Source: Chloroflexota bacterium
GTDB lineage: Bacteria; Chloroflexota; UBA11872
Assembly: GCA_026707285.1 (NCBI GenBank)
Contig: JAPOXD010000023.1
Location: forward strand, 124,001-188,000
Direction: 5' to 3'
Length of the DNA stretch: 64,000 bases
Positions within the stretch are counted from its first letter, which is position 1, and every line of letters starts with the position of its first letter. The notes under the pieces are model-generated. The model searched no databases and had not been told where the DNA came from. It saw only the letters and a program-made list of their open reading frames with translations. Shown here piece by piece: positions 1-64,000 of the stretch. The translations under genes were made by a program, and so were the position numbers.

Positions 1-394
1 TCAATAATTCTGGCAAGAGCTCCGTCACCGTGGGAATGTTCGAAGGGTGAGGTTTCGACGCACCAGCCCCGAGAAGAAATGCGATCTTCTCCTGCATCGG
101 ATCAATCTGTCTAATCAGCGGATCGACTGGCTTGAGGTTGTCAAAGACATCGACAATATTTCCCGGATATTGCCGACTTCTATAGCGCTGTAAATGCTCG
201 ACATAGTCTCTATTTGCGCTAAATGCTTCCAGCCATTTGGGATGGAGATCTTCGTGGCCTTCAACGATGTCATCGTCGGTGATGAGCTCGTCCAACATCC
301 TTGCTATCTCTGGTCCGGAGACCCCTCCTTCCAACCTAATGAGCATCGAATGTTGCATAGGTGAGATATTCTGAGTGCCTACGGATATTGACAC
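1..394 (-). CDS. SIR2-like domain protein, N-terminal part (runs off left edge)
   Basis: An open frame enters from the left edge and starts at a GTG at 394-392, preceded by an AGGAGG box at 408-403, 8 bases upstream. About 131 codons are visible. After roughly 105 residues of uncharacterised sequence comes FLLGAGAS, followed by IPTVTELLPELL. A GAGAS loop followed by a 'P-T-x-x-E-L' stretch is the nucleotide-binding start of SIR2-like domains (SIR2_2 type), which in several anti-phage proteins act as NAD-degrading effectors. The catalytic Asn/His would lie outside the window. A gene fragment on the same strand lies 65 bp upstream. The gene lies left of the repeat at 668, so it is outside the island defined by that repeat. 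A role in defence is inferred from the family and the neighbourhood. Confidence 0.6.
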   Translation of the reverse strand, partial: MSISVGTQNISPMQHSMLIRLEGGVSGPEIARMLDELITDDDIVEGHEDLHPKWLEAFSANRDYVEHLQRYRSRQYPGNIVDVFDNLKPVDPLIRQIDPMQEKIAFLLGAGASKPHPSNIPTVTELLPELL

Positions 395-459
395 GTAAGT
401 TGCCTCCTATATTGCAACGTGCATCTACTCGCTCGAATCGGGGCGAACCACATCGAAGA

Positions 460-667
460 TTAGCACTCGCTCCGTTCGTGGCCTAGGCCGTCGAACCATG
501 CCATCGGGAGGCGCTTGCCCGAGTTGCTAAAGGATTGCACGACAGGCAGGTCGCGATAGTTGATTCTGACTGTCCAGCCGGGGTGAAGATGGCGAGCGAC
601 ATCGACATCGCCGTCCTTCCGCCGCACGTCCCAGAACAGCAATGCTGAGGATCGACCAAATTCATCG
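460..667 (-). pseudogene. C-terminal fragment of an unknown gene abutting a tRNA remnant
   Basis: The minus-strand frame from about 667 to a TAA at 462-460 encodes roughly 68 residues with ordinary composition, including FGRSSALLFWDVRRKDG and PGWTVRINYRDLP. Upstream, the frame runs straight into the tRNA-Arg-derived repeat at 668-713, where coding sense ends, so only a 3' piece of a gene seems to remain. It is oriented like the SIR2-like gene and sits 65 bp before it, as an operon partner would. I do not recognise the family. It could also be a chance open frame. Confidence 0.35.
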
Positions 668-713
668 GCGGCACCCCCGGCGGGATTCGAACCCACGACC
701 GTCGGCTTAGAAG
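668..713 (-). repeat. Left attachment-site repeat: 3' part of tRNA-Arg(TCT)
   Basis: These 46 bases match 49319-49364, the anticodon loop through acceptor end of the intact tRNA-Arg on the minus strand. Homology stops inside the anticodon loop. To the right, the sequence changes to the conserved trailer of the HTH module instead of the tRNA 5' half. This is the expected distal attachment site of an element that recombines in the 3' half of the tRNA. Confidence 0.8.
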
Positions 714-822
714 AACCGCGGGAAAAACTGCCGCGTTTGAGCGACGCCAAACCTGTTACGGCATCGAGGCCGATTTACAGGCCGTTGCCCCTTTCTTGGA
801 GCAATGGCATGGGAATTCTACG
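714..822 (-). repeat. Conserved non-coding trailer of the HTH module, copy 1
   Basis: This stretch separates the tRNA fragment from the stop of the HTH gene. It is nearly identical to 14899-15007, with only a handful of differences, and recognisably similar to 36843-36950 and about 35205-35300. It contains GAGCGACGCCAAACC and a GGCC-gatttaca-GGCC inverted repeat. The non-coding stretch seems at least as well conserved as the gene beside it, which suggests a function in the DNA or RNA, such as an attachment-site arm, recombination-protein binding or a 3' UTR structure. Confidence 0.6.
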
Positions 823-1275
823 TTATTTCGCCGGTAATTCCGCCTGTGCCAGTGCCAAGAACTCGCGGGTCACGGCCTCTACCGCGGGTCGTCGATAGGC
901 GGCCCACAAGTGCTGGCGGCTACGCAGGCCCAGACGTGCTGCAATGGCGACCATCGGCTGCCCCTCGCAATAGAGATCCAGTGCCAGGATCTGTCGTGGC
1001 GTCAGCACCGCTGCGGCTCGCTCGGTGGCCTGCTGGAGTAGCGCTCGCGCCGCATGAACATCAGCAAAGGCGCTTCGTCGAAAGCGCTGGCGTGCCAGGC
1101 GTCTCACACCAGGAAGGCCAATCAGGGCCGAATCGAGTAGGCGATAGCCGTCCTCGTGGTGGCGTAAGGCGTCGTCGACCCAGCGGTAGTACGCCGCAAA
1201 CGACCGGCAACTGCGACGCGGAGCACGGTGAGGACTTGGCATCCCGACGAACGGCACGGTAGCGGCCTGAGCCAT
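823..1275 (-). CDS. Small HTH protein of the tRNA-linked repeat module, copy 1
   Basis: The product is 150 residues. It has a helical N-terminal part (RSFAAYYRWVDDALR, DGYRLLDSALIGLPGV) and a C-terminal segment, LTPRQILALDLYCEGQPMVA then IAARLGL, that reads as a helix-turn-helix of the sigma-70 region 4 or LuxR type. Close homologues lie at 15008-15474 (frameshifted) and 36951-37412. Each is followed at its 3' side by the same trailer and then by a tRNA 3'-half-like sequence. I do not recognise a named family. A DNA-binding role tied to integration, excision or control of the element is an inference from position. The start is uncertain because the first 20 or so residues differ between copies; the conserved part begins near RSFAAYY. 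Confidence 0.7.
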   Translation of the reverse strand: MAQAATVPFVGMPSPHRAPRRSCRSFAAYYRWVDDALRHHEDGYRLLDSALIGLPGVRRLARQRFRRSAFADVHAARALLQQATERAAAVLTPRQILALDLYCEGQPMVAIAARLGLRSRQHLWAAYRRPAVEAVTREFLALAQAELPAK

Positions 1276-1464
1276 TCGAATCCGAGGTGTGATCGGTCGG
1301 TATGCCCCAAGGGTGCCGGTACTTCGCCCTGCCCGGAAGACAGGATTCCGTATGCGCAGACAGCAGCCCGAAGTGCTGCTACAGCGTTATCGCGGCAGGC
1401 GCGGTAAGTTCGCAGACTCACGGTGCCGCAATATTCGTCAATGAATGTGACCGTAAGGTGGCGT

Positions 1465-1690
1465 GGCCACCGCCCCAGCCTGGATCGACAAGCCTCGGGA
1501 CCTCGCCCACGGCGCTGAGATTCAATTCGAACAAGCCCTCGCCCACCAGCTCGGCCCCGGAACCAGCGGACTCCCCGAATGCTGAACCTCATTTGCCGTC
1601 GTTGGATCCGCCACCACCGTCCGCCAAACCATCGACATCCAGAACCGCGAATTGGGCGAGCCCTACCTCCACCACATGGTCCTCGCCGCA
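1465..1690 (+). pseudogene. C-terminal remnant, possibly of a luciferase-like monooxygenase
   Basis: One frame reads [20 protein letters not shown], then an in-frame TGA near 1580, then [20 protein letters not shown] followed by [13 protein letters not shown] 'VGS-x-x-T-V' segment before a helix is typical of the C-terminal part of luciferase-like flavin monooxygenases. The frame is cut by the IS5 remnant that begins at about 1691. There is no N-terminal part and the stop interrupts it, so this is a dead fragment. The family call is tentative. Confidence 0.35.
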
Positions 1691-1970
1691 CGCAGGCCCG
1701 GGATCCCGCGATGCATCAGGTGAAAAAGGGCAACCGGTGGTACTTCGGGATGAGGGCGCACATCGGAGTGGACGCCGACACTGGGCTTGTGCACAGCGCG
1801 GCCACCGCGCCCCGGCCAAAGCGGGCGCAGTGTGCCCTGCGCGGGTACGACCGCGGCCCTACGCGCCCCATGACGGTCGGATCGAGCCGGCGCGTTGCCC
1901 CACGCGACGATCCCGGCCCCGCACCAACGTCTTGGCGCTAAGGTGCCCCATTTGTTCAGAGGCTTTCTAG
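1691..1970 (+). mobile_element. IS5-family remnant (internal piece plus right end)
   Basis: The translated sequence [20 protein letters not shown] matches the transposase of the full-length element at 16548-17734. The sequence then jumps directly to the last 160 or so bases of that element, including the stretch before the terminal repeat. The right end at 1955-1970 is a slightly diverged copy of the terminal inverted repeat, ending in CTAG. The catalytic core between these parts is deleted and no left end is visible, so the copy cannot move by itself. Confidence 0.75.
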
Positions 1971-2302
1971 TGTCCAACTCCAACTGCAAGGGTGTGCCTT
2001 GCCGAACTACTGGTCATGAATAGCCTGGTCGTTGGGTCGACGGAGGCGGACGAGGAACCGCCTGAGTGCGGGTCGTCCGAGCGCGTGAGGCGCGGGCGCC
2101 CCCTGCGCCAGCGGCTCGGACTCGGCACTGAGCAACGACTTGGCCTCGTAAAGGATCGATGTGGACCGGTCGCTGGGGATCGTGCGGCCAACGGGCGCTC
2201 ATTGAGTCTGCCGCTTTCCGGGCGCACCCCACGCTCGTTTTCGACCGCACCGTGCTATTTCTTTGGCTCTATTGCGGGGCTGCGGTCAGCTGGGGTCCGT
2301 AG
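1971..2302. other. Intergenic, no supported gene
   Basis: About 330 bases between the IS5 remnant and the methyltransferase stop. Open frames on both strands are arginine/serine/proline-rich with no recognisable motif, as expected by chance in GC-rich DNA. I see nothing further in it. Confidence 0.5.
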
Positions 2303-3163
2303 TCATTTCGTAGCGACAACAACGAAGTGCGTGGACACTCCCAGCAACGTTGTCTCCTGCTCGACGGAGCGAATCAGGTCAAGCAACTGCGCTCGCTTCC
2401 CAGGATCTGACATGCGCGCTTCGAGGTCGGTGACCATCAATCCCGGTCCCTGCACCGCGTAGAGTCCCGGTTGGTCGAATTCCATCTCAAGCACTTCGGC
2501 CTCAAGCTCTTCTGGCCGGTGGAAGAATGCCGTGGTGAAATAGCCGGGTCCGCCCGGATGACCGCGGTGCTGTCCATCTTTAAGATCGTGATGCAGGATT
2601 GGAACGAAGTTTGGATCATCGATGAAGCCTTCCCTGAGACCGTCCAGCAGCGAAGCGAACCGGTTGATCGCCTTTGCCACCAATAGGCCGCCAGGCTTCA
2701 GCACCCTATGCGCTTCACGAAGGGCTGAAAGCCGGTCATCTCTGGCGGTTAGGTGGTAAAGCGGGCCCATCAGGAGCACGGCGTCGGCACTGCCGTCGCT
2801 GTGGCTGAGCGAACGCGCGTCGCCCTCGGTTGCGCTTGCCAGGGGGTGACCGGCCTGCGACGCGGAGGCCTGGCGTGCCTGCCTCACGTGCTTGTCGACC
2901 GGGTCGATGAGGTGGACGTCATAGCCCTCCTCGGCGAGCCAGAACGAATACCTGCCGGGGCCGCCTCCGACGTCAAGCACCACTCCTGGAGGTGGCGGGA
3001 GGAACCGCCGAATGAGATCCTGCATACGAGCAAACTCAAAGTGCCCACCGCCTCTCGCGAGTCGGTTCGCCTCGTCGATTCTCTGGTAGTACGAGAGAAT
3101 CTCGCTATCGACCACGCGATCACATGCTCCCTTCCCGCGAAGTCCACCCAACTTGCCACTCAA
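2303..3163 (-). CDS. Class I SAM-dependent methyltransferase
   Basis: The product has 286 residues from a TTG start, with a GGGGAG stretch about 9 bases upstream. The Rossmann methyltransferase core is clear: motif I is VVLDVGGGPGRYSFWLAEEG near residues 60-80, the acidic residue after strand 2 is in VHLIDP, and later strands are GSADAVLLMGPLYHL and AHRVLKPGGLLVAKAI. This arrangement is typical of the Methyltransf_11/25 group, which acts on small molecules or proteins; the substrate cannot be told from sequence. It lies about 60 bp downstream of the ABC transporter array on the same strand and could be its last cistron, perhaps modifying an exported compound (inference). Confidence 0.88.
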   Translation of the reverse strand: MSGKLGGLRGKGACDRVVDSEILSYYQRIDEANRLARGGGHFEFARMQDLIRRFLPPPPGVVLDVGGGPGRYSFWLAEEGYDVHLIDPVDKHVRQARQASASQAGHPLASATEGDARSLSHSDGSADAVLLMGPLYHLTARDDRLSALREAHRVLKPGGLLVAKAINRFASLLDGLREGFIDDPNFVPILHHDLKDGQHRGHPGGPGYFTTAFFHRPEELEAEVLEMEFDQPGLYAVQGPGLMVTDLEARMSDPGKRAQLLDLIRSVEQETTLLGVSTHFVVVATK

Positions 3164-3223
3164 GCCCGTGTTCTCCCCTAGTCGTATTGAAGAATCGATT
3201 GCGGAGCCAGCAATTGCACACGG

Positions 3224-5023
3224 TCAATCGATTCCTGTGTCTGCAGGTCGAATGAACTGCAAGTCGCAGAGCCGCCGGTAGAGATCGCAGCGCTCGAAGA
3301 GCTCTTCGTGCCGGCCGGAATCGAGCACCCGGCCCTCGTCAAGCACGACGATCAAATCCGCGCGGCGCACGGTGGCGAGCCGGTGGGCAATGACGATGGT
3401 CGTGCGTCCCGCAGCTGCGCGCGCGAGCGCCTCCTGCACCAGCCGCTCTGACTCCGCATCGAGCGACGACGTAGCCTCGTCGAGGATGAGGATTCGCGGG
3501 TCGGCGAGGATCGCTCGGGCAATGGTCACCCGTTGGATCTGCCCACCCGACAGGCGCAAGCCACGCTCACCGAGGTGCGTCTGGTAGCCATCCTCAGTGT
3601 CGGTGATGAAGTCGTGCGCATTGGCGATCGTTGCGGCCTCGACGACTTGTGCGCTGCTGATGTCGTCCCGTCCGAGCCGGATGTTCTCCTCAATGGAGCC
3701 GTCAAAAAGCACGGGATCCTGAAACACCACGCCAAGCTGCGCCCGAACCGAAGAAGCGTCAACGCCGGCGACGTCAATCCCGTCGATGCGGATGCTTCCA
3801 CCGGTCGGCTCGTAGAACCGCAGCAGCAGGCTGGTGAGCGTGGTTTTGCCTGCGCCGCTGGGACCAACCAGCGCGACGGTTTTCCCGGGATTGGCCCGAA
3901 AGCTCACGTCGTGCAGCACCGGCTCGCCGTCAGCGTAGGCGAACGACACACGGTCAAAGCGAACTGCACCGTGATGACCGATGGGACCGGCCGAGGCTGT
4001 GGTTGGTGCCGGGTCGGGTCCAGAGTCGAGGAACCCGAAGACTCGGCGCGCAGCCCCGGCCGCAACTTGCATGTGGGCGAGGTCGGACACGGCATTGCCG
4101 ACCGGTGCCCCGAGCTGGAGCATGTACTGGCCGGCGGCGACGAGCAGCCCCAGTTGCACCGCTCCATCCACCACGGCGCCAGCGAGCACGGCCCAGATTG
4201 CGATGTAGATCCCCCAGTACACGAGGGTGGGCACCCATCGCACGCTTTCAACGAGCGACAGGCGGACCTGCGCCCGCCACAGCCCATCCGCCTCAGCACC
4301 GACACGCTCACCTGCCCACGTCTGGCGATTCGCGGCCTTGATGTCGCGCACACCCCCGACCATGTCGGTAAGCACGGCAGTGAGGCGGCCGACGGCATCC
4401 TGCACGCGCCCGCCGGCTGACCGGGTCGTGCCGCGAAGCCTCGTTGAAAGCAGCACGTGGATCGGCAGCGAACTGAGCGCGATGACGCCCAGGCGCCATT
4501 CGATGGCGAACATGATCGCCAGATAAGCCGGCAGTCGAAACGCTTGGGCGAACGCCAGGGAGACGAAGGCCAGGTAGACACGCCCGATCACCGTGGCGTC
4601 GGAGGTCAGGTGCGCCGCGATGTCGCCCGTCCGGTGGGCGCGGACATCGCTGAGCGGCATCCGCTGGGCGTGCTGGAGGACGTCCGTGCGAAGCCCGAGC
4701 ATCGCCCCCTGCGCCGCACGCTGGTGGGCCCAGAAGCCGACCGTCGCCGCAATGGCCATCGCGATGCCGACGGCGCCGATCGCGACCAGCACAGGCACCA
4801 GCAAGCCACGGTTCCCTTGCCCAAACACGTCGTCGATGATGAGGTGCAACAGCCACGGACGAACGATCCAGATCACCGAGTTGCCGAGTGTTGCCCCAAT
4901 GGCCACCGAGTAGTCCCAGGCGCTGGGCCGCATGTAGGCCCACAGACGCTTGGCCACATCCCAATCTGAATGCTCCGGTGTCAATTGACGCGCAACTTGA
5001 TCGGCCGGCAACGCGGTGCTCAT
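3224..5023 (-). CDS. ABC exporter, fused membrane and ATPase domains (array member 4)
   Basis: The product has 599 residues. Residues 30-300 hold six predicted membrane helices of an MsbA-type exporter domain. The ATPase domain follows: Walker A GPSGAGKT at 388-395, Q-loop VFQDP near 433, signature LSGGQ near 491, Walker B ILILDEA near 511 and H-loop AHR near 546. All catalytic positions are intact, so it should hydrolyse ATP. The start overlaps the previous gene's stop by 4 bp (ATGA), which points to translational coupling within an array of four homologous genes. Such half-transporters work as homo- or heterodimers and export lipids, drugs or peptides. The conserved Trp in YWGIY at residue 270 matters because the next gene has a stop there. 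Confidence 0.93.
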   Translation of the reverse strand: MSTALPADQVARQLTPEHSDWDVAKRLWAYMRPSAWDYSVAIGATLGNSVIWIVRPWLLHLIIDDVFGQGNRGLLVPVLVAIGAVGIAMAIAATVGFWAHQRAAQGAMLGLRTDVLQHAQRMPLSDVRAHRTGDIAAHLTSDATVIGRVYLAFVSLAFAQAFRLPAYLAIMFAIEWRLGVIALSSLPIHVLLSTRLRGTTRSAGGRVQDAVGRLTAVLTDMVGGVRDIKAANRQTWAGERVGAEADGLWRAQVRLSLVESVRWVPTLVYWGIYIAIWAVLAGAVVDGAVQLGLLVAAGQYMLQLGAPVGNAVSDLAHMQVAAGAARRVFGFLDSGPDPAPTTASAGPIGHHGAVRFDRVSFAYADGEPVLHDVSFRANPGKTVALVGPSGAGKTTLTSLLLRFYEPTGGSIRIDGIDVAGVDASSVRAQLGVVFQDPVLFDGSIEENIRLGRDDISSAQVVEAATIANAHDFITDTEDGYQTHLGERGLRLSGGQIQRVTIARAILADPRILILDEATSSLDAESERLVQEALARAAAGRTTIVIAHRLATVRRADLIVVLDEGRVLDSGRHEELFERCDLYRRLCDLQFIRPADTGID

Positions 5024-6777
5024 GGCGCGCCGGCCGCCTGTTCCATCTGCAAATCACACAGATTGCGGTACAAGCCACAACGCCGGTAGAGCTCGTCATG
5101 TCGACCACGATCAATGACGCGACCGGCCTCGAGCACCACGATGGCGTCGGCTTGACGGACGGTGGCCAGCCGGTGGGCAATCACGATCGTGGTACGCCCG
5201 CCCATACCTGCCGACATCGCGGCCATCACACCGCGTTCTGACTCGGCGTCGAGCGAGGAAGTTGCCTCATCAAGCACGAGAATCTTGGGATCGGGCACGA
5301 TGGCGCGTGCGATGGCGATCCGTTGCGCCTGGCCGCCCGACAGGCCGAGCCCGCGTTCGCCGAGGGTGGTCTCGTAGCGCCCCGGCAACTCCTCAATGAA
5401 TCCCGCGGCGTGGGCGATGCGTGCCGCTTCCTTGACCCGCGCCAAGTCAATATCATCACGGCCGAAGCTAATGTTGTCGCTGATCGATCCGGTAAACAGC
5501 GCCGGATCCTGAAACACGACTCCAACATGGCAGCGCACCTGTGAGGGCCCGACCTCGGCGATGTTGCGCCCATCGATCGTGATGGAGCCTTCCAGCGGAC
5601 GCACGAAGCCCAGCAGGGCATTGATGGCCGTCGACTTGCCGGCGCCCGTGGGGCCAACAAGGGCAGTCACCTTCCCGGCGTGCGCCTTGAAGGACACGCC
5701 CTGAAGAACCTTCGGGCCAGACTCGAAGGCCACGCCGACATCGCGGAATTCGATTTCGCCGCGCGGCACGGACAGCGCTGCTGCGGCATCGTCCCTAGCT
5801 GGCTCGCCCGATGTATCGATAAAGCCGAACAGTCGCGAGGCCGCGCCAACGGCGTTCTGAAGTTCCACATAGGCGGTGGTGAGCGGGAACACCGACAAAT
5901 CCAGCCAGGCAAAGTAGCCAACCATGGCGAGGGCGAAGCCGATCGTGATCGTGCCCTGGAAGATTCCCTCTGCCAGCACGGCGAAGATTCCCGCATGAAT
6001 CAATCAGAAAACGGCCGGGAGTGCTTCGGACCAACCGCGTACTCTTCCCTGATATATACCGGCATGCAACACTTCGCGCAGCGATCGGCGCAGGCGTTGC
6101 AGGGACCACGATTCGGCATTAAACGCTCTGAGGTCCCGCGTGCCGGCGACGAGCTCCGTCGATAGACCCCCGAGATTGCCGGTCGCGTGTTGGAGGCGCC
6201 GGCTAGCCCGGGCCTGGTGCCGACGGTTTAGCCAGGGCACGAGCATGTAGACCGGAACGATCGCCACTGCCGCGATCCCAAACCGCCAGTCGAAAACAGT
6301 GATGACCGCGATTACCACGACGAGCTGCACGGCCGACGCGATGCCCTGTCCGTACGATTGTTCGTACGCGGTCGCGACTGCCTCAGCGTCAGACGTGAAG
6401 TGGGTCACGATCTCGCCCCGACGATGCCGGCGGAAGTACGTCAGCGGCAGGCGAAACAAGTGCTCCATGAGGTGCGCCCGCAGCACGTTGACGGCGCGCG
6501 TGCCCGCGCGCGTGAAGAGATAGCGACGCAGAATCGACAGGGCGGCTGTCAAGACCGCCAAGATGCCGATCGCGGCCAGCACCAGCGGCAGCAGTTCCAA
6601 CCTGCCGTCGGTCGCGACGTCGTCGACAAGGGCCTTGGTCAGCAACGGGACGGGAATCCCTGCGGCCACCACGAGCAATGAGGCGATGATTGCGCCCGCC
6701 TGGGCGCGCCAATGCGGCCTCAAGTAGGCGGCCAGGCGACGGACGGTCGTCGCAGTGCTGGGCGGCGAGGCTTCCAT
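5020..6777 (-). pseudogene. ABC exporter interrupted by an in-frame TGA (array member 3)
   Basis: Two open frames in the same phase meet at a TGA at 6006-6004. The upstream part is the membrane domain, best started at ATG 6777-6775 with a GGGA box 6 bases before it. The downstream part has the end of the membrane domain plus a complete ATPase domain (GPTGAGKST, VFQDP, LSGGQ, ILVLDEATSS, AHRLA). The stop aligns with Trp270 of the neighbouring transporter (VYWGIY against VF*LIH) and with Trp269 of array member 2, so a TGG-to-TGA change is the simplest reading. Other genes here end in TGA, so TGA is not generally Trp. It may be a pseudogene, a read-through gene or a sequencing error. The downstream part could in principle restart at the TTG right after the stop. 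Confidence 0.85.
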
Positions 6778-6890
6778 GTGAGTCCCTGAGGCCGCGAGGG
6801 CGGTCAAGCTAGACCGCACCGAAGGTCGGCGTAGACCGGGCTCGCGGCGTGCTCAAGGCGGCGAAGCGAAAGGTTAGCAGATGGCGCGGG

Positions 6891-8681
6891 CTATGCCGTG
6901 CCGGCGTCCGGCATTAGGAATTGCAGGTCGCAGAGCCGCCGGTACAGATCGCACCGCGCGTAGAGCTCCTCGTGCAACCCGGTATCGAGCACACGGCCCT
7001 CGTCGAGTACCACAATCGAATCCGCGCGGCGCACCGTGGCCAGCCGGTGGGCGATGACGATGGTCGTCCGACCGCGCGAGGCGCGCGCAAGCGCCTCCTG
7101 CGCGAGCCGTTCGGACTCTGCGTCGAGCGCCGACGTGGCCTCGTCGAGAACGAGGATGCGCGGATCGGCGGCAATGGCGCGGGCAATGGCCACCCGCTGC
7201 GCCTGGCCGCCCGAGAGCCGCAGGCCGCGCTCGCCGATGCGGGTCGCGTAGCCGTGCTCGGTGGCGGTGATGAAGTCGTGCGCGTTGGCAATGACGGCCG
7301 CGCGTTCGACCTGTGCATCGGTTAGGTCCTCTCGGCCAAAGCGAATGTTCTCACCGATGGCGCCCTCGAACAGCATGGGGTCCTGGAACACGACCCCGAA
7401 CGATCCGCGCAGCGCCGCGGGATCAAGGGTGCCGGTGTCGTGCCCGTCAACGGTGATGCGACCAGATGCCGGATCGACAAAGCGGAGCAGCAGATTGATC
7501 AGCGTCGTCTTGCCCGCGCCGCTCGGCCCCACGACCGCCAGGGTCGTGCCGGGCGCCGCGCGAAAGCTAACCTCGCGCACGACCGGTTGGTCGTCGGTGA
7601 AGCTGAAGGCCACCCGGTCGAAGCGCACCTCACCGTCCCTGATCGGCGGCGATGCGGCCGCTGCGCCAACCGGCTCTTCGGGAATGTCGAGAAAGGCGAA
7701 GACCCGACGTGCCGCCCCCAGCGCCGTCTGGATCTCGACATACGAGGTCACGATGAGGCGCGACGGTGCTTCGAGCATCAGGAAATAGAAACTCAGCGCC
7801 ATGACAAGTCCCAGGCTGATCTGCCCCTCGACCGCTGGACGCGCCAACACCAGACAAATCGCCCCCCAAGAGCCCCAGTAGGCGACCATCTGGACCATGG
7901 CGACGCCTCGCACGACCACCAGGCGCAGGCGTCCCCGCCACAGCCGGCGCGCCTCGGTGCGCAGCCGCCGGCCGGCCCAGTCCTCGCGATTGAAGGCCTT
8001 GAGGTCACGGACGCCCCCAACGAACTCGGTGAGCAGCGCCGACAGACTGGCCGTGGCGTCCTGCACACGTTGGCTGGCGCCTTGCACCTTGCCGCGCATA
8101 AGCACCGGCAGGAAGGCATAGAACGGGATCAGGGCCGCCGCGAGGAGGCCGAAGCGCCAGTCCACCGCGAAGATGATGGCCACCACCGCCAGCACCCGAA
8201 GGCTCGAAATGCTGAATTCCGAGAAGACGCGCTGGTAGACCCCGCCGATGGCGGTGGCGTCGGAGGTGAAGTGCGCCACAACTTCGCCGGTCCGATACCG
8301 ACGCAAGCTGATCAACGGCAGGCGATGCGCGTGGTGCAGGACTTCCCTCCGCAAGAGGTTCATGGCGCGTTCGCCCATGCGGGTATAGGCGTACTCGGCG
8401 GCGTATCCCAGCCCGGCAACGACCGACTCCAGCGCGACCATTGCGATGAGCACCGGCGCGAGCAGCATCGTGTTTCCCTCGCCAAACACATCGTCAACCA
8501 GCAGCTTCATGAGCCAGGGGCGGGCGAGCACGACTACCGAAAGGGCCGCGGCCGCCGCCGTGGCAAGCGTTCCAGTCACCCAGTACGGCCGTGCATAACT
8601 CAGTAGGCGCCGGAACGTGGACCAGGCGTCCGGGGTGCCGGCGGTTTCGCCCGGAGCCATCGCGGCCGCCGGCGCGCTCAT
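6891..8681 (-). CDS. ABC exporter, fused membrane and ATPase domains (array member 2)
   Basis: The product has 596 residues. The exporter membrane domain spans about residues 25-300 (RPWLMKLLVDDVFGEGN is the conserved TM1-TM2 region). The ATPase domain has GPSGAGKT near 380, VFQDP, LSGGQAQR, ILVLDEATSALDAES and AHRLATVRRAD, all intact. It overlaps the upstream array gene by 4 bp, so the two are probably translated together and may form a heterodimer, as adjacent half-transporters often do. About 110 bp separate it from the start of the interrupted gene. The substrate is not predictable. Confidence 0.93.
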   Translation of the reverse strand: MSAPAAAMAPGETAGTPDAWSTFRRLLSYARPYWVTGTLATAAAAALSVVVLARPWLMKLLVDDVFGEGNTMLLAPVLIAMVALESVVAGLGYAAEYAYTRMGERAMNLLRREVLHHAHRLPLISLRRYRTGEVVAHFTSDATAIGGVYQRVFSEFSISSLRVLAVVAIIFAVDWRFGLLAAALIPFYAFLPVLMRGKVQGASQRVQDATASLSALLTEFVGGVRDLKAFNREDWAGRRLRTEARRLWRGRLRLVVVRGVAMVQMVAYWGSWGAICLVLARPAVEGQISLGLVMALSFYFLMLEAPSRLIVTSYVEIQTALGAARRVFAFLDIPEEPVGAAAASPPIRDGEVRFDRVAFSFTDDQPVVREVSFRAAPGTTLAVVGPSGAGKTTLINLLLRFVDPASGRITVDGHDTGTLDPAALRGSFGVVFQDPMLFEGAIGENIRFGREDLTDAQVERAAVIANAHDFITATEHGYATRIGERGLRLSGGQAQRVAIARAIAADPRILVLDEATSALDAESERLAQEALARASRGRTTIVIAHRLATVRRADSIVVLDEGRVLDTGLHEELYARCDLYRRLCDLQFLMPDAGTA

Positions 8682-10450
8682 GGGTTCACCGTGCCGTCGA
8701 AGGTCATCTGCAGGTCGCAGAGGTCGCGGTAGAGATCACAACGGCCGTAGAGCTCGTCGTGCCGACCGGAATCCACGACCTCGCCCGCGTCCAGCACGAC
8801 GGTGCAGTCGGCACCGCGCACGGTCGCCAGCCGGTGCGCGATCACCAGCATGGTGCGGTCCGCGGCGGCCCGCTCCAGCGCCGCGTGCACCAGGCGCTCA
8901 GCCTCGGCGTCAAGCGCCGACGTGGCTTCATCGAGAATCAGGACGCGCGGGTCGGCGGCGATGGCCCGGGCAATCGCGATACGCTGCGCCTGCCCGCCGG
9001 AGAGCCGCAAACCACGTTCGCCGATCTGGGTCGCGTAGCCCTGCGGCATGGCGATGATGAAGTCGTGCGCGTTGGCGATGGTGGCCGCCTCGACGACCCG
9101 CGCTTCGGATATTTCATCGCGGCCGAACCTGATGTTGTCGGCCACCGTGCCTGCGAAGAGCACGGGGTCCTGGAACACCACGCCCACGTGGCGCCGCAAC
9201 TCGGCCGCGGTGACCGTGGCCACATCACGTCCGTCGACGACGATGCGACCGCCGCTCGGCTCCAGGAATCGCAGCAATAGGTTCGCGATAGTCGTCTTGC
9301 CGGAGCCGCTGGGACCAACCAGGGCTGTAGTCCGACCGGCGGGGGCCGTGAAGCTCACGTCATGGATCACTGGCGAGCCGATTTCATACGCGGCGCTGAC
9401 GCGCTCGAACGCGAACTCGCCCCGGATTGCCGGCAGGCGCCGATCCGCGCCGTGTCTCACTGGCTCCGCGGGCGTGTCGAGGAAGGCAAGCAACCGTCCC
9501 GCGGCGCCCAGCGCTTGCTGGGTCTCGGCGTAGGCGCCCATCAACACGAAGCCAGGTCGCACGAGGTACGACATGTACATCGCCAGCGCGAAGACCACGC
9601 CAAATCCGACGTGACCGCCGAATATGGCGCCGGCGAGCGCCGCAAAGATCGCCACCCAAATCAACTCATGGATGATGTTGAAGAAGTGCCGACTGTGCAG
9701 CAACGTCGCCACGCGCAGGCGAGCGCTGAACAGCCGGCGCAGGTCGCTCGCCAGCCGGCGCGCCGCCCAGCCCTGTCGGTTGAAGGCCTTGATCTCGCGC
9801 GCGCCGGCGACCAGCTCGGTTGACAGGCCGCCAAGCGCGGCCATGGCCGATTGCTCCCGCTCACCCGCCCGGCGTTGCGGACGGCCGACCAGCGCGGGCA
9901 GCAGCATCTGGAGCGGCATGACGCCAATCGACACGAGGACGAAGCGCCAGTCGATGAGCCCGACAACCAGCAGCATGACGGCCAACTCGATCAGGGCGGC
10001 GGGGGCGGCGCCAAAGGCCGCGCGGTAGACGCCCGTGACCGTTACGGAGTCGGTGGTGAAGTGGGCCACGACCTCACCGGTCCGTTGACGCCGGAAATAG
10101 GCGAGTGGCAGCCGCAACGTGTGGTCCATGAGGCGCGCGCGGAGGTCGTTGATCGCCTGCTCGCCGGCGGTGGTGAATAGATAGTCGGACGCCAGATGGA
10201 ATATGGCCATAACCACGGCCGCCGCGATGATGCCCGCGGCCACGGGACCGACCAGGTCCAGGTTTCCTGCCCCGACGACGTCGTCGATGAAGAGCTTGGT
10301 GAGCCAGGGAAAGGGCAGGAGGGCAGCCGAATAGACGACGGTCGCGATGACTGCCGCCGCCTGCCAGCGCCAGTGGGGCTTCAGTTGGGCTGCGAGGCGG
10401 CGGAGGAGCCAAACGGCGCTGGGCGATTGGGCCGGCGCTGCGTCGCTCAT
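8678..10450 (-). CDS. ABC exporter, fused membrane and ATPase domains (array member 1)
   Basis: The product has about 590 residues, with start ATG at 10450 chosen because a GGGAGG box lies 4 bases upstream; a GTG nine codons earlier is possible. Membrane domain landmarks are FPWLTKLFIDDVVGAGNLDL and ELVAGAREIKAFN. The ATPase domain has GPSGSGKTT near residue 380, VFQDP, LSGGQAQR, VLILDEATSALDAEAE and AHRLATVRGAD. It is the first gene of the four-member array and is separated from the upstream DUF402 gene by about 190 bp that include an IS481 fragment, so a promoter probably lies between them, though none was identified. Confidence 0.93.
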   Translation of the reverse strand: MSDAAPAQSPSAVWLLRRLAAQLKPHWRWQAAAVIATVVYSAALLPFPWLTKLFIDDVVGAGNLDLVGPVAAGIIAAAVVMAIFHLASDYLFTTAGEQAINDLRARLMDHTLRLPLAYFRRQRTGEVVAHFTTDSVTVTGVYRAAFGAAPAALIELAVMLLVVGLIDWRFVLVSIGVMPLQMLLPALVGRPQRRAGEREQSAMAALGGLSTELVAGAREIKAFNRQGWAARRLASDLRRLFSARLRVATLLHSRHFFNIIHELIWVAIFAALAGAIFGGHVGFGVVFALAMYMSYLVRPGFVLMGAYAETQQALGAAGRLLAFLDTPAEPVRHGADRRLPAIRGEFAFERVSAAYEIGSPVIHDVSFTAPAGRTTALVGPSGSGKTTIANLLLRFLEPSGGRIVVDGRDVATVTAAELRRHVGVVFQDPVLFAGTVADNIRFGRDEISEARVVEAATIANAHDFIIAMPQGYATQIGERGLRLSGGQAQRIAIARAIAADPRVLILDEATSALDAEAERLVHAALERAAADRTMLVIAHRLATVRGADCTVVLDAGEVVDSGRHDELYGRCDLYRDLCDLQMTFDGTVNP

Positions 10451-10535
10451 CGTGCCTCCCTCAGGCGAGCGTGCCACGACCGACGCACCAACGCATGCGG
10501 GGGGCGCGCCCTTGGGTTTGCAGCCCGTTCATTGC

Positions 10536-10616
10536 AACCGACGACGTCCCGATGGCTCGCTGGGCGGTCTCCGGCCCGTCAGCCATGTCTCACACCTCAG
10601 TGGTCAGCACAGCTAG
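10536..10616 (+). mobile_element. IS481-type transposase C-terminal remnant
   Basis: A short plus-strand frame ending in TAG at 10614-10616 reads NRRRPDGSLGGLRPVSHVSH. It closely matches the end of the remnant at 17731-17945 (NRRRPHGSLGGLPPVSRVSH). The 'NxxRPHxSLGGxxP' pattern is the C-terminal signature of IS481-type integrase-core transposases. Only about 27 codons remain, and the rest has been lost. Confidence 0.65.
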
Positions 10617-10667
10617 TCGAGCCTGACGTAAGCCCCGCCCACACTCAGAATCGCCAACCCCGCTCGG

Positions 10668-11408
10668 CTAAGACGTGCCTGCCTCAGTCCCATCCACTTC
10701 AGACCAGTCGTCCGGAAGTAGCGGCGTAGCCCAACTCGCCTCCGGCCGCCAATCCGCCCAACCGTCGCAAAACGGCCGCCCCACACTCTCGATGGTGTGC
10801 ACCATTTGCGCCGCCTCGTCTCGTATCGATGATTCCTGCTCAGCGCTGAAGAACCCTCGGGCAATCAACGCCTCAAACTCGTCCGTATCTTTCCATGTCC
10901 ACGACATGTCCGGTCTCGCAATAATGTCTAGGACATGGTCGTGCAGTTGAACGCCGTGACGCACGCGACGTAGCGGCGACTGAAGGTTCACGTACCAGCG
11001 CTTGAACTCCCAGTCTTGGGACCAGAATAGCCACACCGCGTGCCCCGAGTCTGGAGGAGTAAGCATCAGCACATGGCTGTGCGACGGCGTGAACACTTCC
11101 CTGAAAACGCTTGCCGTGGGGTCAACGCCCCGAATCATCATTTCAATCCTCTCTGAAAAGCTCAGAGATCTGCGATTTGGGATCCCGCGCGTGGCAATCT
11201 TCACGCCCGGGTGCGAGTACAGCGCCAGGTAAGTCGCCACGTCCTCAACCACCGTCACCGGCCGCGCGCAGGCGACGCCCCGCCCCCACATTTCATACAC
11301 AACGATCTGATCGCCTGGCTTCCAGCGCATTGGCTCCGTCCAAATGACAGGGACGATTCTCGGTATCCCCACCATACGCCCCACACGCACACACTCGAAC
11401 TCGGTCAC
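10668..11408 (-). CDS. DUF402 domain protein (FomD/Ntdp-like)
   Basis: The product has 246 residues. The C-terminal half carries the DUF402 pattern: KRWYVNLQSPLRR, then LHDHVLDIIARPDMSW, then KDTDEFEALIARGFFSAEQE. The family includes nucleoside diphosphatases (Ntdp) and FomD, which hydrolyses CMP-linked phosphonates; the Tyr/Asn and Asp residues that hold the metal in those enzymes are present in the YVN and HDHVLD stretches. It is on the same strand as the ABC array, about 220 bp upstream. A fosfomycin- or phosphonate-type role would sit well with the LicC-like nucleotidyltransferase 2.5 kb away, but that is a guess. Upstream starts within about 30 codons are possible. Confidence 0.75.
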   Translation of the reverse strand: MTEFECVRVGRMVGIPRIVPVIWTEPMRWKPGDQIVVYEMWGRGVACARPVTVVEDVATYLALYSHPGVKIATRGIPNRRSLSFSERIEMMIRGVDPTASVFREVFTPSHSHVLMLTPPDSGHAVWLFWSQDWEFKRWYVNLQSPLRRVRHGVQLHDHVLDIIARPDMSWTWKDTDEFEALIARGFFSAEQESSIRDEAAQMVHTIESVGRPFCDGWADWRPEASWATPLLPDDWSEVDGTEAGTS

Positions 11409-11469
11409 CCAAAGCCCGCACTCGCTTCTCCTGCTACCCCTCTGTCATGCCAGTGTCCGCGGAGAGCGT

Positions 11470-11488
11470 GCCCTGAGCTTGCCAAAGA
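11470..11488. repeat. Degenerate dispersed repeat (CCCTGAGCTTG type)
   Basis: The stretch GCCCTGAGCTTGCCAAAGA resembles the repeat at 50920-50957, which has the widespread CGCCCTGAGCTTGTCGAAGG core. The outer stem is not preserved here. Confidence 0.4.
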
Positions 11489-11634
11489 GGGCCGGGTCAA
11501 ACTGCTGAACAGAGTCCGATGTGGGCAACGCCAACGCTTCCAGCTCTGCCCTCACCGACCGGTTGACTCGGGACGTTACCTGCACTGGCAGCGCGAGCCT
11601 CAACACGAAGGTTCTGGACTCTGTCCAATTCGGT

Positions 11635-11690
11635 GGACCGTGTAGGACTGAATTGCGAACTCTTCGGTGGGAAGTTCCTATCTGAGGAGT
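11635..11690 (-). repeat. Direct repeat A, first copy, downstream of the phosphatase gene
   Basis: The core GTGTAGGACTGAATTGCGA, with the following TNTTNGGTGGGA, recurs at 12801-12856 in the same orientation. Each copy lies downstream of a minus-strand gene stop (the phosphatase at 11753 and the MetE-like gene at 12880), and together they bracket the phosphatase gene. They could be ends of a small mobile unit or a shared 3' element. Confidence 0.5.
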
Positions 11691-11752
11691 CGATCAGGCG
11701 ACAAGATGAGCCTATGCCGCGTCTGGGATCGACTTCGGGGGATTCTGGGCGC

Positions 11753-12616
11753 TCATTCAGTCATTGCCTCCTTGATGGCGGCGAGCTGGTCGTCGGTGAT
11801 GCCGGTGTCTCGCAGGTAGCCCTCGACGCCTCCGTACATCCTGTCGAGATGGTCGAGGGTTATTTGCATGCTGTGAGGATGGCAGGCATCGTTCTGATAA
11901 TCCCGCCAAGTGTATTCGTCAGGATTCACTTCAGGACTTTCTTCGTAGTAGCGCCGCACCAGATACTGCGCGGTGAGGCCATAGTCCTCGATGATGGTCT
12001 CGCGAGGAACGCCACAGATATCCAGCACGAATGCGGCAGAGATTCCGGCCCTGTCCTTACCCGCGTTACAGTGGACGAGGACGGGGAGACCGCCCGGGCT
12101 GGCAAGAACCGAGAATATCTGGTGGAGGATGTGCTTTCTCTGTTCGAGTATGTAGCAGTACACCCTGCCCCGCCGCTCGGCAGAGTCCTCGACTCTGTCG
12201 ATCACCTCCCTACCCTCGAGGTCCACGTCGCCTGCCATGTTCTGATGGTAGTAAGTGACGGCCTCATTGCCAATGAAGGGGCTCGGCCTGAATTGCAGGT
12301 CGCTGCTGCGGCGCAGGTCGATGATGTTTTGGATCCCATATTCGAGGAGAGTGTTTACGCCCGCGGGGCTGAGATTCGCCAGGGTGTCCGCCCGTAGGTA
12401 CTTACCCCAGCGGGTCATCCTGCCGTCGCGGGTCTCGTATCCTCCGAGGTCGCGGACGTTGTATGCGCCCTCGACATCAAGGGCGCGCGCGTGTTCAGTG
12501 TGCTTGGTCATGGATGGGTCGCTCCCCGTGATTAGCGCAGTCTTCTCCGGCATACCATCGACCTTGCGTTTGTTTGAAGTGGTAACTATTGGCCCTCCCC
12601 GGTTGGTGGTGCTCAA
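11753..12616 (-). CDS. Tyrosine-type protein phosphatase (Tyr_phosphatase3 family)
   Basis: Up to 287 residues. The N-terminal family block NVRDLGGYETRDGRMTRWG starts near residue 53, and the catalytic P-loop is VHCNAGKDRAG, a Cys-x5-Arg signature. The Asp in DICGV and the downstream helices fit PF13350, which covers cytoplasmic tyrosine or phosphoinositide phosphatases such as MptpB. The extreme TTG start at 12616 is weak. An ATG at 12553 has an AAGG box about 9 bases upstream and seems better, and the conserved domain begins well after either. The gene is bracketed by direct repeat A and is followed on the left by a 340-bp stretch without a clear gene. Its substrate is unknown. Confidence 0.85.
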   Translation of the reverse strand: MSTTNRGGPIVTTSNKRKVDGMPEKTALITGSDPSMTKHTEHARALDVEGAYNVRDLGGYETRDGRMTRWGKYLRADTLANLSPAGVNTLLEYGIQNIIDLRRSSDLQFRPSPFIGNEAVTYYHQNMAGDVDLEGREVIDRVEDSAERRGRVYCYILEQRKHILHQIFSVLASPGGLPVLVHCNAGKDRAGISAAFVLDICGVPRETIIEDYGLTAQYLVRRYYEESPEVNPDEYTWRDYQNDACHPHSMQITLDHLDRMYGGVEGYLRDTGITDDQLAAIKEAMTE

Positions 12617-12800
12617 CGATAGAGCACATTGTGATCCAGCGTCCTATCAGAACACACCACAATTAGCGCAATAGGCGCCAACAGGGGGAGGCGACATCTG
12701 AGGGAGCGCAAACGCACCAGCCTTTCCTGAAAGGGCGGGGGCAGTCGCACACCATTGCTGAGGAAGTTCGAGCCTCGGCGGGTCTTAGCTATGAACATGT

Positions 12801-12856
12801 GGGCCGTGTAAGACTGAATTGCGAGATTTTTTGGTGGGAGGTGTCTTTGTGAGGAC
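12801..12856 (-). repeat. Direct repeat A, second copy
   Basis: This is the second copy of the repeat at 11635-11690, in the same orientation (GTGTAAGACTGAATTGCGA core). It is placed about 25 bp after the stop of the MetE-like gene. The similarity fades after about 45 bases. Confidence 0.5.
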
Positions 12857-12879
12857 TGCGCTTCTGGCAGTGTGCAGAG

Positions 12880-13965
12880 CTACCGAAATTCCTCCCTGAG
12901 CATCTCAGCCGCCAGGAACTCATTCCTGAGCTTCAGGTACGCCTCGTCGAGCGGGATATCGGCAGCGCTTCCCGGCGCGAAACCGCAGTCGGGGTGCAGC
13001 AGTATCCGCTCAGGCGCGACGTATTGCGCGGCCCTCCTGACGCGGTCGGCAATCTCGTCTGGCGTGTCGATGTGGCTGCTGCGGCAGTCGACGCATCCCA
13101 GACCGATATCGAAGCGTTCTGGTAAATCGCGCAATACGGCGAAGTCGCCCGCCGCCGGTATCGCAAACTCCAACATAAGAACATCGACCTTGAGATTGGC
13201 CAGGGCTGGAAGAATCGGCTCGTATCCACCCTCGCCGACCCATCCTGCGCGACCCTTATTGCGCCGGCACAGGTGGATCGCCAACCGGACGCCGTCTACT
13301 CCCTTGACCACGCGGTTCAGTAAGTCCACGCAGTACGCCAACTCGGCCTGCGGATCATCGTAGCCCGCCCGCACCTTCGGGTCCACGAACAGGCACAGGT
13401 GAGGGTCGTCAAATTGCGCTATCGCTACCCCTTCGTCGCGTAGGGCTTCGAGCTCTTGCCGAAGCACGGGCACGAGCGCCTCTGTAAAGTCACGTCGAGT
13501 GGGATACGCGGCGCTTGACAGGTCGGGGTCCCACATCCGCTCACCTAACAGGTAAGGCGATGGTAGGGCGACCTTGACATTGCGTCCCGTATGCAGTTTG
13601 AGGAACCGTGCCTCCCTCGCCAGCAGGCCGGGGTTTACGACTTCGATTTTCGAAGTGACGACGTGCCACGTCTGGCGCTGTCCGAGGACTTCCTTGATGG
13701 ACAGATCGAACCCGCTGCAGATATCCGCAATCACCCCGACGTATGACTTTCTACGCCATTCCCCGTCGGAAATGATGTCGATGCCGGCAAGCTCCTGCAT
13801 CTGCGCGACGTATGGTATGGCGGAGTCCATCATCCGCCGGAAATCGCCCGAAGAGCCGCCCCCTTCGACCTGTGATTCGATCAGGTCTCGTACGTATTGA
13901 GGGCGCGGCATGGAGCCGACGACGGTGGTTGGGAACAGGCCTCGTTCCATTTGACGTTCAGGCAA
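12880..13965 (-). CDS. MetE C-terminal-domain-like methyltransferase (UROD/MetE superfamily)
   Basis: The product has 361 residues, only the catalytic half of cobalamin-independent methionine synthase (full MetE has about 750). It opens with FPTTVVGSMPRP, typical of Meth_synt_2. Zinc-ligand candidates are in order: His and Cys in IHLCRRN, Glu in LMLEFAIP and Cys in HPDCGFAP, matching the His-Cys-Glu-Cys set of MetE. Short MetE-like proteins transfer methyl groups to thiols using donors other than methyl-tetrahydrofolate, or act in degradation of methylated compounds, so methionine synthesis should not be assumed. Its start overlaps the end of the nucleotidyltransferase gene by 8 bp, which makes the two a coupled pair. 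Confidence 0.8.
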   Translation of the reverse strand: MPERQMERGLFPTTVVGSMPRPQYVRDLIESQVEGGGSSGDFRRMMDSAIPYVAQMQELAGIDIISDGEWRRKSYVGVIADICSGFDLSIKEVLGQRQTWHVVTSKIEVVNPGLLAREARFLKLHTGRNVKVALPSPYLLGERMWDPDLSSAAYPTRRDFTEALVPVLRQELEALRDEGVAIAQFDDPHLCLFVDPKVRAGYDDPQAELAYCVDLLNRVVKGVDGVRLAIHLCRRNKGRAGWVGEGGYEPILPALANLKVDVLMLEFAIPAAGDFAVLRDLPERFDIGLGCVDCRSSHIDTPDEIADRVRRAAQYVAPERILLHPDCGFAPGSAADIPLDEAYLKLRNEFLAAEMLREEFR

Positions 13966-14815
13966 GATGTCGTGCGTTTTCTCTGCTTGTGGTCAGACGT
14001 GGCTCAGGATCAGGTTTGTTCGCGAACCGCATCCAGTCGGCCGTGGCCAGGTAGTAGTCCTGGATGTTGTCGACCTCATGGTAGTCACCGGGTACGGCGA
14101 CGCAGTGTACCGGGATCCCATCTCTGATCATCCGTTCTAGGAGATGAATGACATACGCCATGCGAAAGGGCCTGCCATCGGCGAAGACGTGCTCATCGCC
14201 AAGTTCGGCGTGGAGTTCGTCGTGGAACTGCAGGAACTGAGAAGCGCCCTCGGCCGTCATCTTGATAACGCCCGAATATTCTCCGGATGCCTCGTGCGGC
14301 TTGATCGTCCGTGAGACCTCCACCACGCGGTCGCCGTCCGCGAGAATTTTCTCGGCGTCCGACTCCGGATGCATACTCCGAAACACATACCGTTCACGCC
14401 AACGAGTGCCCATCACGAGCGTGATGTCGTGTGGCGAATCCTGAAGCGCCTTCACGGCACCGCCGCGGTACAGCGTATCGGTGTATGTCGCATAGAAGCC
14501 GCGGGTCATGTGTTCACGAGCACAGACGAGGGAAGCGAGGATGTTGGTCGTGGGCCAGGCGGGGTTTTCCACATAGGAGAGATTCGGGTAGGCGTCCCGA
14601 ACCACGTCCATGAGGTACCCGCCGACAAAGACAAACCGGTCCAGACCATTCTGTCGAAACGCACGTAGCGTCCAATCGAGAATCCTGGCGCCCGCGACTT
14701 CAGTAAAGCACTTTGGTTGCGACGCGGTGAAGGGCATGAGGCGTTGGCCCCGTCCGGCCCCGAGGAGAATGACGTTCATGCCGTTGCGTTGCCCGTAGTG
14801 CGAGTCCCCGCTCAC
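13958..14815 (-). CDS. Sugar/choline-phosphate nucleotidyltransferase-like protein
   Basis: Up to 285 residues. The GT-A nucleotidyltransferase opening is clear: MNVILLGAGRGQRLMPFTAS then QPKCFTEVAG, with the GxGxR loop and following Pro-Lys. YATYTDTLY marks the metal-binding Asp. The length and the ATYTDTLYRGGAV type of segment resemble LicC-like phosphocholine cytidylyltransferases. The extreme GTG at 14815 is possible, but the fold begins at ATG 14779 (residue 13), which may be the real start. It is the first gene of a coupled pair with the MetE-like gene. Making a CDP- or NDP-activated methylated headgroup is a reasonable but unproven idea. It starts about 40 bp from the tRNA-like fragment at 14853. 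Confidence 0.8.
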   Translation of the reverse strand: MSGDSHYGQRNGMNVILLGAGRGQRLMPFTASQPKCFTEVAGARILDWTLRAFRQNGLDRFVFVGGYLMDVVRDAYPNLSYVENPAWPTTNILASLVCAREHMTRGFYATYTDTLYRGGAVKALQDSPHDITLVMGTRWRERYVFRSMHPESDAEKILADGDRVVEVSRTIKPHEASGEYSGVIKMTAEGASQFLQFHDELHAELGDEHVFADGRPFRMAYVIHLLERMIRDGIPVHCVAVPGDYHEVDNIQDYYLATADWMRFANKPDPEPRLTTSRENARHLA

Positions 14816-14852
14816 ACTACCGCGCCGAACCTGCGACCGTCGTGGAGGGTGA

Positions 14853-14898
14853 TGGTGGGCCGAGCGAGACTCGAACTAGGAAGCCAAGCGATTAGAAG
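14853..14898 (-). repeat. tRNA 3'-half-like fragment next to HTH module copy 2
   Basis: Read on the minus strand, this ends in CCCACCA and contains a TTCGAGTC T-loop and a CTTCTAA anticodon-loop-like segment, as at 668-713, but the stems are imperfect. It occupies the same place relative to the HTH module as the true tRNA-Arg piece does in copy 1, and homology between the two begins in the anticodon loop. It is most simply an attachment-site remnant from an earlier insertion. Confidence 0.5.
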
Positions 14899-15007
14899 AA
14901 CCGCGGGAAAAACTGCCGCGTTTGAGCGAGGCCAAACCTGTTACGGCATCGAGGCCGATTTACAGGCCGTTGCCCCCTTCTTGGAGCATTGGCATGGGAA
15001 TTCTACG
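14899..15007 (-). repeat. Conserved non-coding trailer of the HTH module, copy 2
   Basis: Almost identical to 714-822, with differences at only a few positions (for example GAGCGAGGCC for GAGCGACGCC). It joins the tRNA-like fragment to the stop of the HTH gene. Confidence 0.6.
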
Positions 15008-15474
15008 CTATTTCGAGGGAAATTCCGCCTGCGCCAGTGCCAGGAACTCGCGTGTTACGGCCTCCACCGCGGGTCGCCGATAGGCGGCCCACAGATGCTT
15101 GCGGCTTCGCACGCCTAGACGCGCCGCAATGGCGACCATTGGCTGGCCCCCGCAATAGAGATTCAGTGTCAGCACCTGCCGCGGCGTCAGCACTACTGAG
15201 GCTCGCTCGGTCGCCTGCTGGAGAAGCGCTCGCGCCGCATGCACATCAGCGAAAGCGCTCCGTCGAAAGCGCTCCGTCGAAAGCGCTGGCGTGCCAGGCG
15301 TCTCACTCCGGGAAGACCTAACAGGGCCGAATCGAGCAGGCGATAGCCATCCGAGCGGTGGCGTAAGGCGTCGTCCTCCCACCGGTAGTAGGCCGCGAAC
15401 GACCGCCGGCCGCGGCGCGGGGTGCGGTGCATTTGTGGTCGCCTTGCGGTTGGCAATGCGGCGGCCTCGGGCAT
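15008..15474 (-). pseudogene. HTH protein of the module, copy 2, frameshifted by a 14-bp duplication
   Basis: The N-terminal half (RRSFAAYYRWEDDALRHRSD onward) and the C-terminal HTH half (LTPRQVLTLNLYCGGQPMVA) are in different frames. The break is at 15257-15284, where 14 bases (GCTCCGTCGAAAGC) are present twice in tandem; copies 1 and 3 have them once. Removing one unit would restore a protein of about 150 residues collinear with the others. The change looks recent because the rest is well preserved. Confidence 0.75.
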
Positions 15475-15791
15475 CGGCAGACTCCGATCGAACGAGAACT
15501 ATGGCCTCAGGATGCCGAGGCAACGCCCTTGTCCTCTTCCCAAAGAGACGCGACACCTGGCGTCGGTTTGGGCTGACGCCAGAGAGCGGTGCACGCTATG
15601 TGCGGCGCAATGGGACTTCCTCACCAGTACGGATTAGCCCTAGAAGTTTGAGACCGCCTTGCGCCCCTAGCAGGGTCGCGAGGAACCGTTTGACAGCTTC
15701 CTGACGGCCATACTGATGACCCTGCCTGACAAGCTGTCACCGATTCCCCCAAATACAGAAAACGAAATGACAAATGTATTGCATAAGTGTA
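15475..15791. other. Intergenic, no supported gene
   Basis: About 320 bases. The first 60 or so align with the region upstream of HTH copies 1 and 3 (around GGATGCCGA), so the module may extend this far. The rest drops in GC content toward the next gene and shows nothing recognisable. Confidence 0.45.
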
Positions 15792-16115
15792 CTAGCCATT
15801 GACTCGCCTCTCTATATCTCGCTGCCACTCAATATACTCAGAATTACCTCCAGGTACACCATATATCGGCGGAGGCGGTGGAACCTTCCGTGTTTTTTCT
15901 ATGTTACACCGAATACATCGGAGTTTAGCCAGAGGCTCCGAATAGCCGTAATAGTCCCAACGGTGTCGCTTCTGAATTTTGCACAGATATGTATTCTTAA
16001 TGAGCAGAATCCAGCGTAACTTCCCAAAGGCGCCTGCCAGACTGCGCAAGCAAAAGAGCACCATCGTTGTTATTGTTGCCGCTACTACCGAAGATAAGAT
16101 GACAGTCCAGTCCAT
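15792..16115 (-). CDS. Small membrane-anchored protein with a Cys/His cluster, unknown
   Basis: The product has 107 residues from ATG 16115, chosen because a GGGAG box lies 6 bases upstream; an ATG seven codons earlier has no such box. Residues 5-28 form one hydrophobic helix (VILSSVVAATITTMVLFCL). After it comes Cys-x5-His (CKIQKRH), then CIRC, a pattern like small zinc-binding phage or island proteins (DUF1660-like), and a Pro-rich stretch PPPPPIYGVPGG. Base composition is clearly less GC-rich than the neighbours, which suggests transfer from another source. The function is unknown. Confidence 0.55.
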   Translation of the reverse strand: MDWTVILSSVVAATITTMVLFCLRSLAGAFGKLRWILLIKNTYLCKIQKRHRWDYYGYSEPLAKLRCIRCNIEKTRKVPPPPPIYGVPGGNSEYIEWQRDIERRVNG

Positions 16116-16547
16116 TTCAATCTCCCGCGTTGACATATATAGTCATGGCATAAACCTCCGCAAAGCCCCCTTTAGGAAAGCTTGGATACAGAAGTCGGGT
16201 GTTCACTCAACTGTGCCAATTTCAAGCAAAATATAAAAAGAAGGTCTTCTTGTTCTCGAATTTCATGTAAATGATAAATCAGAAAACATCCAGGCACCAT
16301 TGGACAACGCATCGGTATATGACGCTTTGCAAAATGAACGGGGCTGCGGCAAACGGCGATCCGGCGGATCCGTCCGATACCGGATCCTACCACCACAATT
16401 GTCGCCACGGTAGCGCATCCACACCGCTCGAATGTCCGCAGGCGTCAACAGGCGTACCGCGAACATCTCAGGCATCCTCAAGTCTCACAAGGTGGGTAAT
16501 CGTACCGTGCTGATACGCCTGGCTGCGTCCAATCTTTACAAGGTCTA
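16116..16547. other. Intergenic, lower GC, no supported gene
   Basis: About 430 bases upstream of the small membrane protein and left of the IS5 element. The AT-rich part around 16200-16280 probably carries the promoter for the small gene, but I could not fix -35/-10 boxes. Open frames here have no recognisable features. Confidence 0.45.
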
Positions 16548-17734
16548 CTAGGAAACCTCTGAGTTAGTCCCCGGTCGCGGCCCGCCGGCAGGGCCTATGC
16601 GCAGGTGTGACCGATAGCCGGTGAGGGCCTCAATGCACCCCCAGCGCTCATTTGCCGACGTGGAGTATGACGGCCAGCCGCGCCAGACGCGGCGGGAGCG
16701 CTTTCTCCAGCGCATGGACGCGCTGGTGCCGTGGGCCCAGCTCGAAGCGCGCATCCGCCCGGTCTACCCCACCGGTGAGCGCGGATGGACCCTTACCCCC
16801 TAGCCCTGCTGCTGCGGATTCACTGCGTCCAGCTGTTCGACAACCTCAGCGACCCGGCGATGGAAGGCGCGCTCTACGACAGCGTGGCGGTGCAACGGTT
16901 CGTGGGGCTGACCGCGCGGGACCCGCGGCCCGATGAGACCACCATCCTCCATTTTCGGCACCTGCTGGAACGGCACGACCTGGGCGCGGGGCTGCTGGCC
17001 GAGATCACCCAGCACCTGGCGACCCAGGGCCTGCGGCTGCGCGAAGGGACGATCGTGGACGCGACCATCCTCGACGCGCCGGCGTCGACGAAGAACCGCG
17101 CCCAGGCGCGCGATCCGGAGATGCATCAGGTGAAGAAGGGCCAGCAGTGGTACTTCGGGATGAAGGCGCACATCGGGGTGGACGCTGACACCGGGCTGGT
17201 GCACAGCGTGGCGACGACGCCGGCCAACATCGCGGATATCACGCAAGTGCCGCGGCTCCTGCATGGTGCCGAGACGCGCGTGTGGGGCGATCGGGATACG
17301 CGGGCGTCGCCCGGCATCCGGAGCACCAGGGCCGGGCGATCGACTGGCAGGTGGCGTTGCGTCCGGGCCAGCGGCGGCGCTTGGCGCCGGGCAGCGCCGC
17401 CGCCGAGGCGGAGCAGCGCAAGGCGTCGATCCAGGCGAAGGTGGAGCATCCGTTCCGGTATGTGAAGCGTCACTTCGGCTACACCCAGGTGCGGTATCGG
17501 GGGCTGGCCAAGAACCGCACCCGCCTGTGCCTGCTGTTCGGGTTCGCCAATCTGCTGCTGGCGGCACGTGCCGCACCGGCCTAAGCGGGCGCCGTGCGCC
17601 CTGCGCGGGGACGACCGCGGCCCCATGCACCCCATGACGGGCGGAACAAGCCGGCGCGTTGCCCCACACGACGATCCCGGCCCCGCACAAACGTCCTGGC
17701 CCTCAGGTGCCCCATTTGTTCAGAGGTTTCCTAG
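16548..17734 (+). mobile_element. IS5-family insertion sequence, structurally complete
   Basis: Terminal inverted repeats GGAAACCTCTGA (left, from 16551) and TCAGAGGTTTCC (right, ending 17731) are perfect and flanked by CTAG on both sides, the target duplication typical of IS5-group elements. Total length is about 1.19 kb. The transposase frame between them is broken (see 16621-17584). The right end is inserted next to an IS481 remnant. A deleted relative lies at 1691-1970. Confidence 0.88.
16621..17584 (+). pseudogene. IS5-family DDE transposase with two frame breaks
   Basis: Three frames together give a normal transposase of about 320 residues. The first part (SFADVEYDGQPRQTRRERFL) runs to about 16795. 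The second starts near DPYPLALLLRIHCVQLFDNL and includes LREGTIVDATILDAP (first catalytic Asp) and [17 protein letters not shown], running to about 17275. The third holds AIDWQVALRPGQRR and VEHPFRYVKRHFGYTQVRYR (catalytic Glu). Each break can be explained by one inserted or lost base. I see no slippery motif that would argue for programmed frameshifting, so the gene is probably dead. Confidence 0.8.
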
Positions 17735-17945
17735 ATGTACTGACCACAGACGTGTGAGACACGGCTGACGGGCGGCAGGCCACCCAACGAGCCGTGGGGC
17801 CGGCGCCGGTTATACCACCGCAGCCAGCCGAGGAGCGCCCGCGTGCGGTGGGCGCTGGTGGGGTAGGCGAAGGCGTAGGCCCACTGGCGCAAGAGGATTT
17901 GGATGAAGCGTTCCGCCTTGCCGTTGGGGCGGGACAAGCTCGCCC
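17731..17945 (-). mobile_element. IS481-type transposase C-terminal remnant
   Basis: The minus-strand frame reads RPNGKAERFIQILLRQWAYA, then ALLGWLRWYNRRRPHGSLGG and a short tail. 'PxxNGKxERF' and 'NxxRPHxSLGG' are the end of the integrase core of IS481 transposases. The stop codon is the TAG inside the CTAG target site of the adjacent IS5 element, so the IS5 insertion now sets the end of this frame. Upstream of about 17945 the similarity is lost. Confidence 0.75.
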
Positions 17946-18512
17946 GGCAGGGAGGTGCTGACCGCAGGCTCGCATCGGAGCAGCGGGCGGAGGACTTCCT
18001 GGACGGACCGCGCGTTGTCGAGGACGCCGCAAACCATACCCAGCAGGTACGAGGCATGGGATGACGGCGAGCACACCAGGGACATCCCCTTTGAGAGGTC
18101 ATCGAATGCCCCGGCTTCCAAAGCTCCCACTCCGACCACCTGCTCCAGATGGCAGACTTCATCATCCGCGCCCTAGTCAAGCAGGAGGAGGCGTCCCCCG
18201 GGGCAACGTGCCTGGGCATCGACCGGGTCTTCGGAATCCTCGACCGCGCCCTCAACCGGGGCGCGTCACGGCGAGACTCTAGGGCACCGTCAGCCGGTGA
18301 TCCTGCCATGCCCACGAGAGTCGGGCCGTTCTTCTCAAGAAGTCCACAGCCATTGACGCATCTCGAGCCCCACAACAGCTATCTTGAGAACTCTCAACTG
18401 ATGTAGAGTTGGGTGCGCCGTCTTGAGCGAAGCCCAAGATGTTGGTGGAGAGGCGATGGCTACTAGAGAATGCACGGGTTGAAAACGCCGTCGCATAAGA
18501 CCAAGGACTAGC
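17946..18512. other. Intergenic, no supported gene
   Basis: About 570 bases between the IS481 remnant and the DprA-like gene. The last 100 bases must hold the promoter of the DprA-HAD-PRTase operon, but no convincing boxes stand out. Other open frames look random. Confidence 0.45.
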
Positions 18513-19598
18513 GTGAACGTATATCCGAGCTCGGACGCTATTCAGCTCAAGTGGTGGTATTGGTTAAATTCAGTCAAGGGGCTGGGACCAGCCTACACGC
18601 GAACTCTGTTGGATGCGTTCGGCAGCCCTGTGCATATATATGAGGCCACCAAGGGAGAGTTGGAGCAGGCGATCACGCTGCCTGAAAGGACCTGGACTGC
18701 CCTTGAGAAGTCCAAAGCGTCTCTCCCCCGCTTTGCGTCAATTGCGGAACGTCAATCCAAGATCGCCGATGCGATGGGTGCCCGCATCCTGACGCTTCAC
18801 AGTCCCGATTATCCGGAGTTCTTGCGCTGCATACCCAAGCAGGCCCCTCCTGTTATCAATGTCCAGGGAGACCTCGACTTGGTTCGGCCGCGTTCAGTAG
18901 CCATAGTGGGAACGCGTTCCCCTAGTGACGAAGCAGTTGAAAGAGTGCGTTCACTTTCGGCATACCTTTGCGAGAACGGATCCCCGGTGGTCGCCGGCAT
19001 GGCGCGGGGCGTCGACTCCGCCGCTCACCGAGGCGCTCTTGACTCGGATGGCATGACTATTGGAGTCTTGGGGTCAGGGTTGGATCGCATCTATCCACCC
19101 GAGAATGCTCCGCTCTATGTTGAGACTAGACAGCGCGGCCTGCTAATCAGTCAATTCCCATTCGGATCCGCGCCAAGTCCGGCGAAACTGCGGCAGCGAA
19201 ACAAGCTGATAGTTGCGCTTTCAGAGGTCGTCGTCATAGCGGAGTCGGACGTGCAGGGTGGCGCAATGATCGCGGCCCGCTCCGCCCTAGAGCAGGACAG
19301 GAGTTTATTCGCTCTACAATGGCCTAATATGGAAATACCGTCACGAGCTGGCACTCAACGCCTTTTGGAGAGCAACTTGGCGCGTCCGGTTGACCGAGAG
19401 GACATGGACGCCCTCTTCAACACCCCTCCGTCCCGAGCTTCCGGCGTGACCGTCACCAAAGCATGGGAGGCGGCGTTTCCTAGGTCTCGCAGCACACGCA
19501 GTTCGGCAAACTCACGTCAGCGGCAATCTCGAAAGGAGATTTCAAAGGGCAGGTCAATCAAGTCGAAGAGCCAAGCTCCAGCGCGACATCGCCCATAG
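18513..19598 (+). CDS. DprA/Smf-like Rossmann protein (ShosA-like candidate)
   Basis: The product has 361 residues from GTG 18513. An N-terminal helix-hairpin region (LNSVKGLGPAYTRTLLDAFG) is followed by the DprA Rossmann core: VAIVGTRSPSDEA near 130, AGMARGVDSAAHRGAL, IGVLGSGLDRIYPPEN and LIVALSEVVVIAESDVQGGA. The C-terminal 60 residues are basic and Ser-rich (RSRSTRSSANSRQRQSRKEI) rather than the usual winged helix. Housekeeping DprA loads RecA on single-stranded DNA during transformation. Here it opens a three-gene operon with a HAD phosphatase and a phosphoribosyltransferase. In the ShosTA defence system a DprA-domain protein acts as antitoxin to a phosphoribosyltransferase toxin, so an antitoxin or sensor role is favoured by context. 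Confidence 0.82.
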   Translation: MNVYPSSDAIQLKWWYWLNSVKGLGPAYTRTLLDAFGSPVHIYEATKGELEQAITLPERTWTALEKSKASLPRFASIAERQSKIADAMGARILTLHSPDYPEFLRCIPKQAPPVINVQGDLDLVRPRSVAIVGTRSPSDEAVERVRSLSAYLCENGSPVVAGMARGVDSAAHRGALDSDGMTIGVLGSGLDRIYPPENAPLYVETRQRGLLISQFPFGSAPSPAKLRQRNKLIVALSEVVVIAESDVQGGAMIAARSALEQDRSLFALQWPNMEIPSRAGTQRLLESNLARPVDREDMDALFNTPPSRASGVTVTKAWEAAFPRSRSTRSSANSRQRQSRKEISKGRSIKSKSQAPARHRP

Positions 19599-19606
19599 CC
19601 CTTCAA

Positions 19607-20263
19607 TTGAGTCAACGGCTGGGTGTGATGCGTAAAGCCATCATCTGGGATCTCGATGGCGTCCTGGTGGATAGCTTGGGGCTTCGGCTTGCGGGGTTGA
19701 GTAATGCAGCATCAGGAGCCAAGGCACCGCACGAGAGAGACCTTCGGCGATGGCTCTGTCATGGGCCAAGAACTGCACTGAGAAACATCCCAGGCGCCAA
19801 CACTTCACTCCGGGACTTCGAGCGGTTCTGTCGAAGCGTCGCCTCCCGGTATCTCACGAAGTTTGCTGGTGTCGGTCAGACCCTCGAATCGTTGGACCAA
19901 CTTGGGGTAAAGCAGGGACTCGTCACATCAAGGACTACTGCCGACACCGAACGTTGGTTGAATCTGTGCCGAGTCCCAACAGTATTTGAGGCTCGCATCA
20001 CGTACTCCGATCGTCTTCGTCCGAAGCCAGATCCAGCGAGTCTCGTCGCTGCTGCAGACAGGCTGCAGGTCACAACAGAGGAGTCTGCCTATATAGGTGA
20101 CACCATTGAGGACGGCATCGCATGCGAACGTGCGGGGATGGCATTCCTCCTTGCCGGCTGGGGAACCCCTGACGCCGACGAGGTGCTTGCAGCCGTAACG
20201 CCCGACGGAGTCTTGGCAAGCCCATCCGACGTCTTAACCTGGGTGCAAGGAGGGCAGCGGTGA
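19607..20263 (+). CDS. HAD-superfamily phosphatase within the DprA-PRTase operon
   Basis: The product has 218 residues from TTG 19607, or about 211 from ATG 19628, where the fold begins. Motif I is IIWDLDGVLVDS with both catalytic Asp; motif II Thr/Ser is in GLVTSRT; motif III Lys is in RLRPKPDPAS; motif IV is AYIGDTIEDGIAC. The helical cap between motifs I and II is of the phosphoglycolate phosphatase type. It starts 8 bp after the DprA-like gene and overlaps the phosphoribosyltransferase gene by GTGA, so all three are co-translated. It may act on a phosphoribosylated product of the third gene (inference). Confidence 0.85.
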   Translation: MSQRLGVMRKAIIWDLDGVLVDSLGLRLAGLSNAASGAKAPHERDLRRWLCHGPRTALRNIPGANTSLRDFERFCRSVASRYLTKFAGVGQTLESLDQLGVKQGLVTSRTTADTERWLNLCRVPTVFEARITYSDRLRPKPDPASLVAAADRLQVTTEESAYIGDTIEDGIACERAGMAFLLAGWGTPDADEVLAAVTPDGVLASPSDVLTWVQGGQR

Positions 20264-21198
20264 TTCGCGTCAGCCCCGATCTACTGATCGAACTGGGATG
20301 CGAGGCAGCGTCTAGCGACAAGTATGGGGATGCGTTGGGATTCATAGGTCAAATCAACACTCCGGATGCGATGAGTCTCAAGGGGGAGTGGTCCTACCAA
20401 TACGGCAAACAACTGGTCAGCAGCGGCAAATATGGTGATGCCAGGGAGTTTTTCGCGGTCGCCGTCCAACACCATAGCCGGCCCCCCGTTCGCACTCTGG
20501 CCCAAAAGCGCAACGAGCTGGTCAATAGGATTCTCAATGGACAAACCAAACCGGTCGTCGACATGACAGATCAGTTTGAAACCGTGAGAATCGCTCAAGC
20601 CATGGCTCTGCCGCACGAGACTTTCGCGCCACTGATCGAAGTCACCGGATGCCCGGCAGCCTATCGCTCTGGGTATGACCCCAAGAGATCTGACCCTCTA
20701 AGTATGCTGATCCGCACCGTCAAACAAGAGTCGCGCGACCCCGTAGTCACCGAAGAACGCGAGAGGGCAATTGGGCAGGTAGGAGATTTTCTTGCAGCTT
20801 ACGCCCACGCCAGCACGCCGCTTCTGCGTGATGCAGACCTGCTAGTGCCGGTTCCTTCCGACTTGGAGCGTTTAGCAAGCAGGGGATACTCCATACCCCT
20901 GATACTCGCGGCTAGAGTGGCAACAAGATGCGCCGTTCCGTTGTACACCAACTTGATTGAAACGACGGGGCCTCGGGAAGACTTACGAAGGCTCCCGAGT
21001 TGGGCACGCGCAGGGGCTGTCGAGGACGCTTATGGCGGAACTGGCAAGGCCACGATGCTGGACGGGCTCAGTGTCATTGTGGTCGACGACGTGTTGACCA
21101 CCGGAGCGACCCTCCGTGAAGTGGCCTCGGTATTGCACGACTGCGGGTGTCGTAGAGTCTCGGCCCTGGTCCTGGCTCACACTGAGTGGGGTGGCTGA
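20260..21198 (+). CDS. Phosphoribosyltransferase (ComF-like; ShosT-like toxin candidate)
   Basis: The product has 312 residues from GTG 20260, overlapping the HAD stop. The C-terminal third is a type I phosphoribosyltransferase: LLVPVPSDLERLASRGYS, a conserved ComF-type stretch, then the PRPP loop VIVVDDVLTTGATLREVA with two adjacent Asp. The first 170 residues are not ComF and have no recognised domain (helical repeats around 15-90 such as YGDALGFI and YGDAREFF). ComF proteins belong to DNA uptake, but no other competence gene is near. Pairing with a DprA-like protein matches ShosTA, in which the phosphoribosyltransferase is toxic without its partner. Confidence 0.82.
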   Translation: MIRVSPDLLIELGCEAASSDKYGDALGFIGQINTPDAMSLKGEWSYQYGKQLVSSGKYGDAREFFAVAVQHHSRPPVRTLAQKRNELVNRILNGQTKPVVDMTDQFETVRIAQAMALPHETFAPLIEVTGCPAAYRSGYDPKRSDPLSMLIRTVKQESRDPVVTEERERAIGQVGDFLAAYAHASTPLLRDADLLVPVPSDLERLASRGYSIPLILAARVATRCAVPLYTNLIETTGPREDLRRLPSWARAGAVEDAYGGTGKATMLDGLSVIVVDDVLTTGATLREVASVLHDCGCRRVSALVLAHTEWGG

Positions 21199-21738
21199 GG
21201 ACTCCATTGGGCCTCCGGTGGCATTGAGCGAGCCCTAAACGGCAGCGAGGAGCGGTAAAAACTCCAGGATGTCGTACGGGGTGTCGGGATCTGGTCGAAC
21301 AAGCCGACTGCGCCGCCGACCGCCTGCCGACAGTCGTACGGCGGCGGCGCAATTGGAGATGTGATGCAGCCCAGCCGGCACGATGCGGGTCCGCCGGTTA
21401 TGGAGCCATACACGTCGCGGTCGCGACCCCAGGGCCCCGCCGCTGCACGTCGATATGCTCGCACGGTGCGTCCTCATCCCACGCTACGGCTGAGAGCGGG
21501 CCACGTCGGCGGTGCTAGCGGCACCGCCGAGCCGATCCCGAGGTCAGACCTGCTCGGCGACCGGATTCGACCGGCACGAGGATCGGCCGCTTGATTCCTG
21601 CGGCTGTCCGAGCGTCCGATGCAGGCGCGTCAGCCGCGGTGAGCCATCAGGGGTACCCGTGGGTGGCGCAAGATGTGGCGCAAGTTTGGCGCGAGTTGTA
21701 GCGCGAGCTCAGGCCACGCCGCCTGCCAGCACATCCTG
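21199..21738. other. Intergenic, no supported gene
   Basis: About 540 bases between the convergent phosphoribosyltransferase gene and the Fic pseudogene. Open frames on both strands are Arg/Pro-rich and featureless. I see no RNA-like structure that I could support. Confidence 0.45.
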
Positions 21739-22562
21739 TCATATGGCGACTTTGCCACGCTGTTTCACCTCGGCGAGTTGCGTGGCCAACCCGTGCGCGA
21801 AGAACTCGATCCACCGCATCATGTCCATCAGCATATGCCGCACGCTCTGGATGGCGGCGTAGAAGGTAACCCGATCCCGGTCGTAGTACTCGCTGATCGC
21901 AGAGAGCCGCTTGAAGTCGTAGCCGGCCCGGCATCGACACAACATCAACAGCAGCCGCGACGTGCGTCCGTTGCCGTCAAGGAACGGATGAAAATGCGCC
22001 AACTGAAACTGCGCGATGGCGCTGGCGATCACTGGATGCGCGTCGTGTGGGTGGTTAATCCATTGGACAAGGTCGCGCATGAGCTCCGGCACGTCGCCGG
22101 CCAGCGGCGGGACGTAGATCGCATCGCCCGTAGCCGAGTCGACGATGTTATTCTGGATGGTCCGATACTCGGGGGACGCGGCGGCGCCACCACTGACACC
22201 CACCACGAGGTAATGGTGAATCTCACGGACGAAGTTCTCCGAGATTGACCCCCATAGTTTAGATACTGGCTGCCGAATTCGAATGCATCCCGGTGGTTGA
22301 GCAACTCACGCGTGTCTTCGGGATCAGCGCCGGGGCCGAGGCGCCGGCGAGGAGCTCGGCCGCCTCGTCGATAGTGAGATGCGTCCCTACAATGTGCGTC
22401 GTGTGGTGGGCTTCCATCAGGAACCCGGTGCACCGCATGGCGTGAGTCCACGCATCTGAGAGCGTGGCGGCGTTGAGGAAGCCGCCGGCCCGTTCGATGT
22501 CGGTCAGCGCAGCTGCAATCCGATTCGTGATCCAAAACTGCGGGACGAAGCTCACGTTTGGC
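21739..22562 (-). pseudogene. Fic-family AMPylase, frameshifted
   Basis: Pieces in different frames add up to a Fic protein. Near 22320-22560 is FVPQFWITNRIAAALTDIER then THIVGTHLTIDEAAELLAG, the Fic_N region with its target-loop Thr/His. Around 22240-22330 another frame gives PEDTRELLNHRDAFEF. From 22206 the third frame gives YRTIQNNIVDSATGDAIYVP and the catalytic motif HFHPFLDGNGRTSR. At least two frame breaks separate them, so a full protein cannot be made. The intact Fic motif in the last frame could still encode a fragment. Fic enzymes transfer AMP to target proteins and occur as toxins. Confidence 0.8.
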
Positions 22563-24281
22563 GCTCTCGGAGCCGCGCACCCGCCTGACCGGCACCGGAC
22601 ACGCACGCCGTTTTCGCCGACGCTCTGGGGGCCTGCTGGCCATCCGCATCCGTCAACGGCCCGTGCCGCTCGCATGTCTGTGCGTCTGTGACTCGCGGCC
22701 GCGCCGGCCTGGGTTCAAGCTGGCTCGTGCCCCGATTGACCCGGAGCCGCTTAAGCGTCACGATCCAGTTGACGCGAGGGTGGCAACGTACCCCGCGCGC
22801 TGCCAGATTGGGGGCTGGCGATCGGCAGGGCTGTCGCGGGACCCGTGGACCGCGCCCGTCAAGTCGCGCATCCGGCGAGGTGATGCCGAGGCGTGAGGAC
22901 AGCCCGCCGGCTCGGCACGCCGCCCGCCGGTCAGAGCCACTGCCAGTTGTGACGACGCGGCCGCGTGGCCACCAAGTCTCCCGCGCAGAGGACTGGGCCA
23001 CTGGTAGTGACGGCGCCTTTTCGGCAGCCGCGCTTCGACTGGACTTGCCACATCTCGAGTCATGAGCGCCACACCAAGTCCCGGTAGGTCATACCAACCG
23101 CATCTCTCCGATTGGTCGCCGGTTGCCGTTCGTAGCCCATTGTCTGAACGCGCCCGGTCTCAACGACGGCCACACGGAAACGATTGGTCCCTCGGTCGTA
23201 GAAATCATTGCGGAACGCGACTCCACGATCTGACGTGAGCAAGCGGTCGGCAACCCAGGATTCCGCCTGTCGACATCGGAATTCCACCAGCGTCGCCCGT
23301 CGATATTGTTTCAGGTATCGACGACGAAAACCTGCGGGCCTGCTGCCCCCAGCTCTTGAGCGCCACCGCCAACAACCCGTCTTCGCGAGTGCAAGGGCGC
23401 GAACGCCCCGATCACCTGCCAGAGCACCTCGTAGTGCAGGCGGGGCGCTTCGCCCGGCGCCAGTAGCAGCAGGCGGATCCAGTTGAAGAACGACCCGATG
23501 GCCAGAGCCGCTTTCGGGTAGGCCAGGACGGCTCGCCCAAGCCGAGCCAACGTCGGAGAGTTGCCGCCGGTCTGTGCGTGCAGCCGCCCCAAATTCCCTG
23601 CCAGGGAGACGAGGATGGCCACTGCCGAAATGTTGTTCATCACGGCCCAACGCGCCCTAGTTCTCGTAGAGCGCACTGAATTGGTAATGCGCCAAGTAGG
23701 TCGCAGCATTCCCGAGAATCGGGCCGCCCGGCCCCCGCGACACCCACGGCATGCGCGTAGCCTGTCAGCTAGCGCCCGAGCTCGCGCACCCAGTAGTCAA
23801 CCGCAATGACCACCAGCGCCACCGCCAACACCATGCCCCACGAGGTCGTTAGGGGCCGAGACACCCGCAAGCATGTTTGTGACCTCGTCGATGAGCATGG
23901 ATCAGTGCCCAGGGCGTGCTCGCGCTTTCTGATGAAGCCGCTCAATCACCTCCCATAACCTGCGTCGGTCAGCGACGCGACGCTCCCGGCCTCGTCCACA
24001 TACTCTCGGACATGGAGCAACCGTTGGCCTTGGTGAAGTCCTTGAGCATCCCCAGCTGGCGGACACGGACAAGTTCACGCCCTGCCGGTAACTGGAATCC
24101 GTGGTGTCTAGGGTCTCCTATGAAAGCGGCTGTAGGTGCTTCTTCTGTTTAGTCAGTGTAGTGGCGGTTGCACCGGCAAAGGATAATGTGAACGCCTTGA
24201 CCGCAGGCGTGTCCGACCCCGTATCCATGATTTTTCACGCGAGTCACGGGATAGCCGAGACTCTAAGGAGAACTCCGCCTG
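22563..24281. other. Gene-poor stretch of 1.7 kb, probably decayed DNA
   Basis: No gene can be supported. At 23060-23650 two minus-strand frames look more protein-like than chance: one starts MNNISAVAILVSLAGN and contains ALAIGSFFNWIRLLLLAPGE, and the other ends with FRNDFYDRGTNRFRVAVVET. They would join by a frameshift near 23320. I do not recognise them; they may be a dead gene. The end of the stretch carries the AAGGAG ribosome-binding site (24265-24270) of the helicase gene. Confidence 0.4.
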
Positions 24282-27200
24282 GTGTCTAAGAGCAACGGAC
24301 GCCCCGCGATCCGATGCCTCTCACTTGACCTTGAAGTCGGCGTCCGAGACTCCCGCATCCACGCCTTCGCCGGTGTACGTTCCGACACCCGGCGGACCCT
24401 AATCGGCCCTAAGCGCACTGCCTTGGCCCGAGCACTGGTCCAGCTGGACCGCCTTGCCGATGGCGCTGACTTCATTCTCGGCCACAACCTGATCGCTTTC
24501 GATCTGCCCCACCTGCAAGCTGCGAGTCCCGGTTTGCGGCTGCTACGACTTCCCGCGGTGGACACGCTTCGACTCAATCCCTTGGCCTTTCCCCGCAACC
24601 CCTATCACCATCTTGTCAAGCACTATCAGGACGGAGGGCTCAGGCGCGGACGCATCAACGACCCTGAACTGGATTCCAGACTTGCCTTGGAGGTCTTCGA
24701 CGATCAGCTAAAGGCCCTGCGGGATTCACCGTCGGACTTGCTGACAGCCTGGCACTGGCTCACCACGTGTGATGGGGGCGAAGGATTCGGCCGGGTGTTC
24801 GCTTCGTTGAGGAACTCGCCGAGGCCGTCCGACGCTGAGGCGTTGGCGGCAATCCAGAGACGTTTGGCTGACTCATCCTGCCAGACGTGCGCTCGAGAGG
24901 TCATGGCGGACGCAACACAGAACGGCTGGGCACTGGCCTATGCGCTGTCGTGGCTGTCGGTGTCTGGAGGGAGCTCCGTCATGCCTCCTTGGGTGCGGCA
25001 TCAGTTTCCCGAGGCAGGTCGGCTGGTTAAACGATTGCGCGACAGCGCCTGCGCCGACCCCACGTGTGGTTGGTGCCGCGAGCGACACGATGCCCGCAAC
25101 GAGCTCACCCGGTGGTTCGGCTTTCCCGACTTCCGCGCCGAGCCATCGGACGAGAATGGACAGCCGATGCAGCGGTCAATCGTCGAGGCGGTCATGGCCC
25201 GGAAGCATGTGCTGGGCATCCTGCCAACCGGCGCGGGCAAGTCGCTCTGCTACCAGCTGCCGGCACTCTCCCGCTACGACAAGACCGGGGCGCTGACGGT
25301 TGTGATCTCGCCATTGGTCGCCCTCATGGCTGATCAAGTGGCGGGTCTCGAGGCTACGGGCATCGGCTCCTGCGTCACGATCAACGGGCTCCTTTCCATG
25401 CCTGAGCGAGCCGATGCGCTGGACCGGATACGACTTGGAGATGCCGGCATCGTCCTTGCGGCTCCTGAGCAGCTTCGTAGCGTCGCGTTTCGTCGCGCCC
25501 TTGACCAACGTGAGATCGGTGGGTGGGTGCTGGATGAGGCGCACTGCCTCTCGAAATGGGGGCACGACTTCCGGCCCGACTACCGGTACGTTGGGCGCTT
25601 CATCCGCGAGAAAGCGAGGGATGACCCGGTTCCGCCGGTCTTGTGCCTCACCGCGACCGCCAAGCCCGATGTGAAGACCGACATTGTCGAGTACTTCCAA
25701 GCGGAGCTGGACATCGACTTGACAGTTTTCGACGGCGGTGCTCGACGCGAGAATCTGGAGTTCGTCGTGGTGCCGACGAGCAGCGGGGCGAAGTTCGCCA
25801 ATGTCCACCAGATCCTCGACGCCGATCTGCCGGCGGATGATCCTGGCGGGTCAATCGTCTATTGCGCCACACGGCGGCACGCCGAAGAGCTAGCCGCGTT
25901 CCTCCAGGCCAAAGGCGTAACAGCCGACCACTTCCATTCGGGCCTGCCCCCGGAGACCAAGAAGAACGTCCAGGAGCGCTTCATCCGTGGCGATCTGCGA
26001 GCCATCGTCGCCACCAATGCCTTCGGCATGGGCATCGACAAGCCTGACGTTCGCCTGGTCATTCACGCCGATATCCCCGGCTCCCTCGAGAACTATCTGC
26101 AAGAGGCAGGCCGCGCTGGAAGGGACCAGCAACGGGCGCGCTGTGTATTGCTCTATACCCAAGACGATGTGGAGCGCCAGTTCGGGATGTCGGCCCGTTC
26201 CCGGCTGACGCGGCGTGAGATTCATGGTGTATTGCGAGCACTGCGAAACCTGGACCGTAAGAGGCGCCTGGATGGCCAAGTTGAGGCCACTGCCGGCGAG
26301 ATTCTCGGCGAGGACGAAGAGAAGGCCTTCGAGCGAGACTCCAACACCGACGACTCCCGGGTACGGACGGCCGTCGCCTGGCTGGAGGAGGCGGTGTTGC
26401 TCACCCGGGAGGAGAACCGGGTGCAGGTGTTTCCATCCTCGCTACGGGTCAACTCGGTAGAGGAGGCACGGGCCAGGCTCGAACGGTCCGACATCAGGAG
26501 CGGCTATCGCCGCCAACTACTGACCATCGCGGAGACGTTGTTCGAGGCGGATGCGGACGACGGAATCTCCACAGACGAGCTCATGGCGGCAACGGGTCTG
26601 ACCTCCACCGGGGTCAGGGGCGCACTGTACGACCTAGAGCGATTGGGGGTCGCCAGCAACGACACGGCGCTGACGGCCTTTGTTCACACGGGTGTGATGC
26701 GTGCCTCACAGCGACGCTTCACGCAGGCGGCGGCTCTGGAGATCGACCTGGTGGCCCACCTGCGCGAGACAGCGCCAGATCTGAGCATCGGCGATTCATC
26801 GACGCTCCATCTCCGCGTCGCCACCCAACGGCTCAAGGACGAGGGGCATTCGCACGCTCTACCGGAACACCTGTGGCGCATTGTGCAGAGCATCGCCGCC
26901 GACGGGCGTGGGGAGGGCGGCGGTGGCGGCAGCTTCGGCGTACGCCGGTGGGACGCCGAGACCGTACAGGTGACGCTGCACCGCGAGTGGGGCGTGTTGG
27001 AGAGGATTGCCGAGCTACGTCGCGCCGCGGCACGGCGCCTGCTCGACCATCTACTCGCCACCCTCCCGCAAGGAATCCGAGGCACCGACCTTCTAGCGGA
27101 GACGACCCTTGGCAAGCTGCTGGCGGCAGTCCAGTCCGATCTCGTGCTGAGAAGCGTAGTCAAGGACCCGGCAAAGCTGATGGAGCGTGCCTTGCTGTGG

Positions 27201-29405
27201 TTGCACGAGCAGGAGGTCATTCGCCTGAACAAAGGCCTGGCGGTGTTCCGCCCAGCCATGACCATCCACCTGAAGCCTGAATCACGCGGCTTCGCACAGG
27301 CCGATTTCGGAGCCCTCAAGCTCCATTACGACGAGCAGGTGTTGCAGATCCACGTGATGGCGGAATACGCGCGGCAAGGCCTTGCTTCGATGGCTGATGC
27401 CCTGCGCCTAGCGATGGACTACTTTGCCCTTAGCGAAGAGGAATTCCTGCATCGCTGGTTACCGAATCGGGAGACGGAGACTTCCCGGCAGACCACGCCA
27501 GAATCGTGGCGGGCTGTCGTTGAATCCCTCAACAACCCCATCCAACGCCGCATCGTGGCCGACGATCGGGAGCAGACCAATGTCCTAGTTCTTGCCGGTC
27601 CAGGCTCGGGCAAGACGCGGGTGTTAGTGCACCGCATTGCCTACCTGTTGCGGGTGAGGCGAGAGAATCCTCGCGGCATCCTCGCGCTGGCCTACAACCG
27701 GCACGCCGCGGTGGAGATCCGCCGCCGTCTGGCGGACCTCATTGGCGACGACGCTCGGGGCGTTACGGTGTTCACCTGCCACGCCCTGGCCATGCGGTTG
27801 GTCGGGGCCAGTTTCTCGGGACGGGCGAAGCGTCTGAACGAGGAAGACTTCCAGGACGTCCTGCGACAGGCGACGGCCCTGCTGCGCGGGGAAGGCCTGC
27901 CACCGGACGAGGCGAACGAGAATCGGGCGCGTTTGCTGGCGGGTTTCCGCTGGATCCTCGTCGACGAGTACCAGGACATCGGCTTGGATCAGTACGAGCT
28001 GATCTCCGCCCTGGCGGGCAGAACCCTCGCCGAGGAGGACGACAAGCTCAGCCTCTTCGCCGTGGGCGACGATGACCAGAACATTTACGCCTTCAACGGC
28101 TCGTCGGTGGAGTTCATCCGGCGCTTCGAAGCCGACTACCGGGCCAAGCCCGCGTTCCTGACCGACAACTATCGTTCAACTAGCCATGTCGTCGCGGCTG
28201 CCAACGCAGTGATCGGACCGGCCCGGCATCGGATGAAGACCGGGCACCCCATCGCCATCAACCGAGGCCGAGCCAAGGAACCATCGGGCGGTGCCTGGGC
28301 CGAGCTAGACCCAGTGGCTCGAGGAAGAGTTCAGATTCTGCCGGTTGGCGACAATCGCATCGCTCAGGCGCAGGCGGTCGTTGCAGAGCTCGAGCGGTTA
28401 TCCAGGCTCACTCCCGATTGGAATTGGGCGACATGCGCGGTGGTGGCGCGGAACTGGAGCTACCTGGACCCGGTGCGCAGCCTCTGCGAGCTTCAAGGCA
28501 TCCCCGTTGAGATGGCGAACGAGGAGTTCTCGGGTTTCTGGCACTTGCGGGAGACCGGAGCACTCCGAGATTGGCTCTATGGGCGAGATTCCCAATGGGT
28601 GCGGAGCGGAGACCTGGCCCACTGGCTGCGTACGCAACCGCGAGGGCCGTGGGTCAAGCTCCTCGAGGAAGCCGTCGCCGACTTTGGACTGGAGACCGGC
28701 GGCGCCGAAACGTCGCTGGATTCCTTCATTGAATGGTTGGCCGAGTGGGGCCAAGAGTTTCGTCGTCGGCAGGGAGGATTGCTGCTGACGACCGCCCACC
28801 GCGCCAAGGGCCTGGAGTTCGACCACGTGGTCGTGCTGGATGGCGCGTGGGACCGCATCGGCCGCGGAGAGGATCGAGACGCCCCCCGGCGGTTGTACTA
28901 CGTAGCGATGACTCGGGCACGTCAGACGCTTACCCTCATGCGCTTTGCCGGACAACATCCTTTCCTGGATGGCTTCCAGAAGAACTCCTCGGTGCTACAC
29001 CGCCCGGCGTCGGTCGGACTCCCGGTCCCGTCGAGCGAGCTCAACCGCACCTATCGGCGGCTCAGCCTAGGGGATGTCTTTCTAAGCTTTGCCGGGTACA
29101 GGATCCCTGGCAACCCAGTGCACGAGGCCATAGCCGCGCTCTCTCCTGGCGACATTCTCCAGGTTCGAGAGGGGTCGAATCGCTGGGAACTCCTGGACAG
29201 CAAAGGCACCGTCGTCGGACAGCTTGCTCGGAGTTTCACGCCCCCCGCTGACATGCACTGCGCGTTCGCCACCGTCTTGGCCATCGCCACTTGGGACCGT
29301 GAGCGCTCTGATCCCCAGTACCGCGAAGGGCTTCTAAGTGATAGCTGGGAGGTAGCGGTGCCGGAATTGGTGTTTGAGCCGGAGCCCCCCAATGTGCCGG
29401 AATAG
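24282..29405 (+). CDS. Exonuclease-RecQ-UvrD fusion helicase
   Basis: The product is a single protein of 1707 residues from GTG 24282 (AAGGAG 11 bases upstream). Residues 10-140 look like a DnaQ-type 3'-5' exonuclease: LSLDLEVG (Asp16, Glu18), [13 protein letters not shown] (Asp74) and INDPELDSR (Asp131). Residues 290-650 are a RecQ helicase: [12 protein letters not shown] near 312, [17 protein letters not shown] near 416 and [13 protein letters not shown] middle region of 400 residues holds winged-helix-like segments. From about 1085 comes a UvrD/Rep helicase: [20 protein letters not shown] near 1226, [27 protein letters not shown] near 1505 and [12 protein letters not shown]. All ATPase motifs look intact. 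Two 3'-5' helicase engines and a nuclease in one chain suggest processing of DNA ends, perhaps against invading DNA given the neighbours. Confidence 0.93.
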
Positions 29406-29489
29406 GAAAAAAAGCGGAGACGACCATGCCTGGCTTGATGGCGGCGGAGCATCGCACAACTGGTCCGGATCGGGATCGCCCTAGACATC

Positions 29490-29523
29490 GAGTAAGAACC
29501 GTAATGGAGTAAGATCCCTAATG
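29490..29523. repeat. Two tandem 17-bp imperfect repeats
   Basis: GAGTAAGAACCGTAATG is followed directly by GAGTAAGATCCCTAATG, differing at two positions. It lies in the 222-bp gap between the convergent helicase and STAND genes. Its role is unknown. Confidence 0.6.
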
Positions 29524-29627
29524 CTCAAGTTCTTGGCCTTCTCCAGTATGGTGGGCTTAAGTTGACGGCAGACCGACCAATCTTTGAGATATGTTCAAGA
29601 CTGCAGCGTTCAGCTTCAAAGGTCAAA

Positions 29628-32600
29628 CTAGTCCGGGAGAACTAGGCTAAAGCTAAGGTTTCCTTCTGGTGCTTGACCTGCGTGTCTAAATGCGCCCGAT
29701 ATCTTCAAATGCCCTTGAAACTCTGATCGAGCCCCGCCGACAATCCACTTTTCTCCAAAAACGACCCAGCAGAGGACCAGCCCGTTTTGCCTTAGGTACC
29801 GCTCTAGCAGCTCCCTATCCATGAGTAGGGTAGTTGGGCCATCATCATGCGCCGTCGGATCATAGATGGCCAGCCTACCTGATTTGTCCACAAAATCCGA
29901 GGCCCTCCCCGACCAATTCAGATCAAGGTCGTCAAGGAGTACATGATGAGGCAAGAGCAGTGTGTAGTGCTCGTCGACAGAGCAATCGAACACGCCTGAT
30001 TCTGCAGAATAGGAGACTGTCGAAGTCCGTACGTCGACCGGACGCCTCTCTCCTTCCGATTTTGCCCAACCCTCAGTGCTATTGTGGTTCGGGAATTGAC
30101 GACGAAATGCCGGAGACCAACCATATTCTCCGAAGAACATATAGTAGAGATATACTGTCGGGGATTCTGGTAGCGCGTCCAACTGATTTTCATTCCTCTT
30201 GGCCCAGCTCACAAATGAGTCAACATCACTAGAGTGGACGAAATAGGCCTCCCATCGCAGCATGAGCTCTCTCCGCTCAATCTTGAAGGGATCGACATCT
30301 ACAGGATGTGGCTGCCTCCAGACTGCGTTACCGCACAAGTTGACCCATTGGCTTCCGTCGTTGGGACGAACGACTTGAAGCAGATCTTCAACTCTCGGAA
30401 TATCTGTCTCCAATGCTAACCACTCCTGATGGCTCACCTCATCACGCCAAGCAGCATATTCAGCGTCTCCCCACCACGCAGCCTTGTGCGGTCCCCAAGA
30501 CGTTCCGCCGGGAGTGGAACTTAGAGTTGAGGACGGATCGATATCGCGGACATGGAGTTGCCAAGGTCCCTCGTACTTGCCACCCTCGTCGCCAAAAAAA
30601 GACTGCTGGTACTGGTAGTGGTCCGAAAGGTGAGCGAGTATCTCATGGTAGGCTATCCACTGGTACTTCTTTCCCATTCGCTCAGGCTTGTTCGCCGATC
30701 TCCCAGGATCTCCGATGAAGAACCGGTCGAACTCACCAAATCGATCAATTGTCCAACCTAGATCAAATACGCGCCAGAATACATATCGCTGGATCGCGCG
30801 TACATCAAATCGCGGAGGGCCACTGCTCCTAGCATGATCGATTGCTTCCATCTCAGACCTCTGGTCGTCGGTAAGCATCGACATCAGTTCTTGCCGTGAG
30901 GCCTCGATCCGCTCTTCGTGCCGATCCATATCTCTACTGAGTTCCTGCTGTTCAGCATCGCCGTCGGACTGTGTATCTCCCATCATCGCAAAAATTGGCG
31001 ACGGTTCGTTTTCAATGCTTCTGAGACTCGCATACGCCGCTCTTTCGGCATCGCCAAGCTTGTCCAATAGGTCCTCTATCCGCTCTTCCGGCGAGACCCA
31101 CTGGGCTTCGTCGAGTCGAAGTGAGAGCCAGCAACTATTAGATTCACTGCCGATCACGTACCGGGAGAAATCGCTAAGCAGATCACCTAATACCGAATGA
31201 CGAATTCGGTTCCTCGACCACTCCAAATCGCCATCTACCCATGCACCTTGATTCCAGTGTGGAGTCAATTGCTCAATTATCTCTTCACCTGGTATGTCTG
31301 GCCAGATGCTTCTATACGGCGGCCGTATGAGTGAGTCGTTGACAGGGATTTCTGCCCCAAGATAGATTGCACGCTCGACAACTCCACGGGCGTAATCACG
31401 GAGGAGAATATGCGGCGGGCAGTCGCCAGAGGCAAAGACCCGATCGTATACCAACAATGCCAGCTTGCCCACCGCATCCGCGTCGTGACTTCGCATTGCC
31501 ACACCATAAGCTACAGCATGCACTCGTTCGGAGACATATGGATCGTCAACGTCGGCGAAACGGTTCACTAGTCGCCCAGCCGATTCGAACCGCCCAGTGA
31601 GGAGAACAACCAAAGCCTTCGTCGCCCTATCGCGCAAGAATCGGTTGGGTGTCGTAAGCATCCAAGAAAGCGTGGTTGCAGCTAGGTCTACAACCTCATC
31701 CTCAATGTCTTCATCTCCTGCCGAGCTCAATGCCCAATCTATGAGGCGGTCCACAGGACTCTGGTTCTGCCACGCTCTGTGCAGATAGGTGCTCCACCAT
31801 GAATCCCGATCAGGCATTGCATCCTCGCGCAATCGGCGGTCAAGAGTCTCTGCGTTGAATGGATGACCGGAAATGGTTGAGAGAGACACCATCGTGTCCA
31901 AGAAATCTTCCAATAGATCGTCATCCCCCAACAAGTCGTCCAAGATCACATCAAAGTCTTTCGAGAAGGCGTCATGCTTACGCCAGATGATGCTTTGCAG
32001 AAAAGCATAGGTGAACATGGGTCGTTTCCGCACGGATGGAGCCACACTGACCAACTCTTGCCCGATACGCTCAGGCACCTGAATACATAGCGCCTCAATG
32101 ATCCCATACCGTATATACCGCTCCTCTTGGCTAAGGAGAGCCATTCCTCCATTCTCTGAGAATGCAATGCTGGGATCATCTCGGTCGAGATGAGTATTGA
32201 GCAGGTGGTCAGAAATGATGTGGTCCGCGAAGCGATCATAGACGATCGTCACTACCTCGTCCGTGAGAACGCCGCTACTCGGGTCAATATCTTCCGCAAG
32301 TATGCCTTCAGCTACAAGGGCTGCATAGAGCGACTCATCGTAATTCCGGCCCGGCAGCAGATTATCTACGGCGGCCTGAGCCTCGGAGCGACGCAGGTGT
32401 GGCGTTCCACACTCCGCAAACCGCTCAGCAAGCCTCTCAAGGGATTGACGTACAAGGTTATTCTTCGGGTCATAGTTGAGATACTCTGGCTTCCGAAGAC
32501 GCTCGTGAATCGCATTGAGGTAGAGGTCGAATACCGCACTGACACCATGGAATCCTCTCGGAAGCTGGCGCTCTCCTTTGCCTTGCAGACCTTCACAGAT

Positions 32601-34184
32601 CGCCTTTAGAAAAAGCGGATTGCTGAATTCAGGCTGCAAGATTGGAGTTGACGGAGCTTGGAGTCCATAATGTGCAAAGAAAATACGGGTGGCGTCGAAC
32701 TCAAGCCCCGCGAATCCCTGGTGAGTAACGACGGTAGCCCTGTCCCTCACATTCTTCGGGATGATTGTCTCCTCGTACGACGAGCGGACGGAAAGGACCA
32801 CCCCAATCCACGGAGATTCTTGGATCCTCGCCAAGAATGAGGGCAGATGAGCCGGCCAAATCCTCCTGCCATTACCTTCGTTCAAGGCATCAATCATCAC
32901 CATTGCGCGACACGCCGACGCCTGGGCGGCGGATTCCAGCGCACCGACAAACTCTTCCGCGCTGCTGTGGGACAAGTCCAGTTGCTGTAACAGCTGTACC
33001 CAAGGATCGTCCGCGCTGAGGAATCGTTTGCCCACCAGGACTAGAGTAGGCAGCTGATCTTCAACACGCCTCTTAGCGAAATCACAGATCAGGTGAGTTT
33101 TGCCTGTACCACCATCGCCCTTCAAAAGCAACAGCTGATTGTTCGCCAAAGAATCGACATGAGTACAAACATCAATTACTCGACCTAAAGCAATTTGAAG
33201 CTGCTGTACGTAGGCAAGCATGTTTTTGAGGGGCTCCACAAAATAGCCCGATGTATCTGGGATGTCTTCAGGCCGCGCACTCTTGTACGTTCGTAGTTGC
33301 GAGATTTTCTCAAGAACCTGCGTTCCTTCATTACACGCCTTATCTGCCGCATTCACTATCTCTGGGAGTCGCATATGGCCAGCAGGACATGCTTCCAACT
33401 GCGCCAAGGCTTCCAGCACCTTGCTCGTTGCGCTTGCTAGACAATCAAGCTCTAGGTCTTGAGCCTGTTGGTCCGCGGATCTCTGGACAAACACTAAGCT
33501 GTCATGAGCTCTACGAATTCCTAGTGAAAGAGACTTGACTTCTTCGAAGGAAGAAGATGACCTACTGAATCGCTTCAAGTCCTGAGCGATGGGTAAGTCG
33601 ACATGGACCTCCGGAGTGTATCTGGGTCCGACGGCGCTCAGAGACTCATTGAGATGCCGACTAAACCAGTCCTGACTAAACTCATGCTGTCCAAACCAGA
33701 AGAAACGGCGCCCAGAGTGCTCCTCCCGGGACAGCCTATCAAGCAATTCCGAGGAGCCCCACCGCACATACTCCACCTCAATATCGCGTTCCTTCGCCTG
33801 TCTTTCCCACTTGCATAGATGGTCGTCCCATCGATCCATTTCCGAGTTTCGGTTGGAAATGCGGGCATCCGATAGATTGCGAGGGACGCAAACATAATAG
33901 CGCACTAAGCGGGGATGTTTGTTGAGTGCGGTTTCGATTGAGACGTCAAGTTGCTGCCATTGGATGCTCGTAAGAGGCGAGGTAAAATACTTCGCCTGCC
34001 AACCCCACTCATCCCCGTTCGGGAGAACACAGTAGCATTCGACACCTGCATCGGGAGTGCCGGTCGATATGAACTTCGCATCTTTGGGAGACTCAACACG
34101 CGCCAGTTGTACACACAGCTCCTCAAACCCGCCGGATTGCGAGCCATTCCATGATCGGATCGATTTCCAGTCAACGTTGAACAC
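29628..34184 (-). CDS. Avs-like STAND NTPase with N-terminal Mrr-type nuclease
   Basis: The product has 1518 residues from GTG 34184 (GGGA 7 bases upstream). Residues 15-70 form a restriction-endonuclease-like core: GFEELCVQLA, then GTPDAGVE and WGWQAKYF, giving a D...QxK active site (about Asp45, Gln63, Lys65). A linker of about 250 residues leads to a P-loop NTPase: LLLLKGDGGTGKTHLICDFA near 354 and MVMIDALNEG near 428. The remaining 1000 residues have no named domain and are helical, as in the target-sensing C-terminus of antiviral STAND (Avs) proteins. Those sense phage terminase or portal proteins and then activate the nuclease to kill the infected cell. The order and length fit the Avs plan. 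GC content is lower than in the core genes, consistent with transfer. Confidence 0.83.
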   Translation of the reverse strand: MFNVDWKSIRSWNGSQSGGFEELCVQLARVESPKDAKFISTGTPDAGVECYCVLPNGDEWGWQAKYFTSPLTSIQWQQLDVSIETALNKHPRLVRYYVCVPRNLSDARISNRNSEMDRWDDHLCKWERQAKERDIEVEYVRWGSSELLDRLSREEHSGRRFFWFGQHEFSQDWFSRHLNESLSAVGPRYTPEVHVDLPIAQDLKRFSRSSSSFEEVKSLSLGIRRAHDSLVFVQRSADQQAQDLELDCLASATSKVLEALAQLEACPAGHMRLPEIVNAADKACNEGTQVLEKISQLRTYKSARPEDIPDTSGYFVEPLKNMLAYVQQLQIALGRVIDVCTHVDSLANNQLLLLKGDGGTGKTHLICDFAKRRVEDQLPTLVLVGKRFLSADDPWVQLLQQLDLSHSSAEEFVGALESAAQASACRAMVMIDALNEGNGRRIWPAHLPSFLARIQESPWIGVVLSVRSSYEETIIPKNVRDRATVVTHQGFAGLEFDATRIFFAHYGLQAPSTPILQPEFSNPLFLKAICEGLQGKGERQLPRGFHGVSAVFDLYLNAIHERLRKPEYLNYDPKNNLVRQSLERLAERFAECGTPHLRRSEAQAAVDNLLPGRNYDESLYAALVAEGILAEDIDPSSGVLTDEVVTIVYDRFADHIISDHLLNTHLDRDDPSIAFSENGGMALLSQEERYIRYGIIEALCIQVPERIGQELVSVAPSVRKRPMFTYAFLQSIIWRKHDAFSKDFDVILDDLLGDDDLLEDFLDTMVSLSTISGHPFNAETLDRRLREDAMPDRDSWWSTYLHRAWQNQSPVDRLIDWALSSAGDEDIEDEVVDLAATTLSWMLTTPNRFLRDRATKALVVLLTGRFESAGRLVNRFADVDDPYVSERVHAVAYGVAMRSHDADAVGKLALLVYDRVFASGDCPPHILLRDYARGVVERAIYLGAEIPVNDSLIRPPYRSIWPDIPGEEIIEQLTPHWNQGAWVDGDLEWSRNRIRHSVLGDLLSDFSRYVIGSESNSCWLSLRLDEAQWVSPEERIEDLLDKLGDAERAAYASLRSIENEPSPIFAMMGDTQSDGDAEQQELSRDMDRHEERIEASRQELMSMLTDDQRSEMEAIDHARSSGPPRFDVRAIQRYVFWRVFDLGWTIDRFGEFDRFFIGDPGRSANKPERMGKKYQWIAYHEILAHLSDHYQYQQSFFGDEGGKYEGPWQLHVRDIDPSSTLSSTPGGTSWGPHKAAWWGDAEYAAWRDEVSHQEWLALETDIPRVEDLLQVVRPNDGSQWVNLCGNAVWRQPHPVDVDPFKIERRELMLRWEAYFVHSSDVDSFVSWAKRNENQLDALPESPTVYLYYMFFGEYGWSPAFRRQFPNHNSTEGWAKSEGERRPVDVRTSTVSYSAESGVFDCSVDEHYTLLLPHHVLLDDLDLNWSGRASDFVDKSGRLAIYDPTAHDDGPTTLLMDRELLERYLRQNGLVLCWVVFGEKWIVGGARSEFQGHLKISGAFRHAGQAPEGNLSFSLVLPD

Positions 34185-34415
34185 TCAATGTTCCCAGCTA
34201 GACGGGACTAGAGAGTGATTGAGTCTGGAACAAACGAAATTCTTGTATCTGATCCAGTGCAGGCACGTCTGGCCCCTTCTTCGGTAGGAGGATGGGGCTC
34301 CTCCTAAGCAGTGCATATCCCGTGCCGCCCTATCTTACGCGTTCATCACGCGGCTGGCTCTCCTAGTCGTCAATCTCCGCCCAGGCATCGGCCATCACGG
34401 TCGGTGCTACCCGTG

Positions 34416-35173
34416 CTAGCCGCGCAGCGCGTCGGTGGCCGTCAAAGCGTCGCCGGCGCGCGCCATGTCGACGCCCAAGCCAGCGCGGCCGATCACCACG
34501 TTGTTCTGCTCCGCTGCGGCGTCCTTCCGTAGCTTGCTCTTGCGCTGGGTAGCCAGCAAGGTGCACAGGCTCGCGCTTGCGCCCGCATGTGGCCACGTCC
34601 ACCACGGCACCGCTCGAGGCCGCCTGGCCGCGCTCCGGGCAAGACACGTGCGCCTCGTCCATCACCAGCACGGGATGCCACAGCACCGTCAAGTTCATCG
34701 GGGCCGTGAGGAATCGGTCCGCAGTCGCAACGCGCCTGTGCTCCTTGATCTCGTAGATGTCAAGGATCGCCGACACGCGCTGCGCCAGCAGGTGCGCCGA
34801 CGGCGGCTCGGCCACTCAGTCCACGTCGTGGCCATTGGCCGCCAGAACGTACCCATGGCGCTCCGGCACGTTGGCAATCTCGCACTTGGGATTGAGCACA
34901 GCTGCTGCACGGCGGTCGGGTGTTGGTCTTGTCAAGCGTGACATAGCGGACGTGGACGCCCTCAAGTTAGGCTATGCGATCCGCAGCGGACCGCGGCACG
35001 ACGCCCGCAGGAGTCGCGCGAAGTAGCGCCTGCCCGGACGCCGGGCCTAATCCCAAGGTCTCGACGAGCAGCCGGCGGAGTTCGGCGGCGTGCTGCTCAG
35101 GTGAGGAGGCGTCGAAGGCTGCCTAGATGTGCGCCTCAACCTCTTGCGCGTCGTCGCGGTCCCATATGGGCAT
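34416..35173 (-). pseudogene. Decayed HerA-like P-loop ATPase gene
   Basis: Several frames in order resemble a HerA/FtsK-type ATPase: MPIWDRDDAQEVEAHI, then a stop, AAELRRLLVETLGLGPASGQ, HVRYVTLDKTNTRP, AEPPSAHLLAQRVSAILDIY, HPVLVMDEAHVSCPERG (Walker B) and SLCTLLATQRKSKLRKDAAA then VVIGRAGLGVDMARAGDAL. At least three frame changes and internal stops separate them, and the Walker A segment is not seen. HerA-like ATPases pair with nucleases in end processing and in several defence systems (for example Sir2-HerA). No intact partner is adjacent. Confidence 0.65.
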
Positions 35174-35204
35174 GGCACGCCCCTGGTGGCAGACGGGCGG
35201 ACTA

Positions 35205-35300
35205 GAAAAAAAACCACGCGCACACGCGCCGCTTCTGAGCGACGCCAAACCCACTGTGTCTCTGGAGTCTATCTGTAGGCCGTATCTACCCTCACTCGGC
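35205..35300 (-). repeat. Solo, diverged copy of the HTH-module trailer
   Basis: This aligns with 714-800: an ACTAGAA-AAACCACGCG segment for TTAGAAGAACCGCGG, then GAGCGACGCCAAACC exactly, then TCTGTAGGCCGT for TTTACAGGCCGT. No HTH gene follows. It lies between the decayed HerA-like gene and the HEPN/MNT pair and may be a scar of a lost module. Confidence 0.5.
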
Positions 35301-35474
35301 GACGGCAAGGGAGGAGCGGGCTAGGCCAAATTCAGACACACAGTGCTCACGCGGCGAACCGTCGCGTCCTCGACGAACGGACGTCGAGGCAAGTACGACG
35401 TGCGACGGGAGCCATGTCGGTGCATGTGCCGCTACACTCAGGGTAGAGGACGGCACGGCCCACGAATCGGCAGA

Positions 35475-35852
35475 ATGACGCAGACTGCCCAGGAATCGCT
35501 CCACCTCGCTCTGCTTCACCTCGACCGAGTGCAGTCGGCGTGGTGGGACCCGACAGATTGGGCGAATCTTTCGACTTACGGCTTCTACTGCTTGGAAGCC
35601 TGCGTTGTCGCGGCCGCGCTGCATTTGAAGCAGCCCCGTCCCGGAAGCCACCCTGCCAAGGCAAGGATGGCTGAATCCCTGAGTCAGGAGCACAACCTGC
35701 CTGATATCGGCGAATTGCTCGTCGACTTGAATACGATGCGCAAACACCAGGCATATGGGGACACCCAGGCTCCTGAGGGAATGGACGCGGAGAACACCGC
35801 AAGACTGATCGAGGAGTACGTCACCTCGGTGCAAGCCTTATTTGCGATATGA
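35475..35852 (+). CDS. HEPN-domain protein (putative toxin of a HEPN/MNT pair)
   Basis: The product has 125 residues from ATG 35475 and is all-helical by appearance. The central part YGFYCLEACVVAAALHLKQP and the late segment LLVDLNTMRKHQAYGD have the layout of HEPN proteins, where the last helix usually carries R-x4-6-H; here that position reads RKHQAYGD, so the canonical RNase pair is not fully preserved. Its stop overlaps the start of the nucleotidyltransferase gene (ATGA). HEPN toxins in such pairs cut RNA and are neutralised by AMPylation from the MNT partner. Whether this variant is an active RNase is uncertain. Confidence 0.75.
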   Translation: MTQTAQESLHLALLHLDRVQSAWWDPTDWANLSTYGFYCLEACVVAAALHLKQPRPGSHPAKARMAESLSQEHNLPDIGELLVDLNTMRKHQAYGDTQAPEGMDAENTARLIEEYVTSVQALFAI

Positions 35853-36517
35853 CGCAGCGGCTCACCCCGGAGCGATCTGTGCACCGACAGGAAGACTCCA
35901 TTGTGACCCTGGAAGCCGTGCGGTCCTGGCCGAGCAGCGGGGCACGCCAGTGGACGATCGACGCTGTAGCTGTAGCCATTCACCACTCAGCAATTCGGGC
36001 GATCGTCGCCTCCGGTTCATGCGTGCGTGACGTGGCGAATTGCGACGATCTCGACCTCGTGCTCGTGTACCGTAAGTGTCGGCCCACTCTTCCGCGTCCA
36101 CCGATCGGTGTCGATCTCCAGCAACATGAGGTGGCCGAGGTGCCACAGAAGCTAGAAGGGGGCCACGATTTTCTCTCGTGGGCAGTTCGCTTCGGGCGAC
36201 CATTGTTTGAGCGCGACCGGTGGTGGTCGCGTCTGCGAGCCGACTGGAATGATCGACTGTCATTGCCTTCGGCCGCCGAAGCCCGCAAGCGTGCGCGCCG
36301 CGCGCAGCAGCTTCATCAAGAGATGCAGGCGCTCGGCGATCACGACGCCGCAATGGAGAACTATGTCTCAATGTTGACCCACCTCGCGCGAGCAGCGTTG
36401 AGCGACGCGGGCATCGTGCCCTGGTCGAGGCCGGAACTCGCGCACCAGCTGCGCGGCATCGGTGAGCAGTTGCTGGCAGACCGCCTGGATGACGCACTGG
36501 CCCGCCGATACGGGTGA
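35849..36517 (+). CDS. MNT-type nucleotidyltransferase (putative antitoxin of the HEPN pair)
   Basis: The product has 222 residues from ATG 35849. The minimal nucleotidyltransferase motif is visible: IVASGSCVRDVANCDDLDLV, with Gly-Ser followed by Asp-x-Asp, and a third acidic residue may be in IGVDLQQHE. The C-terminal 100 residues are helical and charged. MNT proteins of HEPN/MNT toxin-antitoxin systems AMPylate the toxin. It is translationally coupled to the HEPN gene, in the usual toxin-first order. Confidence 0.75.
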   Translation: MTQRLTPERSVHRQEDSIVTLEAVRSWPSSGARQWTIDAVAVAIHHSAIRAIVASGSCVRDVANCDDLDLVLVYRKCRPTLPRPPIGVDLQQHEVAEVPQKLEGGHDFLSWAVRFGRPLFERDRWWSRLRADWNDRLSLPSAAEARKRARRAQQLHQEMQALGDHDAAMENYVSMLTHLARAALSDAGIVPWSRPELAHQLRGIGEQLLADRLDDALARRYG

Positions 36518-36791
36518 GGGACAGCTACCGGCTCCGCGTCGTCGGTGAACGTGAATTCGATGTTGCAATTTCCCAAGACAGACGCGGCCAACGCCTGTCG
36601 GGCATCGCAATTCTGCCGAATCGCTCCCCGCGCTCCGAACTGTGCTTCCGCGTCGCGACCAGCATTGAGACGCCGGTACGGCGCATGCATTCGGCACAGG
36701 ATGAGGATACGGGGGTCGATTACACGAGCGAGCGTCCGCTCCAAGTCAGATCCTGGCGCCGGCAAACAGGTTTGGGACGGTTGCCCACTAC

Positions 36792-36842
36792 TGGTCAGGA
36801 GCGACCGGCCAGAATTCGAACCGGCGACCCACGGCTTTGAAG
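36792..36842 (-). repeat. tRNA 3'-half-like fragment next to HTH module copy 3
   Basis: On the minus strand it reads as an anticodon-loop-like CTTCAAA, the arm GCCGTGGGTCGCC, a GGTTCGAATT T-loop with one extra base, and ends near TGACCA. It resembles the 3' half of a tRNA that differs from tRNA-Arg(TCT). It stands where the tRNA-Arg piece stands in copy 1. Confidence 0.5.
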
Positions 36843-36950
36843 AAATGCGCGGAGGCGCGCCGTATTTGGCCGATGCTCAACCTGTTCCGGTACCGGAGCC
36901 GTTTTCAGGCCGTTGCCCCCTTCCATGGGCAACGGCACGGACGTTCTACG
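36843..36950 (-). repeat. Conserved non-coding trailer of the HTH module, copy 3 (diverged)
   Basis: Similar to 714-822, with shared blocks CAACCTGTT, CAGGCCGTTGCCCC and TTCTACGTTATTTCG, but more diverged at the tRNA side. It joins the tRNA-like fragment to the stop of the HTH gene. Confidence 0.55.
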
Positions 36951-37412
36951 TTATTTCGAGGGAGATTCCGCCTGTGCCAGTGCCAGAAACTCGCGCGTCA
37001 CAGCCTCGACCGCTGGTCGTCGATAGGCGGCCCAGAGATGTTGGCGACTACGCAGACCGAGACGAGCTGCGATGGCGGCCATCGGCTGGCCCTCGCAGTA
37101 CAACTGAAGAGCCAGGACTTGCCGCGGCGTCAAGATCATCGACGCCCGCTCGGTGGCCTGCTGGAGAAGTGCCCGTGCCGCATGCACGTCGGCGAAGGCG
37201 CTTCGTCGAAAGCGCTGGCGTGCCAGGCGCTTTACTCCAGGAAGGCCTACCAAGGCCGAATCGAGCAGGCGATAGCCGTCCGCTCGATGGCGCAAGGCGT
37301 CGTCAACCCACCGGTAGTACGCCGCGAATGACCGGCGACCGCGGCGCGGGACTCGGTGGTGTGCATATCCCCGCTCCAAGATTGATGGGGCGGAAGCTTC
37401 CGGCATCCGCAA
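36951..37412 (-). CDS. Small HTH protein of the tRNA-linked repeat module, copy 3
   Basis: The product has 153 residues and is intact. It has the same layout as copy 1: variable first 25 residues, then RRSFAAYYRWVDDALRHRAD, FRRSAFADVHAARALLQQAT and the HTH segment LTPRQVLALQLYCEGQPMAA then IAARLGLRSRQHLWAAYRR. Differences from copy 1 are scattered conservative changes (IL/VL, D/Q, V/A), as expected if the protein is under selection. Its position between a tRNA-like fragment and the ApeA-like gene repeats the layout at the island's left end. The function is unknown; see copy 1. Confidence 0.72.
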   Translation of the reverse strand: MRMPEASAPSILERGYAHHRVPRRGRRSFAAYYRWVDDALRHRADGYRLLDSALVGLPGVKRLARQRFRRSAFADVHAARALLQQATERASMILTPRQVLALQLYCEGQPMAAIAARLGLRSRQHLWAAYRRPAVEAVTREFLALAQAESPSK

Positions 37413-37827
37413 ACCCCGGCCGAGCGAATAGTACGGCCCTAGGATGCCGACAGATCCGCGAGCCGGAAACGCAGGATTCCGTAACTTTCGCCAAGCTGCC
37501 CCCCAGCTGTGGATATGCCCAAATCACGATGACGGTCCCCAAAGCCCAAGCGCTAGAAACTGCGCCCGCCATTCATTGGCCATGGAACGTCTTCCGCGCG
37601 ATTGATGGTGACAACCGTTCCTCTACCAAGCCCCTGGGCCTTCCCTTTGCATAAGCCGAAGCTGCCCGGATTTCCCCGGGCCTGGGATGCTCTGTTTATC
37701 TTCCAGACCACAGTTCGCCCTCACAAGACGACTATCCAGCGCACCTTCTCGCTCAAGCTCAACCAAACGTAGGTTCACAAGTCCTCTTATCGTCACCTGA
37801 TCTCTGCCACGAATCGAGGAATCGTTG
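37413..37827. other. Intergenic, no supported gene
   Basis: About 415 bases between HTH copy 3 and the ApeA-like gene. The first 100 bases share blocks (such as GCAGGATTCCGTA) with the region upstream of HTH copy 1, so this is probably the conserved upstream end of the module, which may hold its promoter. A GAGGA box at 37816-37820 serves the next gene. Confidence 0.5.
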
Positions 37828-39210
37828 ATGCCTATAAACGTCACTGACACACACGGCCGTCCAATAGTTCACTATCGAGGTACTTGCGATGTCACATATA
37901 CCGAGGATGAGACGACATTTAATGCTCACGGCTATTTCGAGGCTGCGCAATTCGCGTCCGGACGGATAGCCATTGGGGTCATTCCAACAGACCAAGCAAC
38001 ACCGACAAGAATCAACCTCGCTACTGAGACGAATGCCGCCGTTTCCTTCACAGGGCGAGCATTGACGTCCTGGACCATCAAAGCTACTGGCGAGACGTTC
38101 TTTTCAAGAATCCCTTGGCTCCTTCTGCCACTTGCGGCGTCACAACCGCGCGAACTCACCATGGCTGCGCAGTACCTCGAAGCGTCTCGGCCGGGCGCAA
38201 AGAAAGATGGCTATAGGCACGCTCACTTCCTGGTCTCAAACATGCTATGGCACCATCGGGCCATTGAAGAACCGGAGACAATTGAACTGAATCTTCGCGG
38301 ATATCACCTATCCGTGAATGCGGTGAACGACTATAGCGAAGTTGCGCACCGACTTACTCACGCACATGGAGTAGCGCCTACAGCGTGGATCCATGTCGAA
38401 AGTCCGCCGGGATTAAATAAGACGCTACATGATTTTCAAGACGTGATTGACGATCTTATGTATATATTTCGTCTTGTAACAGGCAACTACGTCGATTGGT
38501 ACTACGGCGAGACTCGAACGCCACCTGATGCCCGCCCGGTGGAACGGGTACATAAGTTTTCCACACCGACTAATTACTCGAACACTCTTCGATTCGAGCA
38601 CCTTCGGACTGGCCACACGTCTTTGGTGCCAAAACTCAATTTGGCCAACCTTGCGACTGCGTTCTTTGACGACTCAGTGCACAAGCTGAAAACTTCCCAA
38701 TTGAAGACTCTAGTAAACCAATTCACTACTGCCTGTAGTGATGCACCATTTTTCGAGTCATCGGGCCTCTTGGCATCTACTCTCACTGAACTGATAGTAT
38801 CCAAGAGATCGCAAGCCACGGACACATCAAATATCATCTCCAGGGCTAAGTACAAATCCCATGTAATACCGGCTCTGGACCAAGCCGTCAGGAGTCTAGA
38901 CTTGTTGAAGGATAAGCAAGATGCCATTCTCGCACATGTCATGGGTGGGTATCGCAGGTCGTTTCGGCAGAAGCTCCAAGCGTTGAGAGATGAGCTCGAT
39001 CTACCGTTAACTGACTGCCATATCAGCCTGATAGTTGCCACGAGAAACGCTCTGGTGCACAGAGGTACATTTCAGTCAAAAGCCGAAGATGGCGGGTGGC
39101 ACCATGACTATAATGTGCTGATCTGGACGAATCTCATCGCACTCTATCGACTACTTGGTTACCGTGGGGATCTACCTGAACAACCTCGCGGGCAATCCAT
39201 CATTGTCTAA
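37828..39210 (+). CDS. ApeA-like HEPN protein, abortive-infection candidate
   Basis: The product has 460 residues from ATG 37828 (GAGGA 7 bases upstream). The first 230 residues are beta-rich and of the kind found at the N-terminus of ApeA-type proteins (GTCDVTYTEDETTFNAHGYF). The C-terminal 180 residues are helical and end with VATRNALVHRGTF near residue 406, a perfect R-x4-H HEPN ribonuclease motif. ApeA is a single-gene anti-phage HEPN protein thought to act by cutting RNA. GC content is clearly lower than in the core genes. The family call rests on the N-terminal style, the R-x4-H motif and the setting; other large HEPN families are possible. Confidence 0.65.
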   Translation: MPINVTDTHGRPIVHYRGTCDVTYTEDETTFNAHGYFEAAQFASGRIAIGVIPTDQATPTRINLATETNAAVSFTGRALTSWTIKATGETFFSRIPWLLLPLAASQPRELTMAAQYLEASRPGAKKDGYRHAHFLVSNMLWHHRAIEEPETIELNLRGYHLSVNAVNDYSEVAHRLTHAHGVAPTAWIHVESPPGLNKTLHDFQDVIDDLMYIFRLVTGNYVDWYYGETRTPPDARPVERVHKFSTPTNYSNTLRFEHLRTGHTSLVPKLNLANLATAFFDDSVHKLKTSQLKTLVNQFTTACSDAPFFESSGLLASTLTELIVSKRSQATDTSNIISRAKYKSHVIPALDQAVRSLDLLKDKQDAILAHVMGGYRRSFRQKLQALRDELDLPLTDCHISLIVATRNALVHRGTFQSKAEDGGWHHDYNVLIWTNLIALYRLLGYRGDLPEQPRGQSIIV

Positions 39211-39363
39211 CGCAAAGTATACGAAAATCCGGGGTCTGCGTTCTACCTCCAATCGTACCCGCAATTTCTTGGGTGCAGCCCCCAAGGTCAATTGCAGTTT
39301 TCAGTCCATTAGTCGGAAGTGACGCAGGTGAAGGTTGGGGCAGACTCCGAAATAGTTGTTGAA

Positions 39364-40077
39364 TTAGACAAACACCGGTAGCCGGCTCTCGAGAGTCTCG
39401 AGCACCGATTTCCGCTGCTCAGGGGCGTGTGTGTATTCCAGTAGAGGTGTATGGCGTGCATCCTCGGTCGAACTGCCCTCGTCGACAAGAACGATGACCG
39501 AGTCCAGCCAGCTCCGCAGCTCTTCTCTGCAGTCTTGGTCGATCAGAGTCGTCCCGACTTGCCATTCGCGAATGATGTCGTCAAGCGCTGCGCTAGGCGG
39601 CTGCTCTCCCTCCACGTCCTCTGCGTCCGCGTGGCTCTTGTCGACATGCGCCGCCAAACGCGCCAAGTCTTTCCGAATCTCTTCATTGGACACCACGACC
39701 TCGGGTCCACCCTTGATGTCATGCGTGAAGCTATCGTCAAGATATCGAGTACAGCAGTATTCGGTCGCAGCGAGGCCGTCCGCAAGCTCGGTGAGGTCGT
39801 CGGTTTCAAGCCTGAAGCGTGCAGAAGCGAAGCGGATCTCGCTGGGATCACGCTTCTGCGATTGGATACCGGCGTTGTAGTGCTTGCGAGGGTAATCCCG
39901 CAATGGGTCAAGCTCCTTCACACCAGCAGGGAGGTTGATCTGCTGAAGCGCTTCAAGCACAGCTGTCTTGCCGGCTTCGTTAGGACCCAGCAGAATCGTC
40001 TTGGCCTGCTCCACCTCAAACCACCCCGTGTCACGGACACAACGATAGCCACGCACCCGAACGTGAGTCAGTTTCAT
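39364..40077 (-). pseudogene. OLD-like/AAA ATPase, truncated by a TAA codon
   Basis: The remaining 237 residues start MKLTHVRVRGYRCVRDTGWF with the Walker A loop LLGPNEAGKTAVLEALQ near residue 31, typical of ABC-like ATPases of the OLD/RecF group (as in GajA). The frame ends at TAA 39366-39364 after LPVFV. Beyond the stop, the same frame continues sensibly with FNNYFGVCPNLHLRHF for about 20 codons and then ends. Related proteins commonly have Tyr after LPVF-I/V, so TAT to TAA is likely. The signature motif, Walker B and any Toprim nuclease domain are gone. It lies 65 bp downstream of the type ISP gene on the same strand. Confidence 0.7.
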
Positions 40078-40142
40078 CGTCGTCCGTCCGCGGCATCAAC
40101 GGTCATGTTGTTGTCTCTAAGCATCGCAGTCGTCATTTCCTC

Positions 40143-43100
40143 TTAGCCCTCTTCAAGAGGTGGTAGCGCGCTCACAATGGATACTGTTTCGACGCTCACG
40201 GTCGTAATGCGCTTCACTAGGTCGATGATATAGCGGGGTTCTCGAATCTCGGCTGCCCAGTCATTTGGGTCGTTGACGATGCCACTTGCCTTGTCAGACG
40301 TTATCCGATAGCGATCAAGCAGCCATTCCAGCGCTGACCTAGGGCCGACAACGTAATCGTGGGCTTCGTCGGGTATGCCCACAAGCGTGATCCAGTCGTT
40401 GTAGACAATAACTGACCGATCTGGACTTCTTGATGCTCCGCCCCAACGCATCTTCTGCACCCGAAAACGTTCCGAGCCCTCGGGAGCGCCCGATGAAAGA
40501 CGTTCCTCCAGCGAGTATGGCACTGCATCCTCATAGCCAATGTGTAGGTCCAAGAGCTGCTGTCCGGCCTCCGAGAACGAGGCAAAGGCCGCCGCCGTCG
40601 ACACTTCGGGAATTCGAGGCAGCATGCGAGCAAGATCGCTGCCGTATCGTTCCCGATAGTCGGAAGAGTGCAAGATTCCATATATATAGGAAAAAATGTC
40701 ATCCTTCGTCACCCACTGCCCGTATCTCGTACGGTAGGCCTCAAGCGCCTGGTCTGAGACATTGTCTTCGCGATGTGGCTCGGCCGGGAGTAATTCTCCC
40801 TGCCCACTATCGGTCGAAGAAACCCAGATATAGCGTGGAAGGGTCTGGCAAGCTCGACCCGCACCTGCATTTGCTTTGTTTTCGGGGACGGTGTCGACAG
40901 CCAGGATACCGGGACTGCTCCTGGGCGTAGGCAACCCCCGTTCCACAAGAATTGTCGGGTTGCGCGTTTCCGGGGTAGGAAAAACCTTGGGCAGCTGATA
41001 GACCGAGTTATTCAAGATTCGGTCCATGTAGTAGTGCTGGCGGAAAAATGGACGATAGACTGCCGACCGAAACCCGTCATAATGAACTTCGGCCAACTGA
41101 TTCCTCTTGGCTCTTTGCTCAGCGCTGCCATCCCACTTGAACCTACCTTCGTCGCGGGCTACAGAATTGGCGCCTGCACTTAGGGCCCTCACCTGATCGT
41201 TGTAGAACGCAACCTGATCCTCGATCAATGCGCGCAACTTCACATAGGAGGAATTGAAGACCCACGCGTCCCGGCTCGTAATGGCCCCCAAAGATGAATG
41301 TTTGAACAATGGTGCGATGGACGGACTGGACTTCTCGCTCTGAATTATTGTCACAGGACGCAGTGTCATGTAGTGATCATTCCGCTGATTGATCCAATCT
41401 CCCTGTCTGTTTGGAACAATATTGGTCCACTCAATCTCGCCGAACTCCGCCCGGCTGACAGTCTCAAGCTTTCGTTCGCGAGTGAGGAAGTCTCCAATGT
41501 CGCAATATTCGATGGTCGCCGGTTGCGTGACTGCTTCAGGCCGCTTCACAAGAAGCAGCACGGCAACGCCGGCGCGGCTTCCTTGTTCGAATACACCTCC
41601 ACCCTCCCGCTTTCGAGTTTCCCCTGATGTGCGAGCATTGCCACGTAAGTCATAGACGTAAGCAAAGTGGAATTCCCTTTCGATCACTTTCCGGAAGCCG
41701 TCAAAGCTCTTGCCATCGAGGAAGCCACTATTGGTGACGAAACCGATGATACCGCCGTCACCTTCTTGCACTCGGTCTGAAGCCCACCGAATCGCTCTCA
41801 CGTACGAGTCGTAAAGAGGGTTCTTCAAGCCCTTAGTTTCTGATTGAGCAATGTAGCTGCGTGAGATCTTTTCGTCTATCGTCGGATAGGCTTGGTTCGC
41901 GTTATCGTCCTCGTGACTTGCTTGACCCCTAGACCAGGGCGGATTGCTGATGATGACGCGTATGTCCAGGGCAAGTTGGCGCTCAATTCTGTCGCTATTT
42001 CGCGGAAAGAACGTTGTGTCCGCACGGTCGCTCGCCTCGGATGCCTGGAACGTGTCGGTGAGTACGATGCCATCGAATGGCCGATACTCTCCAGCGAGCT
42101 CGACGTTGGCAGTCTCTATGTTGACGGCAGCGATGTAGTAAGCCAGCAACATGATTTCGTTCGCGTGCAACTCAGTTGCGTACTTGTGGAGTAATGTACT
42201 CCGGTCCAAAAGTCCGCTCTGTAGTAGCCGAGTAATGAACGTTCCAGTTCCGACGAACGGGTCGAGAATGTGCACACCCTCATCGCTCAGTGCAGCGTCG
42301 AACTCACGGCGCAACAGCTCCTGAACGCTGCGGACGATGAAATCCACAATCTCGACGGGCGTATAGACGATGCCCAACGATTCGGCGACCTTAGGATAGG
42401 CAACCTTGAAGAATCGCTCATAAAGTTCAACTATTACGCGCTGCTTTCCATGGGCGTTGTCTATTCCCTCCACCCGGCGGCGCACACTTGCGTAGAACTC
42501 TTCGAGCTCAGCCGTCTCGGCCTCAAGTCCGAATCCCTCAAGTTCGGCGATCATGCGTTGCATTACCCGAGACACAGGGTTGCGCTCTGCAAATTCATGC
42601 CCGCCGAACAGAGCGTCGAATACCGGCTTCGTAACCAGGTGTTGCGACAGCATTGCCGCCGCATGATCCCGAGAAACGGAGTCATTGAGGTTTCGCCGGA
42701 GAGCTGCAACGAACTCGTCGAATCGTGTAGCCACAGGGCTGTCAGGCAGGTCAATCAGAGCCCGGATACGCTCGTCGTGGCGGCGGGCGATGTCCGTTAC
42801 GGAATCAGCCCACCTCTCCCAGTAGCGACGCTCTCCGCAACGCTTCACGATCTGCGCGACAATGGCTGAGCGGAACTCGCCCAAGTCGAATTCGAGCAAG
42901 CCTTGGGTGATCTGCGCGTTCGCCTCATCACTCACATCTACGCTATCGCCATCATCCCCGTTCGTTCCCACACCGATTACTGAAATAGGCCCGTCGGCAC
43001 TCTTGTTGAGGTCGAGCTTGTTGATGTAGGCGTCGAAGCGCTCATCGTGAGAGCGCAGCGCCTGCAAGACCTGCCAGACATGGCTATAGGCGTCGTTACG

Positions 43101-44885
43101 ATCCAAGGCACTCTCGGGATCATCTCCCGACGGCACGACCACCGGCAGGATGACGTATCCATAACGCTTACCCTCGGCCTTGCGCATCACCCGTCCGACA
43201 GCCTGCACGACATCGATCTGAGACTTGCGAGGCTGCAAGAACAAGACTGCGTCGAGGGCCGGTACGTCGATTCCCTCGGTGAGACAACGGGCGTTGGAAA
43301 GAACATGACAGTTCCGGTCCTCAGCCGTTTCATCGCGGAGCCAAGCCAGAAGACGGTCGCGCTCGAGTACTCCGCTCTTCCCGTCAACATGTTTACCTTC
43401 GATCGCAAGCCTCCGCACGGCTAGCGCTGCCTCGTCCTGCTCGCGCTCGACCAAGCTCACGAAGTGCTGGGAGTATCTGATCGTGTTGGAGAACGCGACG
43501 GCGCGGCGCATCGGTTCAGGGTCGTCCTTGAATTCCGAGCCCTCCGGATCAACTTTGGCAAGCCCATTCAAACATCCGATGACGCGTCCCACATCAGCTA
43601 GCGCCTCGCCTTCGGCGAGCAACCTTTGGTGGTCACGGGCGATTTGCTTTTCACTCATCGCGAGAATCGTGACCTTATAGTCGCTCAGCAGATCCGCTTC
43701 GACCGCCTCCGCGAAGCTGAGCCGGTGAAACTCTGGGCCGTACTGCGTCACGTTGTCCATCGAGGCGACGAAGATGTCATCTTCCTTTGCTCGAAGCTGG
43801 GCCGACTCTGCATAAACGCGGGGCGTGGCGGTCATATAGAGCCGTTTGGCCGCATGCACCGCTTCGTCATCGTGAACAAGGAGAAACGATGAACCTTCAC
43901 CGGCGCGGTGGGCACCAGTTGTGCGATGCGCCTCGTCACATACCACCAGATCGAAAGCCGGAAGGCCAAAATCCTGGGCATCGGCGATCACCTGCATCGA
44001 CTGGTATGTGGTGAATACCACCGTCAAGAACCCGGGCGCGTCTGGCTTGGCAGTGTCGAGCAAGACCTTCGCATCGGTAGTCGCAGGAATCGGCATGTCA
44101 TAGATGCGGGTGCTATCACCATCGCCCATCCCGACTTTCGTGTCCGAGCAGACCGCAAAGACTCGAAGAGTCTCCTCGGCGTCAGCCCCCCACTCACGAA
44201 TCGACTGCGCCAGAAGTGAGAGTGACGGGGCAGCGAAGAGAACGCGCCCGCCCGAACCTGCCACTCGCTCCGCTATTCGCAACGCCGTCAAGGTCTTTCC
44301 GGTGCCGCAAGCCATGACCAGCTTGCCGCGGTCACTCGTCTCGAATCCTGAAATCGCGTCGTTGACAGCACGGGTTTGGTGAGGCCGCAGTTGCTTGCGC
44401 GGTCGTATCGAAAGCGGGTCGAATTCGTCCTGTAGGAATGCGTCCCAATCGATGGCCATGCCATCGAGTCCCACCAAATCGACACGCTGGACCGGGGGAT
44501 CGATGCTGCTTAGAGCGCGCGCCGCGTTGTCACTCCATTCCGTCGCGGTCGTAAAGATGTAACGCTCAACATAGGGTTCCCCGGTTGGGCGCCGCTGAGA
44601 TTCAGAAAGAAATGAGTCGATGTGATGTTTGTCAATTCGGTCCTGGCACTTGCACTGGATGGCTGCTAAGCCGCCATCGCGACGCCTCGCAACGATGTCA
44701 ATGCCTATGTCAACGCCATCGCGCCCCATCCATTGACTCCACGGCCAGACCTCGGCGAAGTGCGATCGATACAGGGGATCGGTGCGAAGCACCCTTGTCA
44801 CGAGAGGCTCAAAGGCTCGCCCTCGGTCTCGTTCGTCGGGATACCGTCGGCACAACACTTGGTAAACATCACCGAAGCCGCTCAT
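40143..44885 (-). CDS. Type ISP restriction-modification enzyme (single chain)
   Basis: The product has 1580 residues from ATG 44885 (GGGAG about 6 bases upstream). Domain order: Mrr-type nuclease (GRDGVDIGIDIVARRRDGG then AIQCKC; Asp63, Gln77, Lys79), SF2 helicase/translocase (MACGTGKTLTALRIA at 191-205, CDEAHRTTG near 315, QAVGRVMRKAEG), N6-adenine methyltransferase of the gamma class (DPFVGTGTFITRLL near 873, SNPPWSRG near 979) and a C-terminal target-recognition region of about 450 residues. Length and order match LlaGI/LlaBIII. These enzymes methylate one strand of an asymmetric site and cut when two translocating enzymes collide head-on. All motifs look intact, so it should be active. 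The recognition sequence cannot be predicted by eye. Confidence 0.93.
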   Translation of the reverse strand: MSGFGDVYQVLCRRYPDERDRGRAFEPLVTRVLRTDPLYRSHFAEVWPWSQWMGRDGVDIGIDIVARRRDGGLAAIQCKCQDRIDKHHIDSFLSESQRRPTGEPYVERYIFTTATEWSDNAARALSSIDPPVQRVDLVGLDGMAIDWDAFLQDEFDPLSIRPRKQLRPHQTRAVNDAISGFETSDRGKLVMACGTGKTLTALRIAERVAGSGGRVLFAAPSLSLLAQSIREWGADAEETLRVFAVCSDTKVGMGDGDSTRIYDMPIPATTDAKVLLDTAKPDAPGFLTVVFTTYQSMQVIADAQDFGLPAFDLVVCDEAHRTTGAHRAGEGSSFLLVHDDEAVHAAKRLYMTATPRVYAESAQLRAKEDDIFVASMDNVTQYGPEFHRLSFAEAVEADLLSDYKVTILAMSEKQIARDHQRLLAEGEALADVGRVIGCLNGLAKVDPEGSEFKDDPEPMRRAVAFSNTIRYSQHFVSLVEREQDEAALAVRRLAIEGKHVDGKSGVLERDRLLAWLRDETAEDRNCHVLSNARCLTEGIDVPALDAVLFLQPRKSQIDVVQAVGRVMRKAEGKRYGYVILPVVVPSGDDPESALDRNDAYSHVWQVLQALRSHDERFDAYINKLDLNKSADGPISVIGVGTNGDDGDSVDVSDEANAQITQGLLEFDLGEFRSAIVAQIVKRCGERRYWERWADSVTDIARRHDERIRALIDLPDSPVATRFDEFVAALRRNLNDSVSRDHAAAMLSQHLVTKPVFDALFGGHEFAERNPVSRVMQRMIAELEGFGLEAETAELEEFYASVRRRVEGIDNAHGKQRVIVELYERFFKVAYPKVAESLGIVYTPVEIVDFIVRSVQELLRREFDAALSDEGVHILDPFVGTGTFITRLLQSGLLDRSTLLHKYATELHANEIMLLAYYIAAVNIETANVELAGEYRPFDGIVLTDTFQASEASDRADTTFFPRNSDRIERQLALDIRVIISNPPWSRGQASHEDDNANQAYPTIDEKISRSYIAQSETKGLKNPLYDSYVRAIRWASDRVQEGDGGIIGFVTNSGFLDGKSFDGFRKVIEREFHFAYVYDLRGNARTSGETRKREGGGVFEQGSRAGVAVLLLVKRPEAVTQPATIEYCDIGDFLTRERKLETVSRAEFGEIEWTNIVPNRQGDWINQRNDHYMTLRPVTIIQSEKSSPSIAPLFKHSSLGAITSRDAWVFNSSYVKLRALIEDQVAFYNDQVRALSAGANSVARDEGRFKWDGSAEQRAKRNQLAEVHYDGFRSAVYRPFFRQHYYMDRILNNSVYQLPKVFPTPETRNPTILVERGLPTPRSSPGILAVDTVPENKANAGAGRACQTLPRYIWVSSTDSGQGELLPAEPHREDNVSDQALEAYRTRYGQWVTKDDIFSYIYGILHSSDYRERYGSDLARMLPRIPEVSTAAAFASFSEAGQQLLDLHIGYEDAVPYSLEERLSSGAPEGSERFRVQKMRWGGASRSPDRSVIVYNDWITLVGIPDEAHDYVVGPRSALEWLLDRYRITSDKASGIVNDPNDWAAEIREPRYIIDLVKRITTVSVETVSIVSALPPLEEG

Positions 44886-45342
44886 GCCTTCTCCCTCAAG
44901 AGTCGCGGGCGCCCAAGAGCAGGCTCGCGGATGCGAGCACCGTGTGTCACATCACACTCCTGGTCCGCCAGTTCGGCACACGCAACGCTCGAAACCAGTT
45001 CACGTTATCAGCTTATGCTCGCGCGGCTCACCAGTTTCCGGCGTTGCGTTCCCGATGCAGCCGATCGCCCTCGCGTTGGTCGGCGTACTATCCGGCCAGG
45101 ACGAGCTTGCCTCACATCAGGCAGGCCACCGCTCCTTCGCCAGATCTCGCTACGGCGGGCTGCGGTGGGACGAGACCTGCCCCGCTATCTGGATGCTGGG
45201 CGTATAGAGGCGACTCGAAGTCCCAGGACAACGGCCACGCCCCCCCTAGGCGTCGCGGCTTGAAGCGGAAACAACTCGCCAGGCTTCGGGTACTAACCGG
45301 ACAACAACTGGACGGCCGTTGCCGAGCCAATAGTGTGGGAGC
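44886..45342. other. Intergenic between divergent genes, no supported gene
   Basis: About 455 bases upstream of both the type ISP gene (minus) and the AbiEii-like gene (plus). It should hold both promoters, but no boxes are convincing. There is no control-protein-like small gene. Confidence 0.45.
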
Positions 45343-46254
45343 GTGAATTCTGACGCTGAGAATCCGTTCCGCGCAGCGTTCGCCAACGGCCTGCGGCGCC
45401 TCGCCCAGCGCACCGGCATCGCGGAAGATTGCCTTCGCCGCTCATTCCTTGTCGAACTGCTGCTGACCCGGCTGCTAGCGGACGCTCCCGACCGTTGGGT
45501 CCGCTTCGACGACTGGCGGTTGGAATTCCGCCACGACGGCGTGGCTTCTGCGCACGGCGATTCTGAAGTGGTCACCGAGCACGCTCGCGCGGCAGTGGAC
45601 GCTGCATTGCAGGGGGCCACTGCGCAGCAAGGGCTCGAGCAGGTGCAGCTGGCGGTCCGTCACTGCGGCCGTTGGCCAGAGGTCTCCCAAGGGCCCGCCC
45701 TGGCATACCGTGTCGAGGCCTCACACCACTACGGGGAAGCCGGAGACGCCGACTTGCTCATAGGGTTCGCCTATCCAGCCGAGGACGAGATTGAATGGTC
45801 CGACGGCCTCGACGTTCTGGCGGCCCAGGACGAGCCGCCGCCATTGCTCCCGACGCGCACGCGGCTGGCACAAGTGGCAGACCACTTTGGGTCCTACCTG
45901 GGCCTCACGAGCCGCTTTCCCGGCTGCCAGGACCTGCTAACCATCGCGCGGTTCGCGCCACACCTGACCTGCACGGCGCACCAGGTGCGTCGGGCGCTGG
46001 CGCGCATGTGGCCGTGGGATACATCACCGACCTGGCCGCTGGCGGTACCCGGGCCGCCGCCGTGGTGGGCCGTGCCGTATGGGAACGAAGCCGCCGAGCT
46101 TGGACTGCCGCAGTCGTTGGCTGTCGGTCACGCCTGGGCCGCGGCGCTGCTCGATCCCATCCTCAGTAGCACGATCTCGCCGGGTGCGACATGGGACCCT
46201 ACGCGGGCCCGGTGGGCCGAACCGGCGCAGCAGGCAGCCCGAGGTACCTGCTGA
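45343..46254 (+). CDS. Possible AbiEii-like nucleotidyltransferase, divergent
   Basis: The product has 303 residues from GTG 45343. Coding potential is good, with a helical opening FANGLRRLAQRTGIAEDCLR then FLVELLLTRLLADAPDRWVR, like the start of AbiEii/AbiGii proteins, and PGCQDLLTIARFAPHLT where that family has its Lys-Asp-Leu stretch. The nucleotidyltransferase Gly-Gly/Ser and Asp-x-Asp motif is not evident, though GDADLLIGF near 135 might be a remnant. It faces the replication-relaxation gene, with 13 bp between the stops. It might instead be an island gene of unknown family. Confidence 0.45.
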   Translation: MNSDAENPFRAAFANGLRRLAQRTGIAEDCLRRSFLVELLLTRLLADAPDRWVRFDDWRLEFRHDGVASAHGDSEVVTEHARAAVDAALQGATAQQGLEQVQLAVRHCGRWPEVSQGPALAYRVEASHHYGEAGDADLLIGFAYPAEDEIEWSDGLDVLAAQDEPPPLLPTRTRLAQVADHFGSYLGLTSRFPGCQDLLTIARFAPHLTCTAHQVRRALARMWPWDTSPTWPLAVPGPPPWWAVPYGNEAAELGLPQSLAVGHAWAAALLDPILSSTISPGATWDPTRARWAEPAQQAARGTC

Positions 46255-46267
46255 GCATGAATTCGCC

Positions 46268-47245
46268 TCAGCGGCCCGCTGAGGTGCCTGCCCGCGGCCC
46301 TGCGGACGCCGAAGGGCCGTCGACGCACCACGCATGGCGGGCGTCTCGGGGTCCGTAGGCCGGCCTCCAGATTGCCCCGAACGGATCTGCCACCAGTTCC
46401 GCCTCCGAGGTCGCCGCCACGTACATCCCGTCCCGGAGGCGCTCGTAGGGCAATTGGTCGAACTGGTCGATGACATCCGCCGCCAGCTCCGCGATCGCCA
46501 CCGCCCGCGTCGCCGTGATGCTCACCACCCGCACGGCCGGGAAAATCGGGTAGACGGACGGCCAGGTCTTCGAGAGCCAGAAGCGGGCGTAGCGCCGGAC
46601 CTTGGCGGCATAGCGCTTCAGCGGCTGGGTCCCCCGATCGACCTCCAGGAAAGCCCAGTGCTCACGATCATGGACCTGCAGCATGACGATGGCGTCGGGA
46701 TGCACGCTCCGCTGGAGCTTCGCTCCCCTCGGCAGGTACCGCACTCGACTGAAGGGGTCTGAGGTCCACTGGCGGACGTGAGTTCCGGGACTCTGCCTGG
46801 AAGCTTGCCAAACGGCCACGAGGCAACGATTGGCAGCGAGCTGGTGATGGACGAAGACTGATTTGGCGGTGGGAGCATCGGGATCTACGGGGATGTCCAC
46901 GATCGGAATGTCGGCAGCCTGGGAGAGCACCTGAGCGCCTGCAGGGGCGAGCGCATAGATGTAACTGGAACGACCACCACCAAGACCACCACGAGTGAGT
47001 TCAAAGCGGTGAACGTAGCCTTTGCGATGGAGCTTGGTGCAACAGGCCTGACAGGCGCGCCGGCTGGAGGTGGTGAAGACGAGGGCGGCAATCTGCTCCA
47101 CGGAGAGATAGCGGTGAAGACGAAGCACCCGCAGGACTTGAAGTTGCCGGGCGAAGGGGTGCTGGGCGGGCATCGGGCAGCTGAAGTTATTCCAGGGATT
47201 CGGAGCTCTGAAGGAGAAACGGATCCGGGAATAACGTTGGGCCAT
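46268..47245 (-). CDS. Replication-relaxation family protein
   Basis: Up to 325 residues; an internal ATG at about residue 25 (MPAQHPFARQLQVLRVLRLH) may be the true start. The opening is a winged helix (RYLSVEQIAALVFTTSSRRA), followed by FELTRGGLGGGRSSYIYALA, AKSVFVHHQLAANRCLVAVW and HPDAIVMLQVHDREHWAFLE then VDRGTQPLKRYAAKVRRYAR. The Asp...Glu-Val-Asp-Arg-Gly-Thr block is the hallmark of PF13814, a group found on plasmids and integrative elements and thought to take part in replication or mobilisation. It lies near the integrase at the tRNA end, so it supports an integrative element origin. Confidence 0.75.
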   Translation of the reverse strand: MAQRYSRIRFSFRAPNPWNNFSCPMPAQHPFARQLQVLRVLRLHRYLSVEQIAALVFTTSSRRACQACCTKLHRKGYVHRFELTRGGLGGGRSSYIYALAPAGAQVLSQAADIPIVDIPVDPDAPTAKSVFVHHQLAANRCLVAVWQASRQSPGTHVRQWTSDPFSRVRYLPRGAKLQRSVHPDAIVMLQVHDREHWAFLEVDRGTQPLKRYAAKVRRYARFWLSKTWPSVYPIFPAVRVVSITATRAVAIAELAADVIDQFDQLPYERLRDGMYVAATSEAELVADPFGAIWRPAYGPRDARHAWCVDGPSASAGPRAGTSAGR

Positions 47246-48160
47246 GCGTACCCCCGGAAATTGGGGGATTGAGTCGCCCCGGGGTCGATCGGCCCTTCAA
47301 GAGAGGGCCGCCGATGGGCCGAGAATTGCGAGGCGACGGTGTCTGGCGCCAGATGCAACGCAATGCGCACCGGTTGCCGTATCGAATGACGTAACGATCG
47401 CGGGGGCGACGCTTGACTCGCGGGGCCGAATGCATGGCGTCCAAGGGCTGCGTTGCTCGCCCGCCGGGACGCCGGCTGCAAACATGAACCGGCTTGGCCG
47501 GCGCCGGCAGTCGGACGGCGAGCACGGCCAAAGCCGAAGAGTGCCGGGCCGCAATCGGTGTGGCAACGGATGCCAAGTCGCTGGCCATGACCTGAGGATG
47601 CGTGCCAATGACCGGGCGGACGAGCGCATGTCCGGTCGGCGTCCGGTCGCGCCTGCTGGCACCGCCAGTCGACGGTCGATGTAGTCGAGGCCTGCGCCAC
47701 GCACAGGAAAATCCTGGCACTCGACATACTCGGCGTGGCACGGCGCTCTGGGCGGCCCACAGGCGCCCCAGCGTGCTCCTCGAGTGATGCTGCCGACCAA
47801 GTGCCCGCCTCTGGAGTCCGGCGCTCGCCTGCTGGAGGTTGCGCCCGGCTGCACGAGACCGACCGGATGCCCGATGGGGGTCGGTCGACCGGCACGACGC
47901 TCGCCCTTCGCCCACGAACCATGGCCGCGTCGCCGTTGCAGGCGATGCGCACCCCGGTGAAGCTGACGCCCGCGGACCGGCCGGCGCCGCCCTTCTCGAA
48001 GCGCGGAGGCCCTGCGGAGCCACCTAACCGCCGTCGCGGCAGTTTGCGGTCGACGCAGCGGTTCGTGTAGCAGCCTGCACAGCGCAGAGCCGGCCATGGA
48101 CGCCGCGCGACACGGGTGTGACGCCCCGAAGTGGCTCCGCAGCCCAATGGGCGGTCCCGC
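47246..48160. other. Gene-poor GC-rich stretch of 0.9 kb
   Basis: Long open frames exist on the minus strand, but their composition (Arg, Pro, Ser, Ala) is that of shifted frames in GC-rich DNA, with no motif. Short segments such as FTGVRIACNGDAAMVRGRRA look slightly more protein-like and may be debris of a lost gene between the replication-relaxation gene and the integrase. Confidence 0.45.
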
Positions 48161-49309
48161 CTAGAGATTGTCGAGCGGGCTGCTCCGCCGGTGCGCCTCC
48201 ACCAGGTCACCCGTGGCCAGCGTCACGTAGCGGTTGGTGGTCGCCAGGGAGGCGTGCCCCAGCAGCCGCTGCAGCGTCAGCGGGTTTCCGCCGTTGCGCA
48301 GGAAGTGCACCGCGAAGGTGTGCCGCAGCAGGTGCGCATAGAGTCGCGGGATGCCGGTGCGGCGCCGCAGCCGGCGCACGATGTGGCTGACCTGCGCCGT
48401 ATCCAGCGCCCGTCCCGAGGCCGTCACGAACAGCCGGTCGCTGGATTGGCCCAGGCCGGGTGGGCGGTGATGCAGATAGCGCCGCAGTAGGCTTAGGGCG
48501 CGGCGCCCCGCCACCACCACGCGGGACTTCTCCCCCTTGCCCACCACCCGCAACTCGCCGATGTGGAGATTGACGTCCCCGTGGCGCAGGGCCACGAGTT
48601 CGCCGGTCCGCATGCCGGTGTCGACCAGCAGCCCCACGATCGCCGCCGTGCGCCGGTCGTAGGTCTTGCGCGGATCGAACACCGCCAGCAGCCGTTCCAC
48701 CTCGTCGGCGGTGAGCGGTTGGATCTCGGCCTGCGGCACCTTGGGGAGTCGCAGGCGCTCCAGCCGGTGCTCCGGCGTGAAGCCCTCGTCCCACAGCCAG
48801 CGGGCGAAGGCGCGCAGGGCGCGCGCGTGCTGGTTGAGGGTGGCCGGAGCCAGCTTCCCGCCGCACCGCTCCGGCACGTCCACGAAGCGCGGTTGCTGCT
48901 GCAGGTGTACCAGGTAGCCCCGGGCCGTGTGGCGGCTGAGCGCGTCGCCCGTGGGCGCGTGCCCCAGCTGTGCCTCGAGGAACCGCGTGAAGCGGTCCAG
49001 GATGCGCGTGTACATCACGATGGTGCCGCGGCTGCGGCGCGAGGCCTGGAGGTGCAGCAGGAAGGACTCGGCCAGGTCGGCCAGGGGTGGGCTGGCGTGC
49101 GGCGGCCGCGGCGTGTGCATGGGTCCCAGGATGGGGATCCGCAAGTCGATCGGGCGAGCCGCCGTCCGATCCATGTCCGGTCCGGGTCCGCCGCCGGTCG
49201 GGTCGAGGCCGAATGAAGGCCGTTGATCACTTTGCATGGGACGCACCGTCTGGGCACGGCCTGCGCGCCCGGTCCGAGGGCCGTCTAACAGGTTTGGCGC
49301 GCGCGTCAC
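48161..49309 (-). CDS. Tyrosine recombinase (integrase) of the island
   Basis: Up to 382 residues; the conserved part begins about residue 70, so the start may be the ATG near residue 64 (MHTPRPPHASPP). An N-terminal SAM-like DNA-binding domain (LAESFLLHLQASRRSRGTIV) is followed by the catalytic domain: Arg in LLVDTGMRTGELVALRH, Lys in VVGKGEKSRVV, His-x-x-Arg in YAHLLRHTFAVHFLRNGGN, His in LLGHASLATTNRY and the Tyr nucleophile at the end of that block. All are present. The gene ends 10 bp from the right attachment repeat, in the tRNA-Arg gene, as expected for the enzyme that integrated the island. XerC/D-type use cannot be excluded from sequence. Confidence 0.9.
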   Translation of the reverse strand: MTRAPNLLDGPRTGRAGRAQTVRPMQSDQRPSFGLDPTGGGPGPDMDRTAARPIDLRIPILGPMHTPRPPHASPPLADLAESFLLHLQASRRSRGTIVMYTRILDRFTRFLEAQLGHAPTGDALSRHTARGYLVHLQQQPRFVDVPERCGGKLAPATLNQHARALRAFARWLWDEGFTPEHRLERLRLPKVPQAEIQPLTADEVERLLAVFDPRKTYDRRTAAIVGLLVDTGMRTGELVALRHGDVNLHIGELRVVGKGEKSRVVVAGRRALSLLRRYLHHRPPGLGQSSDRLFVTASGRALDTAQVSHIVRRLRRRTGIPRLYAHLLRHTFAVHFLRNGGNPLTLQRLLGHASLATTNRYVTLATGDLVEAHRRSSPLDNL

Positions 49310-49318
49310 CTCTGGTCA

Positions 49319-49364
49319 GCGGCACCCCCGGCGGGATTCGAACCCACGACCGTCGGCTTAGAAG
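49319..49364 (-). repeat. Right attachment-site repeat within tRNA-Arg(TCT)
   Basis: Identical over 46 bases to 668-713. It spans the 3' part of the tRNA gene from the anticodon loop to 4 bases past the discriminator. Confidence 0.8.
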
Positions 49365-49395
49365 GCCGCTGCTCTGTCCACTGAGCTACGGGGGC
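49323..49395 (-). tRNA. tRNA-Arg (anticodon TCT)
   Basis: A 73-nt cloverleaf on the minus strand. The acceptor stem GCCCCCG pairs with CGGGGGT, the D-arm is GCTC-AGTGGACA-GAGC, the anticodon loop is CTTCTAA (anticodon TCT), the T-loop is TTCGAAT in a GTGGG-CCCGC arm, and the discriminator is G. CCA is not encoded (CCG follows). It is intact although an element appears to be integrated at its 3' half, because the repeat restores the gene. Confidence 0.95.
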
Positions 49396-49656
49396 GTATG
49401 GCGTCGGCGTGCCCAAAGTCTCCCATAGCCACGCACGACCGCAGCAAGCATGCGCAGCCCGGATTGCGTCGGCGGCTTCGACGGAATCGCCTGTGGGGTG
49501 GCCGCCCACACCACGGTCACTGCACGACCCGCGCCCGCCGCTGGCGCGCGCCTCGGCTCGACCGCGACCCCACCTCCGAGGTCGGCGCGGCTAGACTTCG
49601 GTCCATGCCCAAAACTGCTGACCGGGCGCCCACCCTGCCCGACCGCGACGACTAAC

Positions 49657-50823
49657 GTGAGCGCCCCATCCACCCCCAACGCGACGCTCGAGGCCACCGA
49701 GGCATGGTTTCGCAAGCAGGGCGTGCCCCACCTCACCGAGGACTACAGCACTCGGCGCGATGTCCTGACCCGCACGCTGCCATTCCTCATGACCGTGCTG
49801 GCGCTGGAAGTCCTGCTGAACATCAGCACGGCCTGGCCGTGGTGGGCGAATGTTCTTTCGGTCGTGGGTGCGATAGTCGCGCTCACGGCAGTTTGGGTGG
49901 GAATCAACGCCCTGCGCCGTCGCAAGCTCCTATCGCTGCCGGAGCAAGTCGGTGCGGTGGAAGTTCTCGTGTTCCTGCTCACCGCGCCGGCGCTCACCGG
50001 GTTGATCTGGGGCGCATGGGCGGATGCGGCGCTCGTGCTCGGCATGAACGCCCTGCTGCTGTTGGGGGCCTATCTCACGGTCGGCTTCGCGCTGATACCT
50101 ATTCTTCGCTGGGGCGTGCGGCGCCTCATCCGCGACATGATCGATGTGTTGGGGCTCTTCGCGCGGGCCCTCCCGCTCCTGCTGCTCTTCTTGACGTTCC
50201 TGTTCATCAACGCCGAGGTATGGCAGCTGGCAGGCACCATCGAGCCTGGAATCCTCGGCGCATTGATGGGGCTCTTCGCGCTGGTCACGGCGGCGTTCCT
50301 GATCTCCCGGCTGCCGCTCGAACTCAGCGACCTCGCCACCTTCGAACGCCCCGAACGCGTAATGGAGCTTGTGCGGGGAACTCCCGCGGCCAACCTCGTC
50401 AACGCCTCCAAGTCGCTGAAGTTGGATGCGCCGCTCCGACGCGGGCAATGGGCGAACGTCGGCCTCGTCGTGCTCGTCGCGCTGACGCTGCGGGTCCTCT
50501 TCGTCAGCATGCTTGTGGGAGTGTTCTTCTTCGTCTTCGGGGCGATTGCCATGGACTCGAGCACGATCTCGACGTGGACGCAGAGCGAACCGCGTGACCT
50601 GCTGGACCTAGGGTGGCTGGAAAAAACGTTGACCGTGGAGCTGCTGCAGGTGGCCATATTCCTGGCCTCGTTCTCCGGCTTCTACTTCACGATCAGCGTC
50701 CTCACGAATCGCGAATACCGCGACGAGTTCTTCGAAGAGGTGGTCGGCGACGCGCGACGCGCCCTTGCCGTGCGTGCTGTTTATCTGGGCGCCTTCGCAC
50801 AGCGAGAGGACGATCGGGGCTGA
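49657..50823 (+). CDS. Multi-pass membrane protein, unknown
   Basis: The product has about 388 residues from GTG 49657, where protein-like sequence starts; the same frame is open further upstream without coding character. At least seven hydrophobic segments are visible, such as TLPFLMTVLALEVLLNIST, VLVFLLTAPALTGLIWGAWA, ALPLLLLFLTFLFI and ANVGLVVLVALTLRVLFVSM, with a cytoplasmic-looking loop LSDLATFERPERVMELVRGT. No named family is recognised. It is the first gene outside the island on the right. Confidence 0.75.
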   Translation: MSAPSTPNATLEATEAWFRKQGVPHLTEDYSTRRDVLTRTLPFLMTVLALEVLLNISTAWPWWANVLSVVGAIVALTAVWVGINALRRRKLLSLPEQVGAVEVLVFLLTAPALTGLIWGAWADAALVLGMNALLLLGAYLTVGFALIPILRWGVRRLIRDMIDVLGLFARALPLLLLFLTFLFINAEVWQLAGTIEPGILGALMGLFALVTAAFLISRLPLELSDLATFERPERVMELVRGTPAANLVNASKSLKLDAPLRRGQWANVGLVVLVALTLRVLFVSMLVGVFFFVFGAIAMDSSTISTWTQSEPRDLLDLGWLEKTLTVELLQVAIFLASFSGFYFTISVLTNREYRDEFFEEVVGDARRALAVRAVYLGAFAQREDDRG

Positions 50824-50919
50824 CATCCCGACTCGCCTGGGCGGGTTCGACCCGCCGGCGCACGGGCTTAGCGAGGCTCCCCCGGGAAAGGTCTGAACAA
50901 GGCCTTGGACTTATCCCAT

Positions 50920-50957
50920 CCGTTCGCCCTGAGCTTGTCGAAGGGGACATCGAACGG
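50920..50957. repeat. Palindromic intergenic repeat (CGCCCTGAGCTTGTCGAAGG type)
   Basis: CCGTTCG at 50920 and CGAACGG at 50951 form a perfect 7-bp stem around the well-known dispersed core CGCCCTGAGCTTGTCGAAGG. It lies between convergent gene ends, where such repeats often act as terminator-like structures. A degraded relative is at 11470. Confidence 0.65.
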
Positions 50958-51004
50958 AACGGGGCCGATGACCGCGGTGACACCCTGCTCTTTTGGAGGC
51001 TCCC

Positions 51005-51946
51005 CTAGCGGAAGCGGTCCTCGAGCGAGCTCACGTCCACGCCCGGCCGGGCGCCGTCGATGAGCGACGTCGTCTCGAACTCCGGTCGACGGGAGGTCAC
51101 GCCGTCCTCGAACGTCGGCAGGTCGATCTGGTAGAGCACGCCCATGGGAATGCGCTCACCCCACTCGTACGACTTGGCCAGCGCCGCCTGCTGCTTGGCG
51201 ACGATCTCGTCGATATTGCTCGGATCGTGCACCTTGCCGTCGTAGCCCTCGTCGGCCAGCGCGTAGGTGCGCGGATGCCCGATATCGCGGCCTCTGAAGA
51301 AATCGATCGTCAGCAAATCGTTGTAGACCGGGCAGGGCTGCAAGATGTCGATCAGCGCCGTCCCGCGATGCTCCATGGCCTGCACGATCAGGCCCACCAG
51401 CTCCCGCTGCGCCATGGCGTATCCCCGCGCGATAAAGGTGTAGCCCGAGGAAATCGCCAGCCCAATCGGATTCACCGCGTCGATGATCGCCGGCTCCGGC
51501 ATGCTCTTCACCTGCATCCCGCGCTGCATCGTCGGTGAGGCCTGGCCCTTGGTGAGGCCGTAGACGCCGTTGTTGTGCACCAGGTAGGTGAAGTCGACGT
51601 TGCGGCGGCCCGAGTTGACGAAATAGCCCGCGCCGATGCCGTAGCCGTCGCCGTCGCCGCCGACCGCCAGCACCTCGAGATCGCTGTTCGCCAGCTTCAC
51701 GCCCGTCGCCACGTTCAGCACGCGCCCGTGCAGCGTGTGGAGGCCGTAGGTCCGCACGTAGTGCGGCAGCTTGCCCGAGCAGCCGATGCCCGACACCACC
51801 ATCACGTCGTGCGGTGCGCGTCCGCGTTGGGCCAGCGCCTGCTTGACGGCGTTGAGAATGCCGAAGTCGCCGCAGCCGCCGCACCAGTCGGGGTGCGAGT
51901 CCGTGACGGCAAAATCCTTGACGGTCGGAAGCGTTGCTACGGCCAT
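51005..51946 (-). CDS. korB: 2-oxoacid:ferredoxin oxidoreductase, beta subunit
   Basis: The product has about 313 residues from ATG 51946, preceded by AAGG 6 bases upstream; an ATG two codons earlier and one at 51979 are alternatives. It carries the thiamine-diphosphate domain: HPDWCGGCGDFGILNAVKQA, VVSGIGCSGKLPHY and the binding motif VGGDGDGYGIGAGYFVNSGR. With the alpha/gamma subunit encoded just upstream it converts a 2-oxoacid, probably 2-oxoglutarate given the neighbouring SucCD genes, to the acyl-CoA with reduction of ferredoxin. There is no ferredoxin-like cluster domain, as usual for the two-subunit Kor type. Confidence 0.92.
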   Translation of the reverse strand: MAVATLPTVKDFAVTDSHPDWCGGCGDFGILNAVKQALAQRGRAPHDVMVVSGIGCSGKLPHYVRTYGLHTLHGRVLNVATGVKLANSDLEVLAVGGDGDGYGIGAGYFVNSGRRNVDFTYLVHNNGVYGLTKGQASPTMQRGMQVKSMPEPAIIDAVNPIGLAISSGYTFIARGYAMAQRELVGLIVQAMEHRGTALIDILQPCPVYNDLLTIDFFRGRDIGHPRTYALADEGYDGKVHDPSNIDEIVAKQQAALAKSYEWGERIPMGVLYQIDLPTFEDGVTSRRPEFETTSLIDGARPGVDVSSLEDRFR

Positions 51947-51988
51947 AGCCATCCTTCGATGCGGGTGGGCAGTTGCCAATCGGTCACG

Positions 51989-53851
51989 TTACGAGCCATG
52001 CGCCGACGCCGCGACGGCCGCCGGCATCGGCACCTGCCGCCGGATCGCCTCGGCGACCTCGTCCTGGGAAAACGGGCGGCCGGTGTATTTCAGCGCCTTC
52101 TCCTCGATCTGGATCCCCGTCTGCTCGGCAATCAGCAGGCCAAGCTGACCGGCGTAGTTGTCTTCCAGCAGCAGCAGCCGATTCGCGCGCTCCAGGATCT
52201 CGCGGACGGCGTCCGCGGGGAACGGTCGCAGCAGCCGGATCTGCAGGTTGTTCACCCGGATATCCGACTCACGCTCGACCTGCCGGATCGCATCGCGGAT
52301 GGGGCAGCGTGTCGAGCCCCACGAAACGATCGTGAGGTCGGCGTCATCCGAACCGTGCAGCGTGAACTGCTGCGACTCCGGAATCTCGTCGAGCATTATG
52401 TCAAGCTTCTGCATTCGCTTGTCCATCTGCTCGATCCGGTTGTCGATGTCTTCCTCGATCCGCCCGCGCTCCGTGTGCTCGTCGCTGGTGGTGACGAACT
52501 CGCCGCCTGGCGTGCCCGGCACGGCGCGCGGGCTGACGCCGGAAGCCGTCAGCTTGTGTCGCCGATACGGCTCCGCCCCATTGGCGTCGCCGGTCCAGAT
52601 AGCCCCGCGGTCCACCGGCAGCCCGTGCAATCCCAGACTGTCGACCGTGAAGTGCGAGTTGGCAATGAACTTGTCCGCCAGCACCACAACCGGCACCTGG
52701 TAGCGGTCGCCCCAGTTGAACGCCAGGTGGGTGTACTGCGCCGCCTCTTCCACGTCTCCCGGCGCAACCACGATGTGGGGGAATTCGCCATGGGCCGGCT
52801 GCAGCGCGAACCGCAGATCTTGCTGTGAGTTGCGCGTCGGCAGGCCCGTGCTCGGACCGCCGCGCTGGTACAGCACTACCACCGGACCCGGCGCCTCGGT
52901 GATCGACGCGAACCCCATCCCCTCAGCCATGAGGGTGAAGCCGGGACCCGCCGTCGACGTGGCCGCGCGAACGCCGGCGTGCGCCGCGCCCACGGCCATG
53001 TTCATCGATGCGACTTCGTCTTCAGCCTGGAGCACCACGATCGGCCAGTCTGCCTGCAACGCCTCCAGGTACACACTCTCATCGGAGGCCGGTGCGATCG
53101 GGTAGTAGGTCTGAAAAGCGCAGCCCGCGTGCAGCTTGGCGATGCCGATGGCCTCGTGCCCCGCGACGAGCATCCGCGCCGGCTGGTCGTCGCGGGCATG
53201 CAGCGTCTGGGAAAAACCGGCGTCGCCCAGGATGTCGTGCGCCGCCTCCCAGGCGTGGTGCAGGACCGACCGGTTGATCGGCACCAGGTTCTGGTGCCGT
53301 TCCGGCAGGCGCTCGGCCACGATAGGGATCACGCGGTCCACGTCGAAGTCGAGCAGCGCGCAGCAGGCGCCCAGGGGCACCATGTTCGCCATCACCGCGT
53401 GGCGGCGTGCGTTGTACTCGAGCCCGTGCTCTTCGACGGCCGAGCGCACGATGTCGTCGTAGGGCAGGGACAGCAGCCGCACGTCGTCGCGCCCCAGGTT
53501 TTCGGTCGTGATGCCCACCTTGGCGTCCACCACGATCGCGCCGCCGGGCACCACTTCGTGCAGGTGGCCCTTGTGCGACTGGTAGTCCTGGTGCGGATCG
53601 GTGCCGTAGATCGTCTCGGAATCCAGCGCCAGCAGCACATCCACCCGCTCCACGTGCGAGGTGATCGGCTCATCCGCCGTGCGGATGCGGAAGAAGATAT
53701 GCCGGCCGTGGATGTTGGAGTGGTACTCGACGTTGGTGAACACGAACAGCCCCGCGCGCGAACAGGCCTTCATGAAGATCTCTGACGCTGGGTTTACGCC
53801 GCTTCCGGCCGGTCCGCCAACCATCAGAGAAAGATCGCTCGGGGGCATCAC
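51989..53851 (-). CDS. korA: 2-oxoacid:ferredoxin oxidoreductase, fused gamma-alpha subunit
   Basis: The product has 620 residues. The first 190 form the gamma domain (VGGPAGSGVNPASEIFMKAC, YHSNIHGRHIFFRIR), and the rest is the alpha chain (CAFQTYYPIAPASDESVYLE, TAGPGFTLMAEGMGFASITE, YQRGGPSTGLPTRNSQQDLR). The C-terminal domain ends with LLLLEDNYAGQLGLLIAEQT. Gamma-alpha fusion is normal for two-subunit KorAB. Its stop lies about 40 bp before the KorB start. It follows SucD by about 115 bp in the same direction. Confidence 0.93.
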   Translation of the reverse strand: MMPPSDLSLMVGGPAGSGVNPASEIFMKACSRAGLFVFTNVEYHSNIHGRHIFFRIRTADEPITSHVERVDVLLALDSETIYGTDPHQDYQSHKGHLHEVVPGGAIVVDAKVGITTENLGRDDVRLLSLPYDDIVRSAVEEHGLEYNARRHAVMANMVPLGACCALLDFDVDRVIPIVAERLPERHQNLVPINRSVLHHAWEAAHDILGDAGFSQTLHARDDQPARMLVAGHEAIGIAKLHAGCAFQTYYPIAPASDESVYLEALQADWPIVVLQAEDEVASMNMAVGAAHAGVRAATSTAGPGFTLMAEGMGFASITEAPGPVVVLYQRGGPSTGLPTRNSQQDLRFALQPAHGEFPHIVVAPGDVEEAAQYTHLAFNWGDRYQVPVVVLADKFIANSHFTVDSLGLHGLPVDRGAIWTGDANGAEPYRRHKLTASGVSPRAVPGTPGGEFVTTSDEHTERGRIEEDIDNRIEQMDKRMQKLDIMLDEIPESQQFTLHGSDDADLTIVSWGSTRCPIRDAIRQVERESDIRVNNLQIRLLRPFPADAVREILERANRLLLLEDNYAGQLGLLIAEQTGIQIEEKALKYTGRPFSQDEVAEAIRRQVPMPAAVAASAHGS

Positions 53852-53966
53852 CGCTCCTTGCAGGCTACGAGGGACTGCGCGCGCATCCGCGCGGCGCGGC
53901 GCACTGCGACAAGGTCGCGTGCGCTGGTCGTTCTAACTCCATTATCAATGCTTCGGCCCCGTGAGG

Positions 53967-54844
53967 CTAGCGGAGCTCGGCGGCCAGCAGATCGACCGCT
54001 TCCCGCGGGGTATCGCCCACACGAACCCCGGCCTCCCGCAGGGCCGCCTCTTTGCCCGCGGCCGTACCTTCCGATCCTGACACGATGGCGCCCGCGTGTC
54101 CCATCCGACGTTCCGGCGGGGCGGTCTTGCCGGCGATGAACGCGCTCACCGGCTTCGCTACGCGCTCGCTGATGAACCGCGCCGCCTGCTCCTCGTCGCC
54201 GCCGCCAATCTCACCCAGCAGCACGATCCCATCCGTGTCGGCGTCTCGCTCGAAGAGCTCCAGCACATCGGTGAAGCGTGTGCCGATGATCGGGTCGCCG
54301 CCGATGCCAACCGCCGCCGATTGCCCCAGGCCGCCGTCCGTCAAGTGCTGCACCACTTCGTAGGTCAGCGTGCCGCTGCGGCTGACGACGCCCACGCGGC
54401 CCGGCGCGTGAATCTCCCAGGGCATGATGCCCACCTTCACGTTCGCCCCCGGCACCGCGATGCCCGGGCAGTTGGGCCCGATCAAGCGCGATGACGAGGA
54501 CCGCAGCACCGGCATCACGCGCAGCATGTCGATGGTCGGGATGCCTTCGGTGATGCAAACGATCAACTCCAAACCGGCCGCAATGTCTTCCAGGATCGCG
54601 TCCGCCGCGAACGGCGGCGGCACGAAGATGCAGGCCGCGTTCGCGCCCGTGTCCGAAACTGCCTCCGCCATGGTGTTGAAGACCGGCACGCCGGGCAGGC
54701 CGTCCACCGCGGCGCCCGCGCGACCGGGCGTCACGCCCGCCACCACGTTCGTGCCCGCCTCCGCCATGCGTTGGGCATGGAAGGCGCCTTGCCGCCCCGT
54801 AATCCCTTGCACCACCACTCGCGCCGACGCATCGAGCAGAATGC

Positions 54845-54848
<4 letters not shown>
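53967..54848 (-). CDS. sucD: Succinyl-CoA ligase, alpha subunit
   Basis: The product has 293 residues. CoA-binding domain: [20 protein letters not shown]. Ligase part: [20 protein letters not shown], and the phosphohistidine loop [12 protein letters not shown] near residue 245. It overlaps SucC by 4 bp. It forms the alpha-beta enzyme that makes ATP or GTP from succinyl-CoA, or the reverse in reductive mode. Confidence 0.95.
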
Positions 54849-55971
<1,123 letters not shown>

Positions 55972-55975
<4 letters not shown>

Positions 55976-56433
55976 TCGGCAGCGTCCTCGACAATCCAGG
56001 CGTCGAGCCCGCGCGCGTAGCCCACCAGCTCATGCGCGTCGAAGTGCAACTCGATTTCTTCCCGCGCCGTGTCGGGCGCATCGGACGCATGAATCAGATT
56101 GCGCAGACCGGCCAGGGCGTAGTCGCCGCGGATGGTGCCCGCGGCGGCCTCATGCGGTCTGGTCGCTCCAACGATCGTCCGTACGACCTGGATCGCCTCT
56201 GGACCTTGGAGCACCGCGGCCACCACCGGACCACTGGTCAGGTGCTGCACCAGGTCGTCGAAGAAAAACTTGCCCTCGTGCACCGCGTAGTGCCGGCGGG
56301 CCAGCGACTCCTCGATCTGCACCAGCTTTAGCGCCACAAACCGCAAACCGCGACGCTCGAATCGCGCCAACAGCTCCATCGCAATTGCCCGCTGCAGGGC
56401 GTCGGGCTTCAACAAGACCAGCGTGCGTTCCAC
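55972..56433 (-). CDS. ndk: Nucleoside diphosphate kinase
   Basis: The product has 153 residues from GTG 56433, where the fold begins (VERTLVLLKPDALQR); an upstream in-frame extension is not conserved in the family. Active-site His is in NLIHASDAPDTAREEI, with nucleotide-binding TRPHEAAAGTIRGDYA. It transfers phosphate between nucleoside tri- and diphosphates. Its place directly before SucC suggests balancing of the GTP or ATP made by the ligase. Confidence 0.94.
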
Positions 56434-56487
56434 GTGCGTCGTCCTCCTACCGTCGTCGGTGAGTTGCTGTCGGCGGCAATCCGGCAA

Positions 56488-56823
56488 TCATGCCTGGCGC
56501 TCCAGCCGCTCGGTCACCGCATTGCGCAGGCTGTCGATATCCGCGTCCAGGCTCACCACGATAATCGCCTGCCAATCACCCAGGCGCACGGCCAATCCCT
56601 GGTGCGCCTCGGTGAGGAACCACAGCTCATCGACGTGCCCCAAGCCCACGGTCTCCACCACCTGCTCCATCGTCCCGATACCCGACGCCAGCAGCCCGGG
56701 CGCCACCGGACTCACATTCTCGGCCAGATCGCCTACCGGCGCCGCGCCGGTGCGCCAGACCACCGCGCCGTCGACGTCGTCGAGGGCCTTGAGGTCCGCC
56801 AGCAAGGCCTGTGCGTCAGGCAT
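56488..56823 (-). CDS. Roadblock/LC7-type small protein
   Basis: The product has 111 residues from ATG 56823, overlapping the end of the TPR gene by 8 bp. The alternating pattern LLADLKALDDVDGAVVWRTG, LLASGIGTMEQVVETVGLGH and DWQAIIVVSLDADIDSLRNA is that of Roadblock/LC7 proteins, which bind small GTPases or form filamentous regulators in bacteria. No partner GTPase is next to it. The family is clear; the role is unknown. Confidence 0.7.
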   Translation of the reverse strand: MPDAQALLADLKALDDVDGAVVWRTGAAPVGDLAENVSPVAPGLLASGIGTMEQVVETVGLGHVDELWFLTEAHQGLAVRLGDWQAIIVVSLDADIDSLRNAVTERLERQA

Positions 56824-57985
56824 CCGTCTCCTCCGACGAACCGGCGGCGCGTAAGTACGCCTCCGCGGCGGCTTGAGGGCGGCGCGTGCGCATGCGGAAG
56901 TCGCCCAGCAGCTGCCACGCGGTCGCCGCGAACGCGGGGCGGCCGGCCGCCTCCTCGAGCAGCCCATCGACGTCCGCCGGCGCCAGTGCGTCGTCTTCCA
57001 CGATCTCACGCAGCACCCGTTCCGCCTCGCGCCAGTCCTCCCGTCGAATCAGCTCCCGCACCCAGTCGACCTGCGTAAACGCCGCACCCTCGGGCTCTGC
57101 TTCTGGCTCGCCTGTGGGCTCGACCGGCTCGTCACTCGGCATTGACTCGGCAGTAACGTCCGCGTCATCCGGCTGCGCAGCCGGCGGTGGCGCCGATTCG
57201 GGCGCCGCGTGCGTTGGACGAATCGACGCCGGCACGTCGATCTGCGGCACGTCGGGCAGGACCAGACGATGTATCTCGAGTTGCGCCAGCATCTGCCGTG
57301 CTTCGAGGTATTCCGGATCGATCTCGCCCGCGCGACCCAGCAAATCCTGCCCTTCGGCCATGCGTCCGCGCTCCGCCAGCACGTGCGCCAGCATCACGGC
57401 CGCCCGCACGCAATCGTTGGCGCGGTCGAAGATGATCGTGCACTGCTCTTCGCATTGGGACAGGCGATTCAGCTGCCACAGCGCCTCCGCCAGCGTCAGG
57501 CGGATGTCGATGCGGTCCGGCTCCTCGTCGAGCGCCCGCCGGGCATACCGCTCCGCGGTCCCCGGCCATCCGCTGCGCAGGTGAATGCGCGCGAACACTC
57601 CGGGCGTCATCGGCAGCGCGTCGGCGTCCACGCCAAGAATGTCCAGCGCAGACTCCAGCGACGCGTTGTCGCCAACGTCCGGCACCAGCTCCACCACCCG
57701 TCGCGCTTCATCCTGTGCCCGCGCATCGTCCTCGCGTTGCTGGAAGATCCGCGCCGTCGCCGCCGCGGCCCGGGCATTCAGCGGCTCGGCCGAAATGACA
57801 AACCGCAGGTCTTCGAGCGCCTGGTCGAGCTCGCCGTCGGCCTCGGCCTTCAGGGCGCGGACCAGACGCGCCGACGCGTGCCGCGGGTAGCGCGCGATGA
57901 CGTGCTCGGCGAGCTCCACGGCCCGATCCGACGCCCCCTCGTGAAACGCCTGCCGCGCCTGCTCGATGACCTCGCTTGGTCGCAC
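56816..57985 (-). CDS. TPR-repeat protein
   Basis: The product has 389 residues. Several TPR-like helical pairs occur in residues 1-250, for example ALKAEADGELDQALEDLRFV, AERYARRALDEEPDRIDIRL, TLAEALWQLNRLSQCEEQCT and AEGQDLLGRAGEIDPEYLEA. Then comes an acidic, Pro-rich linker (PDDADVTAESMPSDEPVEPT) and a short C-terminal domain (ELIRREDWREAERVLREIVE). TPR proteins hold complexes together. It overlaps the roadblock gene, so the two may form one complex. It follows the M16 peptidase by 5 bp. Confidence 0.8.
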   Translation of the reverse strand: MRPSEVIEQARQAFHEGASDRAVELAEHVIARYPRHASARLVRALKAEADGELDQALEDLRFVISAEPLNARAAAATARIFQQREDDARAQDEARRVVELVPDVGDNASLESALDILGVDADALPMTPGVFARIHLRSGWPGTAERYARRALDEEPDRIDIRLTLAEALWQLNRLSQCEEQCTIIFDRANDCVRAAVMLAHVLAERGRMAEGQDLLGRAGEIDPEYLEARQMLAQLEIHRLVLPDVPQIDVPASIRPTHAAPESAPPPAAQPDDADVTAESMPSDEPVEPTGEPEAEPEGAAFTQVDWVRELIRREDWREAERVLREIVEDDALAPADVDGLLEEAAGRPAFAATAWQLLGDFRMRTRRPQAAAEAYLRAAGSSEETDA

Positions 57986-57990
57986 GCCGA

Positions 57991-59298
57991 TCAGGAAACC
58001 GGCGCGCCGGCGCCGTCGAAGCGGTGGGGGAGCGCGGCGTCGTCGTCCACCGGTCCCGAGGCGGCCACGATCGGCCAGTCGTCGCTGAAGAGCCGGCGCG
58101 CCGCTTGGACCACGCTCTCCGTAGTCACCGCGTCATACTTGGCGGTCACGCCGTCGGGCGTGAGTTGCTCGGTCTCCAGCAGCTGCTCGCGCAGCGCCCA
58201 GCCGGCCACGGCGTAGGTGTCTTCCATCGAGAGTTGGATCTCTCCCTTGATGACCTCGCGCGCGCGATCGACCTGGTCCTCCGTGACTCCGGCGTCGCGC
58301 ACGGCGGCCAATTCGTCGAGCACGGCCTGCATCGCCTCGTGCAGAGTATCCGGCTCGGTCGCCGCCTCGATCACCATTGCGCCGGAATCCCTAGTCGCGG
58401 TCACCGACGCCAGCACCTCGTACACGATGCCGCGCCGCTCCCGCAGCTCCTCGAACAAGCGCGACCCCATGCCCTCGCCCAAGATCGCCGTGAGCACGTC
58501 CACGTCATACCGCTGGGGATCGTTGCGCGACACGGCGCGTCCGGCAATGCCGAAGTACACGTGATCGGCCTCGCGCGATTCCACCACCGCCCGCGGCGAC
58601 GGCGGGCCGTCCGGCACATAGGACGGCCACACGGCTTCGCGCCCCGCCGGATGGTCGCCAATTCCCGCCTCAACGGCCGCGGCGCCGTCGCCCGGATCCA
58701 GGTCGCCCGCCAGGCTCACCGCCAGGTTGGCGCCCGAAAACATGCGGCGCGCGTGGGCGCGCATCTGATCCGGCGTGAACGTCTCCAGGTTCGCCGGCGT
58801 TCCAGCCACCTCGCGCCCCAGGCCGTGGCCTTGCCACAGGCGCGAGCGCAGCGAACGCCGCACGGCCTCTTCCGGCACGTCGGTCGTCATGCCGATCTCA
58901 TCCAGGATGACCCGGCGCTCCTTCTCGATTTCGCCGGCGTCGAACCGGGAGTTACCGATCATGTCGGTGATCACATCCAGGGCGCTGCGCCAGTGCGGCG
59001 ACGCCACTTTTGCCCAGATCACCGTCATCTCCGGCTCGGTCAACGCGTTAATCATCCCGCCAAGGCGCTCCACGGAGGCGGCAATGTCGGTGTACGACGG
59101 GCGTCGCTCGGTGCCCTTGAAGAGCATGTGCTCGACGAAATGCGAAATCCCTTGCTCCGGCGGCGACTCGAATCCGGAGCCGATGCGCGTGGCCGCGATC
59201 AGGGATACGGAGCGCGCGTGCGGAACCGGAGTGACAAGCACATGAGCGCCGTTGGGCAGGCGCGATCGGGCGGTGCGGTGGTCGCGAAACGTGCTCAA
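57991..59298 (-). CDS. M16-family zinc peptidase (pitrilysin/MPP-like)
   Basis: The product has 435 residues. The inverted zinc motif is in GISHFVEHMLFKGTERRP (His-x-x-Glu-His) near residue 50, with the downstream Glu in ALTEPEMTVIWAKV. The second half has the inactive M16_C domain (READHVYFGIAGRAVSRNDP). The length is that of single-chain bacterial YmxG/PqqL-like processing peptidases. It starts the run that includes TPR and roadblock. Confidence 0.93.
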   Translation of the reverse strand: MSTFRDHRTARSRLPNGAHVLVTPVPHARSVSLIAATRIGSGFESPPEQGISHFVEHMLFKGTERRPSYTDIAASVERLGGMINALTEPEMTVIWAKVASPHWRSALDVITDMIGNSRFDAGEIEKERRVILDEIGMTTDVPEEAVRRSLRSRLWQGHGLGREVAGTPANLETFTPDQMRAHARRMFSGANLAVSLAGDLDPGDGAAAVEAGIGDHPAGREAVWPSYVPDGPPSPRAVVESREADHVYFGIAGRAVSRNDPQRYDVDVLTAILGEGMGSRLFEELRERRGIVYEVLASVTATRDSGAMVIEAATEPDTLHEAMQAVLDELAAVRDAGVTEDQVDRAREVIKGEIQLSMEDTYAVAGWALREQLLETEQLTPDGVTAKYDAVTTESVVQAARRLFSDDWPIVAASGPVDDDAALPHRFDGAGAPVS

Positions 59299-59337
59299 GT
59301 CTCCGAGAGGAGGCGGAGGGATGTGCCGGCGGAAACC

Positions 59338-59472
59338 TTAGCCTGCGTTGCGTCCGCCGCGCGGTGGGCGCCGCTGGCCGCCGGCCGCCTCACGCTCCGC
59401 CTTCCGCCGCAGACGACCGCGCTTGGCGGTCTTGCGCCGCTTGCGCAGGGCAACCTTCTTCGGCTTGTTCAC
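59338..59472 (-). CDS. Very small, highly basic protein, possibly ribosome-associated
   Basis: The product has 44 residues from GTG 59472, chosen because an AGGAG box lies 4 bases upstream (59481-59477). The sequence opens NKPKKVALRKRRKTAKRGRL and has more than 40% Lys/Arg. It resembles the small Lys/Arg-rich ribosomal or ribosome-bound proteins of bacteria, but I cannot name a family. It lies 40 bp upstream of the M16 gene on the same strand. Confidence 0.6.
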   Translation of the reverse strand: MNKPKKVALRKRRKTAKRGRLRRKAEREAAGGQRRPPRGGRNAG

Positions 59473-59574
59473 AATGCTCCTAAGATTGCGCGAACGACGC
59501 GAATGCCGCTCACGCCAACCCATGAATCATAGCAACGGCCCGGATGCCGCCCCTAGCGTGAGACCTTTGCGTCA

Positions 59575-59777
59575 CCCCTCCGTCGTTCCGGCGGAAGCCG
59601 GAATCCAGTCCGGCCGAAACTCGAAGTTGGCGGCGGCTTCCCGCGTGCCACCGTTCCCAGCCGGTCCCTTCTCCCTCAAGAAGCACATGACGCAACCCCT
59701 CCGTCATTCCCGCGGAGGCGGGAATCCACCCACACAACCGGCGACGATCGGTGTAGGGGCAACCCTTGTGGTTGCCC
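59575..59777. repeat. Cluster of three palindromic intergenic repeats
   Basis: Units at 59575-59613 (TTCCGGCGGAAGCCGGAA) and 59695-59729 (ATTCCCGCGGAGGCGGGAAT) share the form CCCTCCGTC-(A/G)-TTCC...GGAATCCA, like widespread REP-type repeats. At 59757-59777 GGGCAACC-cttgt-GGTTGCCC is a perfect 8-bp stem, the common GTAGGGGC..GGTTGCCC type. They fill the gap between divergent operons and could end transcription or carry promoters between them. Confidence 0.75.
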
Positions 59778-59835
59778 GTTCGCGATTCCCGTGTACCGAT
59801 GCCGGCGGGGCGCAATGGCCCCCCGCTAAGGCGAT

Positions 59836-60858
59836 ATGAGCCCCAACCCCACGCTCGACGCCGCCCGCGTCCGCGACATCCTGCGTCGCGCCCAGGGCCG
59901 TCGCGTCGTCGTGCTCGGCGACATGATGCTCGACGAGCACATCGTCGGCCGGGCGCAGGCGGTCGCGCGCGAGGCCCCGGTGCTCATCGTCGAGCAAGAT
60001 TCTCGCTACGCCGTGCCCGGCGGGGCCACCAACGTCGCCGCCAACCTGCGCGCCCTGGCCTGCGACGTCAGCGTCTGCGGCGTGGTCGGCGATGACGCCG
60101 CCGGCGCGGCGCTCCGCGAGCAGCTCAACGATCGCGGCATTGGCGCGGCGGGACTCATCGCCGACGATTCGCGAACCACCTCGATCAAGCTGCGCATCTG
60201 GGCCGGCGGCGACCGCCAGCGGCCGCAGCACATGGTGTCGCGCGTCGACACCGTGGAGAGACACGACCTGGACGACGCGACCGCAGCGGAACTCATCGCC
60301 TATCTCGAGCGATCGATCCCCACCGCCGACGCGCTGCTCATTTCGGACTATTGGAACGGCGTGGTTGGGTCGGAGGTCGTCGCCGCGGCGCTGCCGCTGG
60401 CGCGCCAGCACGGCTTGATCATCGCCGTGGACGCCCATGGCGGCCTCACGCGCTTTGGGGGCGCCGCCGTCGTCACGCCCAATCAGCCGGAGGCCGAGGC
60501 CGAGTTGGGCTACGCCCTCGCCTCGTCCGACGTGGCCTGCCGGGGCGCGGCCGAGCTGCGGAAACGGCTGGAGGCGCGGGGCGTGATCATCACGCTCGGC
60601 GCCGCCGGCATGGCGGCGGCCGCCGAGGACGCCGACCCGGTGCTCATTCCCGCCGCGCCGCAGGCCCGCGTCGCCGACCCCACCGGCGCCGGCGACACCG
60701 TGGCGGCGGCGGTCACCGCCGGCCTGCTCGGCGGCGGCTCGATCCTCGAAGCCGCCTTGCTCGGCGAGCTGGCCGCGCGAATCGTGATCCGCCGGCTCGG
60801 CGTGGCCGTGGCGCCGACGGAGGCCATCCTGACCGAGGCGGGCGCAGCCCATGGCTGA
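59836..60858 (+). CDS. rfaE1: D-glycero-beta-D-manno-heptose-7-phosphate kinase
   Basis: The product has 340 residues of the PfkB family: VVVLGDMMLDEHIVGRAQAV near residue 22, VPGGATNVAANLRALA and the catalytic ADPTGAGDTVAAAVTAGLLG near 280. It matches the N-terminal half of HldE (RfaE). The nucleotidyltransferase half is encoded by the next gene, overlapping by 8 bp, so the enzyme is split here. It makes heptose 1,7-bisphosphate for ADP- or GDP-heptose. Confidence 0.9.
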   Translation: MSPNPTLDAARVRDILRRAQGRRVVVLGDMMLDEHIVGRAQAVAREAPVLIVEQDSRYAVPGGATNVAANLRALACDVSVCGVVGDDAAGAALREQLNDRGIGAAGLIADDSRTTSIKLRIWAGGDRQRPQHMVSRVDTVERHDLDDATAAELIAYLERSIPTADALLISDYWNGVVGSEVVAAALPLARQHGLIIAVDAHGGLTRFGGAAVVTPNQPEAEAELGYALASSDVACRGAAELRKRLEARGVIITLGAAGMAAAAEDADPVLIPAAPQARVADPTGAGDTVAAAVTAGLLGGGSILEAALLGELAARIVIRRLGVAVAPTEAILTEAGAAHG

Positions 60859-61342
60859 GGCGTCGCCGCCCACCCCGGACACCTTCGACCAGGTCCTCGA
60901 CGCCGCCCGCTCCCAGCGCCGGACCATCGTGCTCACCAACGGCTGCTTCGACGTGATGCATGCCGGTCATGCCGCGGTCCTTCGCGCGGCGGCGGCCCAG
61001 GGCGATTTCCTGGCCGTGGGCGTCAACGACGACGCCGGCGTGCGGGCCCTCAAGGGCCCCGGGCGCCCCATGGCGCCGCTTGCCGACCGTTTGGCGCTCG
61101 TCGCCGCCGTCCGCTGGGTCGATGCCATCACCGCCCTCGAGGATCCAACTGCGGACGCGCTGATCCGGCGTGTACGCCCGCACGTTTATGTCAAGGGCGC
61201 CGACTACGACCCGGACGCCGGCGGTCGCGAGCTGCCCGAGGCGGCCACGCTGCGCGCCCTCGACGTGCGCGTCGTCTACGTTCCGCTGTTGGGTGGGCGC
61301 TCCACCAGCCGTTTGGTTGAGCGACTGCGCCAAGAGCCGTGA
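60851..61342 (+). CDS. rfaE2: Heptose-1-phosphate nucleotidyltransferase
   Basis: The product has 163 residues. Cytidylyltransferase-type motif: VLTNGCFDVMHAGHAAVLRA (His-x-Gly-His) near residue 30, followed by VGVNDDAGVRALKGPGRP and RPHVYVKGADYDPD and, near the end, GGRSTSRLVERL. It corresponds to the C-terminal half of HldE. It overlaps both neighbours (8 bp with the kinase, 4 bp with MurJ), so the three genes form one operon. Confidence 0.9.
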   Translation: MAEASPPTPDTFDQVLDAARSQRRTIVLTNGCFDVMHAGHAAVLRAAAAQGDFLAVGVNDDAGVRALKGPGRPMAPLADRLALVAAVRWVDAITALEDPTADALIRRVRPHVYVKGADYDPDAGGRELPEAATLRALDVRVVYVPLLGGRSTSRLVERLRQEP

Positions 61343-62925
61343 CCGAATCCACCGGACGGCGAATCGCCATCGCCGCCCTCCTCATCGCCGGCGGCAACAT
61401 CCTCAGCCGGCTGCTCGGATTGGTGCGCGAGCCCGTCATTGCCGCCCTGTTCGGCGTAAGCGGCACCACGGACGCCTGGGAAGTGGCGACTCGCATCCCC
61501 CAATCGATCCACGAGTTGGTCATCGGCGGCATGGTGTCCGGCGCACTCATTCCCGTCCTGAGCGAGCTCGCCGACGACGAGCAGGCCCTGCGCCGCACCT
61601 TCTCAACCGTTGCCGCCATGGTGGTCGCCGTCGCCGGCACGGCCACGGTTGTCCTGGTGCTGCTGGCCGAGCCGCTGGTGGACCTCGCCGCCATCGGCCT
61701 GCCGCCGGAGACGCGCGAGCTCGCCGTGACGCTGACCCGCATCACCCTGCCATCGCTGCTCTTCCTCGGACTCTCCGCCGTGACCACGGCTCGCCTTTAC
61801 GCCCGCGACCGCTACGCGTTGCCCGCCTTCAGCACGGCCTCGCTCAACGGCACTCTCATCGTGTTCGCCCTGGCGCTCACGCCCGTCGTCGGGCCGCCGG
61901 GAGTGGCGCTGGGCTATCTGGCCGGTGCGGCCATGCACCTCTTGATCCAGATACCCGCCCTGGTGCGCGACCGCGCCCGCCTCTCGCCGCCTGCCTGGCT
62001 CAGCGACGCCAAGTTCCACCAGATCCTGCGACTCTATGCGCCAATCGCCGGCGGCCTGGTCGTGACGCAAGTGCTCGTGGTGGTCGACGCCAACCTGGCC
62101 TCCCGCACCGGCGAGGGCAGCCTCGCCGCCATGCGCTTCGCCACCCGGCTGCAACAGTTCCCGCTTGGCCTGGTCGCAACCGCGGTATCGCTGGCGTACC
62201 TGCCAACCCTCGCTCGTGCGGCGCCCTCGTCCATTCGTGGCCTTGCTTCGGCTCTGGACTTTCGCCGCCATCTCGCGATGGCCGCCAAGGTAACGACGCT
62301 CCTGATCGTCCCCATCACGGTCCTCATGACCGTGCTGAGCGCGCCCGTCATCCACGCGGTCTATGAACGCGGCAAGTTCGACGCCCTGGCAACCGATGCG
62401 ACCGGGCCGGCATTGCTGATCTATGCCATCCAGCTCCCGTTGACGGCCCTGGACCAGATTTTCATCGTGGCGTTTTACGCCATGCGCAACACGATCACGC
62501 CCGTCGCCGTGGGCATCGTCGGCGGCGGGGTGTACCTCGCCACCGCCCTTTCACTGGTCGAGCCGCTCGGCATGCTCGGTCTCGTCACCGCCAACACCGT
62601 GCAGAACAGCTTTCACGGGCTGGTGCTGGGACTCGGACTCTGGTGGCTCATGCGAGGCACGATCCAACGCGGCAGTTGGACCTTCGCCATCAAGGTGGCG
62701 CTCGCCGGCGGCGTGATGGCGCTGGCCGCGCTCGGGTTGCGGGAGGCCGTGATCGCCGGACTCGAAGCCGGCGGCCGCGGCGGCTGGCTCACGCTGCTGC
62801 TGGCCGGCGGCGGAGCGTTCGCGGTATACGTCGCGGCACTGATCCTGCTTCGCGTCGAAGAGCTCGGCCACCTGCGGTCCCTCGCCCGGCAAGTGCTCGC
62901 CCGCGTCCGAACCCGAGCGGCCTAG
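61339..62925 (+). CDS. murJ: MurJ/MviN lipid II flippase
   Basis: The product has 528 residues from GTG 61339. About 14 membrane segments and the conserved opening NILSRLLGLVREPVIAALFG, with the later RLQQFPLGLVATAVSLAYLP and HAVYERGKFDALATDATGPA, are standard MurJ. It flips the peptidoglycan precursor lipid II to the outer face of the membrane. It is coupled to the heptose genes by a 4-bp overlap, suggesting coordinated cell-surface synthesis. Confidence 0.93.
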   Translation: MTESTGRRIAIAALLIAGGNILSRLLGLVREPVIAALFGVSGTTDAWEVATRIPQSIHELVIGGMVSGALIPVLSELADDEQALRRTFSTVAAMVVAVAGTATVVLVLLAEPLVDLAAIGLPPETRELAVTLTRITLPSLLFLGLSAVTTARLYARDRYALPAFSTASLNGTLIVFALALTPVVGPPGVALGYLAGAAMHLLIQIPALVRDRARLSPPAWLSDAKFHQILRLYAPIAGGLVVTQVLVVVDANLASRTGEGSLAAMRFATRLQQFPLGLVATAVSLAYLPTLARAAPSSIRGLASALDFRRHLAMAAKVTTLLIVPITVLMTVLSAPVIHAVYERGKFDALATDATGPALLIYAIQLPLTALDQIFIVAFYAMRNTITPVAVGIVGGGVYLATALSLVEPLGMLGLVTANTVQNSFHGLVLGLGLWWLMRGTIQRGSWTFAIKVALAGGVMALAALGLREAVIAGLEAGGRGGWLTLLLAGGGAFAVYVAALILLRVEELGHLRSLARQVLARVRTRAA

Positions 62926-63012
62926 CACCCAAGTTCCACCACGCGCCGTCTCCCGTTACCATCCGGTCGTAACTGCTATCCGCCTAGTCCCATTCGCACC
63001 TGGAGGTGCCGC

Positions 63013-64000
63013 GTGCCCGTGATGACCGGATCCGACGCCGTCGTGCAAAGCCTGATCGCCGAGGGCATCGACCTCGTCTTCGGCATACCCGGCTACCACT
63101 CCGAGCACCTCTATGGACGCCTCATGCAGCAGGACCGCATCCGCCACGTGCTGGTCCGCCACGAACAGGGCGCGGGCTACATGGCCATTGGCGTGGCTCG
63201 GGTGACCGGCAAGCCCGCCTGCGTGCTGAGCACGGCGGGTCCGGGAGCGCTCAACGTCGCCACCCCCATGGGCGAGGCCTACGGCGACGGCGTTCCCCTG
63301 CTCAACATCATGGCCGAGGACCTCTCGCCCTATCTCTACCAGGACAAGGGCCTCGTCCACGAGAGCAAGGACCAGTTCGGCGTCTTCAGCCGCCTGTCGC
63401 AGTGGGCCCGCCAGGCCATGTCGCCCGGTGAGATCCCCGGCGCCATCCACGAAGCCATGCGTCGCATGGAGGTCAACCGACCCCGGCCCACGGTGGTCGA
63501 GATTCCGCTCGACGTCTTTCAAGGTGACGGGCCTGTCGAGATTCTCGATCGCGAGACCTGGGCGCGACCGACCGGCGACTCGGGGGACCTCGAGCGCGCC
63601 GCGGCGCTGCTGCGCGACGCCGAGCGACCGCTGATCTGGGCTGGCGGCGGCGTCATTAACTCCGGCGCCTGGGACGAGCTGCAACAGGTGGCCGAGACCC
63701 TCGACGCTCCGGTCCTGACCACGTGCAGCGGCCGCGGCTCCATCCCCGACGACCACCCGCTGGCGTTGACCAACATCTCCACCCACGGCCCGGTCACGCG
63801 GCTGATGGAGCGTTGCGACGCCATGCTCGCCGTGGGCGCGGTGTTCCCGCACCTGATCACGTCCCGCTGGACCCTGCCCATCCCCAAGCGCCTGGTTCAC
63901 ATCGACATCGACCCCGCGCAGCCGGGCAAGAACTATCCCGCCGAGATCGGCATCCACGCCGACGCCAAGCTGGCGCTGGGCGCGCTCGTCGCCGCCCTCG
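63013..64000 (+). CDS. Thiamine-diphosphate enzyme, acetolactate synthase type (runs off right edge)
   Basis: 329 codons are visible from GTG 63013, chosen because GGAGG lies 6 bases upstream. The N-terminal domain has GIDLVFGIPGYHSEHLY and the cofactor Glu in LVRHEQGAGYMAIGVARVTG, then CVLSTAGPGALNVATPMGEA. The middle domain begins near residue 200 (LIWAGGGVINSGAWDELQQV, MLAVGAVFPHLITSR). The C-terminal GDG...N motif would lie beyond the edge. The family includes acetolactate synthase, sulfoacetaldehyde acetyltransferase and related decarboxylases; which one is not decidable from this part. It lies 87 bp after MurJ. Confidence 0.88.
   Translation, partial: MPVMTGSDAVVQSLIAEGIDLVFGIPGYHSEHLYGRLMQQDRIRHVLVRHEQGAGYMAIGVARVTGKPACVLSTAGPGALNVATPMGEAYGDGVPLLNIMAEDLSPYLYQDKGLVHESKDQFGVFSRLSQWARQAMSPGEIPGAIHEAMRRMEVNRPRPTVVEIPLDVFQGDGPVEILDRETWARPTGDSGDLERAAALLRDAERPLIWAGGGVINSGAWDELQQVAETLDAPVLTTCSGRGSIPDDHPLALTNISTHGPVTRLMERCDAMLAVGAVFPHLITSRWTLPIPKRLVHIDIDPAQPGKNYPAEIGIHADAKLALGALVAAL

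Follow-up and report, generated by a model that had tools for sequence, protein, structure and literature searches.

Background

The tandem accretion of integrated elements is already known, also within the phylum considered here. In the passages that describe them, the ssrA-specific genomic islands of Dehalococcoides are arranged in tandem behind a single RNA gene, whose 3' repeat bounds every one of them, with serine recombinases acting at the tmRNA and a six-gene module beside attL; 16 of the 31 islands carry the integration module and the other 15 were proposed to be possible cis-mobilizable elements (PMC3146451). A similar course of integration, decay to relics bounded by attL and attR, and further integration has been set out for ICE/IME-CIME elements, in an account whose passages on accretion do not describe a conserved HTH end gene (PMC5704250). 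Finally, a state-dependent int promoter is reported in the relevant passages for ICEKp1, and also for ICEclc and ICEEc1; in ICEKp1 the integrase adjoins a tRNA gene, and the 3' end of the element lies upstream of int solely in the circle (PMC13023037).

The locus analyzed here lies in a stretch of 64,000 nucleotides from a Chloroflexota bacterium (contig JAPOXD010000023.1), referred to below as the window. It shares with the ssrA islands the phylum and the tandem stacking at one RNA gene, but it has a tyrosine integrase at the anticodon loop of a tRNA-Arg gene, and an HTH gene together with a conserved arm at the opposite end (compare PMC3146451). The end that serves as a promoter in ICEKp1 is here occupied by a gene and an arm, and a sigma-70 promoter scan at copy 1 passed no candidate (compare PMC13023037). 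A description of this HTH family or of its split layout was not found in the literature. We consider it probable that the HTH-containing modules are attR ends, belonging to integrative elements that stand in tandem and have mostly decayed, and that the HTH protein is the partner of the integrase, either as directionality factor or as regulator of int.

The module copies in the window

An earlier note, made from the letters of the window alone, had reported three module copies in the same orientation, and this was borne out by a whole-genome DNA search with copy 1 and by inspection of the modules. The copies lie at 708-1275, 14892-15474 and 36835-37412 with the HTH gene on the minus strand (Table 1), and the search retrieved them at 100, 86 and 81% identity, together with an additional 157-bp fragment on contig C10. 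The HTH frame is open in copies 1 and 3 (150 and 153 aa) and frame-shifted in copy 2, where one frame matches residues 1-70 and another residues 55-150. Chance does not account for the recurrence of the module in six further genomes of this family.

Copy 1 indeed sits at the distal end of the island, as the note had it: it abuts 44 bp (670-713) that are 100% identical to nucleotides 32-75 of the intact tRNA-Arg(TCT) gene at 49321-49395. Because this 3' half recurs at 670-713 and an integrase follows the intact tRNA gene, the island can be taken to span approximately 670-49321, with the integrase adjoining the tRNA at one end and the repeated 3' half at the other. The tRNA-like 3' halves behind copies 2 and 3 differ from tRNA-Arg(TCT), a point that the note does not mention. 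The solo trailer that had been placed near 35205 does exist, though only in part, with 43 nt at 35209-35251. In local scoring it reaches 61 with the best-matching one of the 33 trailers. With four reference trailers it reaches 38, and the highest score that these four gave among 840 background tiles was 31; it escaped a blastn search that used two reference trailers at E<=1e-3.

Table 1. Position of the features of the island within the window, from the tRNA gene to the distal end.
Feature	Position	Strand	Remark
Intact tRNA-Arg(TCT)	49321..49395	-	presumed integration target, array head; ARAGORN; gene 75/75 identical in five related genomes
Xer-like tyrosine integrase, open frame	48161..49309	-	PF00589 4e-36; conserved ATG probably at 49237
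Putative left att arm site CCAAACCTGTTA, +60 from core	49286..49297	-	+60 in 6/6 head left ends, then integrase
Possible second left arm site CAGGCCGTG, inverted in trailer too	49255..49263	-	head left ends
HTH gene copy 3, intact	36951..37412	-	right end of integrase-bearing unit A (36836-49321)
Trailer (putative right att arm), copy 3	36843..36950	-	most divergent of three
att core CTTCAAA, copy 3	36836..36842	-	
Unit B left end: tRNA-like 3' half and arm site CCAAACCTGTT at +60, without integrase	36764..36835	-	
Solo partial trailer	35209..35251	-	remnant of another unit boundary
HTH gene copy 2, frame-shifted pseudogene	15008..15474	-	
Trailer, copy 2	14899..15007	-	
att core CTTCTAA, copy 2	14892..14898	-	
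tRNA-like 3' half	14853..14891	-	over 39 bp identical to one in G005
HTH gene copy 1, intact	823..1275	-	
Trailer, copy 1	714..822	-	
Displaced tRNA-Arg(TCT) 3' half from anticodon loop, core 707-713	670..713	-	distal array end; 44/44 identical to tRNA nt 32-75

The trailer as a probable attachment arm

Similarity in the aligned junctions ends at the anticodon loop, at CTTCTAA. An AACAGGT-type site is found at -51 in 33 of the 34 trailers; these 34 include the doubtful match G008C35 13862, which was excluded when the trailer set of 33 was compiled. The junction search pattern required an AACAGGT-like motif within a spacing range, so that its presence is partly a matter of selection and its identical spacing within that range is not. 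The site is an inverted copy of CCAAACCTGTTA, the motif located on the integrase side at +60 in all six head left ends. Because a fixed-distance motif is thus repeated in inverted orientation on the integrase side, the trailer looks like an att arm, which agrees with what the earlier note had suggested.

The motif at +60 is also present in the inner integrase-bearing left end G008C35_24363. Among the 34 junction left ends (again with the doubtful match) five reach 8 of 11 positions at +60, whereas the mean number that do so at any other offset is 0.03 and the maximum 1. The possible second site CAGGCCGTG is exact in three of the six head left ends, has two mismatches in two and is absent in one. 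Many inner left ends have no arm site and several have no tRNA-like sequence; in the 'GACGACGCGAAG'-type left ends of three genomes, the two open frames that were scanned matched no Pfam family.

Recent duplication as the sole cause of the trailer similarity, an objection raised beforehand, was rejected, as the trailers are more alike than the synonymous divergence of the adjacent genes suggests. The trailers of copy 1 and of the G005 head copy are 96% identical at an HTH dS of 0.51, and between two genera the median identity is 76% (216 ungapped pairs, range 47-85%) at a dS of 0.96-1.28 for the head HTH genes, in a junction set whose trailer-like search pattern favors trailers that resemble each other and are narrowly spaced. 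Copy 3 is itself the head copy, and the low ungapped identity of its trailer to the other head trailers (47-58%) is due to a one-base shift.

It is very improbable that the trailer is primarily a structured RNA or a terminator. It does contain inverted repeats with a consensus fold of -17.7 kcal/mol, and one terminator-like match was found at 745-730, no more than in shuffles, but the consensus fold of 24 of the 33 trailers holds no compensatory pair (0 of 19 pairs changed on both sides) and three trailers folded alone gave weak z-scores of -1.2 to -1.6. The folding check proposed in the earlier note yielded no covarying RNA structure. A sigma-70 promoter scan passed no candidate at copy 1 or in one trailer of the Gly clade of homologues; a TATAAT-like block is, however, conserved among five Gly trailers at a distance of roughly 135 bp ahead of the core.

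Arrays, integrases and empty sites in related genomes

In total, 33 trailer/core junctions were mapped in seven genomes of one Chloroflexota family, which are assembled in 10-210 contigs. The arrays of G000, G011 and G012 follow the order tRNA-Int...HTH-trailer...tRNA 3' half, and G007:C70, a contig that starts inside the integrase, is a single-unit example. In G008 a tandem junction reads HTH fragment-trailer-core-tRNA 3' half-int. The units are att-bounded and in tandem, and the inner ones are without integrase, the exceptions being two inner units on G008:C35, one with an integrase and one with an integrase relic. The array ends match empty sites in relatives of a sister genus: G010, G008:C26 and G009 have an intact tRNA gene and a continuous flank at the position that is filled in G012. 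The window's own genus offered no clean empty site, since the flank next to the island is variable. The accretion of islands proposed earlier is supported by the tandem units and their boundaries, with the qualification that the array heads of G005:C2, G000:C45 and G002:C11 adjoin other genes and not an intact tRNA.

The integrase in the window has XerA/XerC/XerD as its best NCBIfam matches, and all matching Xer-type models stay below their cut-offs. Its probable start lies beyond the left arm in a CCATGC(A/G)A-type context. In G008 the head integrase has an open frame of 350 aa, which is shorter than in the other heads, and its Pfam match is split in two.

Integrons also have a tyrosine recombinase that heads an array of units with a common recombination tag. 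By analogy, a resident integrase could shuffle the units as cassettes in trans, with HTH-trailer-core as the tag, and several observations would fit such an arrangement: a single contig can hold as many as six trailers (G012:C65), some units measure just 2-3 kb, the trailers are more uniform than the left ends, and some left-end types are common to several genomes. We nevertheless hold it to be unlikely, for the HTH gene is broken in 17 of the 33 units and in none of the six integrase-bearing head units, the arm site is missing from most inner left ends, and the 24 folded trailers lack the covariation of an attC-type single-strand hairpin. Unlike integron cassettes, moreover, the units measure approximately 2-22 kb, each ends in an HTH gene and many are decaying. 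The integron integrase models gave 63.7 and 34.6 bits, compared with cut-offs of 265 and 435.

The HTH protein and its relatives

The HTH gene is under purifying selection, with dN/dS values of 0.03-0.24 (median 0.09) in the 66 pairwise comparisons among 12 copies, taken from the 16 that are open. It is open in all six integrase-bearing head units versus 10 of the 27 others (Fisher p = 0.007). The protein exceeded no curated cut-off of Pfam and NCBIfam, and PHROGs, a library without curated cut-off, yielded weak matches only. An AlphaFold model from an 11-row alignment reached a mean pLDDT of 60, the C-terminal HTH region alone being fair; Foldseek found no match to this model at E <= 0.001, and a profile search of PDB sequences none below E 0.018. 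The viral contigs searched contained no relative, and the genome contigs searched eight loci, all in Chloroflexota/Chloroflexi MAGs.

In a tree the homologues form four clades, and most members are located either at an att site of tRNA-Arg, tRNA-Gly or tRNA-Leu or next to an integrase; among them are homologues at tRNA-Gly 3' halves and others beside tRNA-Leu integrases. The clade-target match is partly by construction, because the sequence, and not a visible att site, gave the label to one LeuA row and to the Gly rows of G003 and G005. The homologue check proposed in the earlier note came out in its favor in most cases, across four clades and three tRNA genes, with some qualifications: most members of the Gly clade lie at a distance of 313-389 bp, and neither att site nor integrase is nearby in two of the eight Gly loci (G003 and G005, with other DNA downstream), three of the seven LeuB loci, the decayed LeuA-like fragments G012:C171, G011:C9 and G011:C46, and the Arg fragments G000:C10 and G012:C65 at 41.5 kb. 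One LeuA locus (G003:C31:258743) lies 2.6 kb from the integrase, unlike the other six; the weak matches G009:C60 (T-loop not found), G011:C46 at 34.8 kb and G011:C72 were left unplaced. The module as distal, non-integrase end, as first proposed, applies to the Arg-family arrays (G000, G011, G012, G007:C70) and is not universal, because in clades LeuA and LeuB the HTH gene is on the integrase or tRNA side.

Could the HTH protein be ordinary cargo or a host transcription factor that is found near island ends by chance? In line with this, it weakly resembles LuxR and sigma-70 region 4 HTHs, with scores below the cut-offs, and also a membrane sensor-like protein from a different Chloroflexota family, in the C-terminal part of the latter, but most loci in all four clades are at an att site or integrase and intactness tracks the head integrase, which makes it an improbable explanation.

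A model for the split pair

In the reading that we favor, of attR ends with an HTH partner of the integrase, the Xer-like tyrosine integrase would recombine the attP of the element with the anticodon loop of tRNA-Arg(TCT). The incoming element would supply its own tRNA 3' half and displace the old half outward, so that repeated insertion would stack elements with the newest, integrase-bearing one at the tRNA, while older ones would be left without integrase and end as decayed relics between att sites. The order predicted for the excised circle is HTH gene, trailer of approximately 110 bp, core, left arm of approximately 120 bp and integrase, all in one direction. Integration would split the HTH-int pair to opposite ends of the island and circularisation would bring HTH next to int, with the same arm-type site, in inverted orientations, in trailer and left arm. 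The HTH protein could act at these arms as recombination directionality factor, for which linkage and selection make it a candidate, or it could activate int from the 3' end of the element in the circle. The state-dependent transcription of int in ICEKp1, as reported in the passages cited, is a precedent (PMC13023037). In this model the anatomy, the boundaries, the repeated arm motif, the empty sites, selection and linkage are observed; the chemistry and binding of the integrase, the circle and the role of the HTH protein are inferred. It is improbable that the arrays are working tRNA-anchored cassette systems, in which the head integrase moves integrase-less units in trans via the HTH-trailer-core tag, and that the HTH proteins constitute a novel class of directionality factors that bind att sites and have diversified with the tRNA target.

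Implications

The stacked islands in the window carry Avs2-like, PsyrTA/ShosTA-like and DpdF-like genes, as well as restriction-modification genes, and may constitute a store of defence genes. The findings point to an att-linked HTH protein family that passes no curated cut-off in the libraries searched and whose clades go with different tRNA targets. The split layout predicts that the HTH-int pair is joined solely in the excised circle. The signature of HTH gene, arm motif AAACCTGTTA and core at the anticodon loop can serve to recognize island ends in uncultured Chloroflexota, relics without integrase included.

Layout and distribution of the arrays

Both array ends are visible in the genome of the window (G000:C14:124001-188000; 3.2 Mb in 61 contigs), on contig C65 of G011 and on contig C175 of G012, with three full units in each, to which the array of G000 adds a relic trailer. 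A single-unit example is provided by G007:C70, a contig that begins within the integrase. In all, the Arg-type HTH module was found in seven of the 19 family genomes searched (G000, G002, G005, G007, G008, G011 and G012). The conservation of the trailer reaches a CTTCTAA-like core in the 33 mapped junctions. Past the core, the sequence is unrelated DNA in some and a 3' half in others, either of true tRNA-Arg or of another tRNA-like kind.

Array modules and cargo genes in the window, in minus-strand order
Feature	Position	Strand	Remark
tRNA-Arg(TCT), intact	49321-49395	-	first in minus-strand order
Integrase	48161-49309	-	second, then cargo
Type ISP/IIG restriction-modification enzyme, 1580 aa	40143-44885	-	in integrase-bearing unit
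HTH copy 3 and trailer	core at 36836 (trailer ends there)	-	then cargo
Two overlapping small genes	35343-36517	+	between copy 3 and solo trailer
Relic trailer	35209-35251	-	inside cargo between copies 3 and 2
Avs2-model match, 1518 aa	29628-34184	-	nearly whole length, E = 0
Protein of 1707 aa, helicase parts resembling DpdF and UvrD/GajB	24282-29405	+	
Row of DprA-like, HAD hydrolase and phosphoribosyltransferase genes	18513-21198	+	resemble ShosTA/PsyrTA-type defence
HTH copy 2	core at 14892	-	then cargo
HTH copy 1	core 707-713	-	last module of array
Displaced tRNA 3' half	670-713	-	distal end, behind HTH copy 1

By eye, the pair of small genes looks like a HEPN/nucleotidyltransferase toxin-antitoxin system; it had no match in Pfam (E<=0.01) or PADLOC.

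Empty sites occur in relatives: the outer flank of the G012 array is continuous with the intact tRNA in G010, in G009 and on contig C26 of G008, whose own array is located on a separate contig (C35). Within the genus to which the window belongs, the 1-3.5 kb next to the tRNA are variable, and the empty-site test is therefore not clean there. By eye, the heads of the arrays on G005:C2 and G000:C45 directly follow an M23-peptidase-like gene and not a tRNA (L103 ~600-900; L111 ~3560-3830), and over 1181 bp of flank the two genomes show 100% identity. On contig C65 of G012 (loci L107, L038, L039 and L064) six Arg-type trailers have on one side an integrase that follows a tRNA-Gly 3' part (positions 234-1154) and on the other a Gly-clade HTH gene with a tRNA-Gly 3' half (~111-112 kb).

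Tandem accretion that includes islands without an integration module is known from Dehalococcoides of the same phylum (PMC3146451) and from streptococci and others (PMC5704250). No description of the present layout or of the HTH family was found in the literature searched, subscription papers being largely outside its reach.

Probable attachment arms and trailer

In 33 of 34 junctions an AACAGGT-type site starts 51 nt before the core end. The inverted form of this site, CCAAACCTGTT or a sequence close to it, starts at +60 from the core in all six head left ends that have the integrase next to them (G000:C14, G005:C2, G008:C35, G011:C65, G012:C175 and G000:C45), and also in G008C35_24363, an inner integrase-bearing left end. 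A match of at least 8 of 11 positions at +60 was found in five of 34 junction left ends, against a mean of 0.03 and a maximum of 1 at other offsets. Among these five, window unit B and G008C35_16239 are inner left ends without an integrase; the remaining three comprise one integrase-bearing end, one whose integrase has decayed, and a distal flank (G002). Three of the six head left ends also hold an exact copy of a second site, CAGGCCGT, which carries two mismatches in two others and is absent from one. The same motif occurs in five of five Gly-clade trailers, in the orientation opposite to that in Arg trailers, and variants were seen by eye in LeuA left ends. This pattern agrees with an attP that has arm-type sites, which, by analogy with known tyrosine integrases, may be bound by the integrase.

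A second class of left ends has in common a palindrome-like GAACCT...AGGTTC block behind the tRNA-like 3' half (L025 ~10896, L043 ~6921, L035 ~2113), which reads GAGCCT...AGGCTC in one of the three.

As far as tested, the trailer is a DNA element rather than an RNA. None of the 19 pairs in a consensus fold of 24 trailers shows a change on both sides, and three trailers folded singly gave z-scores of -1.2 to -1.6. Trailers evolve more slowly than the synonymous sites of the HTH gene. Copy 1 and the G005 head share 96% trailer identity at an HTH dS of 0.51; between the two genera the median trailer identity is 76% (47-85%, 216 ungapped pairs) and the dS of head HTH genes is 0.96-1.28.

The HTH gene and its relatives

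The dN/dS of the HTH gene has a median of 0.09 (range 0.03-0.24; 66 pairs from 12 open copies). Its frame, counted as open from 129 of 150 residues upwards, is open in 16 of 33 units: in all six head units (G000, G005, G007:C70, G008, G011 and G012) versus 10 of the 27 others (Fisher p = 0.007), which take in one inner unit of G008 that has both an integrase and an open HTH frame. These head units are not quite the same set as the head left ends, as G007:C70 is without a left end and G000:C45 without a right end. The protein had no match over any curated family cut-off in the libraries searched, and its hits in PHROGs were only weak.

The eight named loci with HTH relatives all belong to Chloroflexota/Chloroflexi MAGs, whose bin names may hint at a sponge origin. 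A profile from 15 diverse members gave hits in 10 of 41 class genomes, all within the family's 19. The Arg-clade profile matched 39 of 400 phylum genomes, eight of them in the family; the 31 matches outside it are weak (E 1e-8 to 9e-4), and 29 of them lie in long frames, of which the one examined (L080) encodes a membrane protein that matches GAF weakly.

A tree of 26 proteins, some with clade labels assigned by sequence, has four clades (Arg, Gly, LeuA and LeuB) and needs three label changes, which is the minimum, with a support of 90/93 for LeuA. In the Gly clade a tRNA-Gly 3' half lies downstream in the same orientation at six of eight loci, and other DNA at two. The distance from stop to core is 313-389 nt in five of the six, among them G010, whose 3' half is degenerate; in G011:C45 the 3' half lies, by eye, ~15 nt past the HTH stop. 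The LeuA HTH gene is, from coordinates, 228-269 bp downstream of an integrase in six of seven cases, and upstream of each of these six integrases lies a tRNA-Leu 3' half, either whole or partial. In LeuB a convergent tRNA-Leu T-loop is found at 273-326 bp in four of seven.

A possible role for the HTH protein

Excision would place the HTH gene upstream of attP and int in the circle, with one direction shared by all. At the tandem junction of G008 an HTH fragment is followed by the trailer (24249-24362), a tRNA 3' half and the integrase from 24442 (oriented coordinates); thus, the circle-type order HTH-trailer-tRNA 3' half-int is physically present. In ICEKp1, int is reported to be under the tRNA promoter until excision, which switches it to a promoter at the 3' end (PMC13023037). 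We favour the reading that the HTH protein is the partner of the integrase and would serve either as its directionality factor or as an activator of int.

Follow-up and report, generated by a model that had tools for sequence, protein, structure and literature searches.

Avs2 is the closest described system to the protein encoded at 29628-34184 of the window, the window being the whole 64,000 nucleotide stretch of Chloroflexota DNA that was analysed. In passages of two reports (PMC12724215; PMC12931631), E. coli Avs2 is described as recognising its target via the C-terminal sensor, the large terminase subunit is given as the trigger of Avs1-3 and the portal as that of Avs4, and a Klebsiella Avs2 is described as binding terminase and also Ksap1. 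Avs2 (NF041813; PADLOC PDLC02161-02166; PDB 9o4e) resembles the window protein across the full NTPase and sensor and carries the same motifs, the identity to the nearest relatives found being ~46-48%. The solved Avs2, 9o4e, gave no sequence alignment to the N-terminal 168 residues of the window protein, and its effector may differ. The Avs2 of Rhodothermus marinus plasmid pRMAR01 (WP_144295528.1) is 46% identical over 100%, nuclease included, but differs in being plasmid-borne and from Rhodothermota.

The likeness to Avs4 (8dgf, portal-bound) lies in the N-terminal Mrr-like nuclease and is weak by sequence and best by fold, whereas the sensor and NTPase of Avs4 are unmatched by the window protein, which as a whole falls far below the Avs4 cut-off. 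Avs3 (8dgc, terminase-bound) supplied the only significant fold matches of the window sensor, but differs in giving no profile match at the sequence level and in the low global TM-score of the fold match.

The avs2 gene and the architecture of its product

Inspection of the ORFs showed that the whole of avs2 is a single uninterrupted frame of 1518 residues. The product combines an N-terminal effector, a STAND NTPase with both Walker A and Walker B, and a C-terminal region of ~970 residues beginning near residue 545. The features of the gene are as follows.

29628..34184 (-), avs2 gene, uninterrupted 1518-aa ORF, start codon GTG; matches to NF041813, PADLOC PDLC02164 and PDB 9o4e_A
33633..34184 (-), N-terminal effector, residues 1-184, putative Mrr-like PD-(D/E)xK nuclease; PADLOC Avs2 profiles, weak Avs4 match and predicted fold
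34038..34055 (-), PDAGVE (residues 44-49), catalytic D45/E49 motif; D45, G47 and E49 invariant in 13 sequences
33984..34007 (-), WGWQAKYF (residues 60-67), catalytic Q63-x-K65 motif (QAK, 63-65); Q63 and K65 invariant in 13 sequences
33096..33119 (-), Walker A, GDGGTGKT (residues 356-363); kept in 14/14 relatives
32877..32903 (-), Walker B of STAND type, MVMIDALNE (residues 428-436); kept in all relatives
29628..32552 (-), C-terminal sensor region, residues 545-1518; Avs2-only profile match and predicted structure
30654..30683 (-), ERMGKKYQWI (residues 1168-1177), invariant Avs2 sensor motif in 13 aligned sensors; ERIGKKYQWI in PDB 9o4e

The Mrr-type nuclease, STAND NTPase and large C-terminal region named in the first-pass annotation were borne out by the 1518-aa ORF, with the motifs in place. 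The gene and this three-part plan are confirmed as real, far beyond chance, by the homologues, the kept motifs and profile scores of >1300 bits. The gene, its architecture, the family membership of the product, the intact catalytic and nucleotide-binding motifs and the place on an integrated island are directly established.

Assignment of the protein to Avs2

The whole protein scored 1306.8 bits against the NCBIfam Avs2 model NF041813, with residues 183-1507 aligned to positions 2-1316 of the 1317 in the model, and so passed the curated equivalog cut-off of 1000 bits. The PADLOC Avs2 profile PDLC02164 matched end-to-end at 1599 bits (residues 2-1513), nuclease included. The sole PDB sequence match of the whole protein was 9o4e_A (E=5e-191, residues 169-1504), which is named AVAST type 2 anti-phage system protein Avs2 in that database. 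Profiles of Avs1 and Avs3 gave no match in NCBIfam or PADLOC, with the whole protein up to E=0.1 or with the sensor alone up to E=10, and Pfam on the whole protein returned weak AAA matches below cut-off, with no convincing hit to the C-terminal part. The identification as an antiviral STAND protein made in the first-pass annotation was correct. On these profile matches the protein is assigned to Avs2 (AVAST type 2 antiviral STAND NTPase), as a new member of a known family and not a new class.

The sensor region

When the C-terminal 989 residues were searched alone, NCBIfam returned Avs2 only (961.5 bits, E=9e-289) and PADLOC returned its six Avs2 profiles only, the best at 1002 bits; neither library gave an Avs4 match for the sensor. 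The last 618 residues alone were still matched by Avs2, at 521.8 bits in NCBIfam and 537.6 bits in PADLOC, and by nothing else in either library up to E=10. The last 729 residues aligned to the solved Avs2 chain 9o4e_A with E=2.8e-93, and the sensor motifs R(M/I)GKKYQWI and RPPYxSIWP are common to the two proteins. Pfam gave no match above its cut-offs in the C-terminal region, and this absence of a suitable Pfam model explains why the sensor could not be named by a reader relying on familiar domains. An FGGY_C Pfam match at residues 1324-1373 (E=0.076, below cut-off) and a match to the armadillo-repeat structure 6sa8 (E=0.065) were rejected as chance or generic helical-repeat similarity.

The initial view of an Avs-like nuclease-STAND protein with an unrecognised sensor thus holds for the Avs protein with its Mrr-like nuclease but not for the sensor, for which comparison of the C-terminal region with Avs1-4 profiles gave a clear Avs2 match. 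These matches identify the region as a normal, recognisable Avs2 sensor and not a new class.

When residues 545-1518 were modelled with AlphaFold2, the resulting model (mean pLDDT 83) showed helical repeats in a long array that leads into a terminal part of mixed, beta-rich structure. Comparison of this model with the PDB by Foldseek gave two matches with E<0.001, both of them Avs3 chains of the terminase-bound structure 8dgc (E=6.7e-6, probability 1.0). The global TM-score was low, 0.25, which can arise from a bent superhelix, and the match alone is not strong evidence for the same ligand. PDB 9o4e was absent among the fold matches of the predicted models to the PDB. The predicted likeness to terminase-bound Avs3 is consistent with terminase sensing, without proving it.

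The effector nuclease

Four of the six Avs2 profiles in PADLOC extend over residues 1-184 with their N-terminal part, the best with 3e-66, and the combination of an Mrr-like nuclease with the NTPase and sensor of Avs2 is accordingly already known, being present in those profiles. In NCBIfam a weak match to the Avs4 nuclease (8e-7) extended over residues 12-160. The nuclease alone gave no match to the PDB by sequence, but a fold search did find matches: a model of residues 1-190 (pLDDT 86) was closest to the Avs4 chains of 8dgf (E=7e-6), with weaker matches to the Lamassu LmuA nuclease and to restriction-type folds. D45, G47, E49, Q63 and K65 were invariant in an alignment of 13 sequences, indicating that the catalytic residues are intact.

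The Avs2 of a Vibrio plasmid aligned to the window protein over the NTPase and sensor but not over the nuclease region (14% identity). The lack of this nuclease in the Vibrio protein points to an exchange of effectors within the Avs2 family. The window gene neatly illustrates that one type of effector is common to Avs2 and Avs4.

Homologues and distribution

Full-length homologues were found in 14 other loci with 29-48% identity. All 14 have the Walker motifs, and the nuclease motif is kept in all except the Vibrio copy. In one scan, 12 further homologues, again 29-48% identical to the window protein, came from seven phyla. Members of the family were recorded in Pseudomonadota, Verrucomicrobiota, Planctomycetota, Chloroflexota, Actinomycetota, Cyanobacteriota and Bacteroidota, as well as on the Rhodothermus plasmid, and 75 plasmid records matched, the best of them annotated avs2. 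Within the same class a match over the Avs2 cut-off was present in 4 of 41 genomes, one of which has two copies; the gene thus has the scattered distribution that mobile defence genes would be expected to show. A tree of the NTPase and sensor placed the window protein no more finely than inside a supported group of nine members, including Planctomycetota, Chloroflexota, Actinomycetota, Cyanobacteriota and others. The window gene adds one Avs2 to a widespread family.

A relative in the genus (L029, G005:C10:367697-368074) has a 1507-aa frame that the Avs2 model matches weakly (19.9 bits), in its NTPase part only; this may be a further large STAND-like protein, belonging to another class.

Proposed mechanism and alternative readings

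Taken jointly, an Avs2 with an Mrr-like PD-(D/E)xK effector, a terminase-type trigger, ATP-dependent assembly, nuclease activation and abortive infection is considered very probable. Late in infection the C-terminal helical-repeat sensor would bind a phage protein that is conserved, probably the large subunit of terminase, the motor that packages phage DNA, and ligand binding would lead to ATP binding by the STAND NTPase and the assembly of an oligomer. The oligomer would in turn activate the N-terminal nucleases, which would then cut phage and host DNA in an abortive infection. We infer from studied family members what the trigger is and that the protein oligomerises, cleaves DNA and kills the cell, and the effector behaviour is borrowed from Avs4. 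Nothing suggests a trigger of the window Avs2 beyond those known for Avs2, and no new question is raised about what Avs proteins detect.

It is improbable that the protein is an Avs2 by descent whose main trigger in this lineage is a phage protein other than terminase, comparable to Ksap1, the additional activator of a Klebsiella Avs2. Passages of the two reports do put Ksap1 on record as a second activator of Avs2 (PMC12931631; PMC12724215), and the outer C-terminal part of the window protein (residues 1011-1518) is among its less conserved regions, with 24-44% identity to relatives; however, moderate divergence across phyla is expected anyway, the sensor lies within the Avs2 family over its entire length and has the invariant motifs, and its predicted fold best matches terminase-bound Avs3. 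An Avs2 with an Avs4-type nuclease, in which the diverged outer C-terminus would sense a non-terminase protein, either instead of or besides terminase, is just as unlikely.

The probability that the protein founds a further Avs class, its sensor being novel, is very small: such a class would fit a C-terminal region that Pfam does not match above its cut-offs, but the sensor alone is Avs2 at 961-1002 bits in two libraries and matches PDB 9o4e, and the NCBIfam/PADLOC profile and PDB matches rule out a new sensor class. Membership of Avs4, as the nuclease match over residues 12-160 (E=8e-7) and the effector fold match to 8dgf might suggest, is equally hard to sustain. The whole protein scored 33.8 bits against NF041815, in the nuclease only, where the cut-off is 1500 bits, a result which rules out membership; the sensor has no Avs4 match, and the common effector would reflect only module exchange or shared nuclease ancestry. 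There is scarcely any likelihood of a non-defence, regulatory STAND protein. STAND proteins have many roles, and nothing further favours that reading, against which stand the intact nuclease, the curated Avs2 equivalog match and the restriction, Shos/Psyr-like and AbiE-like genes that are also on the integrated island.

The genomic island and its genes

The avs2 gene lies on an island of ~48.7 kb (668-49395) that is integrated at tRNA-Arg(tct) and has a 46-bp att repeat at either end.

668..713 (.), left att copy, repeating the 3' part of tRNA-Arg perfectly over 46 bp
49319..49364 (.), right att copy, overlapping tRNA-Arg (49321-49395)
48161..49309 (-), tyrosine integrase of the island; Phage_integrase PF00589, E=4e-36

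In two relatives in the genus the tRNA-Arg is uninterrupted and adjoins the right flank, the left-flank homologue is 1.2-2.3 kb away and there is no ~48.7 kb island. At third codon positions the GC fraction is 0.55 in avs2, compared with 0.8-0.9 in many genes to the right of the island.

Several other genes, defence-like ones among them, were observed on the island. The region 18513-21198 encodes a DprA-like protein (ShosA 188 bits, PsyrA 115 bits), a HAD hydrolase and a phosphoribosyltransferase (weak PsyrT/ShosT), a set that, apart from its additional HAD gene, is similar to ShosTA/PsyrTA toxin-antitoxin defence. Near this set, at 24282-29405, is a 1707-aa fusion of RecQ-like and UvrD-like helicases; full-length copies with 72-83% identity are found in eight other genomes of the class, and no single PADLOC family spans both halves. 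A 237-aa ORF at 39364-40077 is apparently a remnant, in which no more than the N-terminal ~80 residues of a GajA/PtuA/OLD-like ATPase are left. At 40143-44885 lies the gene of a Type ISP restriction-modification enzyme of 1580 aa, with Mrr_cat_2 nuclease, helicase, methylase and specificity domain, which has a 72% identical relative within the class. An AbiEii-like nucleotidyltransferase (PADLOC, 64 bits) is encoded at 45343-46254 and a replication-relaxation/MobC-like protein at 46268-47245. Two direct copies of ~470 bp (14959-15429 and 36902-37358), 80-84% identical, lie 22 kb apart inside the island. A dispersed repeat of ~50-80 bp at 50885-50965 has many copies in genomes of the genus.
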